Below are positions 1-64,000 of a stretch of DNA of 64,000 nucleotides, one piece after another. Source of the DNA: Microbulbifer sp. YPW1 (GTDB lineage: Bacteria; Pseudomonadota; Gammaproteobacteria; Pseudomonadales; Cellvibrionaceae). Under the pieces are notes generated by a model. It saw only the letters and a program-made list of their open reading frames with translations, did not search any database and was not told the origin of the DNA. Each line of letters begins with the position of its first letter. Position 1 is the stretch's first letter. The stretch is from contig NZ_CP055157.1 of the NCBI RefSeq assembly GCF_013367775.1, forward strand, positions 1,054,001 to 1,118,000, written 5' to 3'. A program made the position numbers and the translations under genes.

Positions 1-767
1 CGGTAGGCGAGATACTTGTCGGTAACCGATTTCGCCAACAGGTCGTTGACTTCTTTCTGCCCCATGGCTTTTTCACGGGCGATGGCGCGATTCATTTTTT
101 CCCGCTCCAGGTCACGTTCCATCTGAATCTTCTGGATTTCGAACTGGGCCTTTTCCTGCTCGATCAACTCCCGGCGCTCTGCGGCACGCTCCTTGGCCTC
201 GGTGATCACCTTGGGAAATTGCACATCGGCGATCCCCAGGCGCTTGATCTTGATCGGTGTGCCTTCCAGTGAAGTGGAAACGGCAGAGAACAGCTCCTGG
301 CTCAGCATCTCGCGACTGGAGGCGATCTCATTGATGGAGTACTTGGCGATAACACGGCGCACCACATCCCGGATCACCGGCTGCGCATAGGTGTTGTACA
401 CCTGATTGACGGAAATATTATCGGTCTGGGGCGGCACCCGATCAAAAATATTGTCGATATATTTTTCATTGACCGACCCGGTCATACGGATATCGAAGCT
501 CATATTCAGCTGATCCTTGGGCATAAACAGCTTGAACTTTTCCAGGTGCCCAAAATCTGCGGTGGCCAGGGTAACCAGCTTGTCACAGTAGAACAGGCAC
601 GGGTCGAGGCGGAATTTGGACGGTGGTACCGTACTCGGCTTGTAGCCGTTCTTGGTGAGGATTTTACCCACATGTGCCGGTGGCACTTCCACCCGATCAC
701 CGCAGGCTACAAGCCCCATCACTGCTATCACAACCAGTACTTTTGACAACTTAGACAACATCGACAT
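1..767 (-). CDS. SPFH/band-7 domain lipoprotein, 3' end outside window
   Basis: The reading frame stays open from an ATG at 767 to the window edge, giving about 255 residues. The N-terminus has a short hydrophobic segment ending in LVAC followed by Gly, a lipobox, so a membrane-anchored lipoprotein is likely. The middle contains a prohibitin-like SPFH region and is followed by a strongly charged Glu/Arg/Lys-rich helix typical of the coiled coil that follows SPFH domains (around residues 195-240). Family members form large membrane rings that scaffold proteases or organise membrane domains; the exact client is unknown. It is divergent from the DUF350 gene. A second ATG at 761 is also possible; the SD sequence (AGGGA) is weak. 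Confidence 0.75.
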   Translation of the reverse strand, partial: MSMLSKLSKVLVVIAVMGLVACGDRVEVPPAHVGKILTKNGYKPSTVPPSKFRLDPCLFYCDKLVTLATADFGHLEKFKLFMPKDQLNMSFDIRMTGSVNEKYIDNIFDRVPPQTDNISVNQVYNTYAQPVIRDVVRRVIAKYSINEIASSREMLSQELFSAVSTSLEGTPIKIKRLGIADVQFPKVITEAKERAAERRELIEQEKAQFEIQKIQMERDLEREKMNRAIAREKAMGQKEVNDLLAKSVTDKYLAY

Positions 768-926
768 TCCCTATTGTGTTGAAAATCGCCGCACACAATA
801 GAGACCAAGCGGCCGTCCGGCAAGCAGGCCGTTTGCGATGCCGCGAACAGCTTTCGGTGAGAGCAGAAAATCCGTGAAGGTTATGGTCTAATTAACCATT
901 GGATATGTTCACATGGATCAAACAAC

Positions 927-1157
927 GTGCAATCTGAATTTCTTACCGCAACCCTCTTCAACCTTGGCCTGAACCTCCTTTACACACTAATCGCCCTCAT
1001 TATCGGTATGGTCGCGCTGCTGGTCATCGACAAAAAGCTGCTCAAGCACGTCGATATCGAGGCGGAACTGAAAAATGGCAATATCGCGGTTGCCATTTTT
1101 GCCTCCACCATCCTGGTGTTCGTGGCCATGATTATTTCGTTTGGGCTCAAGGGCTGA
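927..1157 (+). CDS. DUF350 family inner-membrane protein
   Basis: A 76-residue protein with two hydrophobic segments (about residues 10-33 and 52-74) separated by a charged loop containing VDIEAELKNGNIAVAIF; the NGN-AVAI pattern is typical of DUF350 membrane proteins. Function is not established; relatives often lie beside envelope or transglutaminase genes. The start is a GTG at 927; the nearby ATG at 913 is out of frame and no good SD sequence is visible, so the start is the least certain part. The next gene begins 11 bases after the stop, so the two are probably co-transcribed. Confidence 0.75.
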   Translation: MQSEFLTATLFNLGLNLLYTLIALIIGMVALLVIDKKLLKHVDIEAELKNGNIAVAIFASTILVFVAMIISFGLKG

Positions 1158-1168
1158 GGCCACCGGCG

Positions 1169-1966
1169 ATGCGTTTACTGCTGATTGGCGTTTTACTGGG
1201 CTTCATGCTGTTGCTCCCGGAATTACTCCTGCAACGGAACTCGATACCGCAACCCATCCCCCAGCCCCAATTGCGTGAGACTGGCTCGCCGGATGTCAGA
1301 GACAACCAGAAGGGCACGGTGATCGTAAAAGGCGTATCCGCGCCGCTCACCGAATCCACGGTACAGAATGCGGTGGGCAAACGCTCGGAACAGGAAAGCA
1401 GCTATATCTCCGTATGGAACTGGCAGGGCCTGGAGTCGGTGACCGCATCCGCGCGCGGACTGGATAAGCTGCACCACTTTGCCAACAGCTATCTGGTCGG
1501 TTTCCAGCCATTTGAAACCCGGGAGCTCTGGGTTCCCTTGTACACACTGGCCATCCGCAAGGAATACCAGTACGACCACCTGCAATACGCGGGGCTCGCC
1601 GACATCTGGCAGACCTCCCGCCAGGCCTATTACCAGAAGCGCGGCGACTGCGAGGACCACGCGATCCTGCTGGCAGACTGGCTGATCAACCTGGGCGTCG
1701 ATGCACGGGTGGCGCTTGGCACCCACAAGGGCCAGGGGCACGCCTGGGTGGTCGCCATTGTCAATGGCACGGAATACCTGCTGGAGGCCACCAGCAAGCG
1801 CCGCCAGTCCAACTGGCAGGCCATGCCGCTGGCTGCGCTGGCGGAAGGCTACGAGGTCGAGTTCCAGTTCAACCGGGACTATTTCTGGGCAAAAACTACT
1901 TCTGCGCCAACTCGCAAATACCGCGGTAGTCACTGGATCCGGAAATCCCAGTTTATTCGCGGCTAA
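1169..1966 (+). CDS. Membrane-anchored transglutaminase-like protein
   Basis: 265 residues. An N-terminal hydrophobic helix (residues 2-21) looks like an uncleaved anchor or signal. The core carries the papain-like transglutaminase signature: the Cys of RGDCEDHAILLADWL, then the His of GHAWVVAIV, then an acidic residue in EYLLEAT. Such domains act as cysteine peptidases or amidases in the periplasm. It starts 11 bases after the DUF350 gene, so a two-gene operon is likely. Substrate is unknown. Confidence 0.75.
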   Translation: MRLLLIGVLLGFMLLLPELLLQRNSIPQPIPQPQLRETGSPDVRDNQKGTVIVKGVSAPLTESTVQNAVGKRSEQESSYISVWNWQGLESVTASARGLDKLHHFANSYLVGFQPFETRELWVPLYTLAIRKEYQYDHLQYAGLADIWQTSRQAYYQKRGDCEDHAILLADWLINLGVDARVALGTHKGQGHAWVVAIVNGTEYLLEATSKRRQSNWQAMPLAALAEGYEVEFQFNRDYFWAKTTSAPTRKYRGSHWIRKSQFIRG

Positions 1967-2076
1967 GTGTGCCCGGGTATCGCTGCTAGGCTTAAAAATG
2001 ACCCGGCGTCAGGAAGACGCTGAAATAAAACCGGGGCGGTTGTACCGGCCGCTCCTAGCCGTTGCAGGATGCTGCC

Positions 2077-4008
2077 GTGAAATTCGACTATGCCAGTGCC
2101 GGCCGTTCGGCCGTGGTCGCCCTTCTTCTCACAACCCCGTTTTTTCTCGCCACGCCGCTTTACGCGCAAACACCAGAACCGGTCGCGGAACAGCCGCAGC
2201 GACTGATTCTTCGCTTTGCCGGCCCGCGCACCAGCGAGCAGGCGCGCGCCGCCACCGCGGAACTCATGCAGGTTACCGGCACCGAAATGCGCTATCGGCA
2301 CCGCCTCGCCAGCGGTCAGTTTGACCTGCTGAGCCTGCAACGGCGCCTGCCACCCGCTGCGCTGGACCGCCTTGTAGCGGCCCTGCAACAGCAGCCGGGC
2401 GTACTCTCGGTCGAGGTGGACCGCATGATGCAGCACACCGCGGTCCCCAATGACAGCCGCTACAGCGAGCAGTGGCACTATTTTGAAGGTACCGGCGGCA
2501 TCAACCTGGAAGCAGCCTGGGATACCCACGACGGCAGCGGTGTGGTGGTTGCGGTTATCGATACCGGGATCACCGGCCATTCAGACCTGAACGCCAATAT
2601 CCTGCCCGGATACGACTTTATCGACGACACGGCGGTGGCGAACGATGGCGATGGCCGCGACAGCGACCCGAGCGATCCGGGCGACTGGCTGCGGGTATGG
2701 GAATGCGGCTTTTTCAATCCCTCCCAGCCCCGTGACAGCAGCTGGCACGGCACTCATGTCGCCGGCACCATCGCCGCGATCACCAATAACGGACTCGGCG
2801 TGGCGGGTGTTGCGCCCGGTGCCAAGGTGCTGGTGGCGCGGGTACTCGGTAAGTGCGGCGGCTACACCTCAGACATTATCGATGCCATTGTCTGGTCATC
2901 AGGGGGCAATGTCAGTGGCGTACCCGACAACCCCAACCCCGCCCACGTGATCAACCTCAGCCTCGGCGGCGGTGGCAGCTGCGGCGGTGCCATGCAAAGC
3001 GCCATTGACACCGCGCGGGGGAACGGCACCACCGTAGTGGTGGCCGCAGGCAACAGCAATGGCAACGCCGCAGACTTTTCCCCGGCCAACTGCAATGGCG
3101 TGGTCACCGTGGCCGCCAACGACCGGCAGGGGAATCGCGCCTCCTATTCGAATTACGGGGATACGGTGGAATTGACGGCACCGGGCGGTGAAACCAATAC
3201 CACCGCGAACGGGATACTCTCCACCCTGAACAGCGGCACCCAGGGCCCCGCGCAGGAAACCTACCGCCACTACCAGGGCACCAGTATGGCGACGCCCCAT
3301 GTGGCCGGTGTTGCCGCGCTGCTCTACCAGGCGAGCCCCGGCATCTCCCCGGATGAGGTTTCCAGCATCCTGCAGAACACCGCCCGCCCGCTACCCGGCA
3401 GCTGTTCCGGGGGCTGTGGCGCCGGTATTGTGGATGCCCGCGCGGCACTGGATGCGGTAGCTACCGGCAACCGGCCACCGCAGGCAGAATTCAGCTGCAC
3501 TACCGACGAATTGACCATCGACTGCATGGATCAGAGCGGCGATCCGGACGGCAATATCACCGCGTGGGACTGGGATTTTGGTGACGGAAACGCTTCCAGC
3601 GCGCAGAACCCGAGCCACAGTTACGCTGCCGCCGGCACCTACAATGTATCGCTCACCGTTACCGACAACGATGGAGTGAGTGACTCCACTTCACAGGAAT
3701 TGACAGTCAGCAGTGATGAGCCGGTAGAAAACGAGCCTCCCGTCGCGGATTTCAGTGTTTCCGTATCCCGTGTCACCGCGAGCTTTACCGACAACAGCAG
3801 TGACAGCGACGGCAGTATTGCCAGCTGGGCCTGGGACTTTGGCGACGGAGGCAGCGCCACCACCCGGAACCCCAGCCACGCGTACAGCGAAAACGGTACT
3901 TACCAGGTGACCCTCACGGTGACCGACGACGCTGGCGCCAGCCATTCGGTTGCCAAAAGTGTCACCATCAACTGCCGCTTCTGGTGGGGTAGCCAATGCC
4001 TGTTTTAA
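2077..4008 (+). CDS. Secreted subtilisin-like serine protease (S8) with two PKD domains
   Basis: About 643 residues. A signal peptide ends near PLYAQ; a prodomain follows (about residues 40-120). The S8 catalytic triad is complete: Asp162 in AVIDTGI, His224 in WHGTHVAG and Ser403 in GTSMATPHVAG. Two PKD domains, each with WDFGDG and a SH.Y..GTY strand, lie at about 470-545 and 555-635, and the tail ends in a Cys-containing CRFWWGSQCLF. It probably degrades extracellular protein, with the PKD domains helping to bind insoluble substrate. The GTG at 2077 has AGGA six to nine bases upstream; a TTG at 2062 would add five residues. A rho-independent terminator follows. Confidence 0.9.
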   Translation: MKFDYASAGRSAVVALLLTTPFFLATPLYAQTPEPVAEQPQRLILRFAGPRTSEQARAATAELMQVTGTEMRYRHRLASGQFDLLSLQRRLPPAALDRLVAALQQQPGVLSVEVDRMMQHTAVPNDSRYSEQWHYFEGTGGINLEAAWDTHDGSGVVVAVIDTGITGHSDLNANILPGYDFIDDTAVANDGDGRDSDPSDPGDWLRVWECGFFNPSQPRDSSWHGTHVAGTIAAITNNGLGVAGVAPGAKVLVARVLGKCGGYTSDIIDAIVWSSGGNVSGVPDNPNPAHVINLSLGGGGSCGGAMQSAIDTARGNGTTVVVAAGNSNGNAADFSPANCNGVVTVAANDRQGNRASYSNYGDTVELTAPGGETNTTANGILSTLNSGTQGPAQETYRHYQGTSMATPHVAGVAALLYQASPGISPDEVSSILQNTARPLPGSCSGGCGAGIVDARAALDAVATGNRPPQAEFSCTTDELTIDCMDQSGDPDGNITAWDWDFGDGNASSAQNPSHSYAAAGTYNVSLTVTDNDGVSDSTSQELTVSSDEPVENEPPVADFSVSVSRVTASFTDNSSDSDGSIASWAWDFGDGGSATTRNPSHAYSENGTYQVTLTVTDDAGASHSVAKSVTINCRFWWGSQCLF

Positions 4009-4030
4009 GTTCGGTACCGCACTGAAATAA

Positions 4031-4063
4031 AAAAGGCCGCGCAGGTTTTGCGCGGCCTTTTTT
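4031..4063 (+). terminator. Rho-independent terminator after the S8 protease, probably bidirectional
   Basis: GGCCGCGC and GCGCGGCC arms around a short loop are followed by seven T. A run of A precedes the stem, so the structure can also serve the convergent metalloprotease gene on the minus strand. Confidence 0.85.
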
Positions 4064-4083
4064 AATGAACGAATTTTTCTCGG

Positions 4084-6474
4084 TTAGATCGGCGATCCCG
4101 GGGGCATCGGCTTGATATCCCCGGCTTCCACTTCGAGGTCCCCGGCCATATAGGCAGCTATGCGGTTGGCCTCGTAAAAGTAATGGGCGTTATAGCCGTG
4201 CGGATCATCCCCGAACAGCTTCATCTCACCAATCGCGTGCTGGAACCTGGCCAGTTCGAAATTCGCACGGGCGCGCGCAGACGCCGGGGCTTTCTTGTTG
4301 CCCGCCAACATCATCAGCTGATGGACATACACATGGTTGACGCGCTGGTGAACAGCGGCCTGTAACCCCTCATAGTCGCCGTGAGCCAGAGCTTGTGCGG
4401 TCAACTGGGCAAGCAGGGTATTGAAGCCCGGCCCCGCGCCCCTGCGCGCCTGCTGTTGCTGCAAGCGCGCTGCGCGCTCGGGATGGAGCAGGATGGAAAA
4501 AGTGTGGCCAGCCGCGGCCTCCGCCATGGCGATGCTGTCAAACGTCACGCCGGTGTATGCGGGAAAGCTTTCAATGGTGCGGCTGTAACCGTAGGACTTC
4601 GGCGGCAACAGCTGCAGCACTTTTTCCGGCAGGGTCAGGAATTGCGGCTTGAGCGTCGCAGCCAGGGAATCTATTGCCTGCTGCTGCCTGTCCGCCGGCA
4701 CCATGGTGTAACTCTCGCCCTCGGCATCGTTATACAGGTAGTTGTAATCCAGCCCGCCGATCAGCTTGCCCACGGCTTCCGACTGGTAGCGATGCCCGTA
4801 GTAGACAGGTACCAGGGTCTCGTCGAGGGAGGAGCGCGCCACATCCGGGCGGTTGGCAGCCGCGGAGAAGTTTTCCAGTGCATGCCGGCGCAGCTCGGTC
4901 ATCCGCTGGAACTCTTCCAGTACCTCTTCCCCGTTATCCCACAGGTGGGATTCTGCATGTGCATTGTTGATTGCGCGGGAGTCCGGATCAGAGATAAAAC
5001 GCAACTTCTGTTGTTGTGCCTCTTCGATGATTCCGGCCAGAAATTCCTGCTCTGCATCATCGGCAATACCGTAGCCGTAGCGGATTGCCAGCTTGTCCCA
5101 GGCACCGATACCGGTGTCGTAGGCTTCACTTAGTTTAAGATCGTTGCCACTCAGGGTGACCAGCGGTGCCGGGTAATCCATCACCGAGGCGCGCTCTTCG
5201 GTACTCGCAATAAAGTTGTGCGCGAGGCCCAGGGTGTGGCCGACCTCGTGGGCGGAGAGCTGACGGATACGCGCAAGCGCCATTGCCTTCAGCTTCTCGG
5301 TATCCGCATCCTTTTTACCGTAGGGCTGCAACAGGCCCTGTGCAATCAGGAAGTCCTGACGCACGCGCAGGGAGCCGAGCGTGACATTGCCTTTGAGGAT
5401 TTCACCGGTGCGCGGGTCATAGACCGAGTAACCGTAGGACCAGCCGCGGGTAGAGCGGTGTACCCAGTTGATCACGTTGTAGCGCACATCCAGAGGGTCG
5501 GCGTCTTCCGGCAGCAGTTTTACCTGGAAAGCGTTTTCAAAACCGGCGGCCTCAAATGCCTGATTCCACCAGCTGGCGCCTTCGATCAGGGCGCTGCGTA
5601 CCGGCTCCGGCACACCGGAATCCACGTAGTAAACAATCGGCTCGACCACTTCATTGCTGCCGGGCTTTTTCTGCAGGCGATGACGGAAGATCAGTCGCTG
5701 ATCCATCGGCTGGTCGATTTCCGTGGCGTAGTCCCGGTAGGTGAGCGGGAAGTAACCGCTGCGGCTGTGAAACTTGCGCGGCCGGTAACCGTCTTCAGGC
5801 AGTGCGACCAGGGAAATATGCTGGCGCAGTGTCACCAGCTTCGGGGTCGGCACCACTTCCTTCATGTATTTACCGGGCTCACTGCCGGCAAAAGTCAGCT
5901 GCGCTTCAAACTCGGTATTTTGCGGAAAACTGCGGGTACGCGGCAGGTAGACCGCCGATTTACTGGCATCCACGCTGTAGCTACCCTGCTCGGCGTCTTT
6001 CAGTCGCTGAGCGATACCGTGCTGATCGCTCAACAGGAAGGGCGTGAAGTCCACCAGCACACCACTGCCCTCTTCCGCGATGATCTCGAAGCCCCACAGC
6101 ACAGATGAAGCGAAGGCTTCCTCGACGGCGCGCCGCTCCGCCGGGTTGTCCGACTGTGCCCGGTAATCGAGATTTACCTGGTGGATCAATACCTTATTGC
6201 CCACCCGCTCGAATTTCACCACACGACTTTCACCCGCCTGGTTGCGATCCAAACCTACCGGATTCGATCCCAGTCCCTGGGCAAGGCCGGTAAGCAGCAA
6301 CAGCTCGCGATCAAACTGGTCGACCTGCAGTAGCACCCGACCTTTTCTGTCATCCCAGTAAAAGTCGAACAGGCCCTGCTGCCTGTCCAGGCCCGCGGTA
6401 AGGCCGCTGATGGTTTCCGCCTGTGCGCAGATACTGAACAGCAGCGCGGTTGCAATGATTATTCTTCTAAACAT
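4084..6474 (-). CDS. Exported zinc-dependent metalloprotease (DUF5117/DUF5118 type)
   Basis: The ATG at 6474 has a GGGGGAG ribosome site and begins a signal peptide (MFRRIIIATALLFSICAQA), giving 796 residues; the frame is open 55 codons further but without signal or SD. The zinc motif HEVGHTLGLAHNF lies at about residues 406-418, with MDYPAPLVTL a little downstream, as in metzincin-like enzymes. The flanking sequence matches the large DUF5117/DUF4953 protease family of environmental bacteria. It is presumably periplasmic or secreted and used for protein scavenging. It converges on the S8 protease and shares its terminator. Confidence 0.85.
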   Translation of the reverse strand: MFRRIIIATALLFSICAQAETISGLTAGLDRQQGLFDFYWDDRKGRVLLQVDQFDRELLLLTGLAQGLGSNPVGLDRNQAGESRVVKFERVGNKVLIHQVNLDYRAQSDNPAERRAVEEAFASSVLWGFEIIAEEGSGVLVDFTPFLLSDQHGIAQRLKDAEQGSYSVDASKSAVYLPRTRSFPQNTEFEAQLTFAGSEPGKYMKEVVPTPKLVTLRQHISLVALPEDGYRPRKFHSRSGYFPLTYRDYATEIDQPMDQRLIFRHRLQKKPGSNEVVEPIVYYVDSGVPEPVRSALIEGASWWNQAFEAAGFENAFQVKLLPEDADPLDVRYNVINWVHRSTRGWSYGYSVYDPRTGEILKGNVTLGSLRVRQDFLIAQGLLQPYGKKDADTEKLKAMALARIRQLSAHEVGHTLGLAHNFIASTEERASVMDYPAPLVTLSGNDLKLSEAYDTGIGAWDKLAIRYGYGIADDAEQEFLAGIIEEAQQQKLRFISDPDSRAINNAHAESHLWDNGEEVLEEFQRMTELRRHALENFSAAANRPDVARSSLDETLVPVYYGHRYQSEAVGKLIGGLDYNYLYNDAEGESYTMVPADRQQQAIDSLAATLKPQFLTLPEKVLQLLPPKSYGYSRTIESFPAYTGVTFDSIAMAEAAAGHTFSILLHPERAARLQQQQARRGAGPGFNTLLAQLTAQALAHGDYEGLQAAVHQRVNHVYVHQLMMLAGNKKAPASARARANFELARFQHAIGEMKLFGDDPHGYNAHYFYEANRIAAYMAGDLEVEAGDIKPMPPGSPI

Positions 6475-6773
6475 GTCTCCCCCGGCAGGGTTACTGAAAC
6501 TTTTCCGGCGCGGACTGCCCCGGAAATCAGTCACAGAGATTAACACCTGACAGCCGTTCGTAAACCTATGGCTAGCACCGAGCCCATATCGAGGGGAAAT
6601 AAAAAACGAACCCTCTGTGCAAAAGGGCACCCGCCGCACAATCTACCGGAAATCGCTCTACCGCTCATCGACGGCACTTTATCGCAAGCGCTATACCCGC
6701 AAAAAATTGGCGCGTCGTTTGGCACGGTTAATGCTTTTCCATCTCTGTTCAATGGAGAACGTCGGAGAAGTAT

Positions 6774-7592
6774 ATGAGCGTCGAGGAAATTTCACTGTTT
6801 ATCCTGCTGCTCTGCGCCGCGGGCCTTATTGCGGGTATCACCGCGGGACTTTTCGGAAATGGCGGGGGCTTTGTCGTTGTACCTGCGTTGCTGGCGGTAT
6901 TCCCGTTTTTGCACAGCGCATCGGATGAAATGATGCGCGTGGCGGTGGGCACCTCCCTCGCCTCTATCGTGATTTCATCGGCGCGCTCGGTGCAGGCACA
7001 CAGTAAACGAGGGGCCGTGGACTTCAAGGTATTGAGGGACTGGTCTATCTGGATCGTACTGGGGGTCGGTGCCGGCCTCTATATTGCATCATTTACCAAC
7101 AGCCAGAGCCTGGTACATGTATTTGCCGCCGGCGTACTGCTGTATTCCATCTACTTTCTGTTTCCCAACCTGTTTGACGGCCTCAAGGGCAAACTGGAAA
7201 TGCCCACAGGATTTGCGCGCGCTGGCCTGGCGAGCTTTCTAGGCGGTTTTTCATCACTGCTGGGCATCGGCGGCGGCACCATCACCGTCATGACCATGGT
7301 GCTGTGCAACCGCCCGACGCACCAGGCTGTGGCAACCGCATCCGGTATTGGTTTCCTGATCGGCCTGCCCGGCGCCATAGGGTTCCTCATTATGGGGCTT
7401 AATGCACCGGATCTGCCCATGGGTTCCATTGGCTACATCAATATTCCGGCGCTGATCGCGATTTCTGTGTTCTCGATCATTTCCGCCCCCATCGGTGCGC
7501 GCTGGGCGCACAGCCTGAACGAATTACACCTGAAGCGTCTCTTCGGGGTCTACCTGATCGCGGTATCCCTGGCGATGTTCGCCAAGGCGTGA
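6774..7592 (+). CDS. TSUP-family (TauE/SafE) membrane permease
   Basis: 272 residues with about eight hydrophobic segments and the two glycine-rich repeats typical of the family: GLFGNGGGFVVVPAL near residue 28 and GFSSLLGIGGGTITVMTM near 160. TSUP proteins move sulfite, sulfoacetate or other small organic or sulfur anions across the inner membrane; the substrate cannot be read from sequence. The ATG has CGGAG upstream. It lies 54 bases before the Tat-exported aminotransferase and probably shares its transcript. Confidence 0.85.
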   Translation: MSVEEISLFILLLCAAGLIAGITAGLFGNGGGFVVVPALLAVFPFLHSASDEMMRVAVGTSLASIVISSARSVQAHSKRGAVDFKVLRDWSIWIVLGVGAGLYIASFTNSQSLVHVFAAGVLLYSIYFLFPNLFDGLKGKLEMPTGFARAGLASFLGGFSSLLGIGGGTITVMTMVLCNRPTHQAVATASGIGFLIGLPGAIGFLIMGLNAPDLPMGSIGYINIPALIAISVFSIISAPIGARWAHSLNELHLKRLFGVYLIAVSLAMFAKA

Positions 7593-7646
7593 TGCAACCA
7601 TTCATCGAACTCAACACAACACTCGAATAACGGGGAGAGCAAAATA

Positions 7647-8795
7647 ATGCATAAATCACTGAGCAGGAGGTTGTTTCTACAGGGCGCCACTGCCGCCTTC
7701 TCCGCGGCGACCGTAGGCGGACTCGCCAGCAGTGCATCCGCAAAAGAGATCGTGCGACCTACGCCCCTGTACGGACCGCCCCCCGGCGTAGCCAAACTCA
7801 ACGCCAACGAAAATCCGTACGGCCCCAGCCCCGCTGCACTAAAGGCCATGATGGAAGCGAGCCAGAAAGGTGCCTACTACGTTTACGACAGCGTGATGCG
7901 CCTGAAAACCATGATCGCCGAGCGCCACGGGCTCACACCGGATCATGTCACGCTCGGTTCCGGCAGTAGCGCCGGTCTTGCCGCGGCGGCCATCGCCGCT
8001 GCCCAGAAAGGCAATATTCTCGGGCCAGACCTCTTCTGGGACACCACCTCACGGGTGGTTGAAATGCAGAAAATCGGCGAGATCAAACGACTCCCCAAAC
8101 TGGAATCCCTGGCCATCGACCTGGACGCCATGTACGGCGCCATCGATGATTCCATCTCCATGGTTCAGGTCACCAACCCGAACAATCCGACCGGGATGCT
8201 GATTGACCCGGTGGCAATGCGCAATTTCTGTATCAAGGCCTCCAAAAAGTGCACCGTTCTGGCCGACGAGGCCTATAACGAACTCACCGACAACAGTGAT
8301 GCCAATACCGTGATCCCGCTGATCAAGGACGGCCACGACATTATCGTTGCGCGCACTTTCTCCAAGATCTACGGGCTTGCCGGTATGCGAGTGGGCTACC
8401 TGATCGCACAGCCGGAAAAGATCGCGGAAATGGAACGCTACGGCCTGGGCTGGTACGGACTGAACCAGGCTGGCCTGGCTGCCGCCATCGCCTGTTACGA
8501 AGACCACAAGTTCATGGACTACTGCCGCAGCAAGGTCAAAGAGGCCCGGGATATGGTCAGCGCCGCCGTGAAGGAAAACGGCCTTACGGCCCTGCCTTCC
8601 GTCACCAACTTCATGTTCGTAAACCTGGGCGATCTCAACGCGGAAACCTTCCGCGAGGAAATGGCAAAAGAGAACGTATTGATCCGTGGCATCTACCGCG
8701 ACTACACCAACTGGTCGCGGGTCAGCATGGGTTATATCGAAGATGTGCAGAAATACACGTCCGCGTTGCCCAAGGTACTGCACCGTATGAGCTGA
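7647..8795 (+). CDS. Tat-exported PLP-dependent class I/II aminotransferase
   Basis: 382 residues. The N-terminus is a twin-arginine signal (SRRLFLQGATAAF, Arg7-Arg8) ending in an Ala-rich region, so the folded holoenzyme should be exported. The mature part is a fold-type I aminotransferase of the histidinol-phosphate aminotransferase type: NANENPYGPS, the NPNNPTG loop, DEAYNEL, and the Schiff-base Lys240 in TFSKIYGLAGMRVGY. Cytosolic HisC has no signal peptide, so this is a paralogue with a periplasmic role, substrate unknown. It follows the TSUP permease and is followed by a terminator. Confidence 0.88.
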   Translation: MHKSLSRRLFLQGATAAFSAATVGGLASSASAKEIVRPTPLYGPPPGVAKLNANENPYGPSPAALKAMMEASQKGAYYVYDSVMRLKTMIAERHGLTPDHVTLGSGSSAGLAAAAIAAAQKGNILGPDLFWDTTSRVVEMQKIGEIKRLPKLESLAIDLDAMYGAIDDSISMVQVTNPNNPTGMLIDPVAMRNFCIKASKKCTVLADEAYNELTDNSDANTVIPLIKDGHDIIVARTFSKIYGLAGMRVGYLIAQPEKIAEMERYGLGWYGLNQAGLAAAIACYEDHKFMDYCRSKVKEARDMVSAAVKENGLTALPSVTNFMFVNLGDLNAETFREEMAKENVLIRGIYRDYTNWSRVSMGYIEDVQKYTSALPKVLHRMS

Positions 8796-8828
8796 TTTAT
8801 TCAGCCTAAGAATAACAGTCGCTCCACT

Positions 8829-8851
8829 GGCCAGCTCTGCTGGCCTTTTTT
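8829..8851 (+). terminator. Terminator after the exported aminotransferase
   Basis: GGCCAG and CTGGCC arms with a five-base loop followed by six T. Confidence 0.85.
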
Positions 8852-8901
8852 GTATCCGCCATTTCTTCCTCCCCAACACCGCCAACTTTTCATCCGGGCA
8901 T

Positions 8902-8928
8902 AAAAAAATCCCCGCCGGAGCGGGGATC
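8902..8928 (-). terminator. Terminator of the TonB-dependent receptor gene
   Basis: Read on the minus strand, a GATCCCCGC/GCGGGGAT-type stem is followed by seven T just after the receptor stop codon. Confidence 0.85.
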
Positions 8929-8951
8929 CAATTTGCAGAAGACACTGCTAT

Positions 8952-11489
8952 TTAGAAATTGTGATTCAGGCTCATGTAGTAGAAGCTACCCTGCCAGTCG
9001 ACCGCCGTATCCGATGCGTATACCGCACCACAACAGTAGTCACCCAGCTGATCCTTTTCCGGGTACTCGTCAAAGACATTGCGGCCACCAACACTGACAT
9101 TTGTCATCTCGGTAATGTTGTAACGCCCTTCCAGATCCACCTGTACGACTGGGTCATATTCCTGGACATCACCACCCTGGAAGTTCTCATAGCTGCCGTA
9201 CCAGTTGGCGCGCGCCATTAGGGAAACCGGTCCGATATCGTGCATCGCTGTGATGGCACCCCGGACTTCAGGCTGGAAGTTTTCAAAGTCGAACTCGTCC
9301 TCTTCGTTCAGGTAAGCACTGGGATCCGAGGCAAATTCTGACTTGTTGTAGTTAAAGGACGCGGTCAGGTTGGTGATACTGGTGTCGGACCAGCTCAGCG
9401 GATAAGTGGCGACAACATCTACACCCTGAGTGCGGGTATCGAAAGCATTGGTGAAGTAGAAAACGCCACCAATCGATTCCGCACCAACAACACCCGCATC
9501 AACAAGAGCGAGGTAGTTGTCATAGGCACTCCCGGCACCACTATCGGCCGATACGTCGAGGGTTGAGATAGCGTAAGTCCGGTCATCCACATCGATACGA
9601 TAGAAGTCCACAGTCATGGACAGGTCGTCGAAGTCGGCCGTGAAACCGAAAGTAAAGTTGGTGGAGGTCTCCGGCTTCAACGCTTCTGCACCCAGCGCCT
9701 GCGCAACGGAACTGCTTGCGGGGAACAGGCCGGTAGCAACCGGGAAGCCGTTGGGCAGTCGGGTAGACACGTTCGTGGTACCTTGCTGGCCCGGTGTTGG
9801 TGCACGGAAACCGGTACCGATGGAGGAGCGGAGCCCGATATTTTCGGTCAGGTCGTACTGCAGGGCGAGCTTGCCCACAAGTTCGGAATCGAAGTCGGAG
9901 TAGTCTTCAAAGCGCATCGCCGCCTGTAAAAACAGTCTGTCGCTGACATCGCTACTCAGGTCACCGTAAATGGCATAAGAGTCGCGGGAATAACTACCGG
10001 AGTACTCCGGGGAGTAGCCGGGGAAGCCGTTGGAGCCGACACCAACCACGGTATAGATTGGATCATTTTCATCCGCACAGTTCAGTGTTGAACCGCCGTC
10101 GATCACCGCCTGTCCCGCCTCGGTGGGCGTCGTACCGTCACAGAAACTCCAGGGGTCCTGTGTGGCATAAGGACCGGCCGCATAGGAAGCCGGATCACCA
10201 CCGGTCAGGTCATAGGATTCATCCATATAGCTGAGGCCAAAAGCCGCAACTACTGGTGCACTCATGCCCCAATCGAGTTCTTTGGAGAAGTCCGCCTGCA
10301 GCTGAATTTCCTCGTTCGCCAGGGTACCCGGCTTGAACGACGTTGGGCTATCCGGCCCCATAGAAGGGTTGACGGTGTTTTTCAGGGTGTAGGCGACTTC
10401 GCTATTACCGTAACGTGCACTAAAGTCGTACAGCATTCCGGACGCCATTTCTCCCTTTAGACCACTCACCAGGGAGTAGTCTGTCACTTCACCAAAGAAG
10501 CGGGGCGTAAAGCCGCCGGGGAATTTTTCCAGCGGGCTGTAGACGGAGCCATCTTCCTCGCGCAGATCTTCGATGGTGCCGTTGCCCGGATAGCGATAAT
10601 AGAAGCTGCCATCCGCTTCGCTTTCGGAGTAGTTACCAAAGGCGTAAAGCTCTTTGCCGCCACCTAAATCGTAGCCGGCGTTAAAAAAGAGCCGCGCACC
10701 TTCAGAGTTCGGCTGCCCCCAGGGCTGCACTACATCGCCTTCGAGAGATGCATTTTTTGCCGCTTCGATAAAATCCGGATCCTGATCCGCAAGGCAGAAC
10801 CATTCTTCACAGTACTGCTCGGAGCGGGATGTAAAGTCTGACTGGGACATTTCACCGGAAATACTGAGGAAGCCATCATTGCCGATCGGCATACCCACAT
10901 TACCGGTTGCAGTGGTCTGGAACCCGTCGCCTTCGGTGTACTCACCCGCGCGCACACTTACCGAACCACCTTCAGCATTGTCCTTGAGGATAAAGTTGAT
11001 CACACCGGCAATGGCGTCAGAACCGTACTGGGCCGCAGCACCGTCGCGCAGCACTTCCACAGACTTCAGCGCAGAACTCGGAATTGTCGCAATGTCCGGC
11101 CCCTGGGTACCGGAACCGCCAATCTGCACCAGCGCGGCGCGGTGACGGCGCTTGGAATTCACCAGCACCAGGGTTTTATCCGTGGGCATGCCCCGCAATT
11201 GAGCCGGGCGAACAAATGTGCCGCCATCACTGATAGGCTGACGAGTGACATTATATGAAGGCACCAGTGTCTTCATGACATCGTTGGTATCGGTATAGGA
11301 AACCGACTGCAACGCTTCGCTACCAAATACATCGACCGGCACGGGAGAATCCGACACCGAACGCGGCTTGCCTCGCAAGCCGGTAACGGCCACTTCTTCG
11401 ATTTCTTCCGCCATTACAGGCGCTACCGGTGCGAGCGCACTACCGGTGATAATTGCCATCACAGCACAACTTAGAGATTTACGCTTCAT
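8952..11489 (-). CDS. TonB-dependent outer-membrane receptor
   Basis: 845 residues with a signal peptide (cleavage near PVMAEE). A TonB-box-like EEVAVTG segment precedes the plug (about residues 40-165), which includes VEVLRDGAAAQYGSDAIAGVINFIL. The rest alternates like a 22-strand barrel and ends in Phe (SLNHNF), as outer-membrane barrels do. Sequence character matches peptide or carbohydrate-type receptors of marine proteobacteria more than classical siderophore receptors, but the ligand is not decidable. It converges on the TSUP/aminotransferase pair. Confidence 0.92.
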   Translation of the reverse strand: MKRKSLSCAVMAIITGSALAPVAPVMAEEIEEVAVTGLRGKPRSVSDSPVPVDVFGSEALQSVSYTDTNDVMKTLVPSYNVTRQPISDGGTFVRPAQLRGMPTDKTLVLVNSKRRHRAALVQIGGSGTQGPDIATIPSSALKSVEVLRDGAAAQYGSDAIAGVINFILKDNAEGGSVSVRAGEYTEGDGFQTTATGNVGMPIGNDGFLSISGEMSQSDFTSRSEQYCEEWFCLADQDPDFIEAAKNASLEGDVVQPWGQPNSEGARLFFNAGYDLGGGKELYAFGNYSESEADGSFYYRYPGNGTIEDLREEDGSVYSPLEKFPGGFTPRFFGEVTDYSLVSGLKGEMASGMLYDFSARYGNSEVAYTLKNTVNPSMGPDSPTSFKPGTLANEEIQLQADFSKELDWGMSAPVVAAFGLSYMDESYDLTGGDPASYAAGPYATQDPWSFCDGTTPTEAGQAVIDGGSTLNCADENDPIYTVVGVGSNGFPGYSPEYSGSYSRDSYAIYGDLSSDVSDRLFLQAAMRFEDYSDFDSELVGKLALQYDLTENIGLRSSIGTGFRAPTPGQQGTTNVSTRLPNGFPVATGLFPASSSVAQALGAEALKPETSTNFTFGFTADFDDLSMTVDFYRIDVDDRTYAISTLDVSADSGAGSAYDNYLALVDAGVVGAESIGGVFYFTNAFDTRTQGVDVVATYPLSWSDTSITNLTASFNYNKSEFASDPSAYLNEEDEFDFENFQPEVRGAITAMHDIGPVSLMARANWYGSYENFQGGDVQEYDPVVQVDLEGRYNITEMTNVSVGGRNVFDEYPEKDQLGDYCCGAVYASDTAVDWQGSFYYMSLNHNF

Positions 11490-11811
11490 AACCCACCCTT
11501 CTTATTGAATAAATGCCATAACCATAAATTTTGGGCAAAAGCATCCCGTGCCGTGCAATCCGGGGATATACACAGCTCGCAATACATCAGATACAACGGG
11601 CACTTTCAGATACATCCGGGCCATGTGGACCCGGGAGACAGAGCGGTGCGGGAGGATCCCCGCGACCACCGGAATCAGCAGTTCTCAGCTATTTTTCTGA
11701 GCGCTACCCGGTATAGAGCAATATGTATGCCAGATTTTTTTTCTCTTCCCGTGCATCCATATGGAACACTGCGTGCGTCATAGGCACAGATGAATAAATA
11801 CGGATTCAGCG
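11490..11811. other. Divergent promoter region, no gene seen
   Basis: 322 bases between the receptor (minus) and the YggN-like gene (plus). Short open frames here lack ribosome sites and family features. I see no clear palindromic operator. Confidence 0.6.
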
Positions 11812-12609
11812 ATGAAGCACCTACTCCCTTTTTTTGCAGTTGCAGCACTCTCCTCCTCGGTAGCACTGGCCACTGAGGTAAATATCGATACAGACAATCA
11901 CAGCAGTTGCTCGGTGGACCTGCACCAGCAGGTAACCGTGGGGCCGGATTTCATAGAGACCCGGGGCGGCGACAAAGGTGCGCCACAGATCGCTTACCAT
12001 GCACCGGATCAGCTGGCGGTGGGCGACGACGGGGTCATTCTCACTCCGGAACAGCAGGTGCTGATGCAGTCCTACCAGCAGGGCCTGCACAGTGCAGGTC
12101 GCGACGTCTCACTGATAGCGGCAGACGCGATGGATATCGCGTTGGATGGAGTTGGAATCGCACTGTCAGCCCTCGCCGGTGCGGACGATCCTGACACCCA
12201 GGAATTTCTCTCATCTTCACGGGCGCTGCGCACCAAGCTACTGGTGCAAACCCAGCGCCCGGGTGACGTATACACCTTCGGTGGATCCTGGGTTGACCAT
12301 GCGATGGGGGAATCCTTCGAGCGGGAGCTAGAACCCCAGCTCGAGGCCCTGGCAAAAAAATCTGCAGGTAAAATCGCCTGGCACGCACTGAAAGCGGCGT
12401 TCACCGGTGGCGCGAGTATCGAGCGGGATGCAGAGCTGGCTGCCGAAAAGGTGGAGAAGGTGATGGAAAGGAAAGCGGAGCGACTGGAGGCGCGAGCCGA
12501 AGGGCTTTGCACCCAGCTACTCGAACTGGATGCCCTGGAAACCGATCTGCATCGCGCAATACCCGAGCTGCAGGGCATGGAGCTGCTCGAGGCAAAAAAA
12601 TCTGACTAA
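11812..12609 (+). CDS. YggN/DUF2884 family exported protein
   Basis: 265 residues with a signal peptide (MKHLLPFFAVAALSSSVALA). The order of segments (a short N-terminal strand pair with one Cys, a YQQGL segment, a charged helical C-terminal half and a late conserved Cys in GLCTQLLELD) matches E. coli YggN-like DUF2884 proteins. The C-terminal part (about 195-240) is predicted to be a charged coiled helix. Function of the family is unknown; location is probably periplasmic. Confidence 0.72.
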   Translation: MKHLLPFFAVAALSSSVALATEVNIDTDNHSSCSVDLHQQVTVGPDFIETRGGDKGAPQIAYHAPDQLAVGDDGVILTPEQQVLMQSYQQGLHSAGRDVSLIAADAMDIALDGVGIALSALAGADDPDTQEFLSSSRALRTKLLVQTQRPGDVYTFGGSWVDHAMGESFERELEPQLEALAKKSAGKIAWHALKAAFTGGASIERDAELAAEKVEKVMERKAERLEARAEGLCTQLLELDALETDLHRAIPELQGMELLEAKKSD

Positions 12610-12638
12610 CAGTATTTTAAAGAATACCCCCAGTGTTC

Positions 12639-12660
12639 GGCCGCAATTGCGGCCTTTTTT
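12639..12660 (+). terminator. Terminator after the YggN-like gene
   Basis: GGCCGCAATTGCGGCC palindrome followed by six T. Confidence 0.85.
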
Positions 12661-12696
12661 ATTTTGCGAGATGCTCGCCAGAAAACTCAGGTAAAG

Positions 12697-12719
12697 AAAA
12701 GGCCGCATGAGCGGCCTTT
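12697..12719 (-). terminator. Terminator after the peroxiredoxin gene
   Basis: On the minus strand a GGCCGC/GCGGCC stem is followed by TTTTCTTT, between the convergent genes. Confidence 0.7.
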
Positions 12720-12748
12720 ATTGATCCGGATTAATCGCGAGGAAATCC

Positions 12749-13267
12749 CTATTCCTTGTGTGCTACATCCAGCTGCCCGAGGGTAGCCGCGATGTCCTGG
12801 GCACTGGTTGCGGGTTTGATATCGCGATCGATCTTCAACACCTTGCCATCCTTGCCAATGTAGATGGTTACCCGCTTGGCCATGTTCAACACCGGCATTT
12901 TCACATCGTAGGCAGCGGCGACTTCACCAGACGGATCGCTCAACAGCGGGAAATCCGCTTTCTGTTCTGCAGCGAACTTGGCATTGTCCTCTACATCGTC
13001 GGTGCTCGCCATAAAGTAGGCGACGTCGTATTTACGAATCAGGTGGCCGTTCTCCGCCAGGGACTTGCACTCGATGGTACAGCCTTTGGTAAACGCCTTG
13101 GGATACCAGGCGACCACGACAGCCTGCTTGCCCTTGTAATCGGACAGGGTGTAGGTTTTTCCATCGGAAGCCTGCAGAGAAAACTCTGGGGCCATATCTC
13201 CCACTTCCAGTGCAGAAGCGGGCAAAGCAATCGCCATGACTGCGAATAAAAAGAACAATTTTCTCAT
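12749..13267 (-). CDS. Periplasmic thiol peroxidase, PrxQ/Bcp type
   Basis: 172 residues with a signal peptide (MRKLFFLFAVMAIALPASA). The AhpC/TSA thioredoxin-like fold shows the peroxidatic Cys63 and a resolving Cys67 in the KGCTIEC motif; the CX3C-to-CX4C spacing is that of PrxQ/Bcp proteins. It reduces peroxides, here probably in the periplasm because of the signal. The ATG at 13267 has GGAG seven bases upstream; a GTG directly before it at 13270 would add one residue. Confidence 0.85.
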   Translation of the reverse strand: MRKLFFLFAVMAIALPASALEVGDMAPEFSLQASDGKTYTLSDYKGKQAVVVAWYPKAFTKGCTIECKSLAENGHLIRKYDVAYFMASTDDVEDNAKFAAEQKADFPLLSDPSGEVAAAYDVKMPVLNMAKRVTIYIGKDGKVLKIDRDIKPATSAQDIAATLGQLDVAHKE

Positions 13268-13519
13268 CACTTTTCTCCAGGCTTTTCCGGCCGTGGCCGG
13301 GTATCAATCTGACTTCCCATTCAGTTCCGAAACTGCGGTTTTATCGCTGGAAACGATCATTTTTCAACCGTAGAATCGCCTACTTTTGCACCAAACATAA
13401 TCAGCCGGAAGGGATTACAGGGGCTCCGGTGACAGGCGCACGATGGATTGGGCTCGAATACCAATAACCAGTGGACTATGGCCAAGTGTCCACACTTAGG
13501 CAACCTCAATCCTTTCAAG

Positions 13520-14824
13520 ATGCGATTCCGTACTTTCTGGCTAAGTGGCCTGTGTATATTTTTCACCCTCGCAATCGGCTGCGGTGGAGGCGGCGGCGGA
13601 AGTGAAGATCCCGGAGCGGATCTCACCCAGGTTCCACCACCATCCAACGCCCCCGGCAACGCACAAAGCGGCTCCGGCGGTGCTTCTGATACGCCAACGG
13701 ACACTTCTGGATCACTCCAGACCGTGCAACCGGGCGATTACGCACGGGTAAGTACCACCCCCAGCTGCCCGCTCGTGGCCGGTAGTGAAGCCGCGGAATT
13801 CAAGCTGCTGTTTGCCAACCTGGACGGTGCGCCCTATTTCGATGAAATCGTCGACGATGCGGTGCACAACCAGTTCCAGAAGCTGGCCCCACTGAAGGAC
13901 TATACAGCGAACTTCGCCTTTTACCGGCTCGACCTGAGCGGTGCAGATGCACTCGGGTGTGAAGCCACCGGCAACAGCAGCGGCGCATCCTTTGCCTGTA
14001 ACGATGAGCGGGTCCACCAGGCAATTCTCGAGCAGTGTGAGGTCGATGATATCCATGGGGTAATCAAGGTGGTGATCGCGGATACCGGCTACGGCGCTTC
14101 CGGTGGCGAGATCATCTACCTCGGCAGCGACAGCCAGTGGCCGGACGCGGATACCGCGCTGTTTAATCTGAAAAATCTTGTGGTACACGAGGTTGGACAC
14201 AATTTCGGCCTCGCCGACCTCTATGACGGCGGCACCAACACCGACGGATCTCCCGTCACCGGCTGGCCCAGCGAGCTGTCGCGGGAATGGGGCAACCTGG
14301 ATGGCCCCGGCTGCGAGAAGTGGTGCAACAGCTACAAGCCCGCCTCCGAATACACGCTTTCCGCCAGCGCTGCCTGCAACACGTTTGACAGCAGGGATGC
14401 CTGCGTCAGCCACAATCGCAGCGAATCCGGTGAATGCAAAACCGACGACGGCGGCACCGTTTCCTGCTGCACCTGGTCCGAGGACGCAGAGGACGAGTAC
14501 TTCGGCTCCCAGTGCACACCCGCCTGGGGCACCGAGGATATCGGGCTCGACTGTATGGAGGGCGCAGGCTGCTATTACGGCGGTGCCTATGGCAACAACT
14601 CGTGGCGTCCGGTAAAGAGCTGGCCCGACAGCATCATGTACGGTGCCGGTCAGTCCGAAGCGTTTGACAGTGTTTCACAGCAGGCGCTGTCAGAAGTAAT
14701 CCGCTGTTGTGGCAGCTCGGATGATTCCACCGCATCCTGCGCGAGCTTTCGCGAAGAGTATGTGGCGTTTATGAAGGATTCCCAGCCGTACAAAGATCGC
14801 CTGGGCTCCTGCGGTTTCAACTAA
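13520..14824 (+). CDS. Lipoprotein with HExxHxxGxxD metalloprotease motif
   Basis: From the ATG at 13520 the product has 434 residues, begins with a lipoprotein signal (lipobox AIGC followed by a glycine run) and a low-complexity Gly/Ser/Pro linker to about residue 75. At about residue 223 is HEVGHNFGLADLYDGG, the zinc signature of gametolysin-like (M11) and related metzincins. The segment after it (about 265-345) holds many Cys residues, probably disulfide-bonded. Upstream in-frame TTG (13448) and ATG (13478) starts would put extra residues before the signal and are less likely. Likely a cell-surface or periplasmic protease; substrate unknown. Confidence 0.75.
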   Translation: MRFRTFWLSGLCIFFTLAIGCGGGGGGSEDPGADLTQVPPPSNAPGNAQSGSGGASDTPTDTSGSLQTVQPGDYARVSTTPSCPLVAGSEAAEFKLLFANLDGAPYFDEIVDDAVHNQFQKLAPLKDYTANFAFYRLDLSGADALGCEATGNSSGASFACNDERVHQAILEQCEVDDIHGVIKVVIADTGYGASGGEIIYLGSDSQWPDADTALFNLKNLVVHEVGHNFGLADLYDGGTNTDGSPVTGWPSELSREWGNLDGPGCEKWCNSYKPASEYTLSASAACNTFDSRDACVSHNRSESGECKTDDGGTVSCCTWSEDAEDEYFGSQCTPAWGTEDIGLDCMEGAGCYYGGAYGNNSWRPVKSWPDSIMYGAGQSEAFDSVSQQALSEVIRCCGSSDDSTASCASFREEYVAFMKDSQPYKDRLGSCGFN

Positions 14825-14835
14825 CCAATAAAAAA

Positions 14836-14864
14836 GCCTGCGCCCGGCGTCACCGGGGGCAGGC
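14836..14864 (+). terminator. Hairpin terminator between convergent genes
   Basis: GCCTGCGCCCGG pairs with CCGGGGGCAGGC, flanked by an A run on the left and only TTCATTT on the right; likely works better for the minus-strand glucanase gene. Confidence 0.65.
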
Positions 14865-14934
14865 CTTCATTTACGCGGATATCTGGATATCCTCTTTGCG
14901 CGGGGCGGCTACCGCCGCCCAAATGCGCACTGCT

Positions 14935-17091
14935 TCACTGGCAAAGCCCGGTGCTGGTAGCGGTGTCGTGGCTCAGGCCACCACTCAGGTCGGTGACACA
15001 GAAGCTGACCGAGAGGTTACCACCAGCAGTAGCCGTACTGGTGATGCTGGCGATGCCGTTGCTATCGGTGAGTCCGCTCGCACCACTTTCGGTAATGTTG
15101 CCACCAAAGTTACCGCTCACTGACACGCCCGGCACGCCGCGGCCCAGGTCATCCAGTACGGTCACCGTTGCGGTGGCGTACTTCTGCCCCCTTCCCGCGG
15201 AAGCGGTACCGGTCACCACGCTGGACACGTACATGGTGGTGGCTTCGGCGCCGTCGTTTACGCTTAACTCGAAGCTTGTCTGGCCGCTTGCGCCCTGATC
15301 ATCGGTAACCGTCAGCGTTGCGGTGTAGGTACCTGGTGCGGCGTAGGTGTGGCTGGCCGAAACGGTGGAGGCGGAGCCACCGTCTCCAAAGTCCCACTGG
15401 TAGCCGACAACCGAACCATCGCTGTCCGCACTGGCGCTGCCGTCAAAACTGCAGTCCAGACCGGTGCAGGTGTGACTGGCACTTGCGGTGGGGGACTGGT
15501 TGGCACCGGTATCGAGACCGTAGATGTCGAAGTTATCCCAGTAGTAGGTGTCTCCGTTGAAGGTATTGGGATCAAACAGGATCACCAGGCTGTCCACGGC
15601 ATTTGCCGGTGTGCCGCCATCTATACGGTCGTCCAACTCGAACTTGAGTCGCTGCCAGCCGCTGCCCTCGCCTACATAGGCCGCATACTTGGAGTGGCGC
15701 CCTGTGGGGTAGTTGGTGGCAGTGGCTGTAGCGCTATCTTCCAGCTGTACCAGGATCTGGGTACCCGGAGCAGCGGTGGTGAACACGTCCATATAGAACG
15801 CTTTCTCACCGGAAAGGAACGGATCCGCATCGGGCACCGCGTTGGTATCGGCAGCGATCACGTCGTACTGGGCACCCGCAGAACGGGTATACATCGCAAC
15901 GGTGGTAGAGGCATTGTTGGCATCCGCCTGCGGGTTGGCGGCATCCTGAACAAAGGTGCCGTCGAACACGCTGTAGGTCAGGTTGCGCTGGGATTCGAAG
16001 TTTTCCAGTACGCTCTCCTGCACCAGCTTTGGCCCCACATGTACCGGCAAACTCAGTTCGCGATTGCCACAACTGTCAGTCACGCTGACAGTCACAGCGC
16101 CGCCGGCGCTGCCCCACTGCACGGTGACAGTATCGCTGTTGCCACCGGCAACCAGGGTCGCGTCGGCCGGCAGGCTCCAGGCATAACCGGGATTACCGCC
16201 GATCGCACCTGCTACGGAATAGGTGGTGGTTTCGCCGTTATCCACAATACGGTCACCCTTGATGCTGGGCTGGCCGTGATCATAGACCCGAACATAATCC
16301 ACCTGCATAGTTTGCGGCAGCATGGAATCATCTACCGCACCGCCGAGGTTACCGCCCACCGCCAGGTTCAGCAGGAAGTGATACTGGTAATTTTCGAAGG
16401 TCCAGTAGGATGCGTCGGTGAGGTCATTGGGAGTCAGTGTTGCGTACAACTGGTCGTCCACGTACCAGCGCATCTCGTCAGGCTCCCACTCCAGCGCGTA
16501 GACATGGAAATCCGCCGACCAGGGTTCCGGCTGGATCAGTAAGCGATTACCGGTATGGGAGTTATTCGGGTAGAGCTCGCCGTAGTGCAGCGTGCCGAAG
16601 ACATATTCATCCGATTGACCGAGCGATTCCAGAATGTCGATCTCGCCGCTGATCGGCCAACCCTCGGCGGGATCGGTGGGCAGCATCCAGAACGCCGACC
16701 ACATGCCGGTGCCGTCCGGCACCTTGATACGCGCTTCGAAGCGACCGTTGGTCCACTCGCCGCCGTTGGGCATATTGGCAGTGCGCAGGCGCGCAGACGT
16801 GTATGCCTTGCTCTGCACCCGCTCCTTGCGCGCGGTGATAGTGAGCAACCCGTTGGCCACGGTGGCATTTTCGGCTTTGTAATACTGGAGCTCACTATTG
16901 CCCCACCCACAGATACCGTAACTGCAACCATCGCCAATCATGGGTTCCCACTTGGAGGTGTCCAAAGTGGTACCGTCGAAATTGTCTTCCCACACCGGCG
17001 CCGGAGACTGGCACTGCTGACCGAAAGCCGGCAATGCGGCCGACAGGCCGACGGTGAGAAGCAACTTTTTATATCTATTTTTATTATGCAT
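14935..17091 (-). CDS. Secreted GH16 endo-beta-1,3-glucanase (laminarinase-like), multidomain
   Basis: 718 residues with a signal peptide ending near ALPAFG. The GH16 catalytic domain spans about residues 32-280 and carries the retaining-enzyme motif GEIDILE with Glu150, Asp152 and Glu155; flanking WSAFWMLP and WPISGEIDI fit laminarinases. Then come a Big/SWM-like segment (about 285-355), a jelly-roll carbohydrate-binding-like region (about 365-525, ending DTYYWDNFDIYG), a PKD domain (about 535-610 with WDFGDG) and an Ig-like domain to the end. Likely hydrolyses algal laminarin or similar glucans outside the cell. Family fit is firm, exact substrate inferred. Confidence 0.9.
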   Translation of the reverse strand: MHNKNRYKKLLLTVGLSAALPAFGQQCQSPAPVWEDNFDGTTLDTSKWEPMIGDGCSYGICGWGNSELQYYKAENATVANGLLTITARKERVQSKAYTSARLRTANMPNGGEWTNGRFEARIKVPDGTGMWSAFWMLPTDPAEGWPISGEIDILESLGQSDEYVFGTLHYGELYPNNSHTGNRLLIQPEPWSADFHVYALEWEPDEMRWYVDDQLYATLTPNDLTDASYWTFENYQYHFLLNLAVGGNLGGAVDDSMLPQTMQVDYVRVYDHGQPSIKGDRIVDNGETTTYSVAGAIGGNPGYAWSLPADATLVAGGNSDTVTVQWGSAGGAVTVSVTDSCGNRELSLPVHVGPKLVQESVLENFESQRNLTYSVFDGTFVQDAANPQADANNASTTVAMYTRSAGAQYDVIAADTNAVPDADPFLSGEKAFYMDVFTTAAPGTQILVQLEDSATATATNYPTGRHSKYAAYVGEGSGWQRLKFELDDRIDGGTPANAVDSLVILFDPNTFNGDTYYWDNFDIYGLDTGANQSPTASASHTCTGLDCSFDGSASADSDGSVVGYQWDFGDGGSASTVSASHTYAAPGTYTATLTVTDDQGASGQTSFELSVNDGAEATTMYVSSVVTGTASAGRGQKYATATVTVLDDLGRGVPGVSVSGNFGGNITESGASGLTDSNGIASITSTATAGGNLSVSFCVTDLSGGLSHDTATSTGLCQ

Positions 17092-17320
17092 CGTCGTTTT
17101 CCCTCATTGGTTGAGGCACGCTTTGCAGCGTGCACCTCCAATCTACCAATTCGGTTTGACGACACTTCTCCCACTATCACTTCCCATCCAACGTGGGACG
17201 AAGCCTGCGGGTGAGCGGCTCAGGGAGTTGAACAGAAAGACACACCTGGTCATGAACTGAACGGGAAACGACCCACAATGAGTGCGATTACATTCACAAA
17301 AAATGCTAACGCGGTGAGTG

Positions 17321-17794
17321 CTATCGGATATTGAAGTGGTCGAATTGCGCCTGTATGTGCGCAGCCAATTCCATGCGCCCCTTGCTCCGCAAAATTTCGA
17401 TGACGCATTCCACGGTACACAAACCGCCCTGTCGCTGATTGCGCCGCAGCGCATAGCGCGAGGCTGCAGTCGTGTTCAACGCAACACGTTTTACGGGATG
17501 CAAATAGGGGCTGCGATTAAACATCTTGCGTGCTTCCTGCCAGGTGGCGTCCAGCAGGACAAATTGATCACAATCCGCAAGTGCGATCTCTTCGCCAGGC
17601 ACTTCCGCTACCGGATACAGCAATCCTGTATTGGGAGCCTTGAGCACGGAAAGCAATTTTGGGCAGGGTGCGACGCGGTTCCAGACGATGCGCTCGACGA
17701 CGCCTTCCGTATCCCCGCCCACATCCAGCGCGAGCCTTCCGGTATTCGTCGGCCTATCCAGCTCTCTTTCGTGGGTCAGGAGATAAATTTTCAC
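17321..17794 (-). CDS. Short DTW-domain protein (tRNA acp3U transferase-like)
   Basis: 157 residues. It carries the DTW-family core: THERELDRPTNTGRLA near the N-terminus, VLLDATWQEARKMFNRSPYL at about residues 78-97 (DATW replacing the usual DGTW/DTW), and ALRRNQRQGGLCTVE. Full-length members such as E. coli TapT/YfiP begin with a Cys-rich metal-binding segment that is absent here, as in a short subgroup. Full-length relatives add 3-amino-3-carboxypropyl to tRNA uridine from SAM. The GTG start lies 22 bases after epd, so tkt-epd-DTW may be one transcript. Confidence 0.75.
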   Translation of the reverse strand: MKIYLLTHERELDRPTNTGRLALDVGGDTEGVVERIVWNRVAPCPKLLSVLKAPNTGLLYPVAEVPGEEIALADCDQFVLLDATWQEARKMFNRSPYLHPVKRVALNTTAASRYALRRNQRQGGLCTVECVIEILRSKGRMELAAHIQAQFDHFNIR

Positions 17795-17816
17795 GGGTAC
17801 AGCGTCGCAACCGTGT

Positions 17817-18839
17817 TCAAACGTTCACGTGTCTGGCGACATCCAGCATGCGGTTGGCAAAGCCCCATTCGTTGTCGAACCAGATCAGTACCTTGACCAG
17901 CCTGCCGCCGGCTACACGGGTCTGGCTGGCATCGACAATGCCGGAGCGGGGATCGTGGTTGTAGTCGCAGGAGGTGAGCGGTTCTTCGGTATAGCCCAGT
18001 ACACCGGAGAACCGGGTTTCTGCTGCGCGCTTCAGTACCGAGTTCACTTCCGCCTGGGTGACATTTCTGTGCAGCTGCACGGAGAGGTCGATGGCGGAGA
18101 CGTTGACGGTGGGTACGCGCATGGCCTGGGCTTCGAATTTGCCGGCCATTTCCGGGAGTATGCGCTCGATTCCCCGGGCCAGTCCGGTATCTACCGGGAT
18201 GATGGAGGAGATGGCGGAACGGGTTTTGCGCAGGTCGGTGTGATGGTAGGCATCATTTACCGGCTGGTCGTTCATGGCCGAGTGGATGGTGGTGATAACG
18301 CCGGCTTCGATGCCGAAGGCGCTCTCCAGTGCGGCGATGACGGGAATGCTGCAGTTGGTGGTGCAGGAGGCGGCGGAGATGATGGTCTCAGCGCCGGTCA
18401 GTGCGGTGTCGTTGACGCCGTAGACGATGGTGGCGTCGACGTCGCTGGTGGCGGGCTGGGAGAAGATGACTTTCTTGGCACCCGCCTTTAAATGCAGTTC
18501 CGCGCGTTCGCGTTCAGTGAAGCTGCCGGTGCACTCGAGGACGATATCCACGCGCTCTTGGCGCCAGTCGAGGTCTTCGAGGTTTTCAAAGTGGGTGACG
18601 GCAATCGGGTCGCCGTTAATCTGTAAGGCGTCGTTGTGGACGGTGACTTCGCCATGGAAGCGGCCGTGCACGGTGTCGTATTTGGTCAGGTGCGCGATGG
18701 TGGCGCAGTCGGCCAGCTCGTTGATGGCAACGATCTGCATTTGGTCGCGCAGATTGGATTCGTAGAGGGCGCGCAGAACGCTGCGTCCTATGCGGCCGTA
18801 GCCGTTGATGGCGAGTCTTATAGGAGATTGGTTGGGCAT
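17817..18839 (-). CDS. epd: Erythrose-4-phosphate dehydrogenase-type GAPDH family protein
   Basis: 340 residues from the ATG at 18839 (AGGATT upstream). Rossmann motif [15 protein letters not shown] at the N-terminus, active-site Cys in SAASCTTNC, and [14 protein letters not shown] near the end. [27 protein letters not shown] and the [16 protein letters not shown] stretch match E. coli Epd more closely than GapA. Epd oxidises erythrose-4-phosphate to 4-phosphoerythronate for PLP synthesis. Its neighbour tkt makes and uses erythrose-4-phosphate, which supports the call, although some proteins of this branch work as GAPDH. The longer frame upstream runs through a repeat and is rejected as coding. 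Confidence 0.85.
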
Positions 18840-18896
18840 GAAATCCTCAGGCTGACGGCACCGCCTTCTGGATTTATTTCCGGTGCGGTGGCGGTC

Positions 18897-19000
18897 AGGT
18901 ACTGGGGGCGGGTTTTCAGGACTGCTGTGAATACGTCCCTGTACGCTTCGTCGGCAACATCCCTGTTGCCGACGATCCTGAAAACCCGCCCCCAGCACCT
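18897..19000 (-). repeat. Structured intergenic repeat, copy A1
   Basis: Outer arms 18897-18921 and 18976-19000 are complementary over 25 positions with one mismatch. Read on the minus strand the 54-base core holds a hairpin TCGTCGGCAAC-AGGGAT-GTTGCCGACGA, then AGC, GTAC-AGGGAC-GTA and TTCACAG. It lies between tkt and epd in the direction of their transcription. Confidence 0.85.
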
Positions 19001-19045
19001 GCCCTTCTATTCAAACCACAGAGCTTCGTTAGCCTGGGCCCGTTA

Positions 19046-21046
19046 TTACTTCAGCAGTCCTTCAACCGCTTCCACAACCTTCTCGGCAGTGATGCCGAAG
19101 TGCTTCATCAGATCGCCAGCTGGCGCGGATTCACCGAAGGTTTCCATGCCGATGATGGCGCCATCGAAGCCGACGAACTTGTACCAGTAGTCCTTGTGAC
19201 CGGCTTCCACGGCGACGCGGGCGCGCACGCTGGAAGGCAGCACAGATTCGCGGTAGTCGGCGCTCTGGGTAGAGAAGGCTTCGGCGCAGGGCATGGAAAC
19301 GACGCGTACCTTGCGGCCAGCGAGCTGGTCGGCAGCGGCTACGGCCAGTTCTACTTCAGAGCCGGTGGCGATGATGATCGCTTCCGGTTCGCCGTCGCTA
19401 TCGCGCAGGATGTAACCGCCCTTCTCGATGTTGGCCAGCTGCTCGTCGGTGCGCGCCTGCGGGGCGAGGCCCTGGCGGCTGAAGATGAGGGCGCTGGGGC
19501 CGTCGCTGCGGGATACGGCCATTTTCCAGCTCACCGCGGACTCGGTGGCGTCACAGGGGCGCCAGGTCTGCAGGTTCGGGGTGGAACGCAGTGCGGTGAG
19601 CTGTTCTACCGGCTGGTGGGTGGGGCCGTCTTCGCCGAGGCCGATGGAGTCGTGGGTGTATACAAACACGACCTTCTGCTTCATCAGGGCGGCCATACGC
19701 ACGGCGTTGCGGGCGTATTCCATGAACATCAGGAAGGTGGCGCCATAGGGAACGAAGCCGCCGTGCAGGGCGATGCCGTTCATGATCGCGCTCATGCCGA
19801 ATTCACGTACGCCGTAGTAGACGTAGTTGCCGGAGGCATCGTCGGCGCTCACACCTTTGGCGCCGGACCAGATGGTGAGGTTGGAACCGGCGAGGTCGGC
19901 AGAACCGCCGAGGAATTCTGGCAGCAGCGGGCCGAACGCGTTCAGGGTGTTCTGGCTGGCTTTACGGGAGGCAATCTTGTCGCCGTCAGCCTGGCACTGC
20001 TTGATGTACTCGTCGGCCTTGGCGAGGAAGTCCGCGGGCAGGTCGCCTTTCATGCGGCGTACAAACTCTTCGGCCAGTTCCGGGTGGGCTTCTGTATAGT
20101 CTTCGAAGATGTCGTTCCACTCGTCTTCCTGTTCGCCGCCTTTGGCGCGGCCGTCCCAGGCGTGGTACAGGTCTTCGGGGATGACGAAGGGCTCGTGTTT
20201 CCAGCCCAGGGTTTCACGTACCAGTGCGATCTCTTCGTCGCCCAGCGGTGCGCCGTGACACTCTTCGCGGCCCTGCTTGTTGGGGGAGCCGAAGCCGATC
20301 ACGGTCTTGCAGCAGATAATGGTGGGCTTGCCGGTTTCCGCGCGGGCTTCTTCGATGGCGGCTTTGATGGCGGCGGGATCGTGGCCATCCACGCCCGGAA
20401 TCACGTGCCAGCCGTAGGATTCGAAACGCTTGGGCGTGTCGTCGGTGAACCAGCCTTCTACTTCACCGTCGATGGAAATGCCGTTGTCGTCGTAGAACGC
20501 GATCAGCTTGCCCAGGCCCAGGGTGCCGGCCAGGGAGCAGGCTTCGTGGGAGATGCCTTCCATCAGGCAGCCGTCGCCCAGGAAACAGTAGGTGTGGTGA
20601 TCGACCAGTTCGTAGCCTTCGCGGTTGAACTGGGCCGCCAGCACTTTCTCGGCCAGGGCGAAGCCCACGGCATTGGTGATGCCCTGGCCCAGCGGGCCGG
20701 TGGTGGTTTCAACGCCCGGCGCGTAACCGTACTCCGGGTGGCCCGGGGTTTTGGAATGCAGCTGGCGGAAGTTCTGCAGCTCGTGGATGGACAGGTCGTA
20801 ACCTGTCAGGTGCAGCAGGGAATACAGCAGCATGGAACCGTGGCCGTTGGACAGCACAAAGCGGTCGCGGTCAGCCCACTCGGGGTTGGCCGGGTTGTGC
20901 TTCAGATAGTCGTTCCACAGCACTTCAGCGATATCTGCCATACCCATGGGCGCGCCGGGGTGGCCGCTTTTGGCTTTCTGGACCGCGTCCATGGCTAGTG
21001 CGCGGATGGCGTTGGCCTTTTCTGTGCGAGACGGAGTAGAAGACAT
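19046..21046 (-). CDS. tkt: Transketolase
   Basis: 666 residues from the ATG at 21046, the usual length for bacterial transketolase. The TPP-binding region includes [13 protein letters not shown] and the N-terminal part [19 protein letters not shown]; the pyrimidine-domain part contains [14 protein letters not shown] and [19 protein letters not shown]. It transfers two-carbon units between pentose-phosphate and glycolytic sugars, producing or using erythrose-4-phosphate, the substrate of the epd product downstream. An upstream 55-codon open extension has no family similarity. The gene is divergent from sahR. Confidence 0.96.
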
Positions 21047-21310
21047 AGGGAATTCTCGGTTTGGGGATCTTCGGTTCATCAGATGCGCTGCGGGCCCGGC
21101 TCTGACGGCCAGTTTGCCGCAATTCCACTTCTGCACCGGCACTGGCCGGCGGCAAAACGGGGGGCGTATTTTCCCGTAATACCCCGCCGGGCGCAAAGGC
21201 TGCGAGGGCAATTATCGGGCCGCGGCAGCAACATTTTCCTAATGAATCGCAATATGGGCGCCCTCTGGGGATTTGCCCGCACCTGCATCAAAAAAATTCA
21301 ATGCACCTAA

Positions 21311-21350
21311 ATCAAAATATTTTGATATAGCTCAAAAGCGCTGCTAGACT
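21311..21350 (+). promoter_or_regulatory. sahR promoter with perfect 16-bp palindrome
   Basis: ATCAAAATATTTTGAT at 21311-21326 is a perfect palindrome. A promoter-like TTGATA (21322-21327) overlapping it is followed after 17 bases by TAGACT (21345-21350). This places the expected transcript start at or one base before the ATG at 21358. Probably an autoregulatory operator of the ArsR-type protein. Confidence 0.7.
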
Positions 21351-21357
21351 CCCCGCC

Positions 21358-22338
21358 ATGCTTAATTCCAGTAGTTCCAGCGGCAGTGCCAGCGCCGAGC
21401 GTGAAGCACACGCCAGCGCCCAGATTCCACAGCTGGCGGCGACCCTAAAGGCCGCCGGGGATCCGCTGCGCCTGGAGATTCTGCGCCTGCTGGCCCAGGA
21501 CTCCTACAGCGTGCTGGAGCTGTGTCGCATCTTCGACCTGCGCCAGCCGGCGCTCTCCCACCACCTGAAAGTGCTCGCGCAGGCAGGCCTGGTGAGCAAG
21601 CGCCGCGAGGGCAACAACCTGTTCTACCGCCGCACCGCGGGTAGCGAGCTGCTGCAACAGCTGTTTGCCGGCCTTGACCAGCTGGCGCTCACCGAGGCTC
21701 GTGCGGAAACCGTTGCGCGGATTGCCGCGGAACGCGCGGAGGCCTCGCGCCGCTTTTTCGCGGATTACGGCAATCGCTTCCGCGAGCAGCAGGAGTTGAT
21801 CGCCAGTTATAGCGTCTACGGTCCGCAAGTAGCACAGATGTTGAAACCGGGGCGTCACGCGCTGGAGGTGGGCCCTGGTGAAGGGGAATTTCTCGAGGAA
21901 CTGGCAAGCCGCTTCGGCACGGTGACTGCTCTGGACCTGTCGCAGACGATGCTGGAGCGAGCGCAGGCATTTGCGGATGAGCAGGGCCTGCAGAATATCG
22001 AGTTCGTGTGCGACGACACCCGTGCGGCGGCGTCTCGTCCGGAAAGTTGCGATGCGATTGTGGTGAATATGGTTTTGCACCACACGCCGGAGCCGGCACA
22101 GATTTTTCACGATTTGCAGAAGTCGTTGAAAGTGGGCGGACAGCTGTTGATTACGGAGCTGCACGATCACAAGCAGGACTGGGCTCGGGATGCCTGTGGC
22201 GACCTGTGGCTGGGCTTTGCTCCGCAGCAGTTGATTGAGTGGGCGGCCGAGGCCGGCCTGCAGAAGGGACGCAGTGAACACAGCGCCCTGCGCAACGGGT
22301 TTCAGATTCAAATTCAGGAGTTTGTTAAGGGTTCCTGA
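21358..22338 (+). CDS. sahR: ArsR-family regulator with SAM-methyltransferase-like domain (SahR type)
   Basis: 326 residues. An N-terminal winged helix-turn-helix (about residues 25-100: AAGDPLRLEILRLL, RQPALSHHLKVLAQAGLVSKRREGNNLFY) is fused to a class I methyltransferase fold (about 145-300: ALEVGPGEGEFLEEL, then VTALDLSQTML). This fusion next to metK, ahcY and metF is the arrangement described for SahR, which senses S-adenosylhomocysteine and controls the methionine cycle. No SD sequence precedes the ATG. The next gene is metK in the same direction. Confidence 0.82.
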   Translation: MLNSSSSSGSASAEREAHASAQIPQLAATLKAAGDPLRLEILRLLAQDSYSVLELCRIFDLRQPALSHHLKVLAQAGLVSKRREGNNLFYRRTAGSELLQQLFAGLDQLALTEARAETVARIAAERAEASRRFFADYGNRFREQQELIASYSVYGPQVAQMLKPGRHALEVGPGEGEFLEELASRFGTVTALDLSQTMLERAQAFADEQGLQNIEFVCDDTRAAASRPESCDAIVVNMVLHHTPEPAQIFHDLQKSLKVGGQLLITELHDHKQDWARDACGDLWLGFAPQQLIEWAAEAGLQKGRSEHSALRNGFQIQIQEFVKGS

Positions 22339-22386
22339 GCTTCGTAAGCATAACTAGCGACGAAGTACCGAAATACAAATTGAAGG

Positions 22387-22508
22387 CCAAGGGGCCGGTG
22401 AAAGGTTTCAAAAGCGTCGGCGCCATGGACGGCGCCGACGCAGCGTACAGGGATGTATTCACAGGGGGGCGCCTAGCTCGGTTTTGAAACCTTTCACCGG
22501 CTCCTTGG
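22387..22508 (+). repeat. Structured intergenic repeat, copy A2
   Basis: Arms 22387-22413 and 22482-22508 pair over 27 positions with one mismatch. The core hairpin is GCGTCGGCGCC-ATGGAC-GGCGCCGACGC, differing from other copies by paired changes, followed by AGCGTACAGGGATGTATTCACAG and a short extra segment of about 14 bases. Located between sahR and metK, co-directional with them. Confidence 0.85.
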
Positions 22509-22623
22509 ACGCCCCAAAACAGGAACTGAGCTCCGGGCCAAAAGCTACAAGGCCGAGCAAATTTTATAACCGCCAGCAGCGGAATAAGTCAGGCGCATTA
22601 CTGCGCGAAAGGAGAAACTCACA

Positions 22624-23844
<1,221 letters not shown>

Positions 23845-23852
23845 TTTGAACA

Positions 23853-23871
23853 GGCGGGCCACAAGCCCGCC
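23853..23871 (+). other. Hairpin in the metK-ahcY spacer
   Basis: GGCGGGC and GCCCGCC pair around CACAA. No T run follows, so it is unlikely to be a strong terminator; mRNA stabilisation or attenuation is possible. Confidence 0.6.
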
Positions 23872-23916
23872 CACAACGCTCGGCACAACCAGAGCGACAA
23901 CTCAGAGAATTAGGTA

Positions 23917-25302
23917 ATGAACCAGATGAGCACTGAATTTAAAGACTTCAAAGTAGCCGACATCTCCCTCGCCGATTGGGGCCGCATGGAAATTGAAATT
24001 GCGGAAGGCGAAATGCCCGCGCTGATTACCCTGCGGGAAAAATACCGCGCGGAACAGCCGCTGGCCGGCGCCCGCATCATGGGCTGTATCCACATGACCA
24101 TCCAGACCGCGGTACTGATCGAAACCCTGGTTGCCCTGGGTGCGGAAGTACGCTGGTCCTCTTGTAACATTTTCTCTACCCAGGACCACGCTGCGGCAGC
24201 CATCGCAGCGTCCGGTATCCCGGTATTTGCCTGGAAAGGCGAAACCGAGGAAGAGTACGAGTGGTGTCTCGAACGCACCATCGGTGCCGATGTTGCCGGC
24301 TGGCAGCCCAACATGATCCTGGACGACGGCGGCGACCTTACCGAACTGCTGCACCGCAAGTACCCGGAGCTGCTGGACAAGTGTCACGGTATTTCCGAGG
24401 AAACCACCACCGGTGTGCACCGTCTGCAGGACATGCTGAAAGCGGGTACGCTCAAGGTTCCGGCAATCAACGTGAACGACTCCGTCACCAAGAGCAAAAA
24501 CGACAACAAGTACGGCTGTCGCCACAGCCTGAACGATGCCATCAAGCGCGGTACCGACCACCTGCTGTCTGGCAAGAAAGCGCTGGTGATTGGTTACGGC
24601 GACGTGGGTAAAGGCTCCGCGGCTTCCCTGCGTCAGGAAGGCATGATCGTTAAGGTAACCGAGGTAGACCCCATCTGCGCCATGCAGGCCTGTATGGACG
24701 GCTACGAACTGGTATCTCCTTATATCAACGGCATAAACGATGGCAGCGAGTCCTGCATCAACAAGGAACTGCTGGCGAACACCGACCTGATCGTGACCAC
24801 CACCGGTAACGTCAACGTGTGCGATGCGAATATGCTGAAAGCACTCAAGTCCGGCGCCGTGGTTTCCAATATCGGCCACTTCGACAATGAGATCGATACC
24901 GCTTTCATGCGTAAAAACTGGGAGTGGCAGGAAGTAAAACCGCAGGTGCACAAGATCGTGCGCAACGCGGAAACCAACGATCACCTGCTGCTGCTTTCCG
25001 AAGGCCGCCTGGTGAACCTGGGCAACGCCACCGGCCACCCCAGCCGCATCATGGACGGCTCCTTCGCCAACCAGGTGCTGGCACAGATCCACCTTTACAA
25101 CGAAAAGTTTGCCGACCTGCCGGCGGACCAGAAGGTTTCTGCGTTGTACGTAAAAGTACTGCCCAAGCACCTGGACGAGGAAGTGGCGAAGTACATGGTG
25201 GAAGGTTTTGGCGGTGTGATTACCCGCATGACCGAAGACCAGGCCAAGTACATCGGCGTTTCCGTTGACGGCCCTTACAAGCCGGAAAGCTACAAGTATT
25301 AA
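23917..25302 (+). CDS. ahcY: S-adenosylhomocysteine hydrolase
   Basis: 461 residues, the usual long bacterial form. NAD-binding segment [17 protein letters not shown], substrate and catalytic regions [17 protein letters not shown] and [19 protein letters not shown], and the conserved end [11 protein letters not shown] (family ends in YRY/YKY). It splits SAH into homocysteine and adenosine, relieving product inhibition of methyltransferases. Positioned between metK and metF, under probable SahR control. Confidence 0.97.
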
Positions 25303-25309
25303 AGACCTC

Positions 25310-25347
25310 CACACTGGGATCCCGGGCCAGTTCCGGGATCCTGTGTG
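25310..25347 (+). other. Strong hairpin in the ahcY-metF spacer
   Basis: CACACTGGGATCCCGG pairs with CCGGGATCCTGTGTG (one bulge) around a seven-base loop. A GTG that would extend metF upstream lies inside the stem, which supports the downstream ATG as the real start. No T run follows. Confidence 0.65.
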
Positions 25348-25368
25348 CCGAGGGAATGGAATAGAACA

Positions 25369-26208
25369 ATGAGCAAGTTACGTATCAGTTTTGAATTTTT
25401 CCCGCCGAAAACCGAAGAGGGTCGGGACAAACTGTATAACACCCGCGAACAGCTGCAGGGATTCAACCCCGAATTTTTCTCGGTCACCTACGGCGCCGGC
25501 GGCACCACCCGCGACACCACCGCAAATATCGTCACCAGTCTGCGCAAGGATGGCATTTCCATCGCACCGCACCTGTCCTTCGGCGGCGACAACGAAGAGA
25601 TCGTGCTGGGCCTGCTAGAGCGCTACAAGGAAGCCGGCGTGGATCGTATTGTCGCCCTGCGCGGCGATATGCCCTCGGGCATGGGTTCGGTGGCACAACT
25701 GGTGTACGCCAATGAGCTGGTGGCTTTCATCCGCCGTCATACCGGCGATCACTTCCATCTGGAAGTGGCGGCCTATCCGGAAATTCACCCGGAAGCGGAA
25801 AGCTACGACGACGACATCCGTTTCCTGAAGGGCAAGTTCGAGGCCGGCGCCAACAGCGCACTGACCCAGTACTTCTACAACCCGGATGCCTACTTCTACT
25901 TCCTCGACCAGTGCGAGAAAGCCGGTATCGACGCCCCCATCTACCCGGGCATCATGCCGATCACCAATTTCACCAACCTCGCGCGCTTCTCGCGCAACTG
26001 CGGAGCGGAAATCCCGCGCTGGCTGAAATACCGCATGGAGAGCTTCCGCGATCCGGAAGACGTGAAGAAGCTCGGACTGGAAATTGTTACCGACCTGTGT
26101 GAAACCCTGCTGGAAGGCGGCGCGCCCGGCCTGCATTTTTACACCATGAATCAGGTGGGACCGACCGCGGATATATTGAAAGCGCTGGATCTTAATATCG
26201 CCCAGTAA
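25369..26208 (+). CDS. metF: Methylenetetrahydrofolate reductase
   Basis: 279 residues from the ATG at 25369, beginning MSKLRISFEFFPPKTEEG, the normal MetF start. Contains FFSVTYGAGGTTRD, the FAD-binding barrel segments and GGAPGLHFYTMN near the end. It reduces methylene-THF to methyl-THF, the methyl donor for homocysteine remethylation, completing the methionine-cycle set with metK and ahcY. A GTG start eight codons upstream lies in a hairpin and is less likely. Confidence 0.95.
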   Translation: MSKLRISFEFFPPKTEEGRDKLYNTREQLQGFNPEFFSVTYGAGGTTRDTTANIVTSLRKDGISIAPHLSFGGDNEEIVLGLLERYKEAGVDRIVALRGDMPSGMGSVAQLVYANELVAFIRRHTGDHFHLEVAAYPEIHPEAESYDDDIRFLKGKFEAGANSALTQYFYNPDAYFYFLDQCEKAGIDAPIYPGIMPITNFTNLARFSRNCGAEIPRWLKYRMESFRDPEDVKKLGLEIVTDLCETLLEGGAPGLHFYTMNQVGPTADILKALDLNIAQ

Positions 26209-26251
26209 GCCTAATCACACAGAATAGAGCTATGTGCTAAGAAGCGCAGAT

Positions 26252-26365
26252 GGCGATGCCGGGGATCGCTTTGTGAGACCTTCTAAAACAGGGATGTTTT
26301 AGAAGAGCCCCCAGGGATGGGTTCACGGCGTGTCTCACAAAGCGATCCCCGGCAGCGACATCGCC
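26252..26365 (+). repeat. Structured intergenic repeat, copy B1
   Basis: Arms 26258-26279 and 26332-26353 pair perfectly over 22 positions, with partial extension outward. The core reads CTTCTAAAAC-AGGGAT-GTTTTAGAAG, AGC, CCCC-AGGGAT-GGG, TTCACGG: the same order as the A copies with different stems. It follows metF and precedes a convergent gene. Confidence 0.82.
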
Positions 26366-26385
26366 ACCGGCCTACGCCCAGCAGA

Positions 26386-27006
26386 CTATTTTTTCGGGCC
26401 ATCCATCCACACATTGATCGGCTTGCCCTCAAAATCGATCACGCGCACCACCAGACGCCGATTCTGCTCCCTACCCCGCTGGGTATCATTGTCGGCAACC
26501 GGATCGGAATCCCCCAGGCCTGCCGCCTCGACCCGCTCCTCATCGATACCGCGCTCCAGTAAAAACTGCCTTACCCAATTCGCTCGCCACTGCGACAGCT
26601 TGCGGTTTTTCTTGGGGTCGCCAGCGTTGTCCGTGTGCCCTTCCACCACGATTTTAAGTTTGGGAAAGTCGCGCATAATCACTAGCAGTGCTTCCACGTC
26701 TCCAAGGGTGTCCATTCTCGGCGCAAAACCACCGGGCTCGAAATCCACATCCAGCACGAAGGTATCGCCCGCCTCCCGCGTCTGCCCCATCAGGTAGCGC
26801 ACCATGTCATCGCCAAACGGCGCCGCGGTGCGTGCAGACTGTTCACCAAGGCCATTGCTGACCAGATCGCGAGGATCGAGGGTGTATTTCTTCGTCGGGT
26901 CCGGACAGCCGCTCAGTAGCAGCGAGGGAATCAGTATCAGAAACGACGCCCAGCGCGGATGTTGACGGGCGATCGACTTACAGGTGGCGCTAAGGGGTGC
27001 AGGCAT
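26386..27006 (-). CDS. OmpA-family lipoprotein
   Basis: 206 residues. A long N-region precedes a lipobox (LLLSGC, Cys at about residue 34). The C-terminal two-thirds is an OmpA-like peptidoglycan-binding domain, with VVEGHTDNAGDPKKNRKLSQWRA-type motif from about residue 118 and ENRRL-like EQNRRLVVRV near 185. Probably an outer-membrane lipoprotein tethering to peptidoglycan. Convergent with metF. Confidence 0.83.
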   Translation of the reverse strand: MPAPLSATCKSIARQHPRWASFLILIPSLLLSGCPDPTKKYTLDPRDLVSNGLGEQSARTAAPFGDDMVRYLMGQTREAGDTFVLDVDFEPGGFAPRMDTLGDVEALLVIMRDFPKLKIVVEGHTDNAGDPKKNRKLSQWRANWVRQFLLERGIDEERVEAAGLGDSDPVADNDTQRGREQNRRLVVRVIDFEGKPINVWMDGPKK

Positions 27007-27250
27007 AGGGCCAGCTCCTCTTGGTTTCTCAGGGGTTCATCTGTTCAATTATCGATTTCACAAGTCCGACGCATTCTAGGATCGCCCCCTGTCAATCCGT
27101 AACTTTCCAGGGCCTGAATAAACCGGCACTTTCCCGGGGCATTAGTCGCGGCTGGTAATTTCTGAGATGATCACAGGCACGTTATACCTTTACGATACTT
27201 TTACGAATGCCCGACTATTTTGAATGGCTCGGATCGCCAGGGAGACCGCG

Positions 27251-28003
27251 ATGAACAAACAGATCATCCTGACGCTAATCGGCGCAATCGCGATAGTGAT
27301 TGCCGCGATTTTTGGCTCGTCGGTAAATGCCCAGCAGATTGTCACCGTCGATCCCGGCGATGGCTGGCTGAATGCCAGTGAGGGGTATCAGGAAAAAGTC
27401 ACCTGGCGGGTGGCCAGTAAAGGCGGCGCAGCATCGCCCAGGGGTGTATTCGTTAACCTGGACAACAACAAGGAGCTGGCGGTTGTGGACCGCATACTCG
27501 AGTTCAGTGGCGACCGCGGCGTGGTGACGGAAGTGGTGCAGATTTCACCGGAACAGGCGCGCAGCTGGCATGCCAAAGGTGTCCGCAGGGTTGGTTACCG
27601 GCGTGTGTTTGCCGGCGCCGCCGGCAGCCTTTCCAATCACATCCTGTTCGACCTGAATGCCAGCGGGCGACTCGCGCAGGTTCAGGCCTCCCCGCCCTCC
27701 CAGACCGTGAGCAGTAAATCCCGGCAGATGATGTTGGCGTGGAGTCTCGACGGCGATATCGGCAGCATCAATGCCGTGTCTGAAAGCGGACAGTTTCTGG
27801 TGGGAGACAGGGTTGTATACGAGGTGTCGCAGCCGCTGGTGGCCGAGGGGCAAAGTACCCTGAAAGAAACCGTGATGTTGCCACCGGGCCTGGTGGACGA
27901 TCTCGTGGCCAACGGTATCTACCAACTGCGTTACACCCGCACCTTTGTGGATGACAAGGACACCCGGCGCAGCGCCTCGGTGGATATCCGCCTGACCCAG
28001 TAA
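27251..28003 (+). CDS. Exported protein of unknown family with two similar halves
   Basis: 250 residues from the ATG at 27251 (AGGGAGA upstream); a signal peptide ends near SVNAQ. I do not recognise the family. The mature part seems to consist of two related units of about 100 residues: each has a ...VVDR/VGDR... strand, a ...VV(T)EVVQISPEQARSW / ...LKETVMLPPGLVDDL... helix-turn, a GxYQLRYTR / GVRRVGYRR strand and a closing NHILFDL / ASVDIRL strand. This suggests an internal duplication of a beta-rich domain. It stands alone, convergent with the HAD gene. Confidence 0.6.
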   Translation: MNKQIILTLIGAIAIVIAAIFGSSVNAQQIVTVDPGDGWLNASEGYQEKVTWRVASKGGAASPRGVFVNLDNNKELAVVDRILEFSGDRGVVTEVVQISPEQARSWHAKGVRRVGYRRVFAGAAGSLSNHILFDLNASGRLAQVQASPPSQTVSSKSRQMMLAWSLDGDIGSINAVSESGQFLVGDRVVYEVSQPLVAEGQSTLKETVMLPPGLVDDLVANGIYQLRYTRTFVDDKDTRRSASVDIRLTQ

Positions 28004-28018
28004 AAATCATTTCCTAAT

Positions 28019-28678
28019 TCAGAGGTAATCCAGCAGCAACTGCATATCATGGATCACCCGCGCGCCCTCGGCTTCCAGCTGACGGCCGCGCGCGCTGTTG
28101 TGGCTGTAGCCGATCACCGGCATACCCGCAGCCACTGCCGCCTTCACCCCGGCGATGGAATCCTCGACTACCAGACAGTGTTGCGGGTCCACCTCGAACT
28201 GGCGCGCACTGTGCAGGAACAGGTCCGGCCAGGGCTTGCCGCGGCCCACATCGTCCGCACTGAAAATACGCCCCTCAAAGAAATCCCACAGGCCGGTCTT
28301 GTTCAGGGTGATCTGCATTTTCGCGTGCGGCCCAGAAGACGCCACACAGGATTGCAGATCTGTACCCTGTAGCTTTTCCAGTACCTCGTGGATACCGGTG
28401 ACGGGCTCCAGCTCCTCGTGGAAAGCGCGGCGGATACGGCTTTCCGTGGTGTGAAAATAGGACTCCGGCAGCGGGCCACCGTAGCGCGCCTCGATATCGA
28501 GAATACAATCCCGCGACGGCCGGCCACTGAACTGCTCGTCCAGTTCCTCCGCCGTTGCCGGCATCCCCAGCTTGGTCATCTCCTCTGCCAGCACGCGACA
28601 CACGATGGTCTCGCTATCCACCAGCACGCCGTCACAATCAAAGATCACCAGGCGGGTTTCTGAAAACGGGTTACCCAT
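28019..28678 (-). CDS. HAD-superfamily phosphatase, beta-phosphoglucomutase-like
   Basis: 219 residues. HAD motif I is IFDCDGVLVDSE at the N-terminus; a helical cap (residues about 20-85) follows; motif II is VASSG and motifs III/IV are KPWPDLFLHSA and VVEDSIAGVKAAVAAGM. This is a subfamily I HAD close to beta-phosphoglucomutase and GS1-like phosphatases; physiological substrate is not predictable. The ATG at 28678 directly follows a TTG. It lies 21 bases downstream of the next minus-strand gene and probably shares a transcript with it and rsmE. Confidence 0.85.
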   Translation of the reverse strand: MGNPFSETRLVIFDCDGVLVDSETIVCRVLAEEMTKLGMPATAEELDEQFSGRPSRDCILDIEARYGGPLPESYFHTTESRIRRAFHEELEPVTGIHEVLEKLQGTDLQSCVASSGPHAKMQITLNKTGLWDFFEGRIFSADDVGRGKPWPDLFLHSARQFEVDPQHCLVVEDSIAGVKAAVAAGMPVIGYSHNSARGRQLEAEGARVIHDMQLLLDYL

Positions 28679-28699
28679 CAAACTACCTTACTGCAAAAC

Positions 28700-29062
28700 T
28701 CAGGTGGCGGATATCAACAATACCCCGATCAACACACCCACCGCTCCGGCTACCCGCACCAGGTTTTCATTGCCGTGCACCACACCCAGCACAAACTCCC
28801 GTGTGCGCTCGTAACCCGCCTGCAACGCATAGGCGCCGACCACTACCAGCAGAATCCCCAGCACATTGAACAGCGTGCCCCAGCTGCGGGTATCGGAAAT
28901 CAGCAGGAATATCATGCCGATCACAATGCGTGCCCAGGCCGCGAAATAGAACAACTGCGGATTCATACGCTCACTGATATCGCGCGCGATCTGCGGCTTG
29001 AGAATAATCAGCACAGACATCGCAGTAATCGCGACACCGATTAACCAGACTATGGCTTTCAT
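28700..29062 (-). CDS. Small integral membrane protein, unknown function
   Basis: 120 residues from the ATG at 29062, which has GGAG six bases upstream. Four hydrophobic segments (about 2-22, 38-55, 61-82 and 98-118) with a charged loop in between. I recognise no family. It lies between rsmE and the HAD gene on the same strand with gaps of about 20 bases. Confidence 0.65.
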   Translation of the reverse strand: MKAIVWLIGVAITAMSVLIILKPQIARDISERMNPQLFYFAAWARIVIGMIFLLISDTRSWGTLFNVLGILLVVVGAYALQAGYERTREFVLGVVHGNENLVRVAGAVGVLIGVLLISAT

Positions 29063-29083
29063 TTTTGCTCCTTGCAAAAAGCT

Positions 29084-29845
29084 CTAAAAATCACCCCATT
29101 GAAACTGCAGTACAGACAGCGCCGCCACCGGCGCCGTCTCGGTGCGCAGCACCCGCGGCCCCAGGCGCAGAGCGTGGAACCCCTTGTCCAGCGCCAGCTC
29201 AATTTCCTCCGCCGAGAGCCCGCCTTCGGGCCCCACCAGCAACAGCGTCGACCGGGGCCGTCCCAGTTGCTGCTCCAGCTGCGCCAGCGTCTCCTCGGTG
29301 CGGTGGTGCAGCACCAGTTTCAGTGTATTGCCGGCCACGTCACCATCCACCGAATCGCGCTGCTCATCGAGGTACTGCGGCAACTTCATCGGCGGCAGAA
29401 TCTCCGGCACCCGGTTGCGGGCGCTCTGCTCGCAGGCACTAATGGCAATCTGCTGCCACTGGCCAAGCTTTTTTTGCAGGCGGTCGCCGGAGAGCTTTAC
29501 TTCACAGCGCTCGGTAAACAGCGGCTGGATATCCTTCACCCCCAGCTCCGTGGCCTTCTGGATTACCCAGTCGAAACGGTCGCCACGGCTGATACCGATA
29601 GCCAGAGTGATTGCCAGCGGTGACTGTCGATCATCTTCGCAGTAGTCGCCGACTTTCGCACGCGCCTTCTTCCCCGCCTCCAGCAGTTCCGCCGTATATT
29701 CACCACCCTTCCCGTCAAACAGGATCAGCGGCCGGCCGGGGCCGAGGCGCAGAACTTTCACCAGATGACGCGACGCAGCTTCGTCTAATTGAACTTCGGT
29801 TTTACCCGCCAGTGGTTCGGCGGAAAAAATACGGGGAATACGCAA
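29084..29845 (-). CDS. rsmE: 16S rRNA m3U1498 methyltransferase
   Basis: 253 residues. Starts LRIPRIFS (TTG start), as RsmE proteins start MRIPRIY. SPOUT-fold signatures: VIQKATELGVKDIQPLFTERC, a LLVGPEGGLSAEEI knot motif and LRLGPRVLRTETAPVAAL. It methylates N3 of U1498 in 16S rRNA. No ATG is available near the start and the TTG is required to reach the conserved N-terminus. Confidence 0.93.
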   Translation of the reverse strand: MRIPRIFSAEPLAGKTEVQLDEAASRHLVKVLRLGPGRPLILFDGKGGEYTAELLEAGKKARAKVGDYCEDDRQSPLAITLAIGISRGDRFDWVIQKATELGVKDIQPLFTERCEVKLSGDRLQKKLGQWQQIAISACEQSARNRVPEILPPMKLPQYLDEQRDSVDGDVAGNTLKLVLHHRTEETLAQLEQQLGRPRSTLLLVGPEGGLSAEEIELALDKGFHALRLGPRVLRTETAPVAALSVLQFQWGDF

Positions 29846-29937
29846 GGATAGATCCTGAGAGCGGAACAGAGTTGCGTGAAGGGTAATACAGGAGCGGGAG
29901 AAGTTGTAGGTGCTATCCCTACAGGTATCGGCGAGAA

Positions 29938-30054
29938 GGCCAGTGATCGGGGCGGGGTGATTCGGGACGGAACATTTGCCGATAAGGTTGTGGAGTACCG
30001 GATGACCCCGCCCCGATCACTGGCCGCCACCGGGCTTTACAAGCCCAGTGGCGG
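29938..30054. repeat. Long inverted repeat (type C) with adjoining hairpin
   Basis: A perfect 21-bp inverted repeat (29938-29958 and 30005-30025) surrounds a 46-base spacer. It abuts a second hairpin at 30024-30054 (CCGCCAC.GGGCTT / AAGCCC.GTGGCGG, loop TAC), which follows the RND permease stop on the minus strand. A further small palindrome GTAGG...CCTAC lies at about 29907-29922. It lacks the AGGGAT double-hairpin core of the A and B repeats. Confidence 0.75.
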
Positions 30055-30061
30055 TTATCTG

Positions 30062-33000
30062 TCAGGCTTTCTCAAAACTCACAGGCAGCTCATCGGAAAC
30101 CTTGTCGCCCTTCACCTTGACCCGCAGCATCTCGATGATCTTGTACAGATTCGGTACCAGCAGCAGGGTCACGAAAGTGGCACACAGAACACCGAACGCC
30201 AGGCTCACCACCATCGGGATCAGGAACTGCGCCTGGATCGAGCGCTCGAACATGATCGGCACCAGCCCGATGAAGGTCGTAATGGACGTCAGGATAATCG
30301 GACGGAAACGGTCGCGACCAGCCTGCACTACCGCATCCATCACCGCCATACCCTCGGCACGCAACTGATTGATACGATCCATCAATACCAGGTTATCGTT
30401 CACCACCACGCCCGCTGCCGCAAGGAAGCCCAGCATGGACATGATGCTGATGTTGTAGCCCATCAACAGGTGCCCAAGGATCGCACCGAAGAAACCAAAC
30501 GGCACCGCCGTCAGGATCAGCAGCGGCTGCGAATAAGAGCGGAACGCAATTGCCAGCAGCGCATAGATCGCAAACAGGGACAGCACGAAGAACGCCAGAA
30601 TCGCCGTGCCGAATTCTTCCTCTTCCTGCATCTCACCCGCAGTCTTCAGGGTGAACCCGGGGAACTGGCTCTCCCACTTTTTCAGGTTCTTGTCGCGCAG
30701 CTCTTTCAAGATCTCCTGTGCAGATGCGGTGCCCGGAATCAGCTCCGCCGTCACCCGCACGGTACGCTCGCGATCATTGCGACGAATGGTGGTATAGCCC
30801 GGCACGTAGACCGCATTCGCCACCGCGCTGAACGGAATCTCCCCGTCATTGGTGCGGATACGGATACGGTCGATCTGCTCCTCGCTGGCGCGCTCCTCTT
30901 GCGGATAACGCACCATCACGCGCACGTCCTCACGGCCGCGGGGAATACGCTGCACTTCCTCACCGTAGAAGCCCTGGCGCACCTGCTTGGCCACATCCGC
31001 CAGTCCGATACCCAGATTGGTAGCGTGTGGCTTCAGCTGGATCTCGATATCGCGGCGGGCGCTGATCAGGTTGTCGCGCACATCGTAGACACCGGCGAAC
31101 GTATTCAGCTCTTTCTTCACCGCATCCGCGGCGCGACGCATCTCGTCCATATTGCCGGAAGCCGTACTCAGATTGAGGGACATGCCTTTGCCGCCATCAT
31201 TGATGGTGTGCTGGATGTTCATCTCTTCCACACTGGCCGGCAATTTACCGATGTACTCGCGCCACTTCAGCGCCAGCTGCTCGGACGTCACATCCCGCTG
31301 TTCACCATCGAAAAGCTGCAACAGTACCGTAACGTTACCGCGCCACAGGAACACCATGGTGTTCTGTACGAAGTCCCGACCGCCGTTGAGTTTCAGCATT
31401 TCCGGGTCTTTCGCCAGCTGCTCGCCAGCGCGCTCGAACTGCTGCATCACTCGCTTGGTCTCTTCGAAAGACTCACCCTGGGCCATAGTGGTGCGCAGCT
31501 CCAGCATGTCCGATGGCACTTCCGGGGAGAAAGCAGAGCCGATATAGCCCCCCTTGAACACGGCAATGGAGAGCACCAGTGCCATGAAGAAAATCATCAC
31601 CGTGGCGCGACTGTTACTCAGGGATTTCTCCAGCAACGGCAGGTAGTACTTGTCACCGGCGAGTTTCATGGCGTTGGCGAACTTGCCGCGCACACTCTGC
31701 AGCTTCTTACCGATCCCTGATGTGGCCGGTTTTTCCGGTTTCAGCTTCACCAGGTGCGCCGGCAGGATCAGCAGCGACTCCACCAGGGAAAAGGTCAGAC
31801 ACAGCAGCACCACCACTGGCAGCGCCATCATCATCTGCGAGGTATACCCTGGTAGGAACAGCATCGGCACGAAGAACACCATGGTGGATACCACGGCGAA
31901 AATGACCGGCGCGGAGACTGTCTTGACTCCGGCTTCTGCTGCCTGGAGACCGGCCTCACCGCGGTCGTGAGCGGCGTGCACCGCCTCGCCGACGATGATT
32001 GCGTCATCCACCACGATCCCGAGAATCATCAGAAACGCGAATAGCGACAGCATGTTCAGGGTCACCCCGGTGATGGGCAGCAACCAGAAGGCCCCCATAA
32101 AGGCCGTGAAGATACCCACCGTCACCCACACCGCCAGCGCCGGGCGCAGGAACAGCATCAGCAATACAAATACCAGTGCGAGGCCAGTCACCGCATTCCA
32201 GAACAGCATGCTCATGCGGCTCTCATAGGCCTCGGAGAAGTCGAACCAGCTCTCAAATTCCATGCCCGGGGGCAGGGTTTCGCGGGCTTCCTTCATGAAT
32301 TCACGAATGGCTTCCGCGGTGGCTACCACGTCCAGCGGTTCACCCTGCATTACCCGCAGGTTCATTGCCGGCTTGCCGTTGAAGCGGATTACCGAGCCCT
32401 CTTCCTCGAAACCATCATGCACCTTGGCCACGTCGCCCAGCAGCAGCTGGGTACCGTCTTTACGGCTCACCAGAGGGATGCGTTCAAAGTCAGCACCGGT
32501 GTATGCCTGGCCACGGGTCTGCACCTGGATGTCGCCGCGGTCGGAACGCACCATACCCGCAGGCAGGTCCAGGGAAGATCGACGCACCGCGTTGGCCACA
32601 TCGTCAAACGAGAGGTTGTAGCGGCGCAGATCGATTTCGGATACCTCGATGGAGACCTCATCCGCGCGATCACCCCATACGTCTACACGGCGCACGCCGG
32701 GCAGCAGCATCAACTTGTCGCGCAGGTCCAGCGCGGTGTCCTTGAGCTGACGGGGAGAAACAGGACCGCCGATGGCGATCATCATCATCTGCTGCTCCCA
32801 CTCCTGCAGGGCAACCACCGGACGCTCGATATCACCCGGAAAGGTGTTGACCGAGTCCACCTGCACCTTGATGTCGTTCAGCAGGCGCAGTTCGTCATAA
32901 CCGTCGACCGCCTTGACCTCAACCGTGCTGTGGCTGCGGCGAGACCAGGAATTGATCTCCTTGATCCCTTTCACCTCGGAAATGGCCTGCTCGACCCGCT

Positions 33001-33196
33001 GGGTAACCTGCTGCTCCACTTCCGCGGGACCGGCACCGGGATAACTGATGTCTACGCGCACGATACCCGGATTGATCGCCGGGAATACCTCGCGACCGAC
33101 GTGGGAAATACCGAAAATACCGCCGATGATGATCATGATCATCAACAGGTTGGCGGCCTTGCTGTTGCGGACGAACCACCCAATGATGCCCTGCAT
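30062..33196 (-). CDS. RND efflux transporter, inner-membrane permease subunit
   Basis: 1044 residues, the normal length for AcrB/MexB-like pumps. A first helix (about 12-30) is followed by a large periplasmic loop, a helix cluster (about 335-465) with GIVVDDAIIVGEAVHA in TM4 carrying the proton-relay Asp pair, a second large loop and a C-terminal helix cluster. It exports drugs, detergents or other amphiphiles using the proton gradient; substrates are unknown. It starts two bases after the adaptor stop codon. No TolC-type gene is adjacent. Confidence 0.92.
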   Translation of the reverse strand: MQGIIGWFVRNSKAANLLMIMIIIGGIFGISHVGREVFPAINPGIVRVDISYPGAGPAEVEQQVTQRVEQAISEVKGIKEINSWSRRSHSTVEVKAVDGYDELRLLNDIKVQVDSVNTFPGDIERPVVALQEWEQQMMMIAIGGPVSPRQLKDTALDLRDKLMLLPGVRRVDVWGDRADEVSIEVSEIDLRRYNLSFDDVANAVRRSSLDLPAGMVRSDRGDIQVQTRGQAYTGADFERIPLVSRKDGTQLLLGDVAKVHDGFEEEGSVIRFNGKPAMNLRVMQGEPLDVVATAEAIREFMKEARETLPPGMEFESWFDFSEAYESRMSMLFWNAVTGLALVFVLLMLFLRPALAVWVTVGIFTAFMGAFWLLPITGVTLNMLSLFAFLMILGIVVDDAIIVGEAVHAAHDRGEAGLQAAEAGVKTVSAPVIFAVVSTMVFFVPMLFLPGYTSQMMMALPVVVLLCLTFSLVESLLILPAHLVKLKPEKPATSGIGKKLQSVRGKFANAMKLAGDKYYLPLLEKSLSNSRATVMIFFMALVLSIAVFKGGYIGSAFSPEVPSDMLELRTTMAQGESFEETKRVMQQFERAGEQLAKDPEMLKLNGGRDFVQNTMVFLWRGNVTVLLQLFDGEQRDVTSEQLALKWREYIGKLPASVEEMNIQHTINDGGKGMSLNLSTASGNMDEMRRAADAVKKELNTFAGVYDVRDNLISARRDIEIQLKPHATNLGIGLADVAKQVRQGFYGEEVQRIPRGREDVRVMVRYPQEERASEEQIDRIRIRTNDGEIPFSAVANAVYVPGYTTIRRNDRERTVRVTAELIPGTASAQEILKELRDKNLKKWESQFPGFTLKTAGEMQEEEEFGTAILAFFVLSLFAIYALLAIAFRSYSQPLLILTAVPFGFFGAILGHLLMGYNISIMSMLGFLAAAGVVVNDNLVLMDRINQLRAEGMAVMDAVVQAGRDRFRPIILTSITTFIGLVPIMFERSIQAQFLIPMVVSLAFGVLCATFVTLLLVPNLYKIIEMLRVKVKGDKVSDELPVSFEKA

Positions 33197-33198
33197 GA

Positions 33199-34449
33199 TC
33201 AGAAAGCTCCCTGTGCCGAGGCGGTAGAGCTACCGCCCGCTTCAACTTCCGGCTCCTCGGTCTCCTCGGCACCTTCTTTCTCACCGAGCATCAGGCCGGA
33301 GGGCTTATCGTTCAGCGGATTGGGGCTCAACACCATGCCCTCACGGGAATACCCGAGACTGGAGATCACAATCTGCTCCCCGGTTTCGATATCACCGCGC
33401 AGCCACACCTGATCGCCCACTGCCTGCAGCAGCTCCACGTCTTTGAACGCCAGCTGGTTTTCTTCGTTCAGCACCAGAATGTGGTTGCCTTCATGCAGCG
33501 CCTGACGCGGCAGGATGTTGATGTCGTCGTAGGTCTTGCCGGCAATGTGGGCTTCCACAAACAGGCCGTTAATCAGCGGTGCTTCACCGGCGTAGGGATT
33601 CTCGATCTGCGCCACCGCGTAGACGAAGCGACTGTTGGGATCGATCGCTGCTTCGGTGCGCACGATCTGGCCGCGCCACTCGCGCTCCTTACCGGCGAGG
33701 CTTGCCGACAGGCGCACCGCGGGACCGCTTTCAATCGCGCGGCCCAGGGGAAGTTCCAGCAGGGACAGCTGGTGGTCAGTCAGGGGCAAGCGCACCTCCG
33801 CGATACCCACACTGTGAATACGCGCAAGTTTGGTACCCGGGGATACGAACTGGCCGATATCTACCAGAGTTTCCACCACACGCCCGTCAAACGGCGCCCG
33901 CACCGCGGTGCGCTCCAAGTCCAGCTTGGCCTGATCGCGGTCGGCCTTGGCGGCGGCCAGGGCCGCTTCCGCAGCGGCCAGCTGGGGCTTGCGCAGGAAC
34001 AAACGGTTGGCGGCATCGCTACCCAGGTCGCGCCATTCGCGCTGGGCCTGCTTGGCACGCCCCTGCTCCTGGGCCAGGGTGGCGGCGGCATTGGCCACCT
34101 GGGATTCGGCACGAGTCAGCGCATGGCGGTAATCCGCGGGCTCAATCTGGATCAGTGAATCTTCCCGGCTGAAGAAACCGCCGGCCACAAACGCCTGGTT
34201 AACCCCCTGAATGACACCACCCACACGGGCCACCACTTCAATCTCGTGGCGCGCGTGCACGGAACCCTGGCTGGGCACCAGCAGGGTGTGGCGCGCCGGG
34301 TTGGCGTAGAGCACATCGGCCATGGGCGGAGCCGCGGCTTCTGCAACTTTTTCCTCAGGCTTTGGCGCCAGTGCGGACACAGCAACTACCGCAGCGATAC
34401 CGGCGACAACAACAATCCCTAAAACTTTATTTTTACTTGAAGGCTTCAC
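33199..34449 (-). CDS. RND efflux periplasmic adaptor subunit (HlyD/MFP family)
   Basis: 416 residues from a GTG at 34449 with GGAAG six bases upstream; a GTG at 34461 would add four residues. An N-terminal helix (about 10-30) anchors it; hairpin, lipoyl and beta-barrel segments follow: DFRH-type ALTRAESQVANAAATLAQEQ, RAPFDGRVVETLVDIGQFV and the VQQIENPYAGEAPLINGLFVEA-like barrel. The last 35 residues are a Glu-rich tail. It bridges the permease to an outer-membrane channel. First gene of the pump operon. Confidence 0.9.
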   Translation of the reverse strand: MKPSSKNKVLGIVVVAGIAAVVAVSALAPKPEEKVAEAAAPPMADVLYANPARHTLLVPSQGSVHARHEIEVVARVGGVIQGVNQAFVAGGFFSREDSLIQIEPADYRHALTRAESQVANAAATLAQEQGRAKQAQREWRDLGSDAANRLFLRKPQLAAAEAALAAAKADRDQAKLDLERTAVRAPFDGRVVETLVDIGQFVSPGTKLARIHSVGIAEVRLPLTDHQLSLLELPLGRAIESGPAVRLSASLAGKEREWRGQIVRTEAAIDPNSRFVYAVAQIENPYAGEAPLINGLFVEAHIAGKTYDDINILPRQALHEGNHILVLNEENQLAFKDVELLQAVGDQVWLRGDIETGEQIVISSLGYSREGMVLSPNPLNDKPSGLMLGEKEGAEETEEPEVEAGGSSTASAQGAF

Positions 34450-34718
34450 AGAAACTTCCACTGATCAAAATTTAACTAGTTGCGCATTCTACAGGGCTTC
34501 GACGACATTGGAACTATCCCCGGATGCAAGCCGTCGCAGCAAAATGCGCTTGACCGCAAACTGGCGCTGTGAACCATTTTGCCGCCGCAAATTCCAAGCA
34601 CTGTCAATCTTGGTCAGCGACGCCGCATGGCCCATAATGGCCGCCGTTTTACTGTGGCTGGCGCTGCGTCGAAAGACCGAATTGCCCGATATGAATTTGT
34701 GAGGAAGTAGATAACAAG

Positions 34719-37067
34719 ATGTTGGATATCAACGCCCGTATTGCCGAAGAACTGAACGTGCGCCCGCAACAAGTGGCTGCCGCCGTGGGCCTATTGGACG
34801 AGGGCGCCACGGTGCCTTTCATCTCCCGCTACCGGAAAGAGGTCACCGGCGAGCTGGACGACTCCCAGCTGCGTACCCTGGAAGATCGCCTGCGCTACCT
34901 GCGCGAGATGGAAGAGCGCCGCGCCGCGATCCTGAAAAGTATCGATGAGCAGGGCAAACTTACGCCGGAACTGGCAAACCAGATCAACGCTGCCGACACC
35001 AAGAACCGCCTCGAAGACCTCTATCTCCCCTACAAGCCCAAGCGCCGCACCAAGGGCCAGATCGCCATCGAAGCGGGCCTCGAGCCGCTGGCCGATGCAC
35101 TCTACGCCGATCCCAGCCTGAACCCGGAAGAAGAGGCACAGAAGTACCTCAACACCGACAATGAAGATGCCGCCCTGCACGTCAAAGACATCAAGGGTGC
35201 GCTGGACGGTGCCAAGTTCATCCTGATGGAGCGCTTTGCCGAAGACGCCGAGCTGCTGGGCAAGCTGCGGGACTTCCTGAGCCGCGAGGGCCAGGTGAAA
35301 TCCAAGCTGCTGGACGGCAAGGAGCAGGAAGGTGCCAAGTTCCGCGATTACTTCGAGTACGCCGAACCTTTCTCCAAGGTGCCCAGCCACCGCGCCCTGG
35401 CCATCTTCCGCGGCCGCAACGAAGGCATCCTCGCGATCAATCTGGGGCTGGAGGGCGACGAAGAGCGCACCGCCACACAGGCCCACCCCTGCGAAGCGAT
35501 GATCGCGCGCCACGTGGACATCGAAGACCTGGGCCGTCCTGCGGACAAGTGGCTGGGTGAAGTGGTGCGCTGGACCTGGCGCATCAAGCTTCTCACCAGC
35601 CTCGAGACCGATCTGCTGGGCCAGCTGCGCGAAATGGCAGAGGAAGAGGCCATCAAGGTGTTCTCCCGTAACCTGAAAGACCTGCTGCTGGCGGCGCCGG
35701 CGGGCCAGAAGGCCACCATCGGCCTCGACCCGGGCCTGCGCACCGGGGTGAAAGTGGCCGTGGTTGACGCTACCGGCAAGGTGCTGGACCACACCGCTAT
35801 TTACCCGACCCCACCGCAGAACCGCATTCAGGAATCTGCCGCGGTGATCGCCGCCTTCTGCAACAAGTACGACGTGGGCCTGATCGCCATCGGCAACGGT
35901 ACCGCCAGCCGCGAAACCGACAAGTTTGTCGGCGAGACCATCAAGCAGTACAAGCTCACCGCGCAAAAGGTGATGGTGAACGAGGCAGGCGCCTCCGTGT
36001 ACTCCGCCTCCGAGTTCGCGGCGAAAGAATTCCCGGACCTGGACGTAACCATCCGTGGTGCCATCTCCATCGCCCGTCGCCTGCAGGACCCGCTGGCAGA
36101 ACTGGTGAAGATCGAACCGAAATCCATCGGTGTGGGCCAGTACCAGCACGACGTTTCCCAGACCCAGCTGGCGCGCTCCCTGGACGCAGTGGTGGAAGAC
36201 TGTGTGAACGGCGTCGGCGCCGAGCTGAACTCCGCCTCAGCGCCGTTGCTGGCGCGGGTATCCGGCCTCAGCGCATCCATCGCCAACAATATTGTGACCT
36301 ACCGCGACCAGAACGGTGCGTTCAAGAACCGCAACCAGCTGAAGGACGTTCCGCGCCTCGGCCCCAAGGCCTTCGAACAGGCCGCGGGCTTCCTGCGCAT
36401 CAACAACGGCGAGGACCCGCTGGATAAATCCGGTGTGCACCCGGAATCCTATATCGTGGTGAAGCGCATCGCCGAGAAGAACGGTCGCGAGATCAACAGC
36501 CTGATTGGCGACTCCGGTTTCCTGCGCCGACTGAACCCGGCGGACTACACCGATGAAAAATTCGGTCTGCCCACGGTGAAGGACATCATCGCCGAACTGG
36601 AAAAACCCGGCCGCGACCCGCGCCCGGAATTCCGCACTGCCCAGTTCGAAGACGGTGTTGAGGAAATCAAGGACCTGCGCCCGGGCATGGTGCTGGAAGG
36701 TACCGTCACCAACGTCACCAACTTCGGTGCGTTTGTGGATATCGGCGTGCACCAGGACGGCCTGGTCCACATCTCCGCGCTGTCCGAGAAGTTCGTCAAG
36801 GACCCGCACGAAGTGGTCAAGGCAAACGACATCGTCAAGGTGAAGGTGATGGAAGTGGACGTGGCGCGCAAGCGTATCGGCCTGTCCATGCGCATGTCTG
36901 ACGAGCCCGGCGAACAGGGCAGCGGCGGCGTCAAGAAAGCCGACCACCGCGAGAGCCGTCAGGCTCAGCGCCACAACAACCGCAGCCGCCAGCAACAGGG
37001 CGGTGGCAACGGCGGTCGCGGCAGCATGGGCGACCTGCTGGCGGCGGCGATGAAGGGTAAAAAGTAA
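34719..37067 (+). CDS. tex: Tex-family RNA-binding transcription accessory protein
   Basis: 782 residues, standard Tex length. An N-terminal helical region, the YqgF-like core ([16 protein letters not shown]), helix-hairpin-helix motifs ([21 protein letters not shown]) and a C-terminal S1 RNA-binding domain at about residues 650-720 ([26 protein letters not shown]). A short basic Gln/Gly/Arg-rich tail follows. Tex binds nucleic acids and affects transcription and RNA turnover. The ATG has GAGGAAG upstream. A terminator follows. Confidence 0.95.
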
Positions 37068-37087
37068 CAGCCCATTCACACTGCAAG

Positions 37088-37112
37088 GGGCGATCATTGA
37101 TCGCCCTTTTTT
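37088..37112 (+). terminator. Terminator after tex
   Basis: GGGCGATCA pairs with TGATCGCCC, followed by six T. Confidence 0.88.
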
Positions 37113-37161
37113 ATTCCCGATCGTTAAAACTATTCTTATAAAAATTGACAGGCTTAGCGAG

Positions 37162-38286
37162 ATGACACTTTCAACCTCCGACCGCGCCCGCTTGCAGGCA
37201 TTTCTGGAAAACACCCGCGAGAATACGGAATCCTACCTCGGCTATCCGGTGTCCAAGGATTTCGAGTTCGACGACCTGGTGGAATTCCTGCGCTACCCGC
37301 TCAACAACCTCGGCGACCCGTTCAGCGACTCCACCTGGCGGGTAGACAGCCGCGGTTTCGAGCGCGACGTGATTACGTTTTTTGCGGAGATGCTGCGCGC
37401 ACCGGAAAACGACTGGTGGGGATACGTCACCAACGGCGGTACCGAAGGCAACCTGTACGGACTGTATCTGGCGCGGGAACTGCTGCCCAAGGGCATCGTG
37501 TATTACTCCCAGGACACCCACTACAGCGTGGCCAAGAACCTGCACTTCCTGGGCATGCGCCACATCATGATCCGCTCGCAGAAAAACGGCGAGATTGATT
37601 ACGACGATCTGCGCGAGACTTTACGCGCGCGCCGCGATATTCCGCCGATCATTTTCGCCAATATCGGCACCACCATGACCGAAGCGCGGGACGACCTGAA
37701 AAAGATCAACAACATTCTCGACGAAATGGCATTCAGCCAGCGCTACATCCACAGCGATGCAGCACTGTGCGGGGGCATGGCGCCGTTTATGGATCCGCGC
37801 CCCGCGTTCGATTTTGCCGACGGCGCCGACAGCATCTCCATCAGCGGCCACAAGTTCTTTGGCTCACCGATACCCTGCGGCATCGTGCTGGCGCGCAAGT
37901 GCAATGTGGACCGGATTGCGCGCTCCATCTCCTATATCGGCAATCTGGACACCACCATCACCGGCTCGCGCAATGGATTTACCCCGCTGGTACTGTGGCA
38001 CACCATCAAATCTCTGGGGGTCGAGGGACTGGCAGCAAGGGTGCAGCACTCACTGGATACTGCCAGCTATGCGGAAACCCAGATGCGCCACGCAGGCATC
38101 AGCGCCTGGCGCAATCCCAATGCGATTACCGTGGTATTCCCACAGGTGGCAGAATCGGTAAAACAGAAATGGCAGCTGGCCACGGCCAATGGGGAAAGCC
38201 ATGTGATCTGTATGCCGAACGTCACCCGCGCACAGATCGATGAGCTGATCGAAGATATACTGGCTACGCCGGTCGCGAGTAAATAA
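37162..38286 (+). CDS. hdc: PLP-dependent histidine decarboxylase
   Basis: 374 residues, close to the PLP-type enzymes of Morganella and other Gram-negatives (about 378). Group II decarboxylase signatures: GYVTNGGTEGNLYGLYLAR, THYSVAKN, HSDAALCGGMAPF and the Schiff-base Lys in SISGHKFFGSPIPCG. It would convert histidine to histamine. No transporter or antiporter is adjacent and it is not part of the hut genes 10 kb away. A related decarboxylase of other amino acids cannot be fully excluded. Confidence 0.88.
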   Translation: MTLSTSDRARLQAFLENTRENTESYLGYPVSKDFEFDDLVEFLRYPLNNLGDPFSDSTWRVDSRGFERDVITFFAEMLRAPENDWWGYVTNGGTEGNLYGLYLARELLPKGIVYYSQDTHYSVAKNLHFLGMRHIMIRSQKNGEIDYDDLRETLRARRDIPPIIFANIGTTMTEARDDLKKINNILDEMAFSQRYIHSDAALCGGMAPFMDPRPAFDFADGADSISISGHKFFGSPIPCGIVLARKCNVDRIARSISYIGNLDTTITGSRNGFTPLVLWHTIKSLGVEGLAARVQHSLDTASYAETQMRHAGISAWRNPNAITVVFPQVAESVKQKWQLATANGESHVICMPNVTRAQIDELIEDILATPVASK

Positions 38287-38295
38287 TTAACCTCT

Positions 38296-38325
38296 CAGCC
38301 GGTCAGATTACTTTCTGGCCGGCTG
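38296..38325 (+). other. Hairpin after hdc
   Basis: CAGCCGG and CCGGCTG arms, continued by CAGA/TCTG across a mismatch, six-base loop. No T run, so its role as a terminator is uncertain. Confidence 0.55.
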
Positions 38326-38375
38326 CACGCTGTCGAGCCGCGCTGACCGTCTTCATACCGGATAGATAAAATCAA

Positions 38376-39554
38376 TTATTCCTGGAGCCACCACTTGAGC
38401 GCCACAGGTAAGCGCCGCGACCAGTCGAGTTCGCAATGGCGGCCAAGCTTATCTTTCACGAGCATCAGCCGGTCAGACTCAGCGCCATTTTCTAGCAGTG
38501 CCCGCTCCAGCGCCTCGATACGCTGAAAATCTCCGTATTCAACTTTGCCGATATCGAAATAGATTCGGCTACCGACTGCGTCGGCACTATTGTCTATTGC
38601 CTCAAACAGTACATTTTTCCCACGCACGTTTTTTATATCCAGCGCCGGCGAAAATGCCGCGACGAAACCGAAAGTATCACTGTGTTCCAGCGCCGCGTAT
38701 ATCGCCATCAGTCCACCAAGAGAGCTGCCGGCCACGCCAGTATTCTCTCTTCCCGAGCGGGTGTGGAAATGATTATCTATATAAGGCTTGAGACGCGCGC
38801 GAATAAATTCCATTGTCAGACCGCCCAACCCCTCTTTACTACTTCCATCGCGATCACGGAAATCCCAGGGGTTGTATTCAATCCAGCGGTTGCCCGAGTT
38901 GGGTATCGCCACCACAATCAGTTCTGGTAGCTCACCGGCCGCCACCAGACGCTCGATGGTTTCATCCACCTGCCACTCATCGCTGTACGCGCTCGCGCTG
39001 TCAAACAAATTCTGGCCGTCGAGCATATACAGCACCGGGTAATCAATACTGCTGGCGGTTTCGTAGGAGGGCGGGAGGTAAACAACGATATCGGCGCTGC
39101 GCCCCAGCTCGGGCATCGGGAAGTTGCGCAGAGTGCGCAGGTTACCGCGCTTTGTCGACGGTGCTTTTTGCGTGGGAACATCGCCTCTCCAGGCCGGAAT
39201 TTCTGCCTGCGCCACATCGGAGGCATCCGCTCTAAGATGATAGGTACAGAGACTTTTTCCAGCTTCCGAAGTGGGGGTTAGGCCCCAATCCTTATTTTTC
39301 ACAAAGGTGAAGAAGAGATCTTCTTCACTGACCACAACCTCGGCCCTCAATGTTCCATCGACATATTCGAGGGTTACGGCGTCGTCACCTTCCAGCGCCC
39401 AGTTATTGAAGTCCCCAACCAGATGCACGGTATCTTTGACGGAATAGCCAGCTGGTGCTGTGACCTCGAAAAGGATACTCGAATCTTCGGCCCCGGCACT
39501 CCCGTTCAGCAAGCCAAAGCATATTGCTGAAACCCAGCATGTCAGTTTTTTCAT
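38376..39554 (-). CDS. Exported esterase, enterochelin-esterase-like (esterase D family)
   Basis: 392 residues with a signal peptide ending near GSAGAE. The N-terminal part (about 25-110) looks like a CBM48-type Ig-like domain (HLVGDFNNWALEGDDAVTL). The alpha/beta-hydrolase domain includes VLYMLDGQNLFD, the nucleophile Ser in GVAGSSLGGLMA and a late His in LGRHCELDW. Related proteins are Fes-like siderophore esterases or feruloyl/carbohydrate esterases; no siderophore genes are nearby, so substrate remains open. AAGGA precedes the ATG. Confidence 0.83.
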   Translation of the reverse strand: MKKLTCWVSAICFGLLNGSAGAEDSSILFEVTAPAGYSVKDTVHLVGDFNNWALEGDDAVTLEYVDGTLRAEVVVSEEDLFFTFVKNKDWGLTPTSEAGKSLCTYHLRADASDVAQAEIPAWRGDVPTQKAPSTKRGNLRTLRNFPMPELGRSADIVVYLPPSYETASSIDYPVLYMLDGQNLFDSASAYSDEWQVDETIERLVAAGELPELIVVAIPNSGNRWIEYNPWDFRDRDGSSKEGLGGLTMEFIRARLKPYIDNHFHTRSGRENTGVAGSSLGGLMAIYAALEHSDTFGFVAAFSPALDIKNVRGKNVLFEAIDNSADAVGSRIYFDIGKVEYGDFQRIEALERALLENGAESDRLMLVKDKLGRHCELDWSRRLPVALKWWLQE

Positions 39555-39688
39555 ATCGGCGTCCTTGCGTGCAGATGGAACGATTCATCAGTTAACGTCA
39601 AGGAAACACCCGATTCGACCTGCGCGCACCCTCCCCCCTCGGGGTGGAGAGAGTTTCAGGGACCATATTAGAAGGTGGCTACGAACAT

Positions 39689-40180
39689 TCAGATCTCGCT
39701 GCATATAAAAACGAATCTGGCGCGACAGTAGACAGTTCCGTTGGCAAATTGAACCTCCCAGGTAGACTCACACCCCAGAGGAATAACGCGCCGGCAACGC
39801 TGGCTTCTCCGACAGATCAAAATTGCCCTTAGGAACGCGAAGCCCGCCCATAGCCAAAACTTTCCAGCAAGGCCTGCCGGTGGCGGCGTCCAGACCTCAG
39901 AAATAACAATAGCGAACTCTTGGTCACAATCCGGTTGCCAAGGGAAATCCATCTTGGAAAATGTGCCATCTCCACGTTGGCCATTATAATTCTCTTTGAT
40001 TCTTCCCTCCGGCACAGCGGGATTTACTCGCTTTCCCGGCTCATCCGCCACCGGACCCTGCGGCAGGCTGAAGTGCTCTTTCAGCTTAATCCCTGCCTGA
40101 TCTAAAGCTTCCTGAATGGCCTTCTCGTCCTCTTCAGAAAACGGAGGGGTAATGTCGTCTGATGAAACCCTGTCAGTCAT
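39689..40180 (-). CDS. Hypothetical protein, possibly frame-damaged at its C-terminus
   Basis: 163 residues; the ATG has a good GGAGAG site, so the start is credible. The N-terminal 90 residues are acidic and hydrophilic, without known family. The last 65 residues look unlike the rest: a short hydrophobic stretch followed by a Cys/Arg-rich tail. The neighbouring frame over the same stretch reads MGGLRVPKGNFDLSEKPAL, which is also protein-like, so a frameshift near 39870 is possible. It lies in a lower-GC, gene-poor patch. Confidence 0.45.
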   Translation of the reverse strand: MTDRVSSDDITPPFSEEDEKAIQEALDQAGIKLKEHFSLPQGPVADEPGKRVNPAVPEGRIKENYNGQRGDGTFSKMDFPWQPDCDQEFAIVISEVWTPPPAGLAGKFWLWAGFAFLRAILICRRSQRCRRVIPLGCESTWEVQFANGTVYCRARFVFICSEI

Positions 40181-40499
40181 TTCACTCTCCTGAAGGAATA
40201 TGCATTTATCGTATATTCAACTGTAGAAGAAGTTTTGCGTTTATTTAAAATTTAGGCAGATAGGGGAGAGTTAGGAAGAGGCAAGTCGCGCAAGACAAAG
40301 CTTTAAAGAAATGGACATCGAGAATGAGGGATACTTATAAAGCCTGATCGATAAACTTTTCGCTTTCTCACCTTTAATTACTCTAAATGCATCAAGTTAT
40401 CTGCAACTCAGGCGCATCGACGAAAAGCAAACCAAACTGTCATTTGAGAAGATGACGAGCTCCAATTATTGAAATTTCTGGCCAAGATTTACTCCGACA

Positions 40500-40799
40500 C
40501 TAATTATTACTGCCGGCCAAGGAACTGCTGGATATCCTGATCTTCAAGCACGCCGCCAATCGGCTCTCGGCGGGGAAAGCAGTCCTTTCCCGACCAAGAT
40601 TTACCTCCAGATTTCCCTTGGGAATAGAAAATTTCAAAAATGACGTATCAGCAACAATACAGGGTTGAAGTCTCTCTGGATCAGCGCACTTCCTGAATCG
40701 TCTCTCAACATCACTTTCATTTCCATAAAATGACCCATCAGAGAATAACCTAACTACGATGGGGCGGGGCGGCAGATAGGATTCACTAAACCCATTCAA
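40500..40799 (-). pseudogene. Possible gene remnant, unknown family
   Basis: An open frame of about 99 residues from a TTG; the frame continues about 20 codons upstream without a start and has no SD sequence. The composition (LPPRPIVVRLFSDGSFYG, ADTSFLKFSIPKG) looks protein-like. I recognise no family. Best read as a remnant, but it could be chance. Confidence 0.3.
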
Positions 40800-41050
40800 T
40801 TCGAACTCGACATTCCTCTCTGCGGAAAAGTACCGATAAAAACAAAAACCAAAAGTAGATCAAAATACAGTTTAATCTTCACACACCCACTCCGCCCAAT
40901 TCATGGCTCTATTTGTCGCATCTATTTCCCATGTGCATTTACTCTAGAATGAACCGCCCCACCCAGTTGTCCAACATTCTCACATTCCCAGGGCGCATAT
41001 GCGCCAACTCATGCCTGAAGACAAACATTTCTTGGTATTGAACCGATAAA

Positions 41051-41073
41051 GGCGGCCCATGGCCGCCTTTTTT
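41051..41073 (+). terminator. Strong terminator with no clear upstream plus-strand gene
   Basis: GGCGGCC-CAT-GGCCGCC followed by six T on the plus strand. On the minus strand the T run is weaker (TTTAT), but the hairpin could still serve the gene ending at 41103. Confidence 0.75.
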
Positions 41074-41102
41074 ATTTCATCGTTTTCGCTGAAAGCACCC
41101 GA

Positions 41103-41531
41103 TTAATCACGTCCCAACCGGAACAATGAGAATTCCATCCGGACCATGGCAATCACTACGATGCAATAACTACTACTCCACATCAGAATTAGCAACGGCG
41201 AATACCCATTGCCGTTCCAGAAGCCGTAGATCAAATGCGTAGCGCACAGTGTGAGTGCAAACACCAGGCAAAACAGGCGCGGGTTCTGAACAGGAAAGCG
41301 TGCCGCCACCCAAAGCGACAACAGTATCAACAAGCCGACACCCAGCGGATACACCACCAGCAGGCTCCAGAGAAACATGGACAGATTTGAGCCGATACTC
41401 TGCATCGGCCCATTTAGCCACTGCGGGATCGCCAGGGCTGCGGAAAAGCCGATGGTGTAGATCGACATCCAGAGCGAGAAAATTCCCAACGCAACAGCGA
41501 TGGTAGACTCGATGAGTTTTTTCCTATTCAC
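41103..41531 (-). CDS. Integral membrane protein, unknown function
   Basis: 142 residues with four hydrophobic segments (about 8-28, 48-72, 84-100 and 108-128). The GTG start has GGGAGGT four to ten bases upstream. No family recognised. It lies 21 bases downstream of the rluA-type gene on the same strand, so they are probably co-transcribed. Confidence 0.65.
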   Translation of the reverse strand: MNRKKLIESTIAVALGIFSLWMSIYTIGFSAALAIPQWLNGPMQSIGSNLSMFLWSLLVVYPLGVGLLILLSLWVAARFPVQNPRLFCLVFALTLCATHLIYGFWNGNGYSPLLILMWSSSYCIVVIAMVRMEFSLFRLGRD

Positions 41532-41552
41532 AGTTACCTCCCTCCCTCACAA

Positions 41553-42245
41553 TTACACTTGCTCAAGTTGAAATTCTGCACCGGGGTTACACATAAAATG
41601 CAAAGGCCGTTCCAGTACGGGATGCGTAAAACCCAACTCCTGCGCATGTAGCAGCAATCGCGGCGCTGCCGTCAGGGCTTCCTCATGGGCGTAAAAGGGA
41701 TCCCCAAGAATGGGATGTCCCAAGGCCTGCATATGCACACGTAACTGGTGCGAGCGGCCAGTGATCGGGGTCAATTCCAGCAAGCTGGTACGGCCGTCGC
41801 TGGAAAGCTTTTTCCAGCGTGTCTGTGACGGCTTGCCTACCTCGAAGTCCACTTTCTGCCGGGGTCGATTGGGCCAGTCGCAGATCAGCGGCAAGTCCAC
41901 CTCCCCGTCTTCCTCCCGCGGCTCTCCCCATACCCGCGCGATATAGATTTTCTCCACCGCGCGCTGCTGAAACAGACCGCTCAACTGGCGGTGGATATCC
42001 GGCCCCCGCGCCATGACCACAAGGCCGGAGGTATCCATATCCAGCCGGTGCACGATCAACGCGTCCGGGTATTCCTGCTGCGCGCGACTGGCGAGGCTGT
42101 CTTTATGCGCGGGATCGCGCCCGGGCACGGTCAGCAGGCCACTGGGTTTGTCCAGCACCAGCAAGTGGGCGTCACTGTAGACGACATCCAGGTATGGATC
42201 GGTAGGCGGGTTGTAGGGGCGCAAAACTGAGACTCGGAGTGACAA
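41553..42245 (-). CDS. rluA: RluA-family pseudouridine synthase
   Basis: 230 residues. The catalytic motif HRLDMDTSGLVVMARG carries the nucleophilic Asp; ITGRSHQLRVHMQALGHPILGDPFYA closes the domain. No S4 domain is present, and length and sequence match RluA, the enzyme that modifies 23S rRNA U746 and tRNA U32, more than RluC/RluD. The apparent start is a TTG at 42245; an internal TTG at 42224 is also possible. Confidence 0.87.
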   Translation of the reverse strand: MSLRVSVLRPYNPPTDPYLDVVYSDAHLLVLDKPSGLLTVPGRDPAHKDSLASRAQQEYPDALIVHRLDMDTSGLVVMARGPDIHRQLSGLFQQRAVEKIYIARVWGEPREEDGEVDLPLICDWPNRPRQKVDFEVGKPSQTRWKKLSSDGRTSLLELTPITGRSHQLRVHMQALGHPILGDPFYAHEEALTAAPRLLLHAQELGFTHPVLERPLHFMCNPGAEFQLEQV

Positions 42246-42340
42246 CGAATGCCCGCAAGCTTACGCAATTTTACGCCGCAAGCAAAAGCAGCGTACCGAT
42301 CCAGCCGCGGCCTCCCCCGTTACCGGTCCACTTATCGCTT

Positions 42341-42370
42341 TATACGATCCGTATATGATTCATATATACT
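42341..42370 (+). promoter_or_regulatory. Palindromic operator/promoter in front of the ParD-like gene
   Basis: TATACGATCCGTATA (42341-42355) is a perfect inverted repeat with a three-base spacer. A second imperfect one, GTATATG-ATT-CATATATAC, overlaps its right side and a TATACT -10 box at 42365-42370. This is the usual layout for antitoxin autoregulation. Confidence 0.6.
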
Positions 42371-42400
42371 GTCATTCACACACGAACTGTGGAGGCCATC

Positions 42401-42607
42401 TTGGGAATCGTAAAAATATCCGACACGCTGCACGATGATATCCGCGGTGCCAGCGCCGTTATGTCCCGTTCCATTAACGCCCAGGCCGAGTTCTGGATTC
42501 GCATCGGCATGCTCGCGGAGCTCAATCCCGAGCTGAATTACAACCAGCTGTGCAAGATGCTGCTGCGGAACCCATCGGCTAGCCTGGAGGCTCTGACCCG
42601 TGAATAA
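42401..42607 (+). CDS. ParD-like antitoxin family protein
   Basis: 68 residues from a TTG at 42401 with GGAGG five bases upstream; a GTG at 42389 lies before that SD and is less likely. MGIVKISDTLHDDIRGAS then a helical SINAQAEFWIRIGMLAE segment match the ParD-like ribbon-helix-helix family (DUF3423-type). No ParE-like toxin follows; instead the stop overlaps the start of a methionine aminopeptidase gene by eight bases, so translation of the two is coupled. Confidence 0.75.
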   Translation: MGIVKISDTLHDDIRGASAVMSRSINAQAEFWIRIGMLAELNPELNYNQLCKMLLRNPSASLEALTRE

Positions 42608-43397
42608 GGTGCAGGTAAAAACACCGCAGCAACAGGCGTTGATGCGCGAGTCGGGCCGCTTGCTGAGCGAAGTATTCCAGATGCTGGATAGCTTCGTGGC
42701 GCCGGGGGTGAGCACCATGGAAATCGACCGTCAGGTGGAAGACTTCATCACCAACACCCTCGCTGCCCGCCCCGCCAGCAAGGGGCAGTATGACTACCCC
42801 TACTCCCTGAACACCTCCATCAATGACGTGGTGTGTCACGGTATGCCAAGCGCGTCGCGCAAGCTGAAAAGCGGCGATATCGTCAATCTGGACATCACCC
42901 TGGAAAAAAATGGCTACATCGCCGACTCCAGTAAAATGTATCTGGTCGGTGACGTCTCCCCCGCTGCGCGCAAGCTGGTGAACACAACCTACGACGCCAT
43001 GTGGTGCGGTATCCACTCGGTGCGTCCCGGCGCCACCCTCGGAGATATCGGCCATGCGATCCAGCAACACGCCGAACAGTATGGTTACAGTGTGGTGAGG
43101 GATTATTGTGGCCACGGCATCGGCCGTGAAATGCACGAAGCCCCGCAAGTCCTGCACTTCGGCCGCCCCGGCACCGGCGAGGTACTGAAAGAGGGAATGA
43201 CCTTCACCATCGAACCCATGATCAATCAGGGCACACACAAAACAAAAACCCAAAAAGACGGATGGACGGTAGTAACACGCGATGGGAAATTGTCTGCACA
43301 ATGGGAGCACACGGTGCTGGTGACCACGGATGGATTTGAGGTACTCACCTTGAGAGCGGACGAATCCGTCACTTCCGATACGCAGAAGCGAGGGTAA
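42600..43397 (+). CDS. map: Type I methionine aminopeptidase
   Basis: 265 residues from a GTG with GGAGG nine bases upstream, inside the preceding gene. Metal ligands are visible in NLDITLEKNGYIADSSKMY (the first Asp; the second Asp position appears as DSS), CGHGIGREMHEAP (His), TFTIEPMI (Glu) and QWEHTVLVT (Glu). It removes N-terminal Met from proteins. The housekeeping copy normally sits by rpsB-tsf, so this is likely a second paralogue. Coupling to a ParD-like antitoxin suggests a special role. Confidence 0.9.
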   Translation: MNKVQVKTPQQQALMRESGRLLSEVFQMLDSFVAPGVSTMEIDRQVEDFITNTLAARPASKGQYDYPYSLNTSINDVVCHGMPSASRKLKSGDIVNLDITLEKNGYIADSSKMYLVGDVSPAARKLVNTTYDAMWCGIHSVRPGATLGDIGHAIQQHAEQYGYSVVRDYCGHGIGREMHEAPQVLHFGRPGTGEVLKEGMTFTIEPMINQGTHKTKTQKDGWTVVTRDGKLSAQWEHTVLVTTDGFEVLTLRADESVTSDTQKRG

Positions 43398-43399
43398 TA

Positions 43400-43648
43400 A
43401 TGCAAGAAATTGAATTCTCGAAAGACCAGAAAGAAAGAATGGTTGGCAAGATCAAGTCCTACTTCAGCGATGAGCTGCAGCAAGATATCGGTGGGTTTGA
43501 GGCGGAGTTCCTGATCGACTTTTTCGCCAAGGAATTGGGGCCCTACTTCTACAACCGCGGCCTTTTCGATGCTCAACAGGTATTCAACGAAAAGACCGAA
43601 GAGGCCGGGTATGTCATCCAGGAACTGGAAAAACCCGAAGGCTACTAG
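43400..43648 (+). CDS. DUF2164 family protein
   Basis: 82 residues, mostly helical and acidic. EFSKDQKERMVGKIKSYF, then DIGGFEAEFLIDFFAKELGPYFYNRGL is characteristic of DUF2164. Function unknown. It starts two bases after map, so it belongs to the same transcript as the ParD-like and map genes. Confidence 0.85.
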   Translation: MQEIEFSKDQKERMVGKIKSYFSDELQQDIGGFEAEFLIDFFAKELGPYFYNRGLFDAQQVFNEKTEEAGYVIQELEKPEGY

Positions 43649-43784
43649 TCACGCGGGCATCTCGATCCCGGTCTTCCCGTCACTGCCCGCAACCGATATC
43701 GAGTTCGCAGTCTTCTCAACGAAAAATGCGCGGTATTAAGGAGGGAAATTCTGCAACCCCTCCAGACTATCGCAGATGTGTATT

Positions 43785-44225
43785 CTATTCGATGCGGGAC
43801 AGCGCCTGTCGAATGGGTTCGGGAATGGGCACCGAGCGGTTTTCCGCGCGCGCGACAAATACATGAGTAAAACTTCCACTGGCCGCTGCCCGGGTATCAC
43901 CCGCGGGGAAAATGCCCACCCGGTAAACCACCGAGCTGTTACCGAGTTTCTCCACCCGGATACCCGCTTCCAGTTGCTGCGGATAAGCCAGGGGCGCGCG
44001 GTAGTCGCAGCTGGAGTTGACCACAAACGCGACCACCTCACTGCTGTGGATATCCAATCCCCCCTCTTCAATCAGGTAGCGGTTTACCGCACTGTCGAAG
44101 TAGCTGTAGTAGGTCACGTTGTTCACGTGGCCGTAGATATCGTTATCGTGCCAGCGGGTGGTGATGGGGTAGAACACCCGGTAGTGCTCCCGGGTGAAGT
44201 ACTCTTCCGGTGGTGTCTTTGACAT
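43785..44225 (-). CDS. Acyl-CoA thioesterase (hot-dog fold, 4HBT/YbgC-like)
   Basis: 146 residues from the ATG at 44225. Hot-dog signature RWHDNDIYGHVNNVTYYSYFDSA with the conserved Asp in HDND and later VVNSSCDYRAPLAYPQQLEAGIRV. It hydrolyses small or medium acyl-CoA or aromatic-CoA esters; substrate unknown. It lies 41 bases after the iron alcohol dehydrogenase on the same strand. A longer frame upstream has no family match. Confidence 0.87.
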   Translation of the reverse strand: MSKTPPEEYFTREHYRVFYPITTRWHDNDIYGHVNNVTYYSYFDSAVNRYLIEEGGLDIHSSEVVAFVVNSSCDYRAPLAYPQQLEAGIRVEKLGNSSVVYRVGIFPAGDTRAAASGSFTHVFVARAENRSVPIPEPIRQALSRIE

Positions 44226-44266
44226 GGATTCTCTAAATTTTTTCTGCTTGCGGTGGGCTGTGATTG

Positions 44267-45430
44267 TTAAAACGCTGCCCGGTAGATCGCCAGTGCATCC
44301 TGCTCGGTGACCGCGCGGGGATTGTTTACCAGCAATCGCTGCTGCTCCATCGCATCGGCGGCGAGTTGTGCCAGGCTGTCTTCGGTAACACCGCAATCCC
44401 GCAATTTAGTGGGCAGTCCCAATTCCGCGATCAGGTTTTCCAGCCAGCAGATCAGCGCTTCGGTTTTGTCCTGAGCGCTCCCGCTGGGGCATTCCACCCC
44501 CATGATGGTCTGCGCCAGCTGCGCATAAAGTTCGGCCGCCGCCGGCGCGTTGAAGCGCAGAACATGGGGCAATACCAGGGAATTACTGAGGCCGTGGGGA
44601 ATATGGAAACGCCCGCCGAGAGGATATGCCAGCGCGTGTACGGCGGCCACCGGCGCATTGGCGAATGCCTGGCCGGCATACAGCGCCCCCAGCAGCATCT
44701 TGCCGCGGGCCTCCAGATCGAATCCGCGATGGGTGGCAGTGGCGATATTGGTGGCCAGTAGGCTCAGCGCCTCGCGGGCCAGCATATCCGATATCGGATT
44801 CTTCTTGTGGGCGGTGGTGTAGGCCTCAATCGCATGCACCATGGCGTCGATGCCGGTGGCGGCAGTCACATGGGCGGGCAGGCCGAGGGTAAGTCTGGCA
44901 TCGAGTAGCGCGGTGTCCGGCTGCAGGTGCGGGGAGACAATGCCGGCCTTGGTGGTTTCACCGGTGGTGACAATGGCAATGGGCGTAACTTCAGAGCCGG
45001 TGCCCGCAGTAGTGGGCACCTGTAGCAGGGGCAAACGCGGTCCCTGCACATTGCCCACTCCATAGAGCTCTTCCAGGGATTGCCGGCAATCTCCGTGCGC
45101 CAGCACCGCGACCAGCTTGGCCACATCCATGGAGCTGCCGCCGCCAAAACCCACGATCATTTCTGCGCCCAGCGCGCGGGCGGCCTGAGCTGCCGCTTCC
45201 ACGGTGGCACTTTTGGGGTCGGCTTCTACCCGATCAAAAATCCCCAGGCGCAGGTCAGCGCTGTCGAATCCCGGCAATACGCTGTCCAGCAGGCCGGCGT
45301 TCAGGATGCCATTGTCGGTGACCAGCAGCACCCGCCCGGCACCGGCTGCACGGCAGTGCTCGGCCAGGCGGTCTGCCGCGCCGGCCTCACAAACGATGGT
45401 TCTGGTGGTGGAAAAAGTGAAATCTCGCAT
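44267..45430 (-). CDS. Iron-containing alcohol dehydrogenase
   Basis: 387 residues, normal length. NAD-binding GFGGGSSMDVAKLVAVL and PTTAGTGSEVTPIAIVT; metal-ligand region MVHAIEAYT, then AVHALAYPLGGRFHIPHGLSNSL with the conserved His residues. It oxidises or reduces alcohols/aldehydes; exact substrate unknown. It sits downstream of a TetR gene on the same strand and upstream of a thioesterase. Confidence 0.9.
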   Translation of the reverse strand: MRDFTFSTTRTIVCEAGAADRLAEHCRAAGAGRVLLVTDNGILNAGLLDSVLPGFDSADLRLGIFDRVEADPKSATVEAAAQAARALGAEMIVGFGGGSSMDVAKLVAVLAHGDCRQSLEELYGVGNVQGPRLPLLQVPTTAGTGSEVTPIAIVTTGETTKAGIVSPHLQPDTALLDARLTLGLPAHVTAATGIDAMVHAIEAYTTAHKKNPISDMLAREALSLLATNIATATHRGFDLEARGKMLLGALYAGQAFANAPVAAVHALAYPLGGRFHIPHGLSNSLVLPHVLRFNAPAAAELYAQLAQTIMGVECPSGSAQDKTEALICWLENLIAELGLPTKLRDCGVTEDSLAQLAADAMEQQRLLVNNPRAVTEQDALAIYRAAF

Positions 45431-45521
45431 GGGTCCCCCGGCTCAACTCAGGGAATCCATTGAACGGGTGCCGCGCCCGCTTGGCCATTACCTCAGACTT
45501 CCTGCTGGAAGGGGAATCCTC

Positions 45522-46211
45522 TCAAACACAGAATCCACGCAGCAGACGCCGCAGCACATCGCCGTTTGATGCGCCCTTGATGGTCACGCTGGTCACCGTA
45601 GAGAACTCCAGGTACTGCACCGTCCACAGCAGCATGTGGGCATCCATTCGCGGGTTTTCACCACCCAGGGGAGACACGAAGCGCAGAGCCAGGGATGTCA
45701 CCCAATCGGTGTACTCCTGGATCTCCTCGGTAAGTGCTTGCGATGGGTGCTGCTCAAACAGGTACTGGCACTCGATGCGGAGCAGGTTCACCCGCTCGCT
45801 TGAGTGGATATCGATGTACTGCTCTAGTTCACTGGCAAATGCGTCGGCATAGGACTGCCTGGATGCCAGGCTTCCATCGGCCACTGCGGAGCTGGCCAGC
45901 AATTCTTCAAGTTGCTGCGCGAGCCCTTTAATCACCGGCTCCATATTCGCGCGGAACTGGCGGAAGGCGGCCACCAGAATATTGTCGATGGTGCCGAAAT
46001 AATAGGTGGTCATGGCCAGCTGAACGCCGGCCACACTGGCGATGGAACGGTGAGACAGCGCCGCCAGCCCCTCGCGGGCGATAATATCGAGGGTGGCATT
46101 GAGGATCTTTGTCTTGGCGATTTCGCGCTTCTCGGCTTTTTTGTCCGGTGCCGAAGTCGTGCGCGATGTTTTTCCAGGGCTTTCCTTGCCAGCAACGGTG
46201 CTGGATACCAT
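45522..46211 (-). CDS. TetR-family transcriptional regulator
   Basis: 229 residues from the ATG at 46211 (GAGG upstream); a GTG at 46256 would add 15. Helix-turn-helix: TKILNATLDIIAREGLAAL, SHRSIASVAGVQLAMTTYYFGT. A long acidic and basic N-terminal tail precedes it. The C-terminal ligand domain is helical. It lies upstream of the alcohol dehydrogenase-thioesterase pair and may regulate it and itself; ligand unknown. Confidence 0.85.
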   Translation of the reverse strand: MVSSTVAGKESPGKTSRTTSAPDKKAEKREIAKTKILNATLDIIAREGLAALSHRSIASVAGVQLAMTTYYFGTIDNILVAAFRQFRANMEPVIKGLAQQLEELLASSAVADGSLASRQSYADAFASELEQYIDIHSSERVNLLRIECQYLFEQHPSQALTEEIQEYTDWVTSLALRFVSPLGGENPRMDAHMLLWTVQYLEFSTVTSVTIKGASNGDVLRRLLRGFCV

Positions 46212-46278
46212 GTTGACTGCCTCACACGGGAAGATAGGTACGGATGTGCAGGGCACACCCGCTTGGCACCCTATACAA

Positions 46279-46295
46279 TGGCCAATTATTGGTCA
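46279..46295. promoter_or_regulatory. Candidate TetR operator
   Basis: TGGCCAAT-T-ATTGGTCA, an inverted repeat with seven of eight pairs, lies 68-84 bases upstream of the tetR start codon. No experiment supports binding; inferred from place and symmetry. Confidence 0.4.
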
Positions 46296-46334
46296 ATCGT
46301 ACAAGGTTCCCCAGAATGGGCCGCCACCAGGCAG

Positions 46335-47579
46335 TCACGGGCTCCCGGAATCGGTATCGACAGCGCCCGTTTCACTGCCCCCCGTGACCTCCGGCAGTAC
46401 CGCCTGCAGGATTTGGTAAAGCATGTCTATGCGATCTTCATTGGGAAAATATTTGTTGGCCAGCAGCACAAAGCCAAATTTTTTCTCCGGAATAAACGCC
46501 ACGTAGGTCGAGAATCCGCCGGTAGAGCCGGTTTTGTTGATCAGCACATTCTGTTGCGGCGACAGCGGTGGGATGACGGTGACCACCGGGTGATCTTCGC
46601 TGATCATTTTGCGGGAATTTCCGGCCAGCAGGCGATTCTTCTCCAGTGGCAGGCTGTACTGTTCCCACACCATATCCTGCACATAGTAATCCGTGCGGAA
46701 ATAACCCTGCCGGGTTGCCTGCAGGGCCCGCTGTATTTCCGGCCCCACTTTTACCAGCGCCATCTGTGCGGCCAGGAACCGTGTGAGGTCCGCCGCGCTG
46801 GAACGCACACCGTACGCTTCCTCTCCCAGCAAACCGATATTCACTCGCACCGGCTGATGGTTGCGATTGTGCCCCTCGGCGTAGTGGGCCATTTTTTCCT
46901 GCGGCACTTCCACATATGTATCCGACAGACCCAGTCCGCGAAACACAGAATCCTGCATCGCTTTCGCAAATGGCTGGTTCAAGCTGCGCGCCGCGACCAG
47001 GCCGAGCAACCCGCTGCCGGGGTTTGCATAGGTACGCTTGCTGCCGGGTGTGTACTGCGGCTGCCAGTTGCGGAAATACTCGAGCAACTGCGCTTCGCTG
47101 TGCACTTCCGAAGGTAACTGCAGGGGGAAATGCCCGGCGGTATGGGTGGCGAGATTGAGTACGGAGATCGAATCCATCGCACTGCCTCGCAGCGGTGGCA
47201 GGTAGGCGCTCACCGGTTTGCTGAAGTCCAGCGCGCCCTTCGCTTCGGCATAGGCCGCCAGGGTCGCGGTAAAGGTTTTACTAACCGAACCGATTTCAAA
47301 CAGGGTGTGCTCGGTAACCGGCTCGCCCCCCTCCAGCGCGGTCTCCCCGAGATTGAAGAAATAGGGCTCACCGTCGATGGTCAGTGCCAACGCCATACCG
47401 GGCACGCGGTGTTTCTCCACCAGCGGCTGGATAGCCTCAATCACCACAGCCTCCAGCTGCTCAGGGCTCACCGTTTGCCCCTGTGCCGCGCCCACCAGAC
47501 AAAACCAAACGCCCGCCAACATGGACATCCGGCACAGCATGCTCGCGCTGGAGCGAATAACGACAAAAGGTGGCAGCAT
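46335..47579 (-). CDS. Class C (AmpC-type) beta-lactamase
   Basis: 414 residues with a signal region to about residue 35. All three class C active-site motifs are present: Ser98-Val-Ser-Lys101, Tyr184-Ala-Asn186 and Lys349-Thr-Gly351, at AmpC spacing. It would hydrolyse cephalosporin-type beta-lactams in the periplasm, although some AmpC-like proteins act as DD-peptidases or esterases. No ampR gene is divergent from it; the neighbour on that side is a Nudix gene. The ATG at 47579 has GGAAG five bases upstream. Confidence 0.87.
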   Translation of the reverse strand: MLPPFVVIRSSASMLCRMSMLAGVWFCLVGAAQGQTVSPEQLEAVVIEAIQPLVEKHRVPGMALALTIDGEPYFFNLGETALEGGEPVTEHTLFEIGSVSKTFTATLAAYAEAKGALDFSKPVSAYLPPLRGSAMDSISVLNLATHTAGHFPLQLPSEVHSEAQLLEYFRNWQPQYTPGSKRTYANPGSGLLGLVAARSLNQPFAKAMQDSVFRGLGLSDTYVEVPQEKMAHYAEGHNRNHQPVRVNIGLLGEEAYGVRSSAADLTRFLAAQMALVKVGPEIQRALQATRQGYFRTDYYVQDMVWEQYSLPLEKNRLLAGNSRKMISEDHPVVTVIPPLSPQQNVLINKTGSTGGFSTYVAFIPEKKFGFVLLANKYFPNEDRIDMLYQILQAVLPEVTGGSETGAVDTDSGSP

Positions 47580-47781
47580 CGAGACTTCCCTGTGAAACTG
47601 TTGTTTATTGTATTTGTCTGACTGTAAATGGTGCGGTTAGTGCAATATAGCTCTAAACACCCCCCACCAACGAAAAGAGTACTCGAAAGCCCCGCCACGC
47701 CTCGGATACACTTTAGGCAGGTAAACTTGCGACAACCTAAACAAGCCCTACCCTATAAGCAGTGAAAGCAGTTCTGGGACG

Positions 47782-48366
47782 ATGCGATCATTTCTGACAA
47801 AAGCCATTCTCACGCTGTTCGCCGCAGGCGCGCTGGTAGCACTGCTATTTGTCGTATTTCCCGGGCTCAAATACGAGGTCTACCGCAAGCTGCCACCCAA
47901 AATCCGCTGGAACATATCCTATGCGCTGACCGATAAATTCGTGGTGGGCATGGTGTACTTCGTGGAGCGCAACAATCAGTTGCTGCTGGTGCGCCACTCC
48001 TACCAGGACAAGTGGGCGCTACCCGGCGGCTGGGTAGAGCGCAACGAATCGTTCGAGGAATCGGCGCGGCGAGAGCTGCGCGAGGAACTGGACATCAGGA
48101 TCGATGACTTCGAGGTACTGGAGGTCGACAAGGTACCGCGCTCGGGGATCATCAACATCGCTATCCGCGGGCGCCTCAAGGACAAGCAGGTGGCCATCCG
48201 CGACGGCGAAATCTACGGCTACCGGTTCTTCGAGCTGCATATGCTCCCGGACGATGTGATCTACACCCACAAGCCCTATATCAAGCGTTACCTGGAGGCG
48301 CGGCGCCCACCAAGGATCCCCCCGGTGGAACAGCCCAGCCAGCGACGCGCCGCACCGGAGCGCTGA
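47782..48366 (+). CDS. Membrane-anchored Nudix hydrolase
   Basis: 194 residues. An N-terminal hydrophobic helix (about 5-28) precedes a Nudix domain whose box GGWVERNESFEESARRELREEL has the full GX5EX7REUXEE pattern. Nudix enzymes hydrolyse nucleoside diphosphates linked to other groups; the anchor is unusual for the family. The Pro/Arg-rich tail (about 170-194) is probably disordered. Confidence 0.85.
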   Translation: MRSFLTKAILTLFAAGALVALLFVVFPGLKYEVYRKLPPKIRWNISYALTDKFVVGMVYFVERNNQLLLVRHSYQDKWALPGGWVERNESFEESARRELREELDIRIDDFEVLEVDKVPRSGIINIAIRGRLKDKQVAIRDGEIYGYRFFELHMLPDDVIYTHKPYIKRYLEARRPPRIPPVEQPSQRRAAPER

Positions 48367-48390
48367 GCGCGACACATCGCAAAGCCCTGA

Positions 48391-49344
48391 TTACCCCTTG
48401 ATGCCGTTGGCAATCTGGAAGATAACCCGCGCTGCGGTGCGCGCGGCGTGGTCCTCGATATCGAAATAGGGGTTGAACTCGGCAATGTCCGCCAAACACA
48501 CCTTTTTCGATTCCAGCACCGTGTCCAGCAGCGGTTCGAACAGTTCAAACGCCACACCACGCCCGGCGGGCGCGCTCACCGCGGGCATTACCGCGGCGGG
48601 AAATACATCCAGGTCGATGGTCAGGTAAACGAAGTCCACCCGCTCGATAAAGTCGGCGATCTGCTTCTGCACCAGCTCGAGACGCCAGGGCACGATTTCA
48701 CGATCGGAAATCACCTGCGCCCCCAACTCTTCCGCGCGGTTGTATAGCGCCGGGGTATTGGCGGTGGCTGCAGCCCCCACGCACAGGTAATTGAATGGCC
48801 GGCCGTTGACGTCGCACTGCTCCGCGATCTGGAAAAAGGGCGTGCCGGAAGAGCCTTTCGGTGCCGGCAGGCGCAGATCCAGGTGCGCATCGAAGTTGAT
48901 GATGCCAAGGGTCTTGTCGCGGTGCTGCTCGCGCATCCAGCGGGCGATGCCCTGATAACTGCCGAAGGCAATCTCGTGGCCGCCCCCCAGTACCAGCGGG
49001 AAATGCCCGCCGGTCATCAGGTCGGTAATCCGTGCGCCGAGCATGGACTGACCGGATTCCAGGTCGTCTTTTTCCACCCGCACATTGCCGGCATCGTACA
49101 GCGGTGCGGCAAAGGTCTTGGGCAGGTTCGCCAGCGCCAGGCGCAGGATCCGCGGGCCCTTGGCGGCGCCGATGCGCCCCTTGTTGCGGCGCACACCCTC
49201 ATCGCTGGCGAAACCTAGAATGGCCAAGCCGGGCGGGCTGTCCAGGTGCAGCGGGACGATATCCTGGTGCCAGCGCTTTCCGGCCTTGCCGTCTTCACTG
49301 TCTACTCGCCCGCTCCACAGGCGCATATCAGCCAGCTGTAACAT
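48391..49344 (-). CDS. hutG: Formimidoylglutamase
   Basis: 317 residues from an ATG at 49344 behind a GGGGGG site. Ureohydrolase metal motifs are complete: GGGHEIAFG, NFDAHLDLR and TIDLDVFPAAVMP. In this location the enzyme cleaves formiminoglutamate to glutamate and formamide, the last step of histidine use without HutF. Its first 17 bases overlap the end of hutI, so translation is coupled. The product of the longer TTG start (49359) is less likely. Confidence 0.92.
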   Translation of the reverse strand: MLQLADMRLWSGRVDSEDGKAGKRWHQDIVPLHLDSPPGLAILGFASDEGVRRNKGRIGAAKGPRILRLALANLPKTFAAPLYDAGNVRVEKDDLESGQSMLGARITDLMTGGHFPLVLGGGHEIAFGSYQGIARWMREQHRDKTLGIINFDAHLDLRLPAPKGSSGTPFFQIAEQCDVNGRPFNYLCVGAAATANTPALYNRAEELGAQVISDREIVPWRLELVQKQIADFIERVDFVYLTIDLDVFPAAVMPAVSAPAGRGVAFELFEPLLDTVLESKKVCLADIAEFNPYFDIEDHAARTAARVIFQIANGIKG

Positions 49345-50557
49345 GTTGCCCCCCAACAAAAATATCTGCGGGTTTCAGTGCCCCCACCTCGTAGGCGAGC
49401 TGGTCCGGCGTCTCCATCGGCCACAGTGCCATATCCGCACGCAGCCCGGCGCGCAACACACCGCGGGAACAACACACACCCAGGGCGCGTGCCGCGGCGC
49501 GGGTGACACCGGCCAGGGCTTCGGCGGGGGTGAGACCAAACAGGTTACAACTCATATTCATCATCAGTCGCAGTGATGCTATGGGACAGCTGCCAGGGTT
49601 GAGATCCGTGGAAATGGCCATGGGTATTCCCGCAGCACGGAGTTTATCCACAGGCGGAACGCGGGTTTCCTTCAGGGAATAGAAGGCACCCGGCAGCAGT
49701 ACCGCAGCGGTACCGCTCTCGGCCATGGCCGCTACATCTTCGTCGGTAATATATTCAATATGCTCCACCGACAGGGCGCCGGCGCGGGCAGCCATACGGG
49801 TGGCACCGGTGGCGGCGAGCTGTTCTGCGTGGACCTTTACCGGCAGATCGAGTTTTTGCGCGGCGGCGATCACTTTCTGACACTGCTCCACAGAGAAGGC
49901 GATGGTTTCACAGAACATATCCACCGCATCCGCCAGCTGTTCCTTGGCGACCGCGGGCAGAATTTCGTTGCACACCAGATCGATATAGTCGTCGGCGCGG
50001 CCGTCGTACTCCGGCGGCAGGGCGTGGGCGGCGAGGCAGGTGGTGAGGATATTCACCGGGTAGTGCTGAGCCAGGCGACGGGCCACCCGCAGTTGCTTTA
50101 GCTCGGTATCCAGCTCCAGGCCGTAACCGGATTTGATTTCAATGGTGGTGACACCCTCCGCGAGCAGGGCGCGCAGGCGCGGTTCCGCGTCCCGGTAGAG
50201 CTCGTCGGCGGTAGCACCGCGGGTTGCGCGCACGGTGGACAGGATACCGCCCCCGGAACGGGCAACCTCCTCGTAACTCTCGCCACCGAGGCGACGGGCG
50301 AACTCACCGGCGCGGTGGCCGCCGTACACAAGGTGGGTGTGGCAATCAATCAACCCGGGCGTCAGCCACTGCCCTTCCCCATCGATCACGGTGTCCGCAA
50401 TCGCATCGGGCAGCTCGCGGCGCGGGCCGATCCAGACAATCTTGTTGCCGGTCACCGCCACCGCGGCATCCTCCACCGCACCATAGGCACCGGGCATTGC
50501 CGGGTCCATGGTGGCCGCGTTGATATTGGTAATCAGCAGATCACAGCGTTCAGTCAT
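49328..50557 (-). CDS. hutI: Imidazolonepropionase
   Basis: 409 residues. Amidohydrolase metal motif DCHTHLVYGGHRAGEFARR, then VHAEQLAATGATRMAA and STDLNPGSCPIASL. It hydrolyses imidazolonepropionate to formiminoglutamate. It is divergent from hutC and the operator lies between them. Confidence 0.95.
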   Translation of the reverse strand: MTERCDLLITNINAATMDPAMPGAYGAVEDAAVAVTGNKIVWIGPRRELPDAIADTVIDGEGQWLTPGLIDCHTHLVYGGHRAGEFARRLGGESYEEVARSGGGILSTVRATRGATADELYRDAEPRLRALLAEGVTTIEIKSGYGLELDTELKQLRVARRLAQHYPVNILTTCLAAHALPPEYDGRADDYIDLVCNEILPAVAKEQLADAVDMFCETIAFSVEQCQKVIAAAQKLDLPVKVHAEQLAATGATRMAARAGALSVEHIEYITDEDVAAMAESGTAAVLLPGAFYSLKETRVPPVDKLRAAGIPMAISTDLNPGSCPIASLRLMMNMSCNLFGLTPAEALAGVTRAAARALGVCCSRGVLRAGLRADMALWPMETPDQLAYEVGALKPADIFVGGQHVTAG

Positions 50558-50627
50558 AGTCGCTCACTGAATTGGCGTTATTTGTAACGATAGCCCTGTT
50601 GGGGTGATTTGGCGCAGATTCTCACTA

Positions 50628-50685
50628 TTGACAGAAATCCCCATCAAATCCATAGTTGCCCCATACACAGACTTGTATATACAAG
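50628..50685 (+). promoter_or_regulatory. hut promoter and HutC operator
   Basis: TTGACA (50628-50633), 17 bases, CATAGT (50651-50656), then the perfect palindrome CTTGTATATACAAG at 50672-50685, just downstream of the expected transcript start. This matches the known HutC/GntR-type half-site TGTATA. It sits between hutI and hutC and can control both directions. Confidence 0.8.
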
Positions 50686-50736
50686 AATGTACAACCTGAT
50701 AAGCACTTTACCCGAGCAGGCGAAGAGCACACAAGT

Positions 50737-51474
50737 ATGAGTAGTCAGAGTCCCGCCACCACCACGGATACCGGCAGCCAGCCGCGCTACGCCGCGATCA
50801 AGGCCCATATCCGCGCCCAGATCGAATCCGGCGAATGGCCCGCCCACTTCCGCGTGCCTTCGGAAAACCAGCTCTCCCAGGACTTCAGCGTCAGCCGCAT
50901 GACCGCCCGCCGGGCCTTGTCAGAGCTTACCGACGAAGGCGTACTCATCCGCTCCCAGGGCCTCGGCACCTTCGTCGCCGAACCGGTACCGGCAGGCTCC
51001 CTGCTGGAAGTACGCAACATAGCCGACGAAATTGCCGCGCGCGGTCATAGCTACGCCAACCGCATTCTCAAACTCGAACAGACAACCGCCAGTACCGAAG
51101 TCGCCGTCGCCCTCGGCCTTGCCGAAGGCGCCGCGGTATACCACTCCATCATCGTGCACCTGGATAACGATCTGCCGATCCAGTTCGAGGAACGCTATAC
51201 CAACCCCACACTGGTGCCGGACTACCTGCACCAGGACTTCAGCGCGGCCACACCCAACGAATACCTGACCCACGTAGCGCCACTGACGGAAGTGGATACC
51301 ACGGTTGAGGCCATTGGCGCAGACGAGACTGTCGCACGTGCGCTGGAGATCCAGCCTGGCACCGCCTGCCTGCAGATCTGGCGACGCACTAAAAGCAGCG
51401 CGGGCACCGTCAGCTTCGCGCGACTGGTGCATCCGGGAAATAGATACCGGCTGGGTGCGCAACTGAGGTTTTAA
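50737..51474 (+). CDS. hutC: Histidine utilisation repressor, GntR/HutC family
   Basis: 245 residues from the ATG at 50737; longer frames start inside the operator. GntR winged helix (SENQLSQDFSVSRMTARRALSEL) and a C-terminal UTRA ligand domain (DEIAARGHSYANRIL ... QIWRRTKSSAGTVSFARLVHPGNRYRLGA). It represses hut genes and responds to urocanate in known members. It is followed by repeat A3 and hutU. Confidence 0.93.
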   Translation: MSSQSPATTTDTGSQPRYAAIKAHIRAQIESGEWPAHFRVPSENQLSQDFSVSRMTARRALSELTDEGVLIRSQGLGTFVAEPVPAGSLLEVRNIADEIAARGHSYANRILKLEQTTASTEVAVALGLAEGAAVYHSIIVHLDNDLPIQFEERYTNPTLVPDYLHQDFSAATPNEYLTHVAPLTEVDTTVEAIGADETVARALEIQPGTACLQIWRRTKSSAGTVSFARLVHPGNRYRLGAQLRF

Positions 51475-51515
51475 AACAACTCCGAGCGCTACGAAGTACA
51501 GAAATTTGAATTGAA

Positions 51516-51627
51516 GGCGGAGCGCCGGGTAGAGGTTTTCAGGATCGTCGGCAACAGGGAAGTTGCCGACGAAGCGTACAGGGATGTATTCACAGTGGTC
51601 CTGAAAACCTCTACCCGGCGCTCCGCC
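51516..51627 (+). repeat. Structured intergenic repeat, copy A3
   Basis: Arms 51516-51544 and 51599-51627 are a perfect 29-bp inverted repeat. Core: TCGTCGGCAAC-AGGGAA-GTTGCCGACGA, then AGC, GTAC-AGGGAT-GTA, TTCACAG. Located between hutC and hutU in their direction. About 25 bases before it resemble the same flank of copies A2 and A4 (GAAAT, AATTGAAGG), and CTCCGGGCCAAAA after it is shared with A2. Confidence 0.88.
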
Positions 51628-51713
51628 GCAGCAAAACCCGTTTTAAGACTCCGGGCCAAAAACCCACAGAACGTAATTTCAAACCAAGAATTTGGAAAAA
51701 AGACGAGGCAACC

Positions 51714-53387
51714 ATGACCGATAAACGCCACGATCCCAGCCGTAAAATTGCCGCCCCCACCGGTACCAAGCTCAACGCAAAGAGCTGGCTCACCGAAGCG
51801 CCCCTGCGCATGCTGATGAACAACCTGCATCCCGACGTCGCCGAACGTCCGGAAGACCTTGTTGTATACGGTGGTATCGGCCGCGCCGCGCGCGACTGGG
51901 AGTGCTACGACAAAATCGTCGAAGTCCTGCAGCGCTTGGAAGACGACGAAACCTTATTGGTCCAATCCGGCAAACCCGTCGGCGTCTTCAAAACCCACGC
52001 CGACGCACCCCGCGTACTTATCGCAAACTCCAACCTCGTCCCGCACTGGGCCAACTGGGAACACTTCAACGAGCTGGATAAAAAAGGCCTGGCCATGTAC
52101 GGCCAGATGACCGCCGGCTCCTGGATCTACATCGGCTCCCAGGGCATCGTCCAGGGCACCTACGAAACCTTTGCCGCGGTCGCGCGCAAACATTTTGATG
52201 GCGAAGCCAAGGGCAAATGGGTACTCACCGGCGGCCTCGGCGGCATGGGCGGCGCCCAGCCTCTCGCCGCCACCATGGCCGGCTTCTGCATGATCGCCGT
52301 CGAGTGCGATGAAACCCGCATCGACTTCCGCCTGCGCACCGGCTACGTGGACAAAAAAGCCACCAGCCTCGACGAAGCCCTGGCGATGATCAACGACGCG
52401 ATGGAAAAGGGTGAGGCCATCTCCGTCGGCCTGCTCGGCAACGCCGCCGACGTCTTCCCGGAAATTGTCGAGCGCGGCATCCTGCCCGACTGCGTTACCG
52501 ACCAGACCTCCGCCCACGACCCGCTGAACGGCTACCTGCCAAAAGGCTGGACCATGGAACAGGCGGCCGAAATGCGCAAAGCCGACGAAGCCCTGGTGGT
52601 GAAGGAAGCCAAGAAATCCATGGCGATTCAGGTGCAGGCCATGCTCACGCTGCAGGAGCGCGGTGCCGCCACCCTCGACTACGGCAACAATATCCGCCAG
52701 ATGGCGTTCGAAGAAGGCGTCAAAAACGCGTTTGATTTCCCCGGTTTTGTTCCCGCGTACATCCGCCCGCTGTTCTGCGAAGGCATTGGTCCCTTCCGCT
52801 GGGCGGCCCTGAGCGGCAACCCGGAAGACATCTACAAAACCGACGCCAAGGTAAAAGAGCTGATCCCGGACAATCCGCAGCTGCACAACTGGCTGGATAT
52901 GGCCCGCGAGCGCATCCAGTTCCAGGGCCTGCCCGCGCGTATCTGCTGGGTCGGCCTGAAAGACCGCGCGCGCCTGGCGCTGGCGTTCAACGAGATGGTC
53001 GCCAACGGCGAACTGGAAGCGCCGGTGGTGATCGGCCGCGACCACCTCGACTCCGGCTCCGTGGCCAGCCCCAACCGCGAAACCGAGTCCATGATGGACG
53101 GTTCCGATGCGGTCTCTGACTGGCCGCTACTGAACGCGCTGTTGAACACCGCCTCTGGCGCCACCTGGGTGTCCCTACACCACGGCGGCGGCGTGGGCAT
53201 GGGCTTCTCCCAGCACTCTGGTGTAGTGATTGTGTGTGACGGCACCGAAGCGGCGAAAAAGCGCATCGAGCGCGTGCTGTGGAACGACCCGGCTACCGGT
53301 GTGATGCGCCATGCGGATGCGGGCTACGACATCGCCAAGAAATGTGCAAAAGAGCAAGGCCTCGATCTGCCGATGCTCAAGGATTGA
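51714..53387 (+). CDS. hutU: Urocanate hydratase
   Basis: 557 residues, standard length. [56 protein letters not shown]-binding stretch and the late [19 protein letters not shown]. It adds water to urocanate using NAD as electrophile. The ATG has GACGAGG upstream. Confidence 0.97.
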
Positions 53388-53403
53388 TTCAACGCTTTAA
53401 ATT

Positions 53404-53426
53404 CGCCATGCCCTCGCGGCATGGCG
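53404..53426 (+). other. Hairpin in the hutU-hutH spacer
   Basis: CGCCATGCC pairs with GGCATGGCG around CTCGC. An in-frame start of hutH at 53421 lies inside the stem; the downstream ATG is preferred. Confidence 0.6.
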
Positions 53427-53456
53427 TATGTAAAAAATAGTTTCGGTGAAAAAATT

Positions 53457-55007
53457 ATGTACCAACTGGAAATCACCCCGGGGCAACTGAGCCTGGAACA
53501 ACTGCGCCGCGTCGCCCGCGAGCCGGTAAAACTGAGCCTGAACAAAGACGCCCATGCGGCCATCAATGCGTCGGCCAAAACCGTCGCCGATGTACTGGAA
53601 CAGGGCCGCACCGTATACGGTATTAACACCGGCTTCGGCCTGCTGGCAAACACCAGCATCAAGAAGGAAGATCTGGAAACCCTGCAGCGCGCCATCGTCC
53701 TGTCCCATGCGGCCGGCACCGGCAACTTCATGAGTGAAGACACCGTACGCCTGTTGATGGTGCTGAAGATCAACTCCCTGGCCCGCGGTTTTTCCGGCAT
53801 CCGCCTGGAAGTGATCGAAGCGCTGATCAAACTGGTCAACGCGGGTGTGTATCCCGCGATTCCGGAAAAAGGCTCCGTGGGCGCCTCCGGCGACCTGGCA
53901 CCGCTCGCGCATATGAGCGTGGTACTGCTGGGCGAAGGCGAATGCTTTATCAACGGCGAACGCAAGCCCGCGTCTGAAGGCCTGCGCTTTGCGGAAATGC
54001 GCCCGGTAGTACTGGCACCGAAGGAAGGCCTCGCGCTGCTGAACGGCACCCAGGCCTCCACCGCTTTTGCCCTGCAGGGCCTCTTCTCTGCGGAAGACAT
54101 GTTCGCCGGTGCGGTAGTAACCGGCGCGCTGACCCTGGAAGCGGCCAAGGGCTCACGCCGTCCGTTCGACGACCGTATCCACATGGTGCGCGGCCAGCAG
54201 GCGCAGCGCGATGTGGCCGCGAGCTACCGCGACCTGCTGGGTGAACAGAGTGAAATTGGCGCATCCCACGAGGACTGCGAAAAGGTACAGGACCCCTACT
54301 CCCTGCGCTGCCAGCCCCAGGTGATGGGCGCCTGCCTGCAGCAGATCCGCTTCGCCGCCGAAATCCTGCTGGCGGAAGCCAACGGTGTTTCCGATAACCC
54401 GCTGGTGTTTACCGATGTGGAAAACCCGGAAAACTCCGACATCATCTCCGGTGGTAACTTCCACGCGGAACCGGTGGCGATGGTGGCCGATAACCTGGCC
54501 TTGGCGATTGCGGAAATCGGCTCCCTGTCCGAGCGCCGCATGGCGCTGCTGATCGACTCCAACCTGTCCGGCCTACCGCCCTTCCTGGTGGACAACGGCG
54601 GGGTGAACTCCGGCTTTATGATCGCGCAGGTGACCTCTGCGGCACTGGCCAGCGAGAACAAGACCTTCGCCCACCCGGCGAGCGTCGACTCCCTGCCCAC
54701 CTCTGCGAACCAGGAAGACCACGTCTCAATGGCCACCTTCGCCGGTCGCCGCCTGCGCGACATGGCGGACAACACCTGTGGCATTCTCGCGGTGGAACTG
54801 CTGGCCGCCTGCCAGGGTCTGGACTTCCGCGCGCCGCTAAAGACCACCGAAAAGTTGGAAAACGCCAAGGCCGCCCTGCGCGAGCGCGTCTCCTTCTACG
54901 ACAAGGACCGCTACTTCGCACCGGATATCGAGGAAGCCAAGCAACTCCTGGCCAGTGCTTACTACCGTGAGTACCTGGCGGTAGAAATGCTGCCCAGCAA
55001 TCAGTAA
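53457..55007 (+). CDS. hutH: Histidine ammonia-lyase
   Basis: 516 residues from the ATG at 53457 (GGTGA upstream). The Ala143-Ser144-Gly145 tripeptide in [12 protein letters not shown] forms the MIO cofactor; also YGINTGFG and [16 protein letters not shown]. It deaminates histidine to urocanate, the first hut step. Last gene of the hutC-hutU-hutH group; a long hairpin follows the stop. Confidence 0.97.
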
Positions 55008-55016
55008 ATCCCCGAT

Positions 55017-55064
55017 GAACCGCCTTCGCTCAGCCCGTTGAATACGCTGGGCGAAGGTGGGTTC
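55017..55064 (+). other. Long hairpin after hutH
   Basis: GAACCGCCTTCGCTCAGC pairs imperfectly with GCTGGGCGAAGGTGGGTTC around an 11-base loop. No T run; may end or protect the hut transcript. Confidence 0.6.
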
Positions 55065-55084
55065 AACAGCTATCCCCCCACCAA

Positions 55085-55387
55085 TTAGCTTTCGGCTTTT
55101 ACCATTTTCTGCGCGGAAGCAGCGCCGTACTTTTCTGCCAGCCTCCCACTCATCTTCCCGGTGGAGGCCCACACCAGCAGCGCCACCCAGGCAATCCACG
55201 AGAGCCCCGCTGGCACATTGGCGAGAAAAATTTTTCCTAGATGCGCGCGATTGAAAAAAACCGCAATCACACTAGGCAAAAACCACACGGCAAAAAAGAA
55301 TACAACGAAAATGACGGCCTGAAGCGTATCCATTTGTGCAAACAGATCGAGGAAACCCGAAAATTTTTCTTCAAGATTTGACAGCAT
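55085..55387 (-). CDS. Superinfection-immunity-family membrane protein
   Basis: 100 residues from the ATG at 55387 (AAGGA upstream; an ATG at 55405 lacks one). Two strong hydrophobic segments, about 28-44 and 58-78, with LPSVIAVFFNRAHLGKIFLANVPAG, SWIAWVALLVW in between: the pattern of the Imm_superinfect family, named after phage T4 Imm. Bacterial relatives are mostly of unknown role; no phage genes are nearby. Confidence 0.7.
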   Translation of the reverse strand: MLSNLEEKFSGFLDLFAQMDTLQAVIFVVFFFAVWFLPSVIAVFFNRAHLGKIFLANVPAGLSWIAWVALLVWASTGKMSGRLAEKYGAASAQKMVKAES

Positions 55388-55467
55388 AATAAGAATTCCT
55401 TCCATTGATTTGATTTTTCATTGAATATTCGATCGACACTTCTGTAGTACCGGCGAAATCCAATTTC

Positions 55468-56112
55468 TTACAATTTATTCTTCGTCGTTTCGAAATTTTC
55501 TTGCTGCCACGTATCGATCTGTATCTCGCTCTTTTTTATGCGACGCGAATACCACACGCTCCAGATGCCCAAGCCTACTGTAAATGTGAGAAGCCATCCG
55601 ATGACAAACCCGATGTCTTTCGTAAAGATGGGCTCCAGCCATCCGAAATATGACACCCCCTGCCAGACTGCAAAAATACCCAGTTCCACAATCAACAGAA
55701 TCCAGGTAAAGCGCAGCATGCGTCGTTTGCGCTCGAGTCTCAGCCGCGCAAGGTCCAGATAGCCACGGGTGGACTCCTCCAGTGGATCCCACACTCCCCG
55801 GCGATTGGATACGGAAAATGCCATGGCCCAGGTCAGCAATACCAGTACCAACAGCGCGCGCCAGGGAGCATCTCGCATCTCGCTGGCCAATGTCAGGTAA
55901 ACACCGCCGATGCCCACCGCAATTGAACCGGCCCATTCGAGCAGGGCAGTCATACGTATACGTCGTTCTTGTCGCCGGATATTTTCGCGGATGGCATTAG
56001 GCACCGGCATCTCGCAAGGGGCCTGCTGCCAGATATTCGCCAGCTCCTGTAGCCCGTCGTCACCGTGGCGGCCCACTTTGGACTTACCGTTATTTTCGTT
56101 GCTCATGCTCAT
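55468..56112 (-). CDS. Membrane protein paired with an ECF sigma factor, putative anti-sigma
   Basis: 214 residues. An N-terminal cytosolic part (about 1-50) is followed by four hydrophobic segments (about 58-76, 84-100, 135-155, 165-190). Its ATG overlaps the sigma-factor stop by one base, so they are translated together. No recognisable zinc anti-sigma motif is visible. The role as an anti-sigma or signal partner is inferred from position only. Confidence 0.6.
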   Translation of the reverse strand: MSMSNENNGKSKVGRHGDDGLQELANIWQQAPCEMPVPNAIRENIRRQERRIRMTALLEWAGSIAVGIGGVYLTLASEMRDAPWRALLVLVLLTWAMAFSVSNRRGVWDPLEESTRGYLDLARLRLERKRRMLRFTWILLIVELGIFAVWQGVSYFGWLEPIFTKDIGFVIGWLLTFTVGLGIWSVWYSRRIKKSEIQIDTWQQENFETTKNKL

Positions 56113-56609
56113 CACACCGCATTACCCAGTTTTGTGTTCAAGCGCTCGCGGGCGCGATTCAGGCGCACCGCGACATTGGACTCACTGATACCCAGCACTT
56201 CGGAAATTTCGCTGTAACTCAGGCCCTCGAAACGCAATGTAAGTACCTGACGCATTCCCAGGGGCAGCAGGGACACTGCGCGCACCAGCCGCTCGGCATC
56301 CCGGTTTTGCTGCAGCTGCGCTTCCGGGCCAGGACGTTCATCCTGCAGCTCTTCCAGTAGCTCACTGCCATGGCTATCTCGCCGGCGGGCGAGCTGGGTG
56401 ACACTGCGGTTGTGGGCGATCCGGTAGACAAAGGTACGCAGCCTCGACTCCCCCCGGAACGCCGGCAATGCCCGCCAGATGGCCAGCCATATTTCCTGCA
56501 CCAGGTCTTCCCGCTCCGCCCGGTTGCGCACGTAGCTGCTAGCCAGACGCGCAATGCCACCACCGCAGTCCTCGATTAACTGGTTAAAGATCTGTTCGCG
56601 CGCGTCCAA
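56112..56609 (-). CDS. ECF-type RNA polymerase sigma factor
   Basis: 165 residues from a TTG at 56609 with GAAGAG upstream; the frame is open from a TTG at 56678, so the start is uncertain. Region 2 (DLVQEIWLAIWRALPAFRGESRLRTFVYRIAHNRSV) and region 4 (LPLGMRQVLTLRFEGLSYSEISEVLGISESNVAVRLNRAR) are complete. It would direct RNA polymerase to a small regulon in response to a signal, probably controlled by the next gene. Confidence 0.88.
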   Translation of the reverse strand: MDAREQIFNQLIEDCGGGIARLASSYVRNRAEREDLVQEIWLAIWRALPAFRGESRLRTFVYRIAHNRSVTQLARRRDSHGSELLEELQDERPGPEAQLQQNRDAERLVRAVSLLPLGMRQVLTLRFEGLSYSEISEVLGISESNVAVRLNRARERLNTKLGNAV

Positions 56610-56772
56610 GCTATGCTCTTCTGTCCGTATTCTGGGGCCGCAGGAAGCGGGTAATGCCTGGTACTGTACCCAGCGCAATCAGAACCTTACATAAATTTTC
56701 TCCCCGCCCGCCCCGCCATCTTCCCAGACACCCGGAACTGGCAACACCCCTTCGGTCACGATTTGGCCCAGA

Positions 56773-56807
56773 TTGACGTTTACGTTAACGTAAACGTCAA
56801 CTAGACT
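56773..56807 (+). promoter_or_regulatory. liu promoter with 28-bp perfect palindrome (LiuR operator)
   Basis: Positions 56773-56800 are a perfect palindrome, half-site TTGACGTTTACG, centre TTAA. A -35-like TTTACG (56779-56784) inside it is 17 bases from TAGACT (56802-56807). The site fits the known LiuR half-site and MerR-type activation. It lies 48 bases before the liuR ATG. Confidence 0.82.
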
Positions 56808-56848
56808 TCGGGCAGATCTGAGGACTATCCCATGAGCGCCCGTGCCTA

Positions 56849-57238
56849 ATGAGCAATATCGCCGACAGCTACAGCATTTCCGAGCTGGCCCAGGAATTCG
56901 GGATCACCACCCGGACTATCCGCTTCTATGAAGACAAGGGGCTGATCAGCCCGGAACGGCGGGGGCAGACCCGGGTGTACACGCCGGAAGACCGGGTGCG
57001 CCTGAAGCTAATCCTGCGGGGCAAGCGTCTGGGTTTCTCGCTGGATGAGAGCCGGGAAATCATCGATATGTACGACCCGGCCCACGGCAATGTGGACCAG
57101 CTCAATCGCCTCCTCGACCGAATCGATGCCAAGCGCCAGCAGCTGCGACAGCAGCAGCGGGACATCGAGAAGATGCTCGCCCAGCTGGACGATGCGACCG
57201 CCCGCACACAGGCGGCGCTGAAAGAACAAACAGACTGA
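56849..57238 (+). CDS. liuR: MerR-family regulator of leucine degradation
   Basis: 129 residues. MerR DNA-binding domain: SISELAQEFGITTRTIRFYEDKGLISPERRGQTRVY. The rest is a coiled dimerisation helix (IDAKRQQLRQQQRDIEKML). The liu operon begins 51 bases downstream, so LiuR is the likely call, governing branched-chain catabolism. A five-codon frame (MSARA, 56832-56849) ends overlapping its ATG. Confidence 0.88.
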   Translation: MSNIADSYSISELAQEFGITTRTIRFYEDKGLISPERRGQTRVYTPEDRVRLKLILRGKRLGFSLDESREIIDMYDPAHGNVDQLNRLLDRIDAKRQQLRQQQRDIEKMLAQLDDATARTQAALKEQTD

Positions 57239-57289
57239 ACCAAACCTGATTTCACAAATAACTCTGACGGATCCAAAGCGGAGCACGCG

Positions 57290-58459
57290 ATGAATACTCC
57301 ATACCCAACCCTCAATTTCGACCTCGGCGAAGACATCGATATGCTGCGGGACATGGTCTACAAGTTCTGCCAGGCGGAACTGGCCCCGCGGGCGGCACAG
57401 ATCGACGAGGACAACCTTTTTCCCGCCGATATGTGGAAGAAGTTCGGTGAGCTGGGCCTGCTGGGTATGACCGTGGAAGAGGAGTACGGTGGTTCCAATA
57501 TGGGTTACCTGGCCCACGCGGTGGCGATGGAGGAGATTTCCCGCGCGTCCGCATCGGTCGGCCTCTCCTATGGCGCCCATTCCAACCTGTGTGTAAACCA
57601 GATCCGCAAAAACGGTACCCCTGAGCAGAAGGCGAAGTATCTGCCTAAGCTGTGTTCCGGCGAGCATATCGGCGCGCTGGCGATGAGTGAGCCCAATTCC
57701 GGCTCCGATGTAGTGAGCCTGCAGCTGAAAGCGGAGAAGAAGGGCGATCGCTTTATCCTGAACGGCAACAAGATGTGGATCACCAACGGCCCGGATGCGC
57801 ACACCTATGTGATCTATGCGCGCACCGAGCCGGGTATCAGCTCTGGCGGTATTACGGCGTTTATTGTGGAGCGCGGTTTCAAGGGTTTCTCTCAGGCGCA
57901 GAAGCTGGACAAGCTGGGTATGCGCGGTTCCAACACCTGTGAGCTGGTGTTCGAGGACTGCGAGGTGCCGGAAGAGAATATTCTGGGCCAGCTGAACGGC
58001 GGCGTGCGCGTGCTGATGAGCGGTCTGGATTACGAGCGCACCATTCTTTCCGGTGGCCCGGTAGGTATCATGCAGGCGTGCATGGATATCGTGGTGCCTT
58101 ATATTCACGATCGCAAACAGTTTGGCAAGGCGATCGGCGAGTTTCAGCTGATGCAGGGCAAGGTTGCGGATATGTACGCGGATCTGAATGCGAGCCGCGC
58201 ATACCTGTACTCGGTGGCGAAAGCCTGTGATCGCGGTGAGGACTCCCGTAAGGATTCCGCGGCGGTGATTCTGTTTACCGCAGAGCGTGCCACCCAGATG
58301 GCACTGCAGGCGATCCAGACCCTGGGCGGCAACGGCTATATCAATGAGTACGCCACTGGCCGCCTGCTGCGCGATGCCAAGCTGTACGAAATCGGCGCGG
58401 GTACTTCCGAGATCCGTCGTATGCTGATTGGTCGCGAGCTGTTTAACGAGACTCGCTAA
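57290..58459 (+). CDS. liuA: Isovaleryl-CoA dehydrogenase
   Basis: 389 residues. Acyl-CoA dehydrogenase fold; the catalytic Glu is at the isovaleryl-CoA-type position in [13 protein letters not shown] (about residue 249), while the position used by medium-chain enzymes is Gly/Ala ([12 protein letters not shown]). FAD and substrate motifs [13 protein letters not shown] and MWITNGPDA are present. It oxidises isovaleryl-CoA to 3-methylcrotonyl-CoA. CGGAG lies upstream of the ATG. Confidence 0.95.
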
Positions 58460-58485
58460 GCTTCGTAGATAGTTTCGGGGCGGCA

Positions 58486-58588
58486 CTGCTACCGGGATGG
58501 GTTCGCTGGACACGCCGTGAACCCATCCATGGGGGCTCTACAAAAACATCCTGTTTTTGAAGGTCCAGCGAACCCATCCCAGTAGCAG
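58486..58588 (-). repeat. Structured intergenic repeat, copy B2
   Basis: Arms 58486-58511 and 58563-58588 pair over 26 positions with one mismatch. On the minus strand the core reads CTTCAAAAAC-AGGAT-GTTTTTGTAG, AGC, CCCC-ATGGAT-GGG, TTCACGG. It lies between liuA and liuB, opposite to transcription. Confidence 0.85.
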
Positions 58589-58634
58589 CGCCTGCGCATT
58601 TTATTTCTGTGCTCTAACCAACCAAATTTTTTCT

Positions 58635-60242
58635 ATGAACCAGATTCAGAGCAAAATTAACTCCCGAGATCCAGCGTTTGCGGAAAACCGCGAGCAGATG
58701 GAGAAGATTGTCGATGACCTGCGGGAAAAGCTGGAAACCATCGCCAAAGGCGGCAGCGAGCGCGCGCGGGAGAAACACGTGTCCCGTGGCAAGTTACTGC
58801 CGCGAGACCGCATCGATGCGCTGCTCGATCCGGGCAGTCCGTTCCTGGAATTCTCCCAGCTGGCCGCTTACGACGTTTACGGCGAGGACGTGCCGGCGGC
58901 GGGGATTCTCACCGGCATCGGCACCGTTGCCGGCCAGCCCTGTGTGATTGTTGCCAATGATGCGACAGTGAAAGGTGGTACCTACTACCCGCTAACCGTG
59001 AAAAAGCACCTGCGCGCGCAGGCGATCGCGGAGCAGAACAATTTGCCGTGTATCTACCTGGTGGATTCCGGCGGTGCCAACCTGCCACGCCAGGATGATG
59101 TCTTCCCGGATCGCGAGCATTTCGGTCGCATATTCTTCAACCAGGCCAACCTGTCCGCAAAGAATATTCCGCAGATCGCGGTAGTGATGGGTAGCTGTAC
59201 CGCCGGCGGTGCCTATGTGCCGGCGATGGCGGATGAGTCCATTATGGTGAAGGAGCAGGCGACGATTTTCCTCGCGGGGCCTCCACTGGTAAAAGCGGCC
59301 ACCGGGGAAGAGGTTTCGGCGGAGGAGCTCGGCGGCGCGGAAGTGCACTGCAAGACGTCCGGTGTTTCCGACCACTTTGCGAATAACGATACCCATGCGC
59401 TGGAGTTGGCACGCAAGTCCGTTGCGCGCCTGAATCGGATCAAGAACCCGGGCCTGGATATCCAGAAGCCGGTCGAGCCGATTTATCCACCCGAAGAAAT
59501 CTACGGCATTGTGCCCAAAGATTCCCGCCAGCCGTTTGATGTACGTGAGATTATCGCGCGGGTGGTGGACGGTTCCGAGTTTGATGAATTCAAGGCGATG
59601 TACGGCACCACCCTGGTGACCGGCTTTGCCCGCATTCACGGTTACCCGGTGGGCATCGTAGCCAACAATGGCATCCTGTTTGCCGAGAGTGCACAGAAAG
59701 GTGCGCACTTCATCGAGCTGTGCGCACAGCGCAATATTCCGCTGGTATTCCTGCAAAACATCACCGGTTTTATGGTGGGTAAACAGTACGAAGCCGGCGG
59801 TATCGCCAAGCACGGTGCGAAAATGGTAACCGCGGTCGCCACCGCAAAAGTACCCAAGTTCACCGTCCTGATCGGCGGTTCCTTCGGTGCCGGCAACTAC
59901 GGTATGTGCGGACGCGCCTACGATCCCAACTTCCTGTTTATGTGGCCGAATGCGCGCATTTCCGTGATGGGCGGCGAACAGGCGGCCGGGGTGCTGGCGC
60001 AGGTGAAGAAAGACCAGATGGCGGCACAGGGCGAGGACTGGAGCGAGGAAGAGATCGCCAAGTTCAAGCAACCGATCATCGACGACTACGAACACCAGGG
60101 CCACCCCTACTACGCCTCTGCGCGCTTGTGGGACGACGGTGTGATCGATCCGAAAGATACCCGCACCGTGCTGGGACTGTGTCTGGCAGCGGCCACTCAC
60201 AAAGAACCAGAGGAAACGAAGTTCGGGGTCTTTCGAATGTAG
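58635..60242 (+). CDS. liuB: 3-methylcrotonyl-CoA carboxylase, carboxyltransferase (beta) subunit
   Basis: 535 residues from the ATG at 58635; the longer frame starts in repeat B2. Carboxyltransferase motifs: [41 protein letters not shown], and [24 protein letters not shown]. With liuD it carboxylates 3-methylcrotonyl-CoA. No clear SD sequence is visible. Confidence 0.95.
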
Positions 60243-60269
60243 ATCTGAGTATTGGGATAGTTTGGTGCG

Positions 60270-60381
60270 GGTCCTGCTGCCGGTATTGGCTTGCTGGACA
60301 CGCCGTGAACCCATCCCTGGGGGCTCTGCAAAAACATCCATGTTTTTGAAGGTCCAGCAAGCCAATACCGGCATCAGAACC
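60270..60381 (-). repeat. Structured intergenic repeat, copy B3
   Basis: Arms 60270-60299 and 60352-60381 pair over 30 positions with two mismatches. On the minus strand: CTTCAAAAAC-ATGGAT-GTTTTTGCAG, AGC, CCCC-AGGGAT-GGG, TTCACGG. Between liuB and liuC, opposite to transcription. Shares the flank AAACTATC with B2. Confidence 0.86.
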
Positions 60382-60421
60382 TTACCGACTCCGTAGCTAT
60401 TGCCAATTTCAAGGAATCACC

Positions 60422-61219
60422 ATGACCGAAAAAATGCTGTGCGAAATCGACAACGAAGGCGTTGCCACGGTTACCCTAAACCGCCCGGAAATTCACAATG
60501 CCTTCGACGACGACCTGATTCGCCAGCTCGGCGAAACCTTCGACAACCTCGCTCGCAGCGGAGGCATCCGTGCGCTGATACTCGCTTCAAATGGCAAAAA
60601 CTTTTCCGCCGGCGCCGACCTGAACTGGATGAAGCGCATGGCCGAGTACAGCGAAGAGCAAAACCGCCAGGACGCCGCCGCCCTCGCCGCTATGCTGCAC
60701 AAACTCGACCAGTTCCCCGCGCCTACTATCGCCCGCGTACAGGGTGCGGCTTTCGGTGGTGCGGTGGGCCTGGTGAGCTGCTGCGATATCGCTATCGCCT
60801 CCCAGCGCGCCAGCTTCTGCCTGAGCGAAGTGAAAATCGGCCTGCTGCCGGCCACCATCAGCCCTTACGTGATCAACGCCATCGGCACTCGCCAGGCGCG
60901 CCGCTACTTTGTCACCGCCGAGCGATTCTCCGCGGAACGGGCTCAAGAAATCGGCCTGGTGTCGGAAGTCGTTCACGAAGGCGAGCTGGATTTAACAGTA
61001 CAGACACTGGTGAACAGCATTACCGACAATGGCCCCAACGCGGTGACCATGGCCAAGCAACTGGCCATGTCCATGTCCAACCGTGTGATCAATGAAGAAC
61101 TGCAGGGGCAAACCAGTGCGTTGATTGCGGCGGTCCGGGTTTCACCAGAGGGACAGGAAGGGTTGAGTGCGTTTCTGGAAAAGCGCGCACCCAGTTGGAT
61201 GAATAGCGGGGACGAATAA
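60422..61219 (+). CDS. liuC: Methylglutaconyl-CoA hydratase (enoyl-CoA hydratase family)
   Basis: 265 residues. Crotonase signatures: FSAGADLNWMKRMAEYS, ARVQGAAFGGAVGLVSCCDIAIAS and FCLSEVKIGLLPATISPYV. In the liu operon it hydrates 3-methylglutaconyl-CoA to HMG-CoA. AAGGA precedes the ATG. Confidence 0.92.
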   Translation: MTEKMLCEIDNEGVATVTLNRPEIHNAFDDDLIRQLGETFDNLARSGGIRALILASNGKNFSAGADLNWMKRMAEYSEEQNRQDAAALAAMLHKLDQFPAPTIARVQGAAFGGAVGLVSCCDIAIASQRASFCLSEVKIGLLPATISPYVINAIGTRQARRYFVTAERFSAERAQEIGLVSEVVHEGELDLTVQTLVNSITDNGPNAVTMAKQLAMSMSNRVINEELQGQTSALIAAVRVSPEGQEGLSAFLEKRAPSWMNSGDE

Positions 61220-61297
61220 TTCCGGAAGGTGGGCACACTTTGCTCATCCTACAAGGTTACAACCTACCGCTTACGAAGAGCCGAAATGTAAATTGAA

Positions 61298-61409
61298 GGC
61301 CGGGCGCCGGGTGTGGACTTTCAGGATCGTCGGCAACAGGGATGTTGCCGACGAAGCGTACAGGGATGTATTCACAGCGGTCCTGAAAGTCCACACTCGG
61401 TGACCGGGC
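61298..61409 (+). repeat. Structured intergenic repeat, copy A4
   Basis: Arms about 61298-61326 and 61381-61409 pair with a few mismatches in the outer part. Core: TCGTCGGCAAC-AGGGAT-GTTGCCGACGA, AGC, GTAC-AGGGAT-GTA, TTCACAG. Between liuC and liuD in the direction of transcription. Confidence 0.86.
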
Positions 61410-61447
61410 GCCACAGCACCAGAACAGAGCACCAAACAGAGCCAGCT

Positions 61448-63451
61448 ATGATTCGCAAACTGCTGATCGCCAACCGTGGCGAAATTGCCTGTCGCATTAT
61501 CCGCACTGCGCGCCGCCTCGGCGTCGCCACCGTTGCAGTATATTCCGACGCAGATGCCAACGCCCTGCATGTCCAGCAGGCCGACGAAGCCGTCCATCTC
61601 GGCCCTGCACCGGCCAAGGAATCCTACCTGGACATCGACAAGGTCCTCGCCGCCGCCAAACAGACCGGTGCCGACGCCATCCACCCCGGCTACGGATTCC
61701 TGTCTGAAAATGCCCACTTCTGTCGCGCCTGCGAAGAGGCCGGCATCATCTTTGTCGGTCCACCCGCCGCAGCCATTGAAGCCATGGGCTCCAAATCCGC
61801 CGCCAAGCGGATCATGGAAGATGCCAATGTACCTCTGGTACCCGGCTACCACGGCACCAACCAGGATCCCGGCATTCTCGAAGGCCACGCCAATCGCATC
61901 GGCTACCCCGTCCTGCTCAAAGCTGCCGCCGGGGGCGGTGGTAAAGGTATGCGCCGTGTCGACAAAGCCGACGACTTCCACGCAGCGCTGGACGCCGCCA
62001 AACGCGAAGCGCAAAACGCCTTCAGCGACGACCTCATGCTGATCGAGCGTTACGTGGTCAACCCGCGTCACGTGGAAATCCAGGTGTTCTGCGACAAGCA
62101 GGGCAATGGCGTCTACCTTTTTGAGCGAGACTGCTCGGTACAGCGCCGCCACCAGAAAGTCGTAGAAGAAGCACCGGCGCCCGGCCTCTCCGCCGAAACC
62201 CGCAAAAAGATGGGCGAAGCTGCGCTGCGCGCCGCCCACGCCATCGGCTATGTCGGTGCCGGCACCGTCGAATTTTTGCTCGACGCCAGCGGTGCCTTCT
62301 ACTTTATGGAAATGAACACCCGCCTTCAGGTGGAGCATCCGGTAACAGAAATGATCACCGGCCAGGACCTCGTCGCCTGGCAGCTCGCAGTTGGCGCCGG
62401 TGAACCGCTACCGCTTGAGCAAGATGACCTGCATATCGTCGGCCATGCGTTTGAAGTGCGGATTTATGCGGAAGACCCGGACAACGACTTCCTGCCCGCG
62501 ACCGGCAAGCTGCTGCGTCACCAACCGCCGCGCGAAGACAGCGCGGTGCGCGTGGATACCGGTGTACAGACCGGTGATGAAATCAGCGTGCACTACGACC
62601 CGATGATTTCCAAGTTGATCGTGCACGGCCGCAATCGTCGCGAAGCCCTGGTCAAACTCGACCGCGCCCTGCAGCAATACCAAATCGCCGGCCTGCGCCA
62701 CAACATCGAATTCCTGCGTCGGGTGGTCAATCACACCGCTTTTGTAAACGGCCGTGTGACCACTCACTTTATCGAAGACCACGAGCAGGAAATCCTGCAG
62801 CAGGAACAGCAACTGCGCGCACAGCAATGTGCCGCCATCGCCGCCTTCCTGCACCACAGGGAAACCCGCGCACAACACCGCAGCGCACCCAAGGCGGATC
62901 CCTTCTCGCCCTGGCACAGCGGCAGCAACTGGCGCAACGGGCTCACCCTGTGGCGCAGCCAGAAAGTCGAAGTGCACGGTCGTGAAATCGAAATACATTT
63001 CTGCGGCAATGATGAAAACCTGCAATGGCGCTGCGACTCGGCTGTGGATGCACAGCGCGGCAACGTGGTTTGCCCGCACGGCCACAGCGTGGCCATCCTC
63101 GATGGACGCCGTGTGAGTTACACCAGCGTGGCCCAGGAGAATGAGGGCACCGTATTTGTCAGCGGTGAACAGGTGGACTTCCGCATACTGCCGCCGGATA
63201 CCGGCGAAGCCAGCGAGGCAGGCCATGGCCTGGAAGCCCCCATGAACGGCACCATCGTCGCCCTCCTCGCAGAGCCGGGAGAAACCGTGAGCAAAGATCA
63301 ACCCCTGCTGGTGATGGAAGCCATGAAAATGGAACACACCTTGCGCGCGCCCAAAGACGGCACCGTCAACCAGTATCTGTGCGCAGCCGGGGAACTGGTA
63401 GATGGCGGCAGCCTGCTGGTCGACTTCACTGCCGAAAATGCAGAGGCCTGA
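61448..63451 (+). CDS. liuD: 3-methylcrotonyl-CoA carboxylase, biotin-carboxylase (alpha) subunit
   Basis: 667 residues from the ATG at 61448; the longer frame runs through repeat A4. Biotin carboxylase with ATP-grasp: [47 protein letters not shown]; a C-terminal biotinyl domain with [11 protein letters not shown]. It carboxylates biotin for the liuB-encoded transferase. SD sequence is weak. Confidence 0.95.
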
Positions 63452-63453
63452 AT

Positions 63454-64000
63454 ATGACACTGCCAGAACGCGTCAAGATTGTAGAAGTCGGCCCCCGCGA
63501 TGGGCTGCAGAATGAAAAGCAACCCATCTCCGTGGAGACCCGTGTACGGCTGATCGACCTGCTCAGTGAATCAGGATTGCAGGTGATCGAAGCCGGTAGT
63601 TTCGTGAGCCCCAAATGGGTACCGCAGATGACCGCCAGCGAGGAAGTGCTCGCAGGTATCCAGCGCCGCCCCGGAGTCACCTACAGCGCACTCACCCCCA
63701 ATATGGTTGGCTACGAGCGCGCGCGTGATGCCAGGGCGGACGAGGTAGCGGTGTTCGGTGCGGCCTCTGAGAGTTTTACCCGAAAGAACATCAACTGTTC
63801 CATCGAGGAGAGCCTCGAGCGCTTCCGCCCGCTGGCGGAACAGGCCCGCGCCGATGGCATCCCGGTGCGCGGTTATGTGTCCTGCGTGCTCGGCTGTCCC
63901 TACGAGGGTGACATCAAGCCGCAAAAAGTCGCGGAAGTCAGTCGCGCACTGCTGGAAATGGGCTGCTATGAAATCAGCCTCGGCGACACCATTGGGGTCG
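63454..64000 (+). CDS. liuE: Hydroxymethylglutaryl-CoA lyase, 3' end outside window
   Basis: Begins two bases after liuD and remains open to the window end (182 residues seen). [32 protein letters not shown], and [12 protein letters not shown] match HMG-CoA lyase. It splits HMG-CoA to acetyl-CoA and acetoacetate, the last step. The C-terminal metal and Cys loop is outside the window. Confidence 0.95.

What the first reader, a model, noticed from the sequence alone, without database searches (positions are those of the whole stretch)
18897..61409. Family A: four structured intergenic repeats with compensatory stem changes
Copies at 18897-19000 (minus), 22387-22508, 51516-51627 and 61298-61409 share an order: variable self-complementary outer arm of 25-29 bp, inner 11-bp hairpin with an AGGGAT-like loop, AGC, a three-pair hairpin again looping on AGGGAT or AGGGAC, TTCACAG, outer arm. 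The inner stem is CGTCGGCAAC/GTTGCCGACG in three copies and CGTCGGCGCC/GGCGCCGACG in A2: both sides changed together. The outer arms differ almost wholly between copies (A3 29/29 paired). Paired variation means selection on, or copying by, secondary structure. Flanks are partly conserved too (GAAAT..AATTGAAGG before; CTCCGGGCCAAAA after A2 and A3), so the unit may reach about 170 bases.
Basis: seen in the sequence. Interest (0 to 1): 0.82.

Follow-up and report, generated by a model that had tools for sequence, protein, structure and literature searches.

The report
Mobile repeats with paired GGA hairpins
Over a hundred short repeats scattered through a marine bacterium's genome fold into the same shape, two small hairpins that look like a landing site for the regulator protein CsrA held in a longer stem, and related repeats occur in other gammaproteobacteria, which suggests that mobile DNA may be spreading binding sites for a global regulator.

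Summary
The window holds seven copies, not four; the genome at least 112 places, a few degenerate. Covariation is very strong: 33 of 42 pairs have two-sided changes, 98.0% of cells are paired. It also holds at 11 orthologous sites, where 473 of 615 changed pairs are pair-keeping double changes.

The core is two hairpin loops reading A-N-G-G-A, 22-24 nt apart in 88 of 97 and 71 of 91 copies measured. GGA loops occur on one strand only (200 of 228; other strand 0 of 227). This is the published CsrA/RsmA signature (PMC7652899, passages). The closest named family is TwoAYGGAY (RF01731), proposed to bind CsrA (PMC4333381, passages); own copies miss its cut-off, but one model joins both.

The elements are mobile DNA: empty sites among relatives; in one methanotroph genome, inverted ends with target duplications (19 of 21 units; swapped control 1 of 420).

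CsrA binding and transcription are inferred. Against a simple 3'-UTR role: orientation to flanking genes is unbiased (36 sense, 31 antisense).

The parts
18889..19006 (-). copy A1 (A type), between a transketolase-like gene (named by eye) and an erythrose-4-phosphate/glyceraldehyde-3-phosphate dehydrogenase gene, sense to both
   Evidence: R1 131.6 bits, R2 68.2 bits; genes; site occupied in 6 of 15 genomes compared, own included
22383..22514 (+). copy A2 (A type with the 14-nt insert), between a methyltransferase/ArsR-like gene (named by eye) and metK, sense to both
   Evidence: R1 112.4 bits; best own match to RF01731, 37.3 bits; site occupied in 5 of 15 genomes; metK named
26247..26366 (+). 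copy B1 (B type), between metF and an oppositely oriented OmpA-like gene; not in the finding
   Evidence: R2 98.0 bits, R1 84.2 bits; genes
51514..51631 (+). copy A3 (A type), between hutC and hutU, sense to both
   Evidence: R1 135.3 bits; genes
51545..51572 (+). A3 hairpin 1: 11-bp stem, loop AGGGAA at 51556-51561
   Evidence: sequence; loop columns
51577..51588 (+). A3 hairpin 2: TAC-AGGGAT-GTA; GTACAGGGATGT at 51576-51587 is an exact fit to the CsrA SELEX consensus RUACARGGAUGU
   Evidence: sequence; consensus from PMC7652899 (passages)
51516..51544 (+). A3 outer arm, 5' half (partner about 51597-51627)
58478..58594 (-). copy B2 (B type), antisense to both neighbours, between an acyl-CoA dehydrogenase-like gene and a carboxyltransferase-like gene; not in the finding
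   Evidence: R2 90.3 bits, R1 83.9 bits; genes
60266..60383 (-). copy B3 (B type), antisense to both neighbours, between the carboxyltransferase-like gene and an enoyl-CoA hydratase-like gene; not in the finding
   Evidence: R2 97.5 bits, R1 85.5 bits; genes
61296..61413 (+). copy A4 (A type), sense, between the enoyl-CoA hydratase-like gene and a biotin carboxylase-like gene
   Evidence: R1 130.2 bits; genes

Best explanation
Each element is a non-autonomous mobile repeat whose conserved payload is a structured RNA with two GGA-loop hairpins at a fixed spacing, clamped by a long self-complementary outer stem. SHOWN: the fold is kept by compensatory change, one strand's fold is the kept one, both loops hold ANGGA, the spacing is near constant, and the DNA has moved in the past. 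INFERRED: wherever a copy is transcribed on its own strand, each pair of hairpins binds one dimer of CsrA/RsmA, one loop per RNA-binding surface. Together the copies form a dispersed set of CsrA sites, acting as decoys and/or as local landing sites in untranslated RNA. The outer stem keeps the two hairpins together and protects them; its sequence is largely free, so mainly pairing is kept.
For: Covariation in 41 copies and at 11 orthologous sites. Loop columns: A 41/41, N variable, G 40/41, G 41/41, A 41/41; second loop A 41, N (G31 T10), G 41, G 41, A 40 of 41 (Fisher p 4e-7 each; the second loop lies in the stretch used to collect the rows). In copies fetched by a pattern that fixes only hairpin 2, hairpin 1 has GGA in its loop in 96 of 112 found, 121 examined; without the own genus 84 of 99, 108 examined. 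GGA kept in 68 of 68 loops of 34 orthologous copies while 29% of paired columns changed. Spacing 22-24 nt in 88 of 97 and 71 of 91 copies in which both GGA loops were found, inside the 10-63 nt over which CsrA bridges two sites (PMC7652899, passages). The exact SELEX 12-mer occurs 18 times in 330,687 bp of fetched own DNA, all 18 inside copies (18 of 111 copies). TwoAYGGAY, joined to this family by model R2, was independently proposed to bind CsrA (PMC4333381, passages). csrA is found in 35 of 40 genomes of the genus. Mobility.
Against: No RNA or binding data. Copies antisense to both neighbours are as common (31 against 36, p 0.63) and keep two GGA loops as well (26 of 31 against 29 of 36) as sense copies, so transcription from the upstream gene cannot be what maintains them. 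No promoter was looked for or shown. Hairpin 1 has an 11-bp stem, whereas most SELEX ligands had four or fewer contiguous pairs (PMC7652899). Several genomes with many csrA genes have few copies (G003 12 and 1, G010 19 and 5; but G006 9 and 48), not tested for phylogeny. csrA could not be seen in the own genome: the syntenic match ends at a block edge, probably a withheld stretch.
Confidence: 0.55

Rival explanations
1. The fold acts as single-stranded DNA: a recombinase or transposase recognises the paired hairpins with GGA loops when the strand is exposed, as TnpA-REP does for REP elements, and the structure is kept because only foldable copies spread.
For: Unbiased orientation to genes; 16 of 16 close pairs are inverted; presence/absence at orthologous sites; G-T pairs are tolerated in DNA as well.
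Against: Y1 transposases (PF01797, E up to 0.001) are absent from G012 and G021, which hold 50 and 49 matches. In the methanotroph genome the copies have terminal inverted repeats and target duplications, the mark of an ordinary double-strand transposase that does not need the inner fold. The loop rule ANGGA and the spacing fit those known for CsrA.
Confidence: 0.2
2. The repeat works as an RNA hairpin at mRNA ends or between cistrons (barrier to exonucleases, RNase III site or terminator replacement) and works in both orientations because the outer stem is symmetrical.
For: Placement near gene 3' ends (67 of 91 at 20-60 bp from a facing stop codon), only 5 of 96 in divergent spacers; the empty sites of the 1516579 locus hold, by eye, a short GC-rich inverted repeat at the same spot; antisense copies sit inside what looks like an operon (B2, B3).
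Against: Does not explain the ANGGA loops, their spacing, or why unpaired core columns change less (12%) than paired ones (29%). By eye no run of T follows the stem in the window copies; no terminator scan was run.
Confidence: 0.13
3. A selfish repeat without host function; gene conversion among the copies keeps loops and arms alike, and the ANGGA loops are only inherited from a founder.
For: Inner modules (GGCGAC or GCAAAC types) differ between sites in the same relative and between relatives at the same site, which looks like conversion; near-identical copies in G248 and G104.
Against: Conversion within a genome cannot keep ANGGA across some 50 genera whose arms and inner stems differ. N in ANGGA varies while its neighbours do not.
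Confidence: 0.1

Closest known systems
TwoAYGGAY RNA (Rfam RF01731, clan CL00106)
   Same: Two hairpins with an AYGGAY-like loop side by side, enclosed by a poorly conserved external stem; listed from human gut, Gammaproteobacteria and Clostridiales (PMC2864571, one table row seen); proposed as CsrA-binding (PMC4333381, passages); its two hairpins differ in stability (PMC11661157, passages). Six loci over its cut-off in 5 of 38 genomes are also found by model R2 at the same places.
   Different: Own copies stay below the cut-off (best 37.3 of 43; 0 of 31 genus genomes over it). Loops here are mostly AGGGAY. Here it is a dispersed repeat of at least 112 places; no passage or listing that I saw describes TwoAYGGAY as mobile or high-copy (searches; 5 of 7 papers with the name were listed, 4 opened for passages).
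CsrB/CsrC and RsmX/Y/Z regulatory RNAs
   Same: GGA in hairpin loops, paired sites for CsrA dimers.
   Different: Those are RNAs with many sites per molecule (PMC7652899, passages), each from its own locus with promoter and terminator (recalled); here two sites per unit, many units, no shown promoter.
REP/BIME elements and RAYT transposases
   Same: High-copy palindromes outside genes, near gene 3' ends, inverted dimers.
   Different: About 118-132 nt with two inner hairpins instead of 20-40 bp; no unpaired GTAG or CGTC tag seen (definition from PMC3733652, passages); no dependence on Y1 transposases.
MITEs
   Different: The inside is a conserved structured module shared by genera whose ends differ. 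In the own genome target duplications are not shown.

Membership tests
TwoAYGGAY RF01731 | Two adjacent hairpins with AYGGAY-like apical loops | tested here: met
   ANGGA in both loops; the second position is G, not Y, in 31 of 41 rows in each loop
TwoAYGGAY RF01731 | Enclosing external stem of low sequence conservation | tested here: met
TwoAYGGAY RF01731 | Score at or above the curated gathering threshold (43 bits) | tested here: not met
   best own copy 37.3 bits (window A2), 0 of 31 genus genomes over it; 6 loci in 5 of 38 genomes holding R2 matches are over it (38 of the 56 R2-positive genomes were given). So the own copies are not filed as RF01731 members
CsrA/RsmA-binding RNA | GGA in a hairpin loop, ANGGA, two sites at bridging distance | tested here: met
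   rule from PMC7652899
CsrA/RsmA-binding RNA | Binding to CsrA | not testable with these tools
   needs gel shift or CLIP
CsrB/RsmZ-type sRNA | Own promoter and terminator, free RNA | not tested
   no RNA data; no promoter or terminator analysis was done
REP (GTAG/CGTC) | 20-40 bp palindrome with unpaired GTAG or CGTC tag | tested here: not met
   sizes and sequences, by eye
REP (GTAG/CGTC) | Presence of RAYT/Y1 transposase | tested here: not met
   G012 and G021 have 50 and 49 matches and no PF01797 match; the own genome has three PF01797 matches
MITE | Terminal inverted repeats and target-site duplication | tested here: inconclusive
   met in G248 (19 of 21 units); in the own genome 27 of 104 against 45 of 309 controls have an 8/9 or better direct repeat, p 0.011, at no fixed place

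The most novel reading that the evidence does not exclude
Mobile DNA repeats across Gammaproteobacteria carry and multiply a CsrA-dimer binding RNA, so that copy number and position of a transposable element set the capacity and wiring of a global post-transcriptional regulator. The RNA module outlives its vehicles: in different lineages it sits within unrelated mobile ends, and it is kept even in copies that are antisense to their neighbours.
Probability: 0.3. Interest if true: 0.87.

Novelty: new variant of a known kind. Interest (0 to 1): 0.73.

Why it matters
If the copies bind CsrA, a marine bacterium would hold some 200 CsrA sites outside its known targets, and related repeats occur in about 50 of the 218 genera of the class sampled, where (recalled) only a few CsrB-type RNAs per genome are known. 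That would change how CsrA titration is modelled and would be a case in bacteria of a transposable element distributing binding sites for a global regulator. It also gives a scarcely explored Rfam family a much larger alignment and a testable function.

Tried and rejected
Rfam on the whole window found nothing at gathering level; weak matches to miRNA models and Ysr224 look like hairpin noise. RAYT dependence was tested and dropped. Absence of csrA in the own genome, first seen, was dropped as evidence: the region runs into an unreadable block and a relative's csrA is itself cut by N. Target duplications in the own genome: inconclusive. Replication-strand bias: 44 plus and 36 minus in one half, 13 and 14 in the other (the origin was assumed, not shown), so no signal. 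A first count of orthologous changes paired some copies wrongly and included a non-orthologous one (B3, opposite orientation in G020); it is replaced. A first script for the target duplications of the eight G248 copies cut six units short and is replaced. An autonomous partner of the G248 repeat was looked for in a few stretches (only the first 100 of 251 end matches were listed) and not found.

Selection effects: A1 was collected by similarity to A2 and to the stretch around hairpin 2. Alignment A2 was collected by a pattern that fixes GGATG in hairpin 2 and then filtered for GGA in hairpin 1, spacing 22-25 and an outer stem of 20 or more pairs (86 of 121 passed a slightly wider filter), so the 29 of 31 covarying pairs and its loop columns are inflated; the unfiltered figures are those. 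Alignment A3 is fitted to model R1, so leans towards the structure. Dropped rows before A1: L024 (degenerate 3' arm), L031:450-576 (ran off the locus; one search failed for it), and L034, L039, L042 (duplicates of window copies). One search left out 5 of 126 pattern matches too near a locus end.
Full report
What is there. The four copies named in the finding are correct. A covariance model R1 built from 41 copies of the genome (A1) and a second model R2 built from 58 rows of pattern-selected loci, five of them from the own genus, and 4 window copies (A2) both find seven copies in the window: 18889-19006(-), 22383-22514(+), 26247-26366(+), 51514-51631(+), 58478-58594(-), 60266-60383(-) and 61296-61413(+) (rows used to build a model match it by construction). 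The three added ones are of a B type with other inner stems. In the whole genome R1 gave 142 matches at E up to 0.01, which are 111 distinct places once the antisense shadows of the palindrome are merged; a few are partial or degenerate. The copy at 58478 was not among them, because only 150 of 2300 candidates were scored, so 112 is a lower bound.

Structure. In A1 the count over a named structure of 42 pairs gives 98.0% of cells paired, 33 pairs with a change on both sides and 320 such cells (81 in shuffles), covariation score 0.555 (0.184 in shuffles, 0.05-0.12 when slid). Mismatches are lopsided: 75 G-T against 7 A-C cells, 27 against 6 without the two conserved wobble columns (p 2e-15 and 3e-4). 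So the fold of this strand, not of its complement, is kept. That holds for RNA and for single-stranded DNA.

Loops. In A1 the first loop reads A (41 of 41), N (G31, T3, C2, A1, absent 4), G (40), G (41), A (41); the second A (41), N (G31, T10), G (41), G (41), A (40). By MFE folding of all 111 places, 200 of 228 hairpin loops with a stem of 3 or more contain GGA, and 0 of 227 on the other strand. Two GGA 20-27 nt apart exist in 106 of 111 places. The distance between the two loop GGAs is 22-24 nt in 88 of 97 pattern-selected copies and 71 of 91 own copies in which both could be measured. According to a review, the CsrA SELEX consensus is RUACARGGAUGU, most ligands had GGA in a hairpin loop, mostly of six nt closed by AC/GU, and CsrA bridges sites 10 to 63 nt apart (PMC7652899, passages). 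GTACAGGGATGT of the A type is an exact fit; the exact 12-mer is found 18 times in 330,687 fetched bases, always inside copies, in 18 of 111 copies.

Evolution at fixed sites. At 11 sites with 34 orthologous copies (2-7 each), 615 of 2132 paired columns differ in pairwise comparison; 473 of these are double changes that keep the pair, 75 single changes that keep it, 67 broken. Of unpaired core columns 166 of 1382 differ. All 68 loops keep GGA (pairwise counts are not independent, and the alignment is fitted to R1). One of these sites, 1516579, is antisense to both flanking genes; it is occupied in 7 and empty in 5 of 12 genomes. The tkt-gap spacer is occupied in 6 of 15 and the spacer before metK in 5 of 15. 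Inner modules differ between sites in one relative and between relatives at one site, which points to gene conversion or replacement; how the arms stay so well paired, with few one-sided intermediates, is not settled.

Setting in the genome. With a simple gene caller of my own, 96 of 111 places do not overlap a called gene: 36 are sense to both neighbours, 31 antisense to both, 24 between convergent genes, 5 between divergent genes. Of the 91 with a facing gene end, 67 lie 20-60 bp from that stop codon, median 41. Sense and antisense copies keep two GGA loops alike (29 of 36, 26 of 31). Sixteen pairs closer than 400 bp exist among 107 places scoring 60 bits or more, all inverted. In the window, B2, B3 and A4 fill three successive junctions of what looks like an operon for leucine or isovalerate degradation (genes; the pathway is my reading), two antisense and one sense.

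Spread. With R2, 56 of 281 genomes and 50 of 218 genera of the class match at E up to 1e-6, own included, with at most 15 candidates scored per genome; 225 of 281 did not match. Named records with a pattern match include Stenotrophomonas, Xanthomonas, Microbulbifer, Marinobacter, Rheinheimera, Shewanella, Alteromonas, Sedimenticola and Methylotuvimicrobium. In this set, chosen only for hairpin 2, hairpin 1 has GGA in its loop in 96 of 112 found (121 examined), and the outer arms pair over 12 bp or more in 107 of 121, against 40 of 121 with swapped arms. Without the 12 loci of the own genus: 84 of 99 found, 108 examined, and 94 of 108. The filtered alignment A2 has double changes in 29 of 31 pairs; it was filtered for long outer stems and GGA loops, so that figure is inflated.

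Mobility. In G248, eight near-identical copies and 13 further units end in GCAATTCCCA and TGGGAATTGC, two of the eight with a base or two changed in one end. Direct repeats of 7 bp or more flank 19 of the 21, of 9 bp or more 16; with flanks swapped between units 1 and 0 of 420. The end motif occurs 251 times in that genome, its reversed control never. Some units have a further module inserted in the loop of hairpin 1. In the own genome no fixed duplication could be shown.

What it is called. Rfam gives nothing at gathering level in the window. RF01731, TwoAYGGAY, scores up to 42.5 bits in the genus against a threshold of 43, 0 of 31 genomes over it. In 38 genomes with R2 matches (of the 56; own included), 5 have loci over it, and R2 finds all six of these loci at the same places and strands with E up to 3e-11, E-values of this model being rough. 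So the two look like parts of one superfamily. TwoAYGGAY was proposed to be a CsrA-binding RNA by motif match (PMC4333381, passages); its two hairpins differ in stability (PMC11661157, passages), as here (11 bp against 3 bp). Nothing in the listings or passages that I saw describes the family as mobile or high-copy; the library holds open-licence papers only.

How it most likely works. Shown: structure, strand, loop rule, spacing, past mobility. Inferred: binding of one CsrA dimer per unit, and an effect on free CsrA or on the host mRNA. The strongest objection is that antisense copies are kept equally well. This asks for transcription from within or across the element, for conversion from transcribed copies, or for a role of the single strand as DNA.

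Noticed in passing
window 22383-22514 and L009, L010, L011, L031: 5 of 41 rows of A1 carry an extra GGGGGCGCCTAGCY between TTCACAG and the 3' arm; it is present or absent among orthologous copies, so it comes and goes as a unit.
   Followed up: partly
L093, genome C1:336808-336979: An extended copy with further GGA hairpins inside one outer stem, a possible step towards a CsrB-like layout.
   Followed up: no
genome-wide, for example C1:213724/213908, 432137/432323, 1190046/1190247: Sixteen close pairs of copies, all inverted (13 minus-plus, 3 plus-minus), 14 of them 55-94 bp apart.
   Followed up: partly
genome C1, 2.75-4.58 Mb: Few copies in this part (12 of 107 counted); may be biology or withheld stretches.
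   Followed up: no
G003, G010, G042, G006, G009, G049, G014, G004: Genomes of the genus with 5-19 csrA-like matches; of those searched with R1, G003, G004, G009, G010 and G014 have 0-11 copies and G006 has 48.
   Followed up: no
L172, L173 (tkt-gap spacer of G001 and G019): In place of the element there is another long palindrome, TGTAGGAGCCTGCTTGCAGGC..., like a REP.
   Followed up: no
L358-L370 (G248): Units with a nested module CAGATTTTTGCTCC...GCCATCCTTGGCG inserted in the loop of hairpin 1, up to several in a row.
   Followed up: partly
window 57290-63451: Three successive intercistronic gaps of one probable operon each hold a copy, two antisense and one sense.
   Followed up: partly
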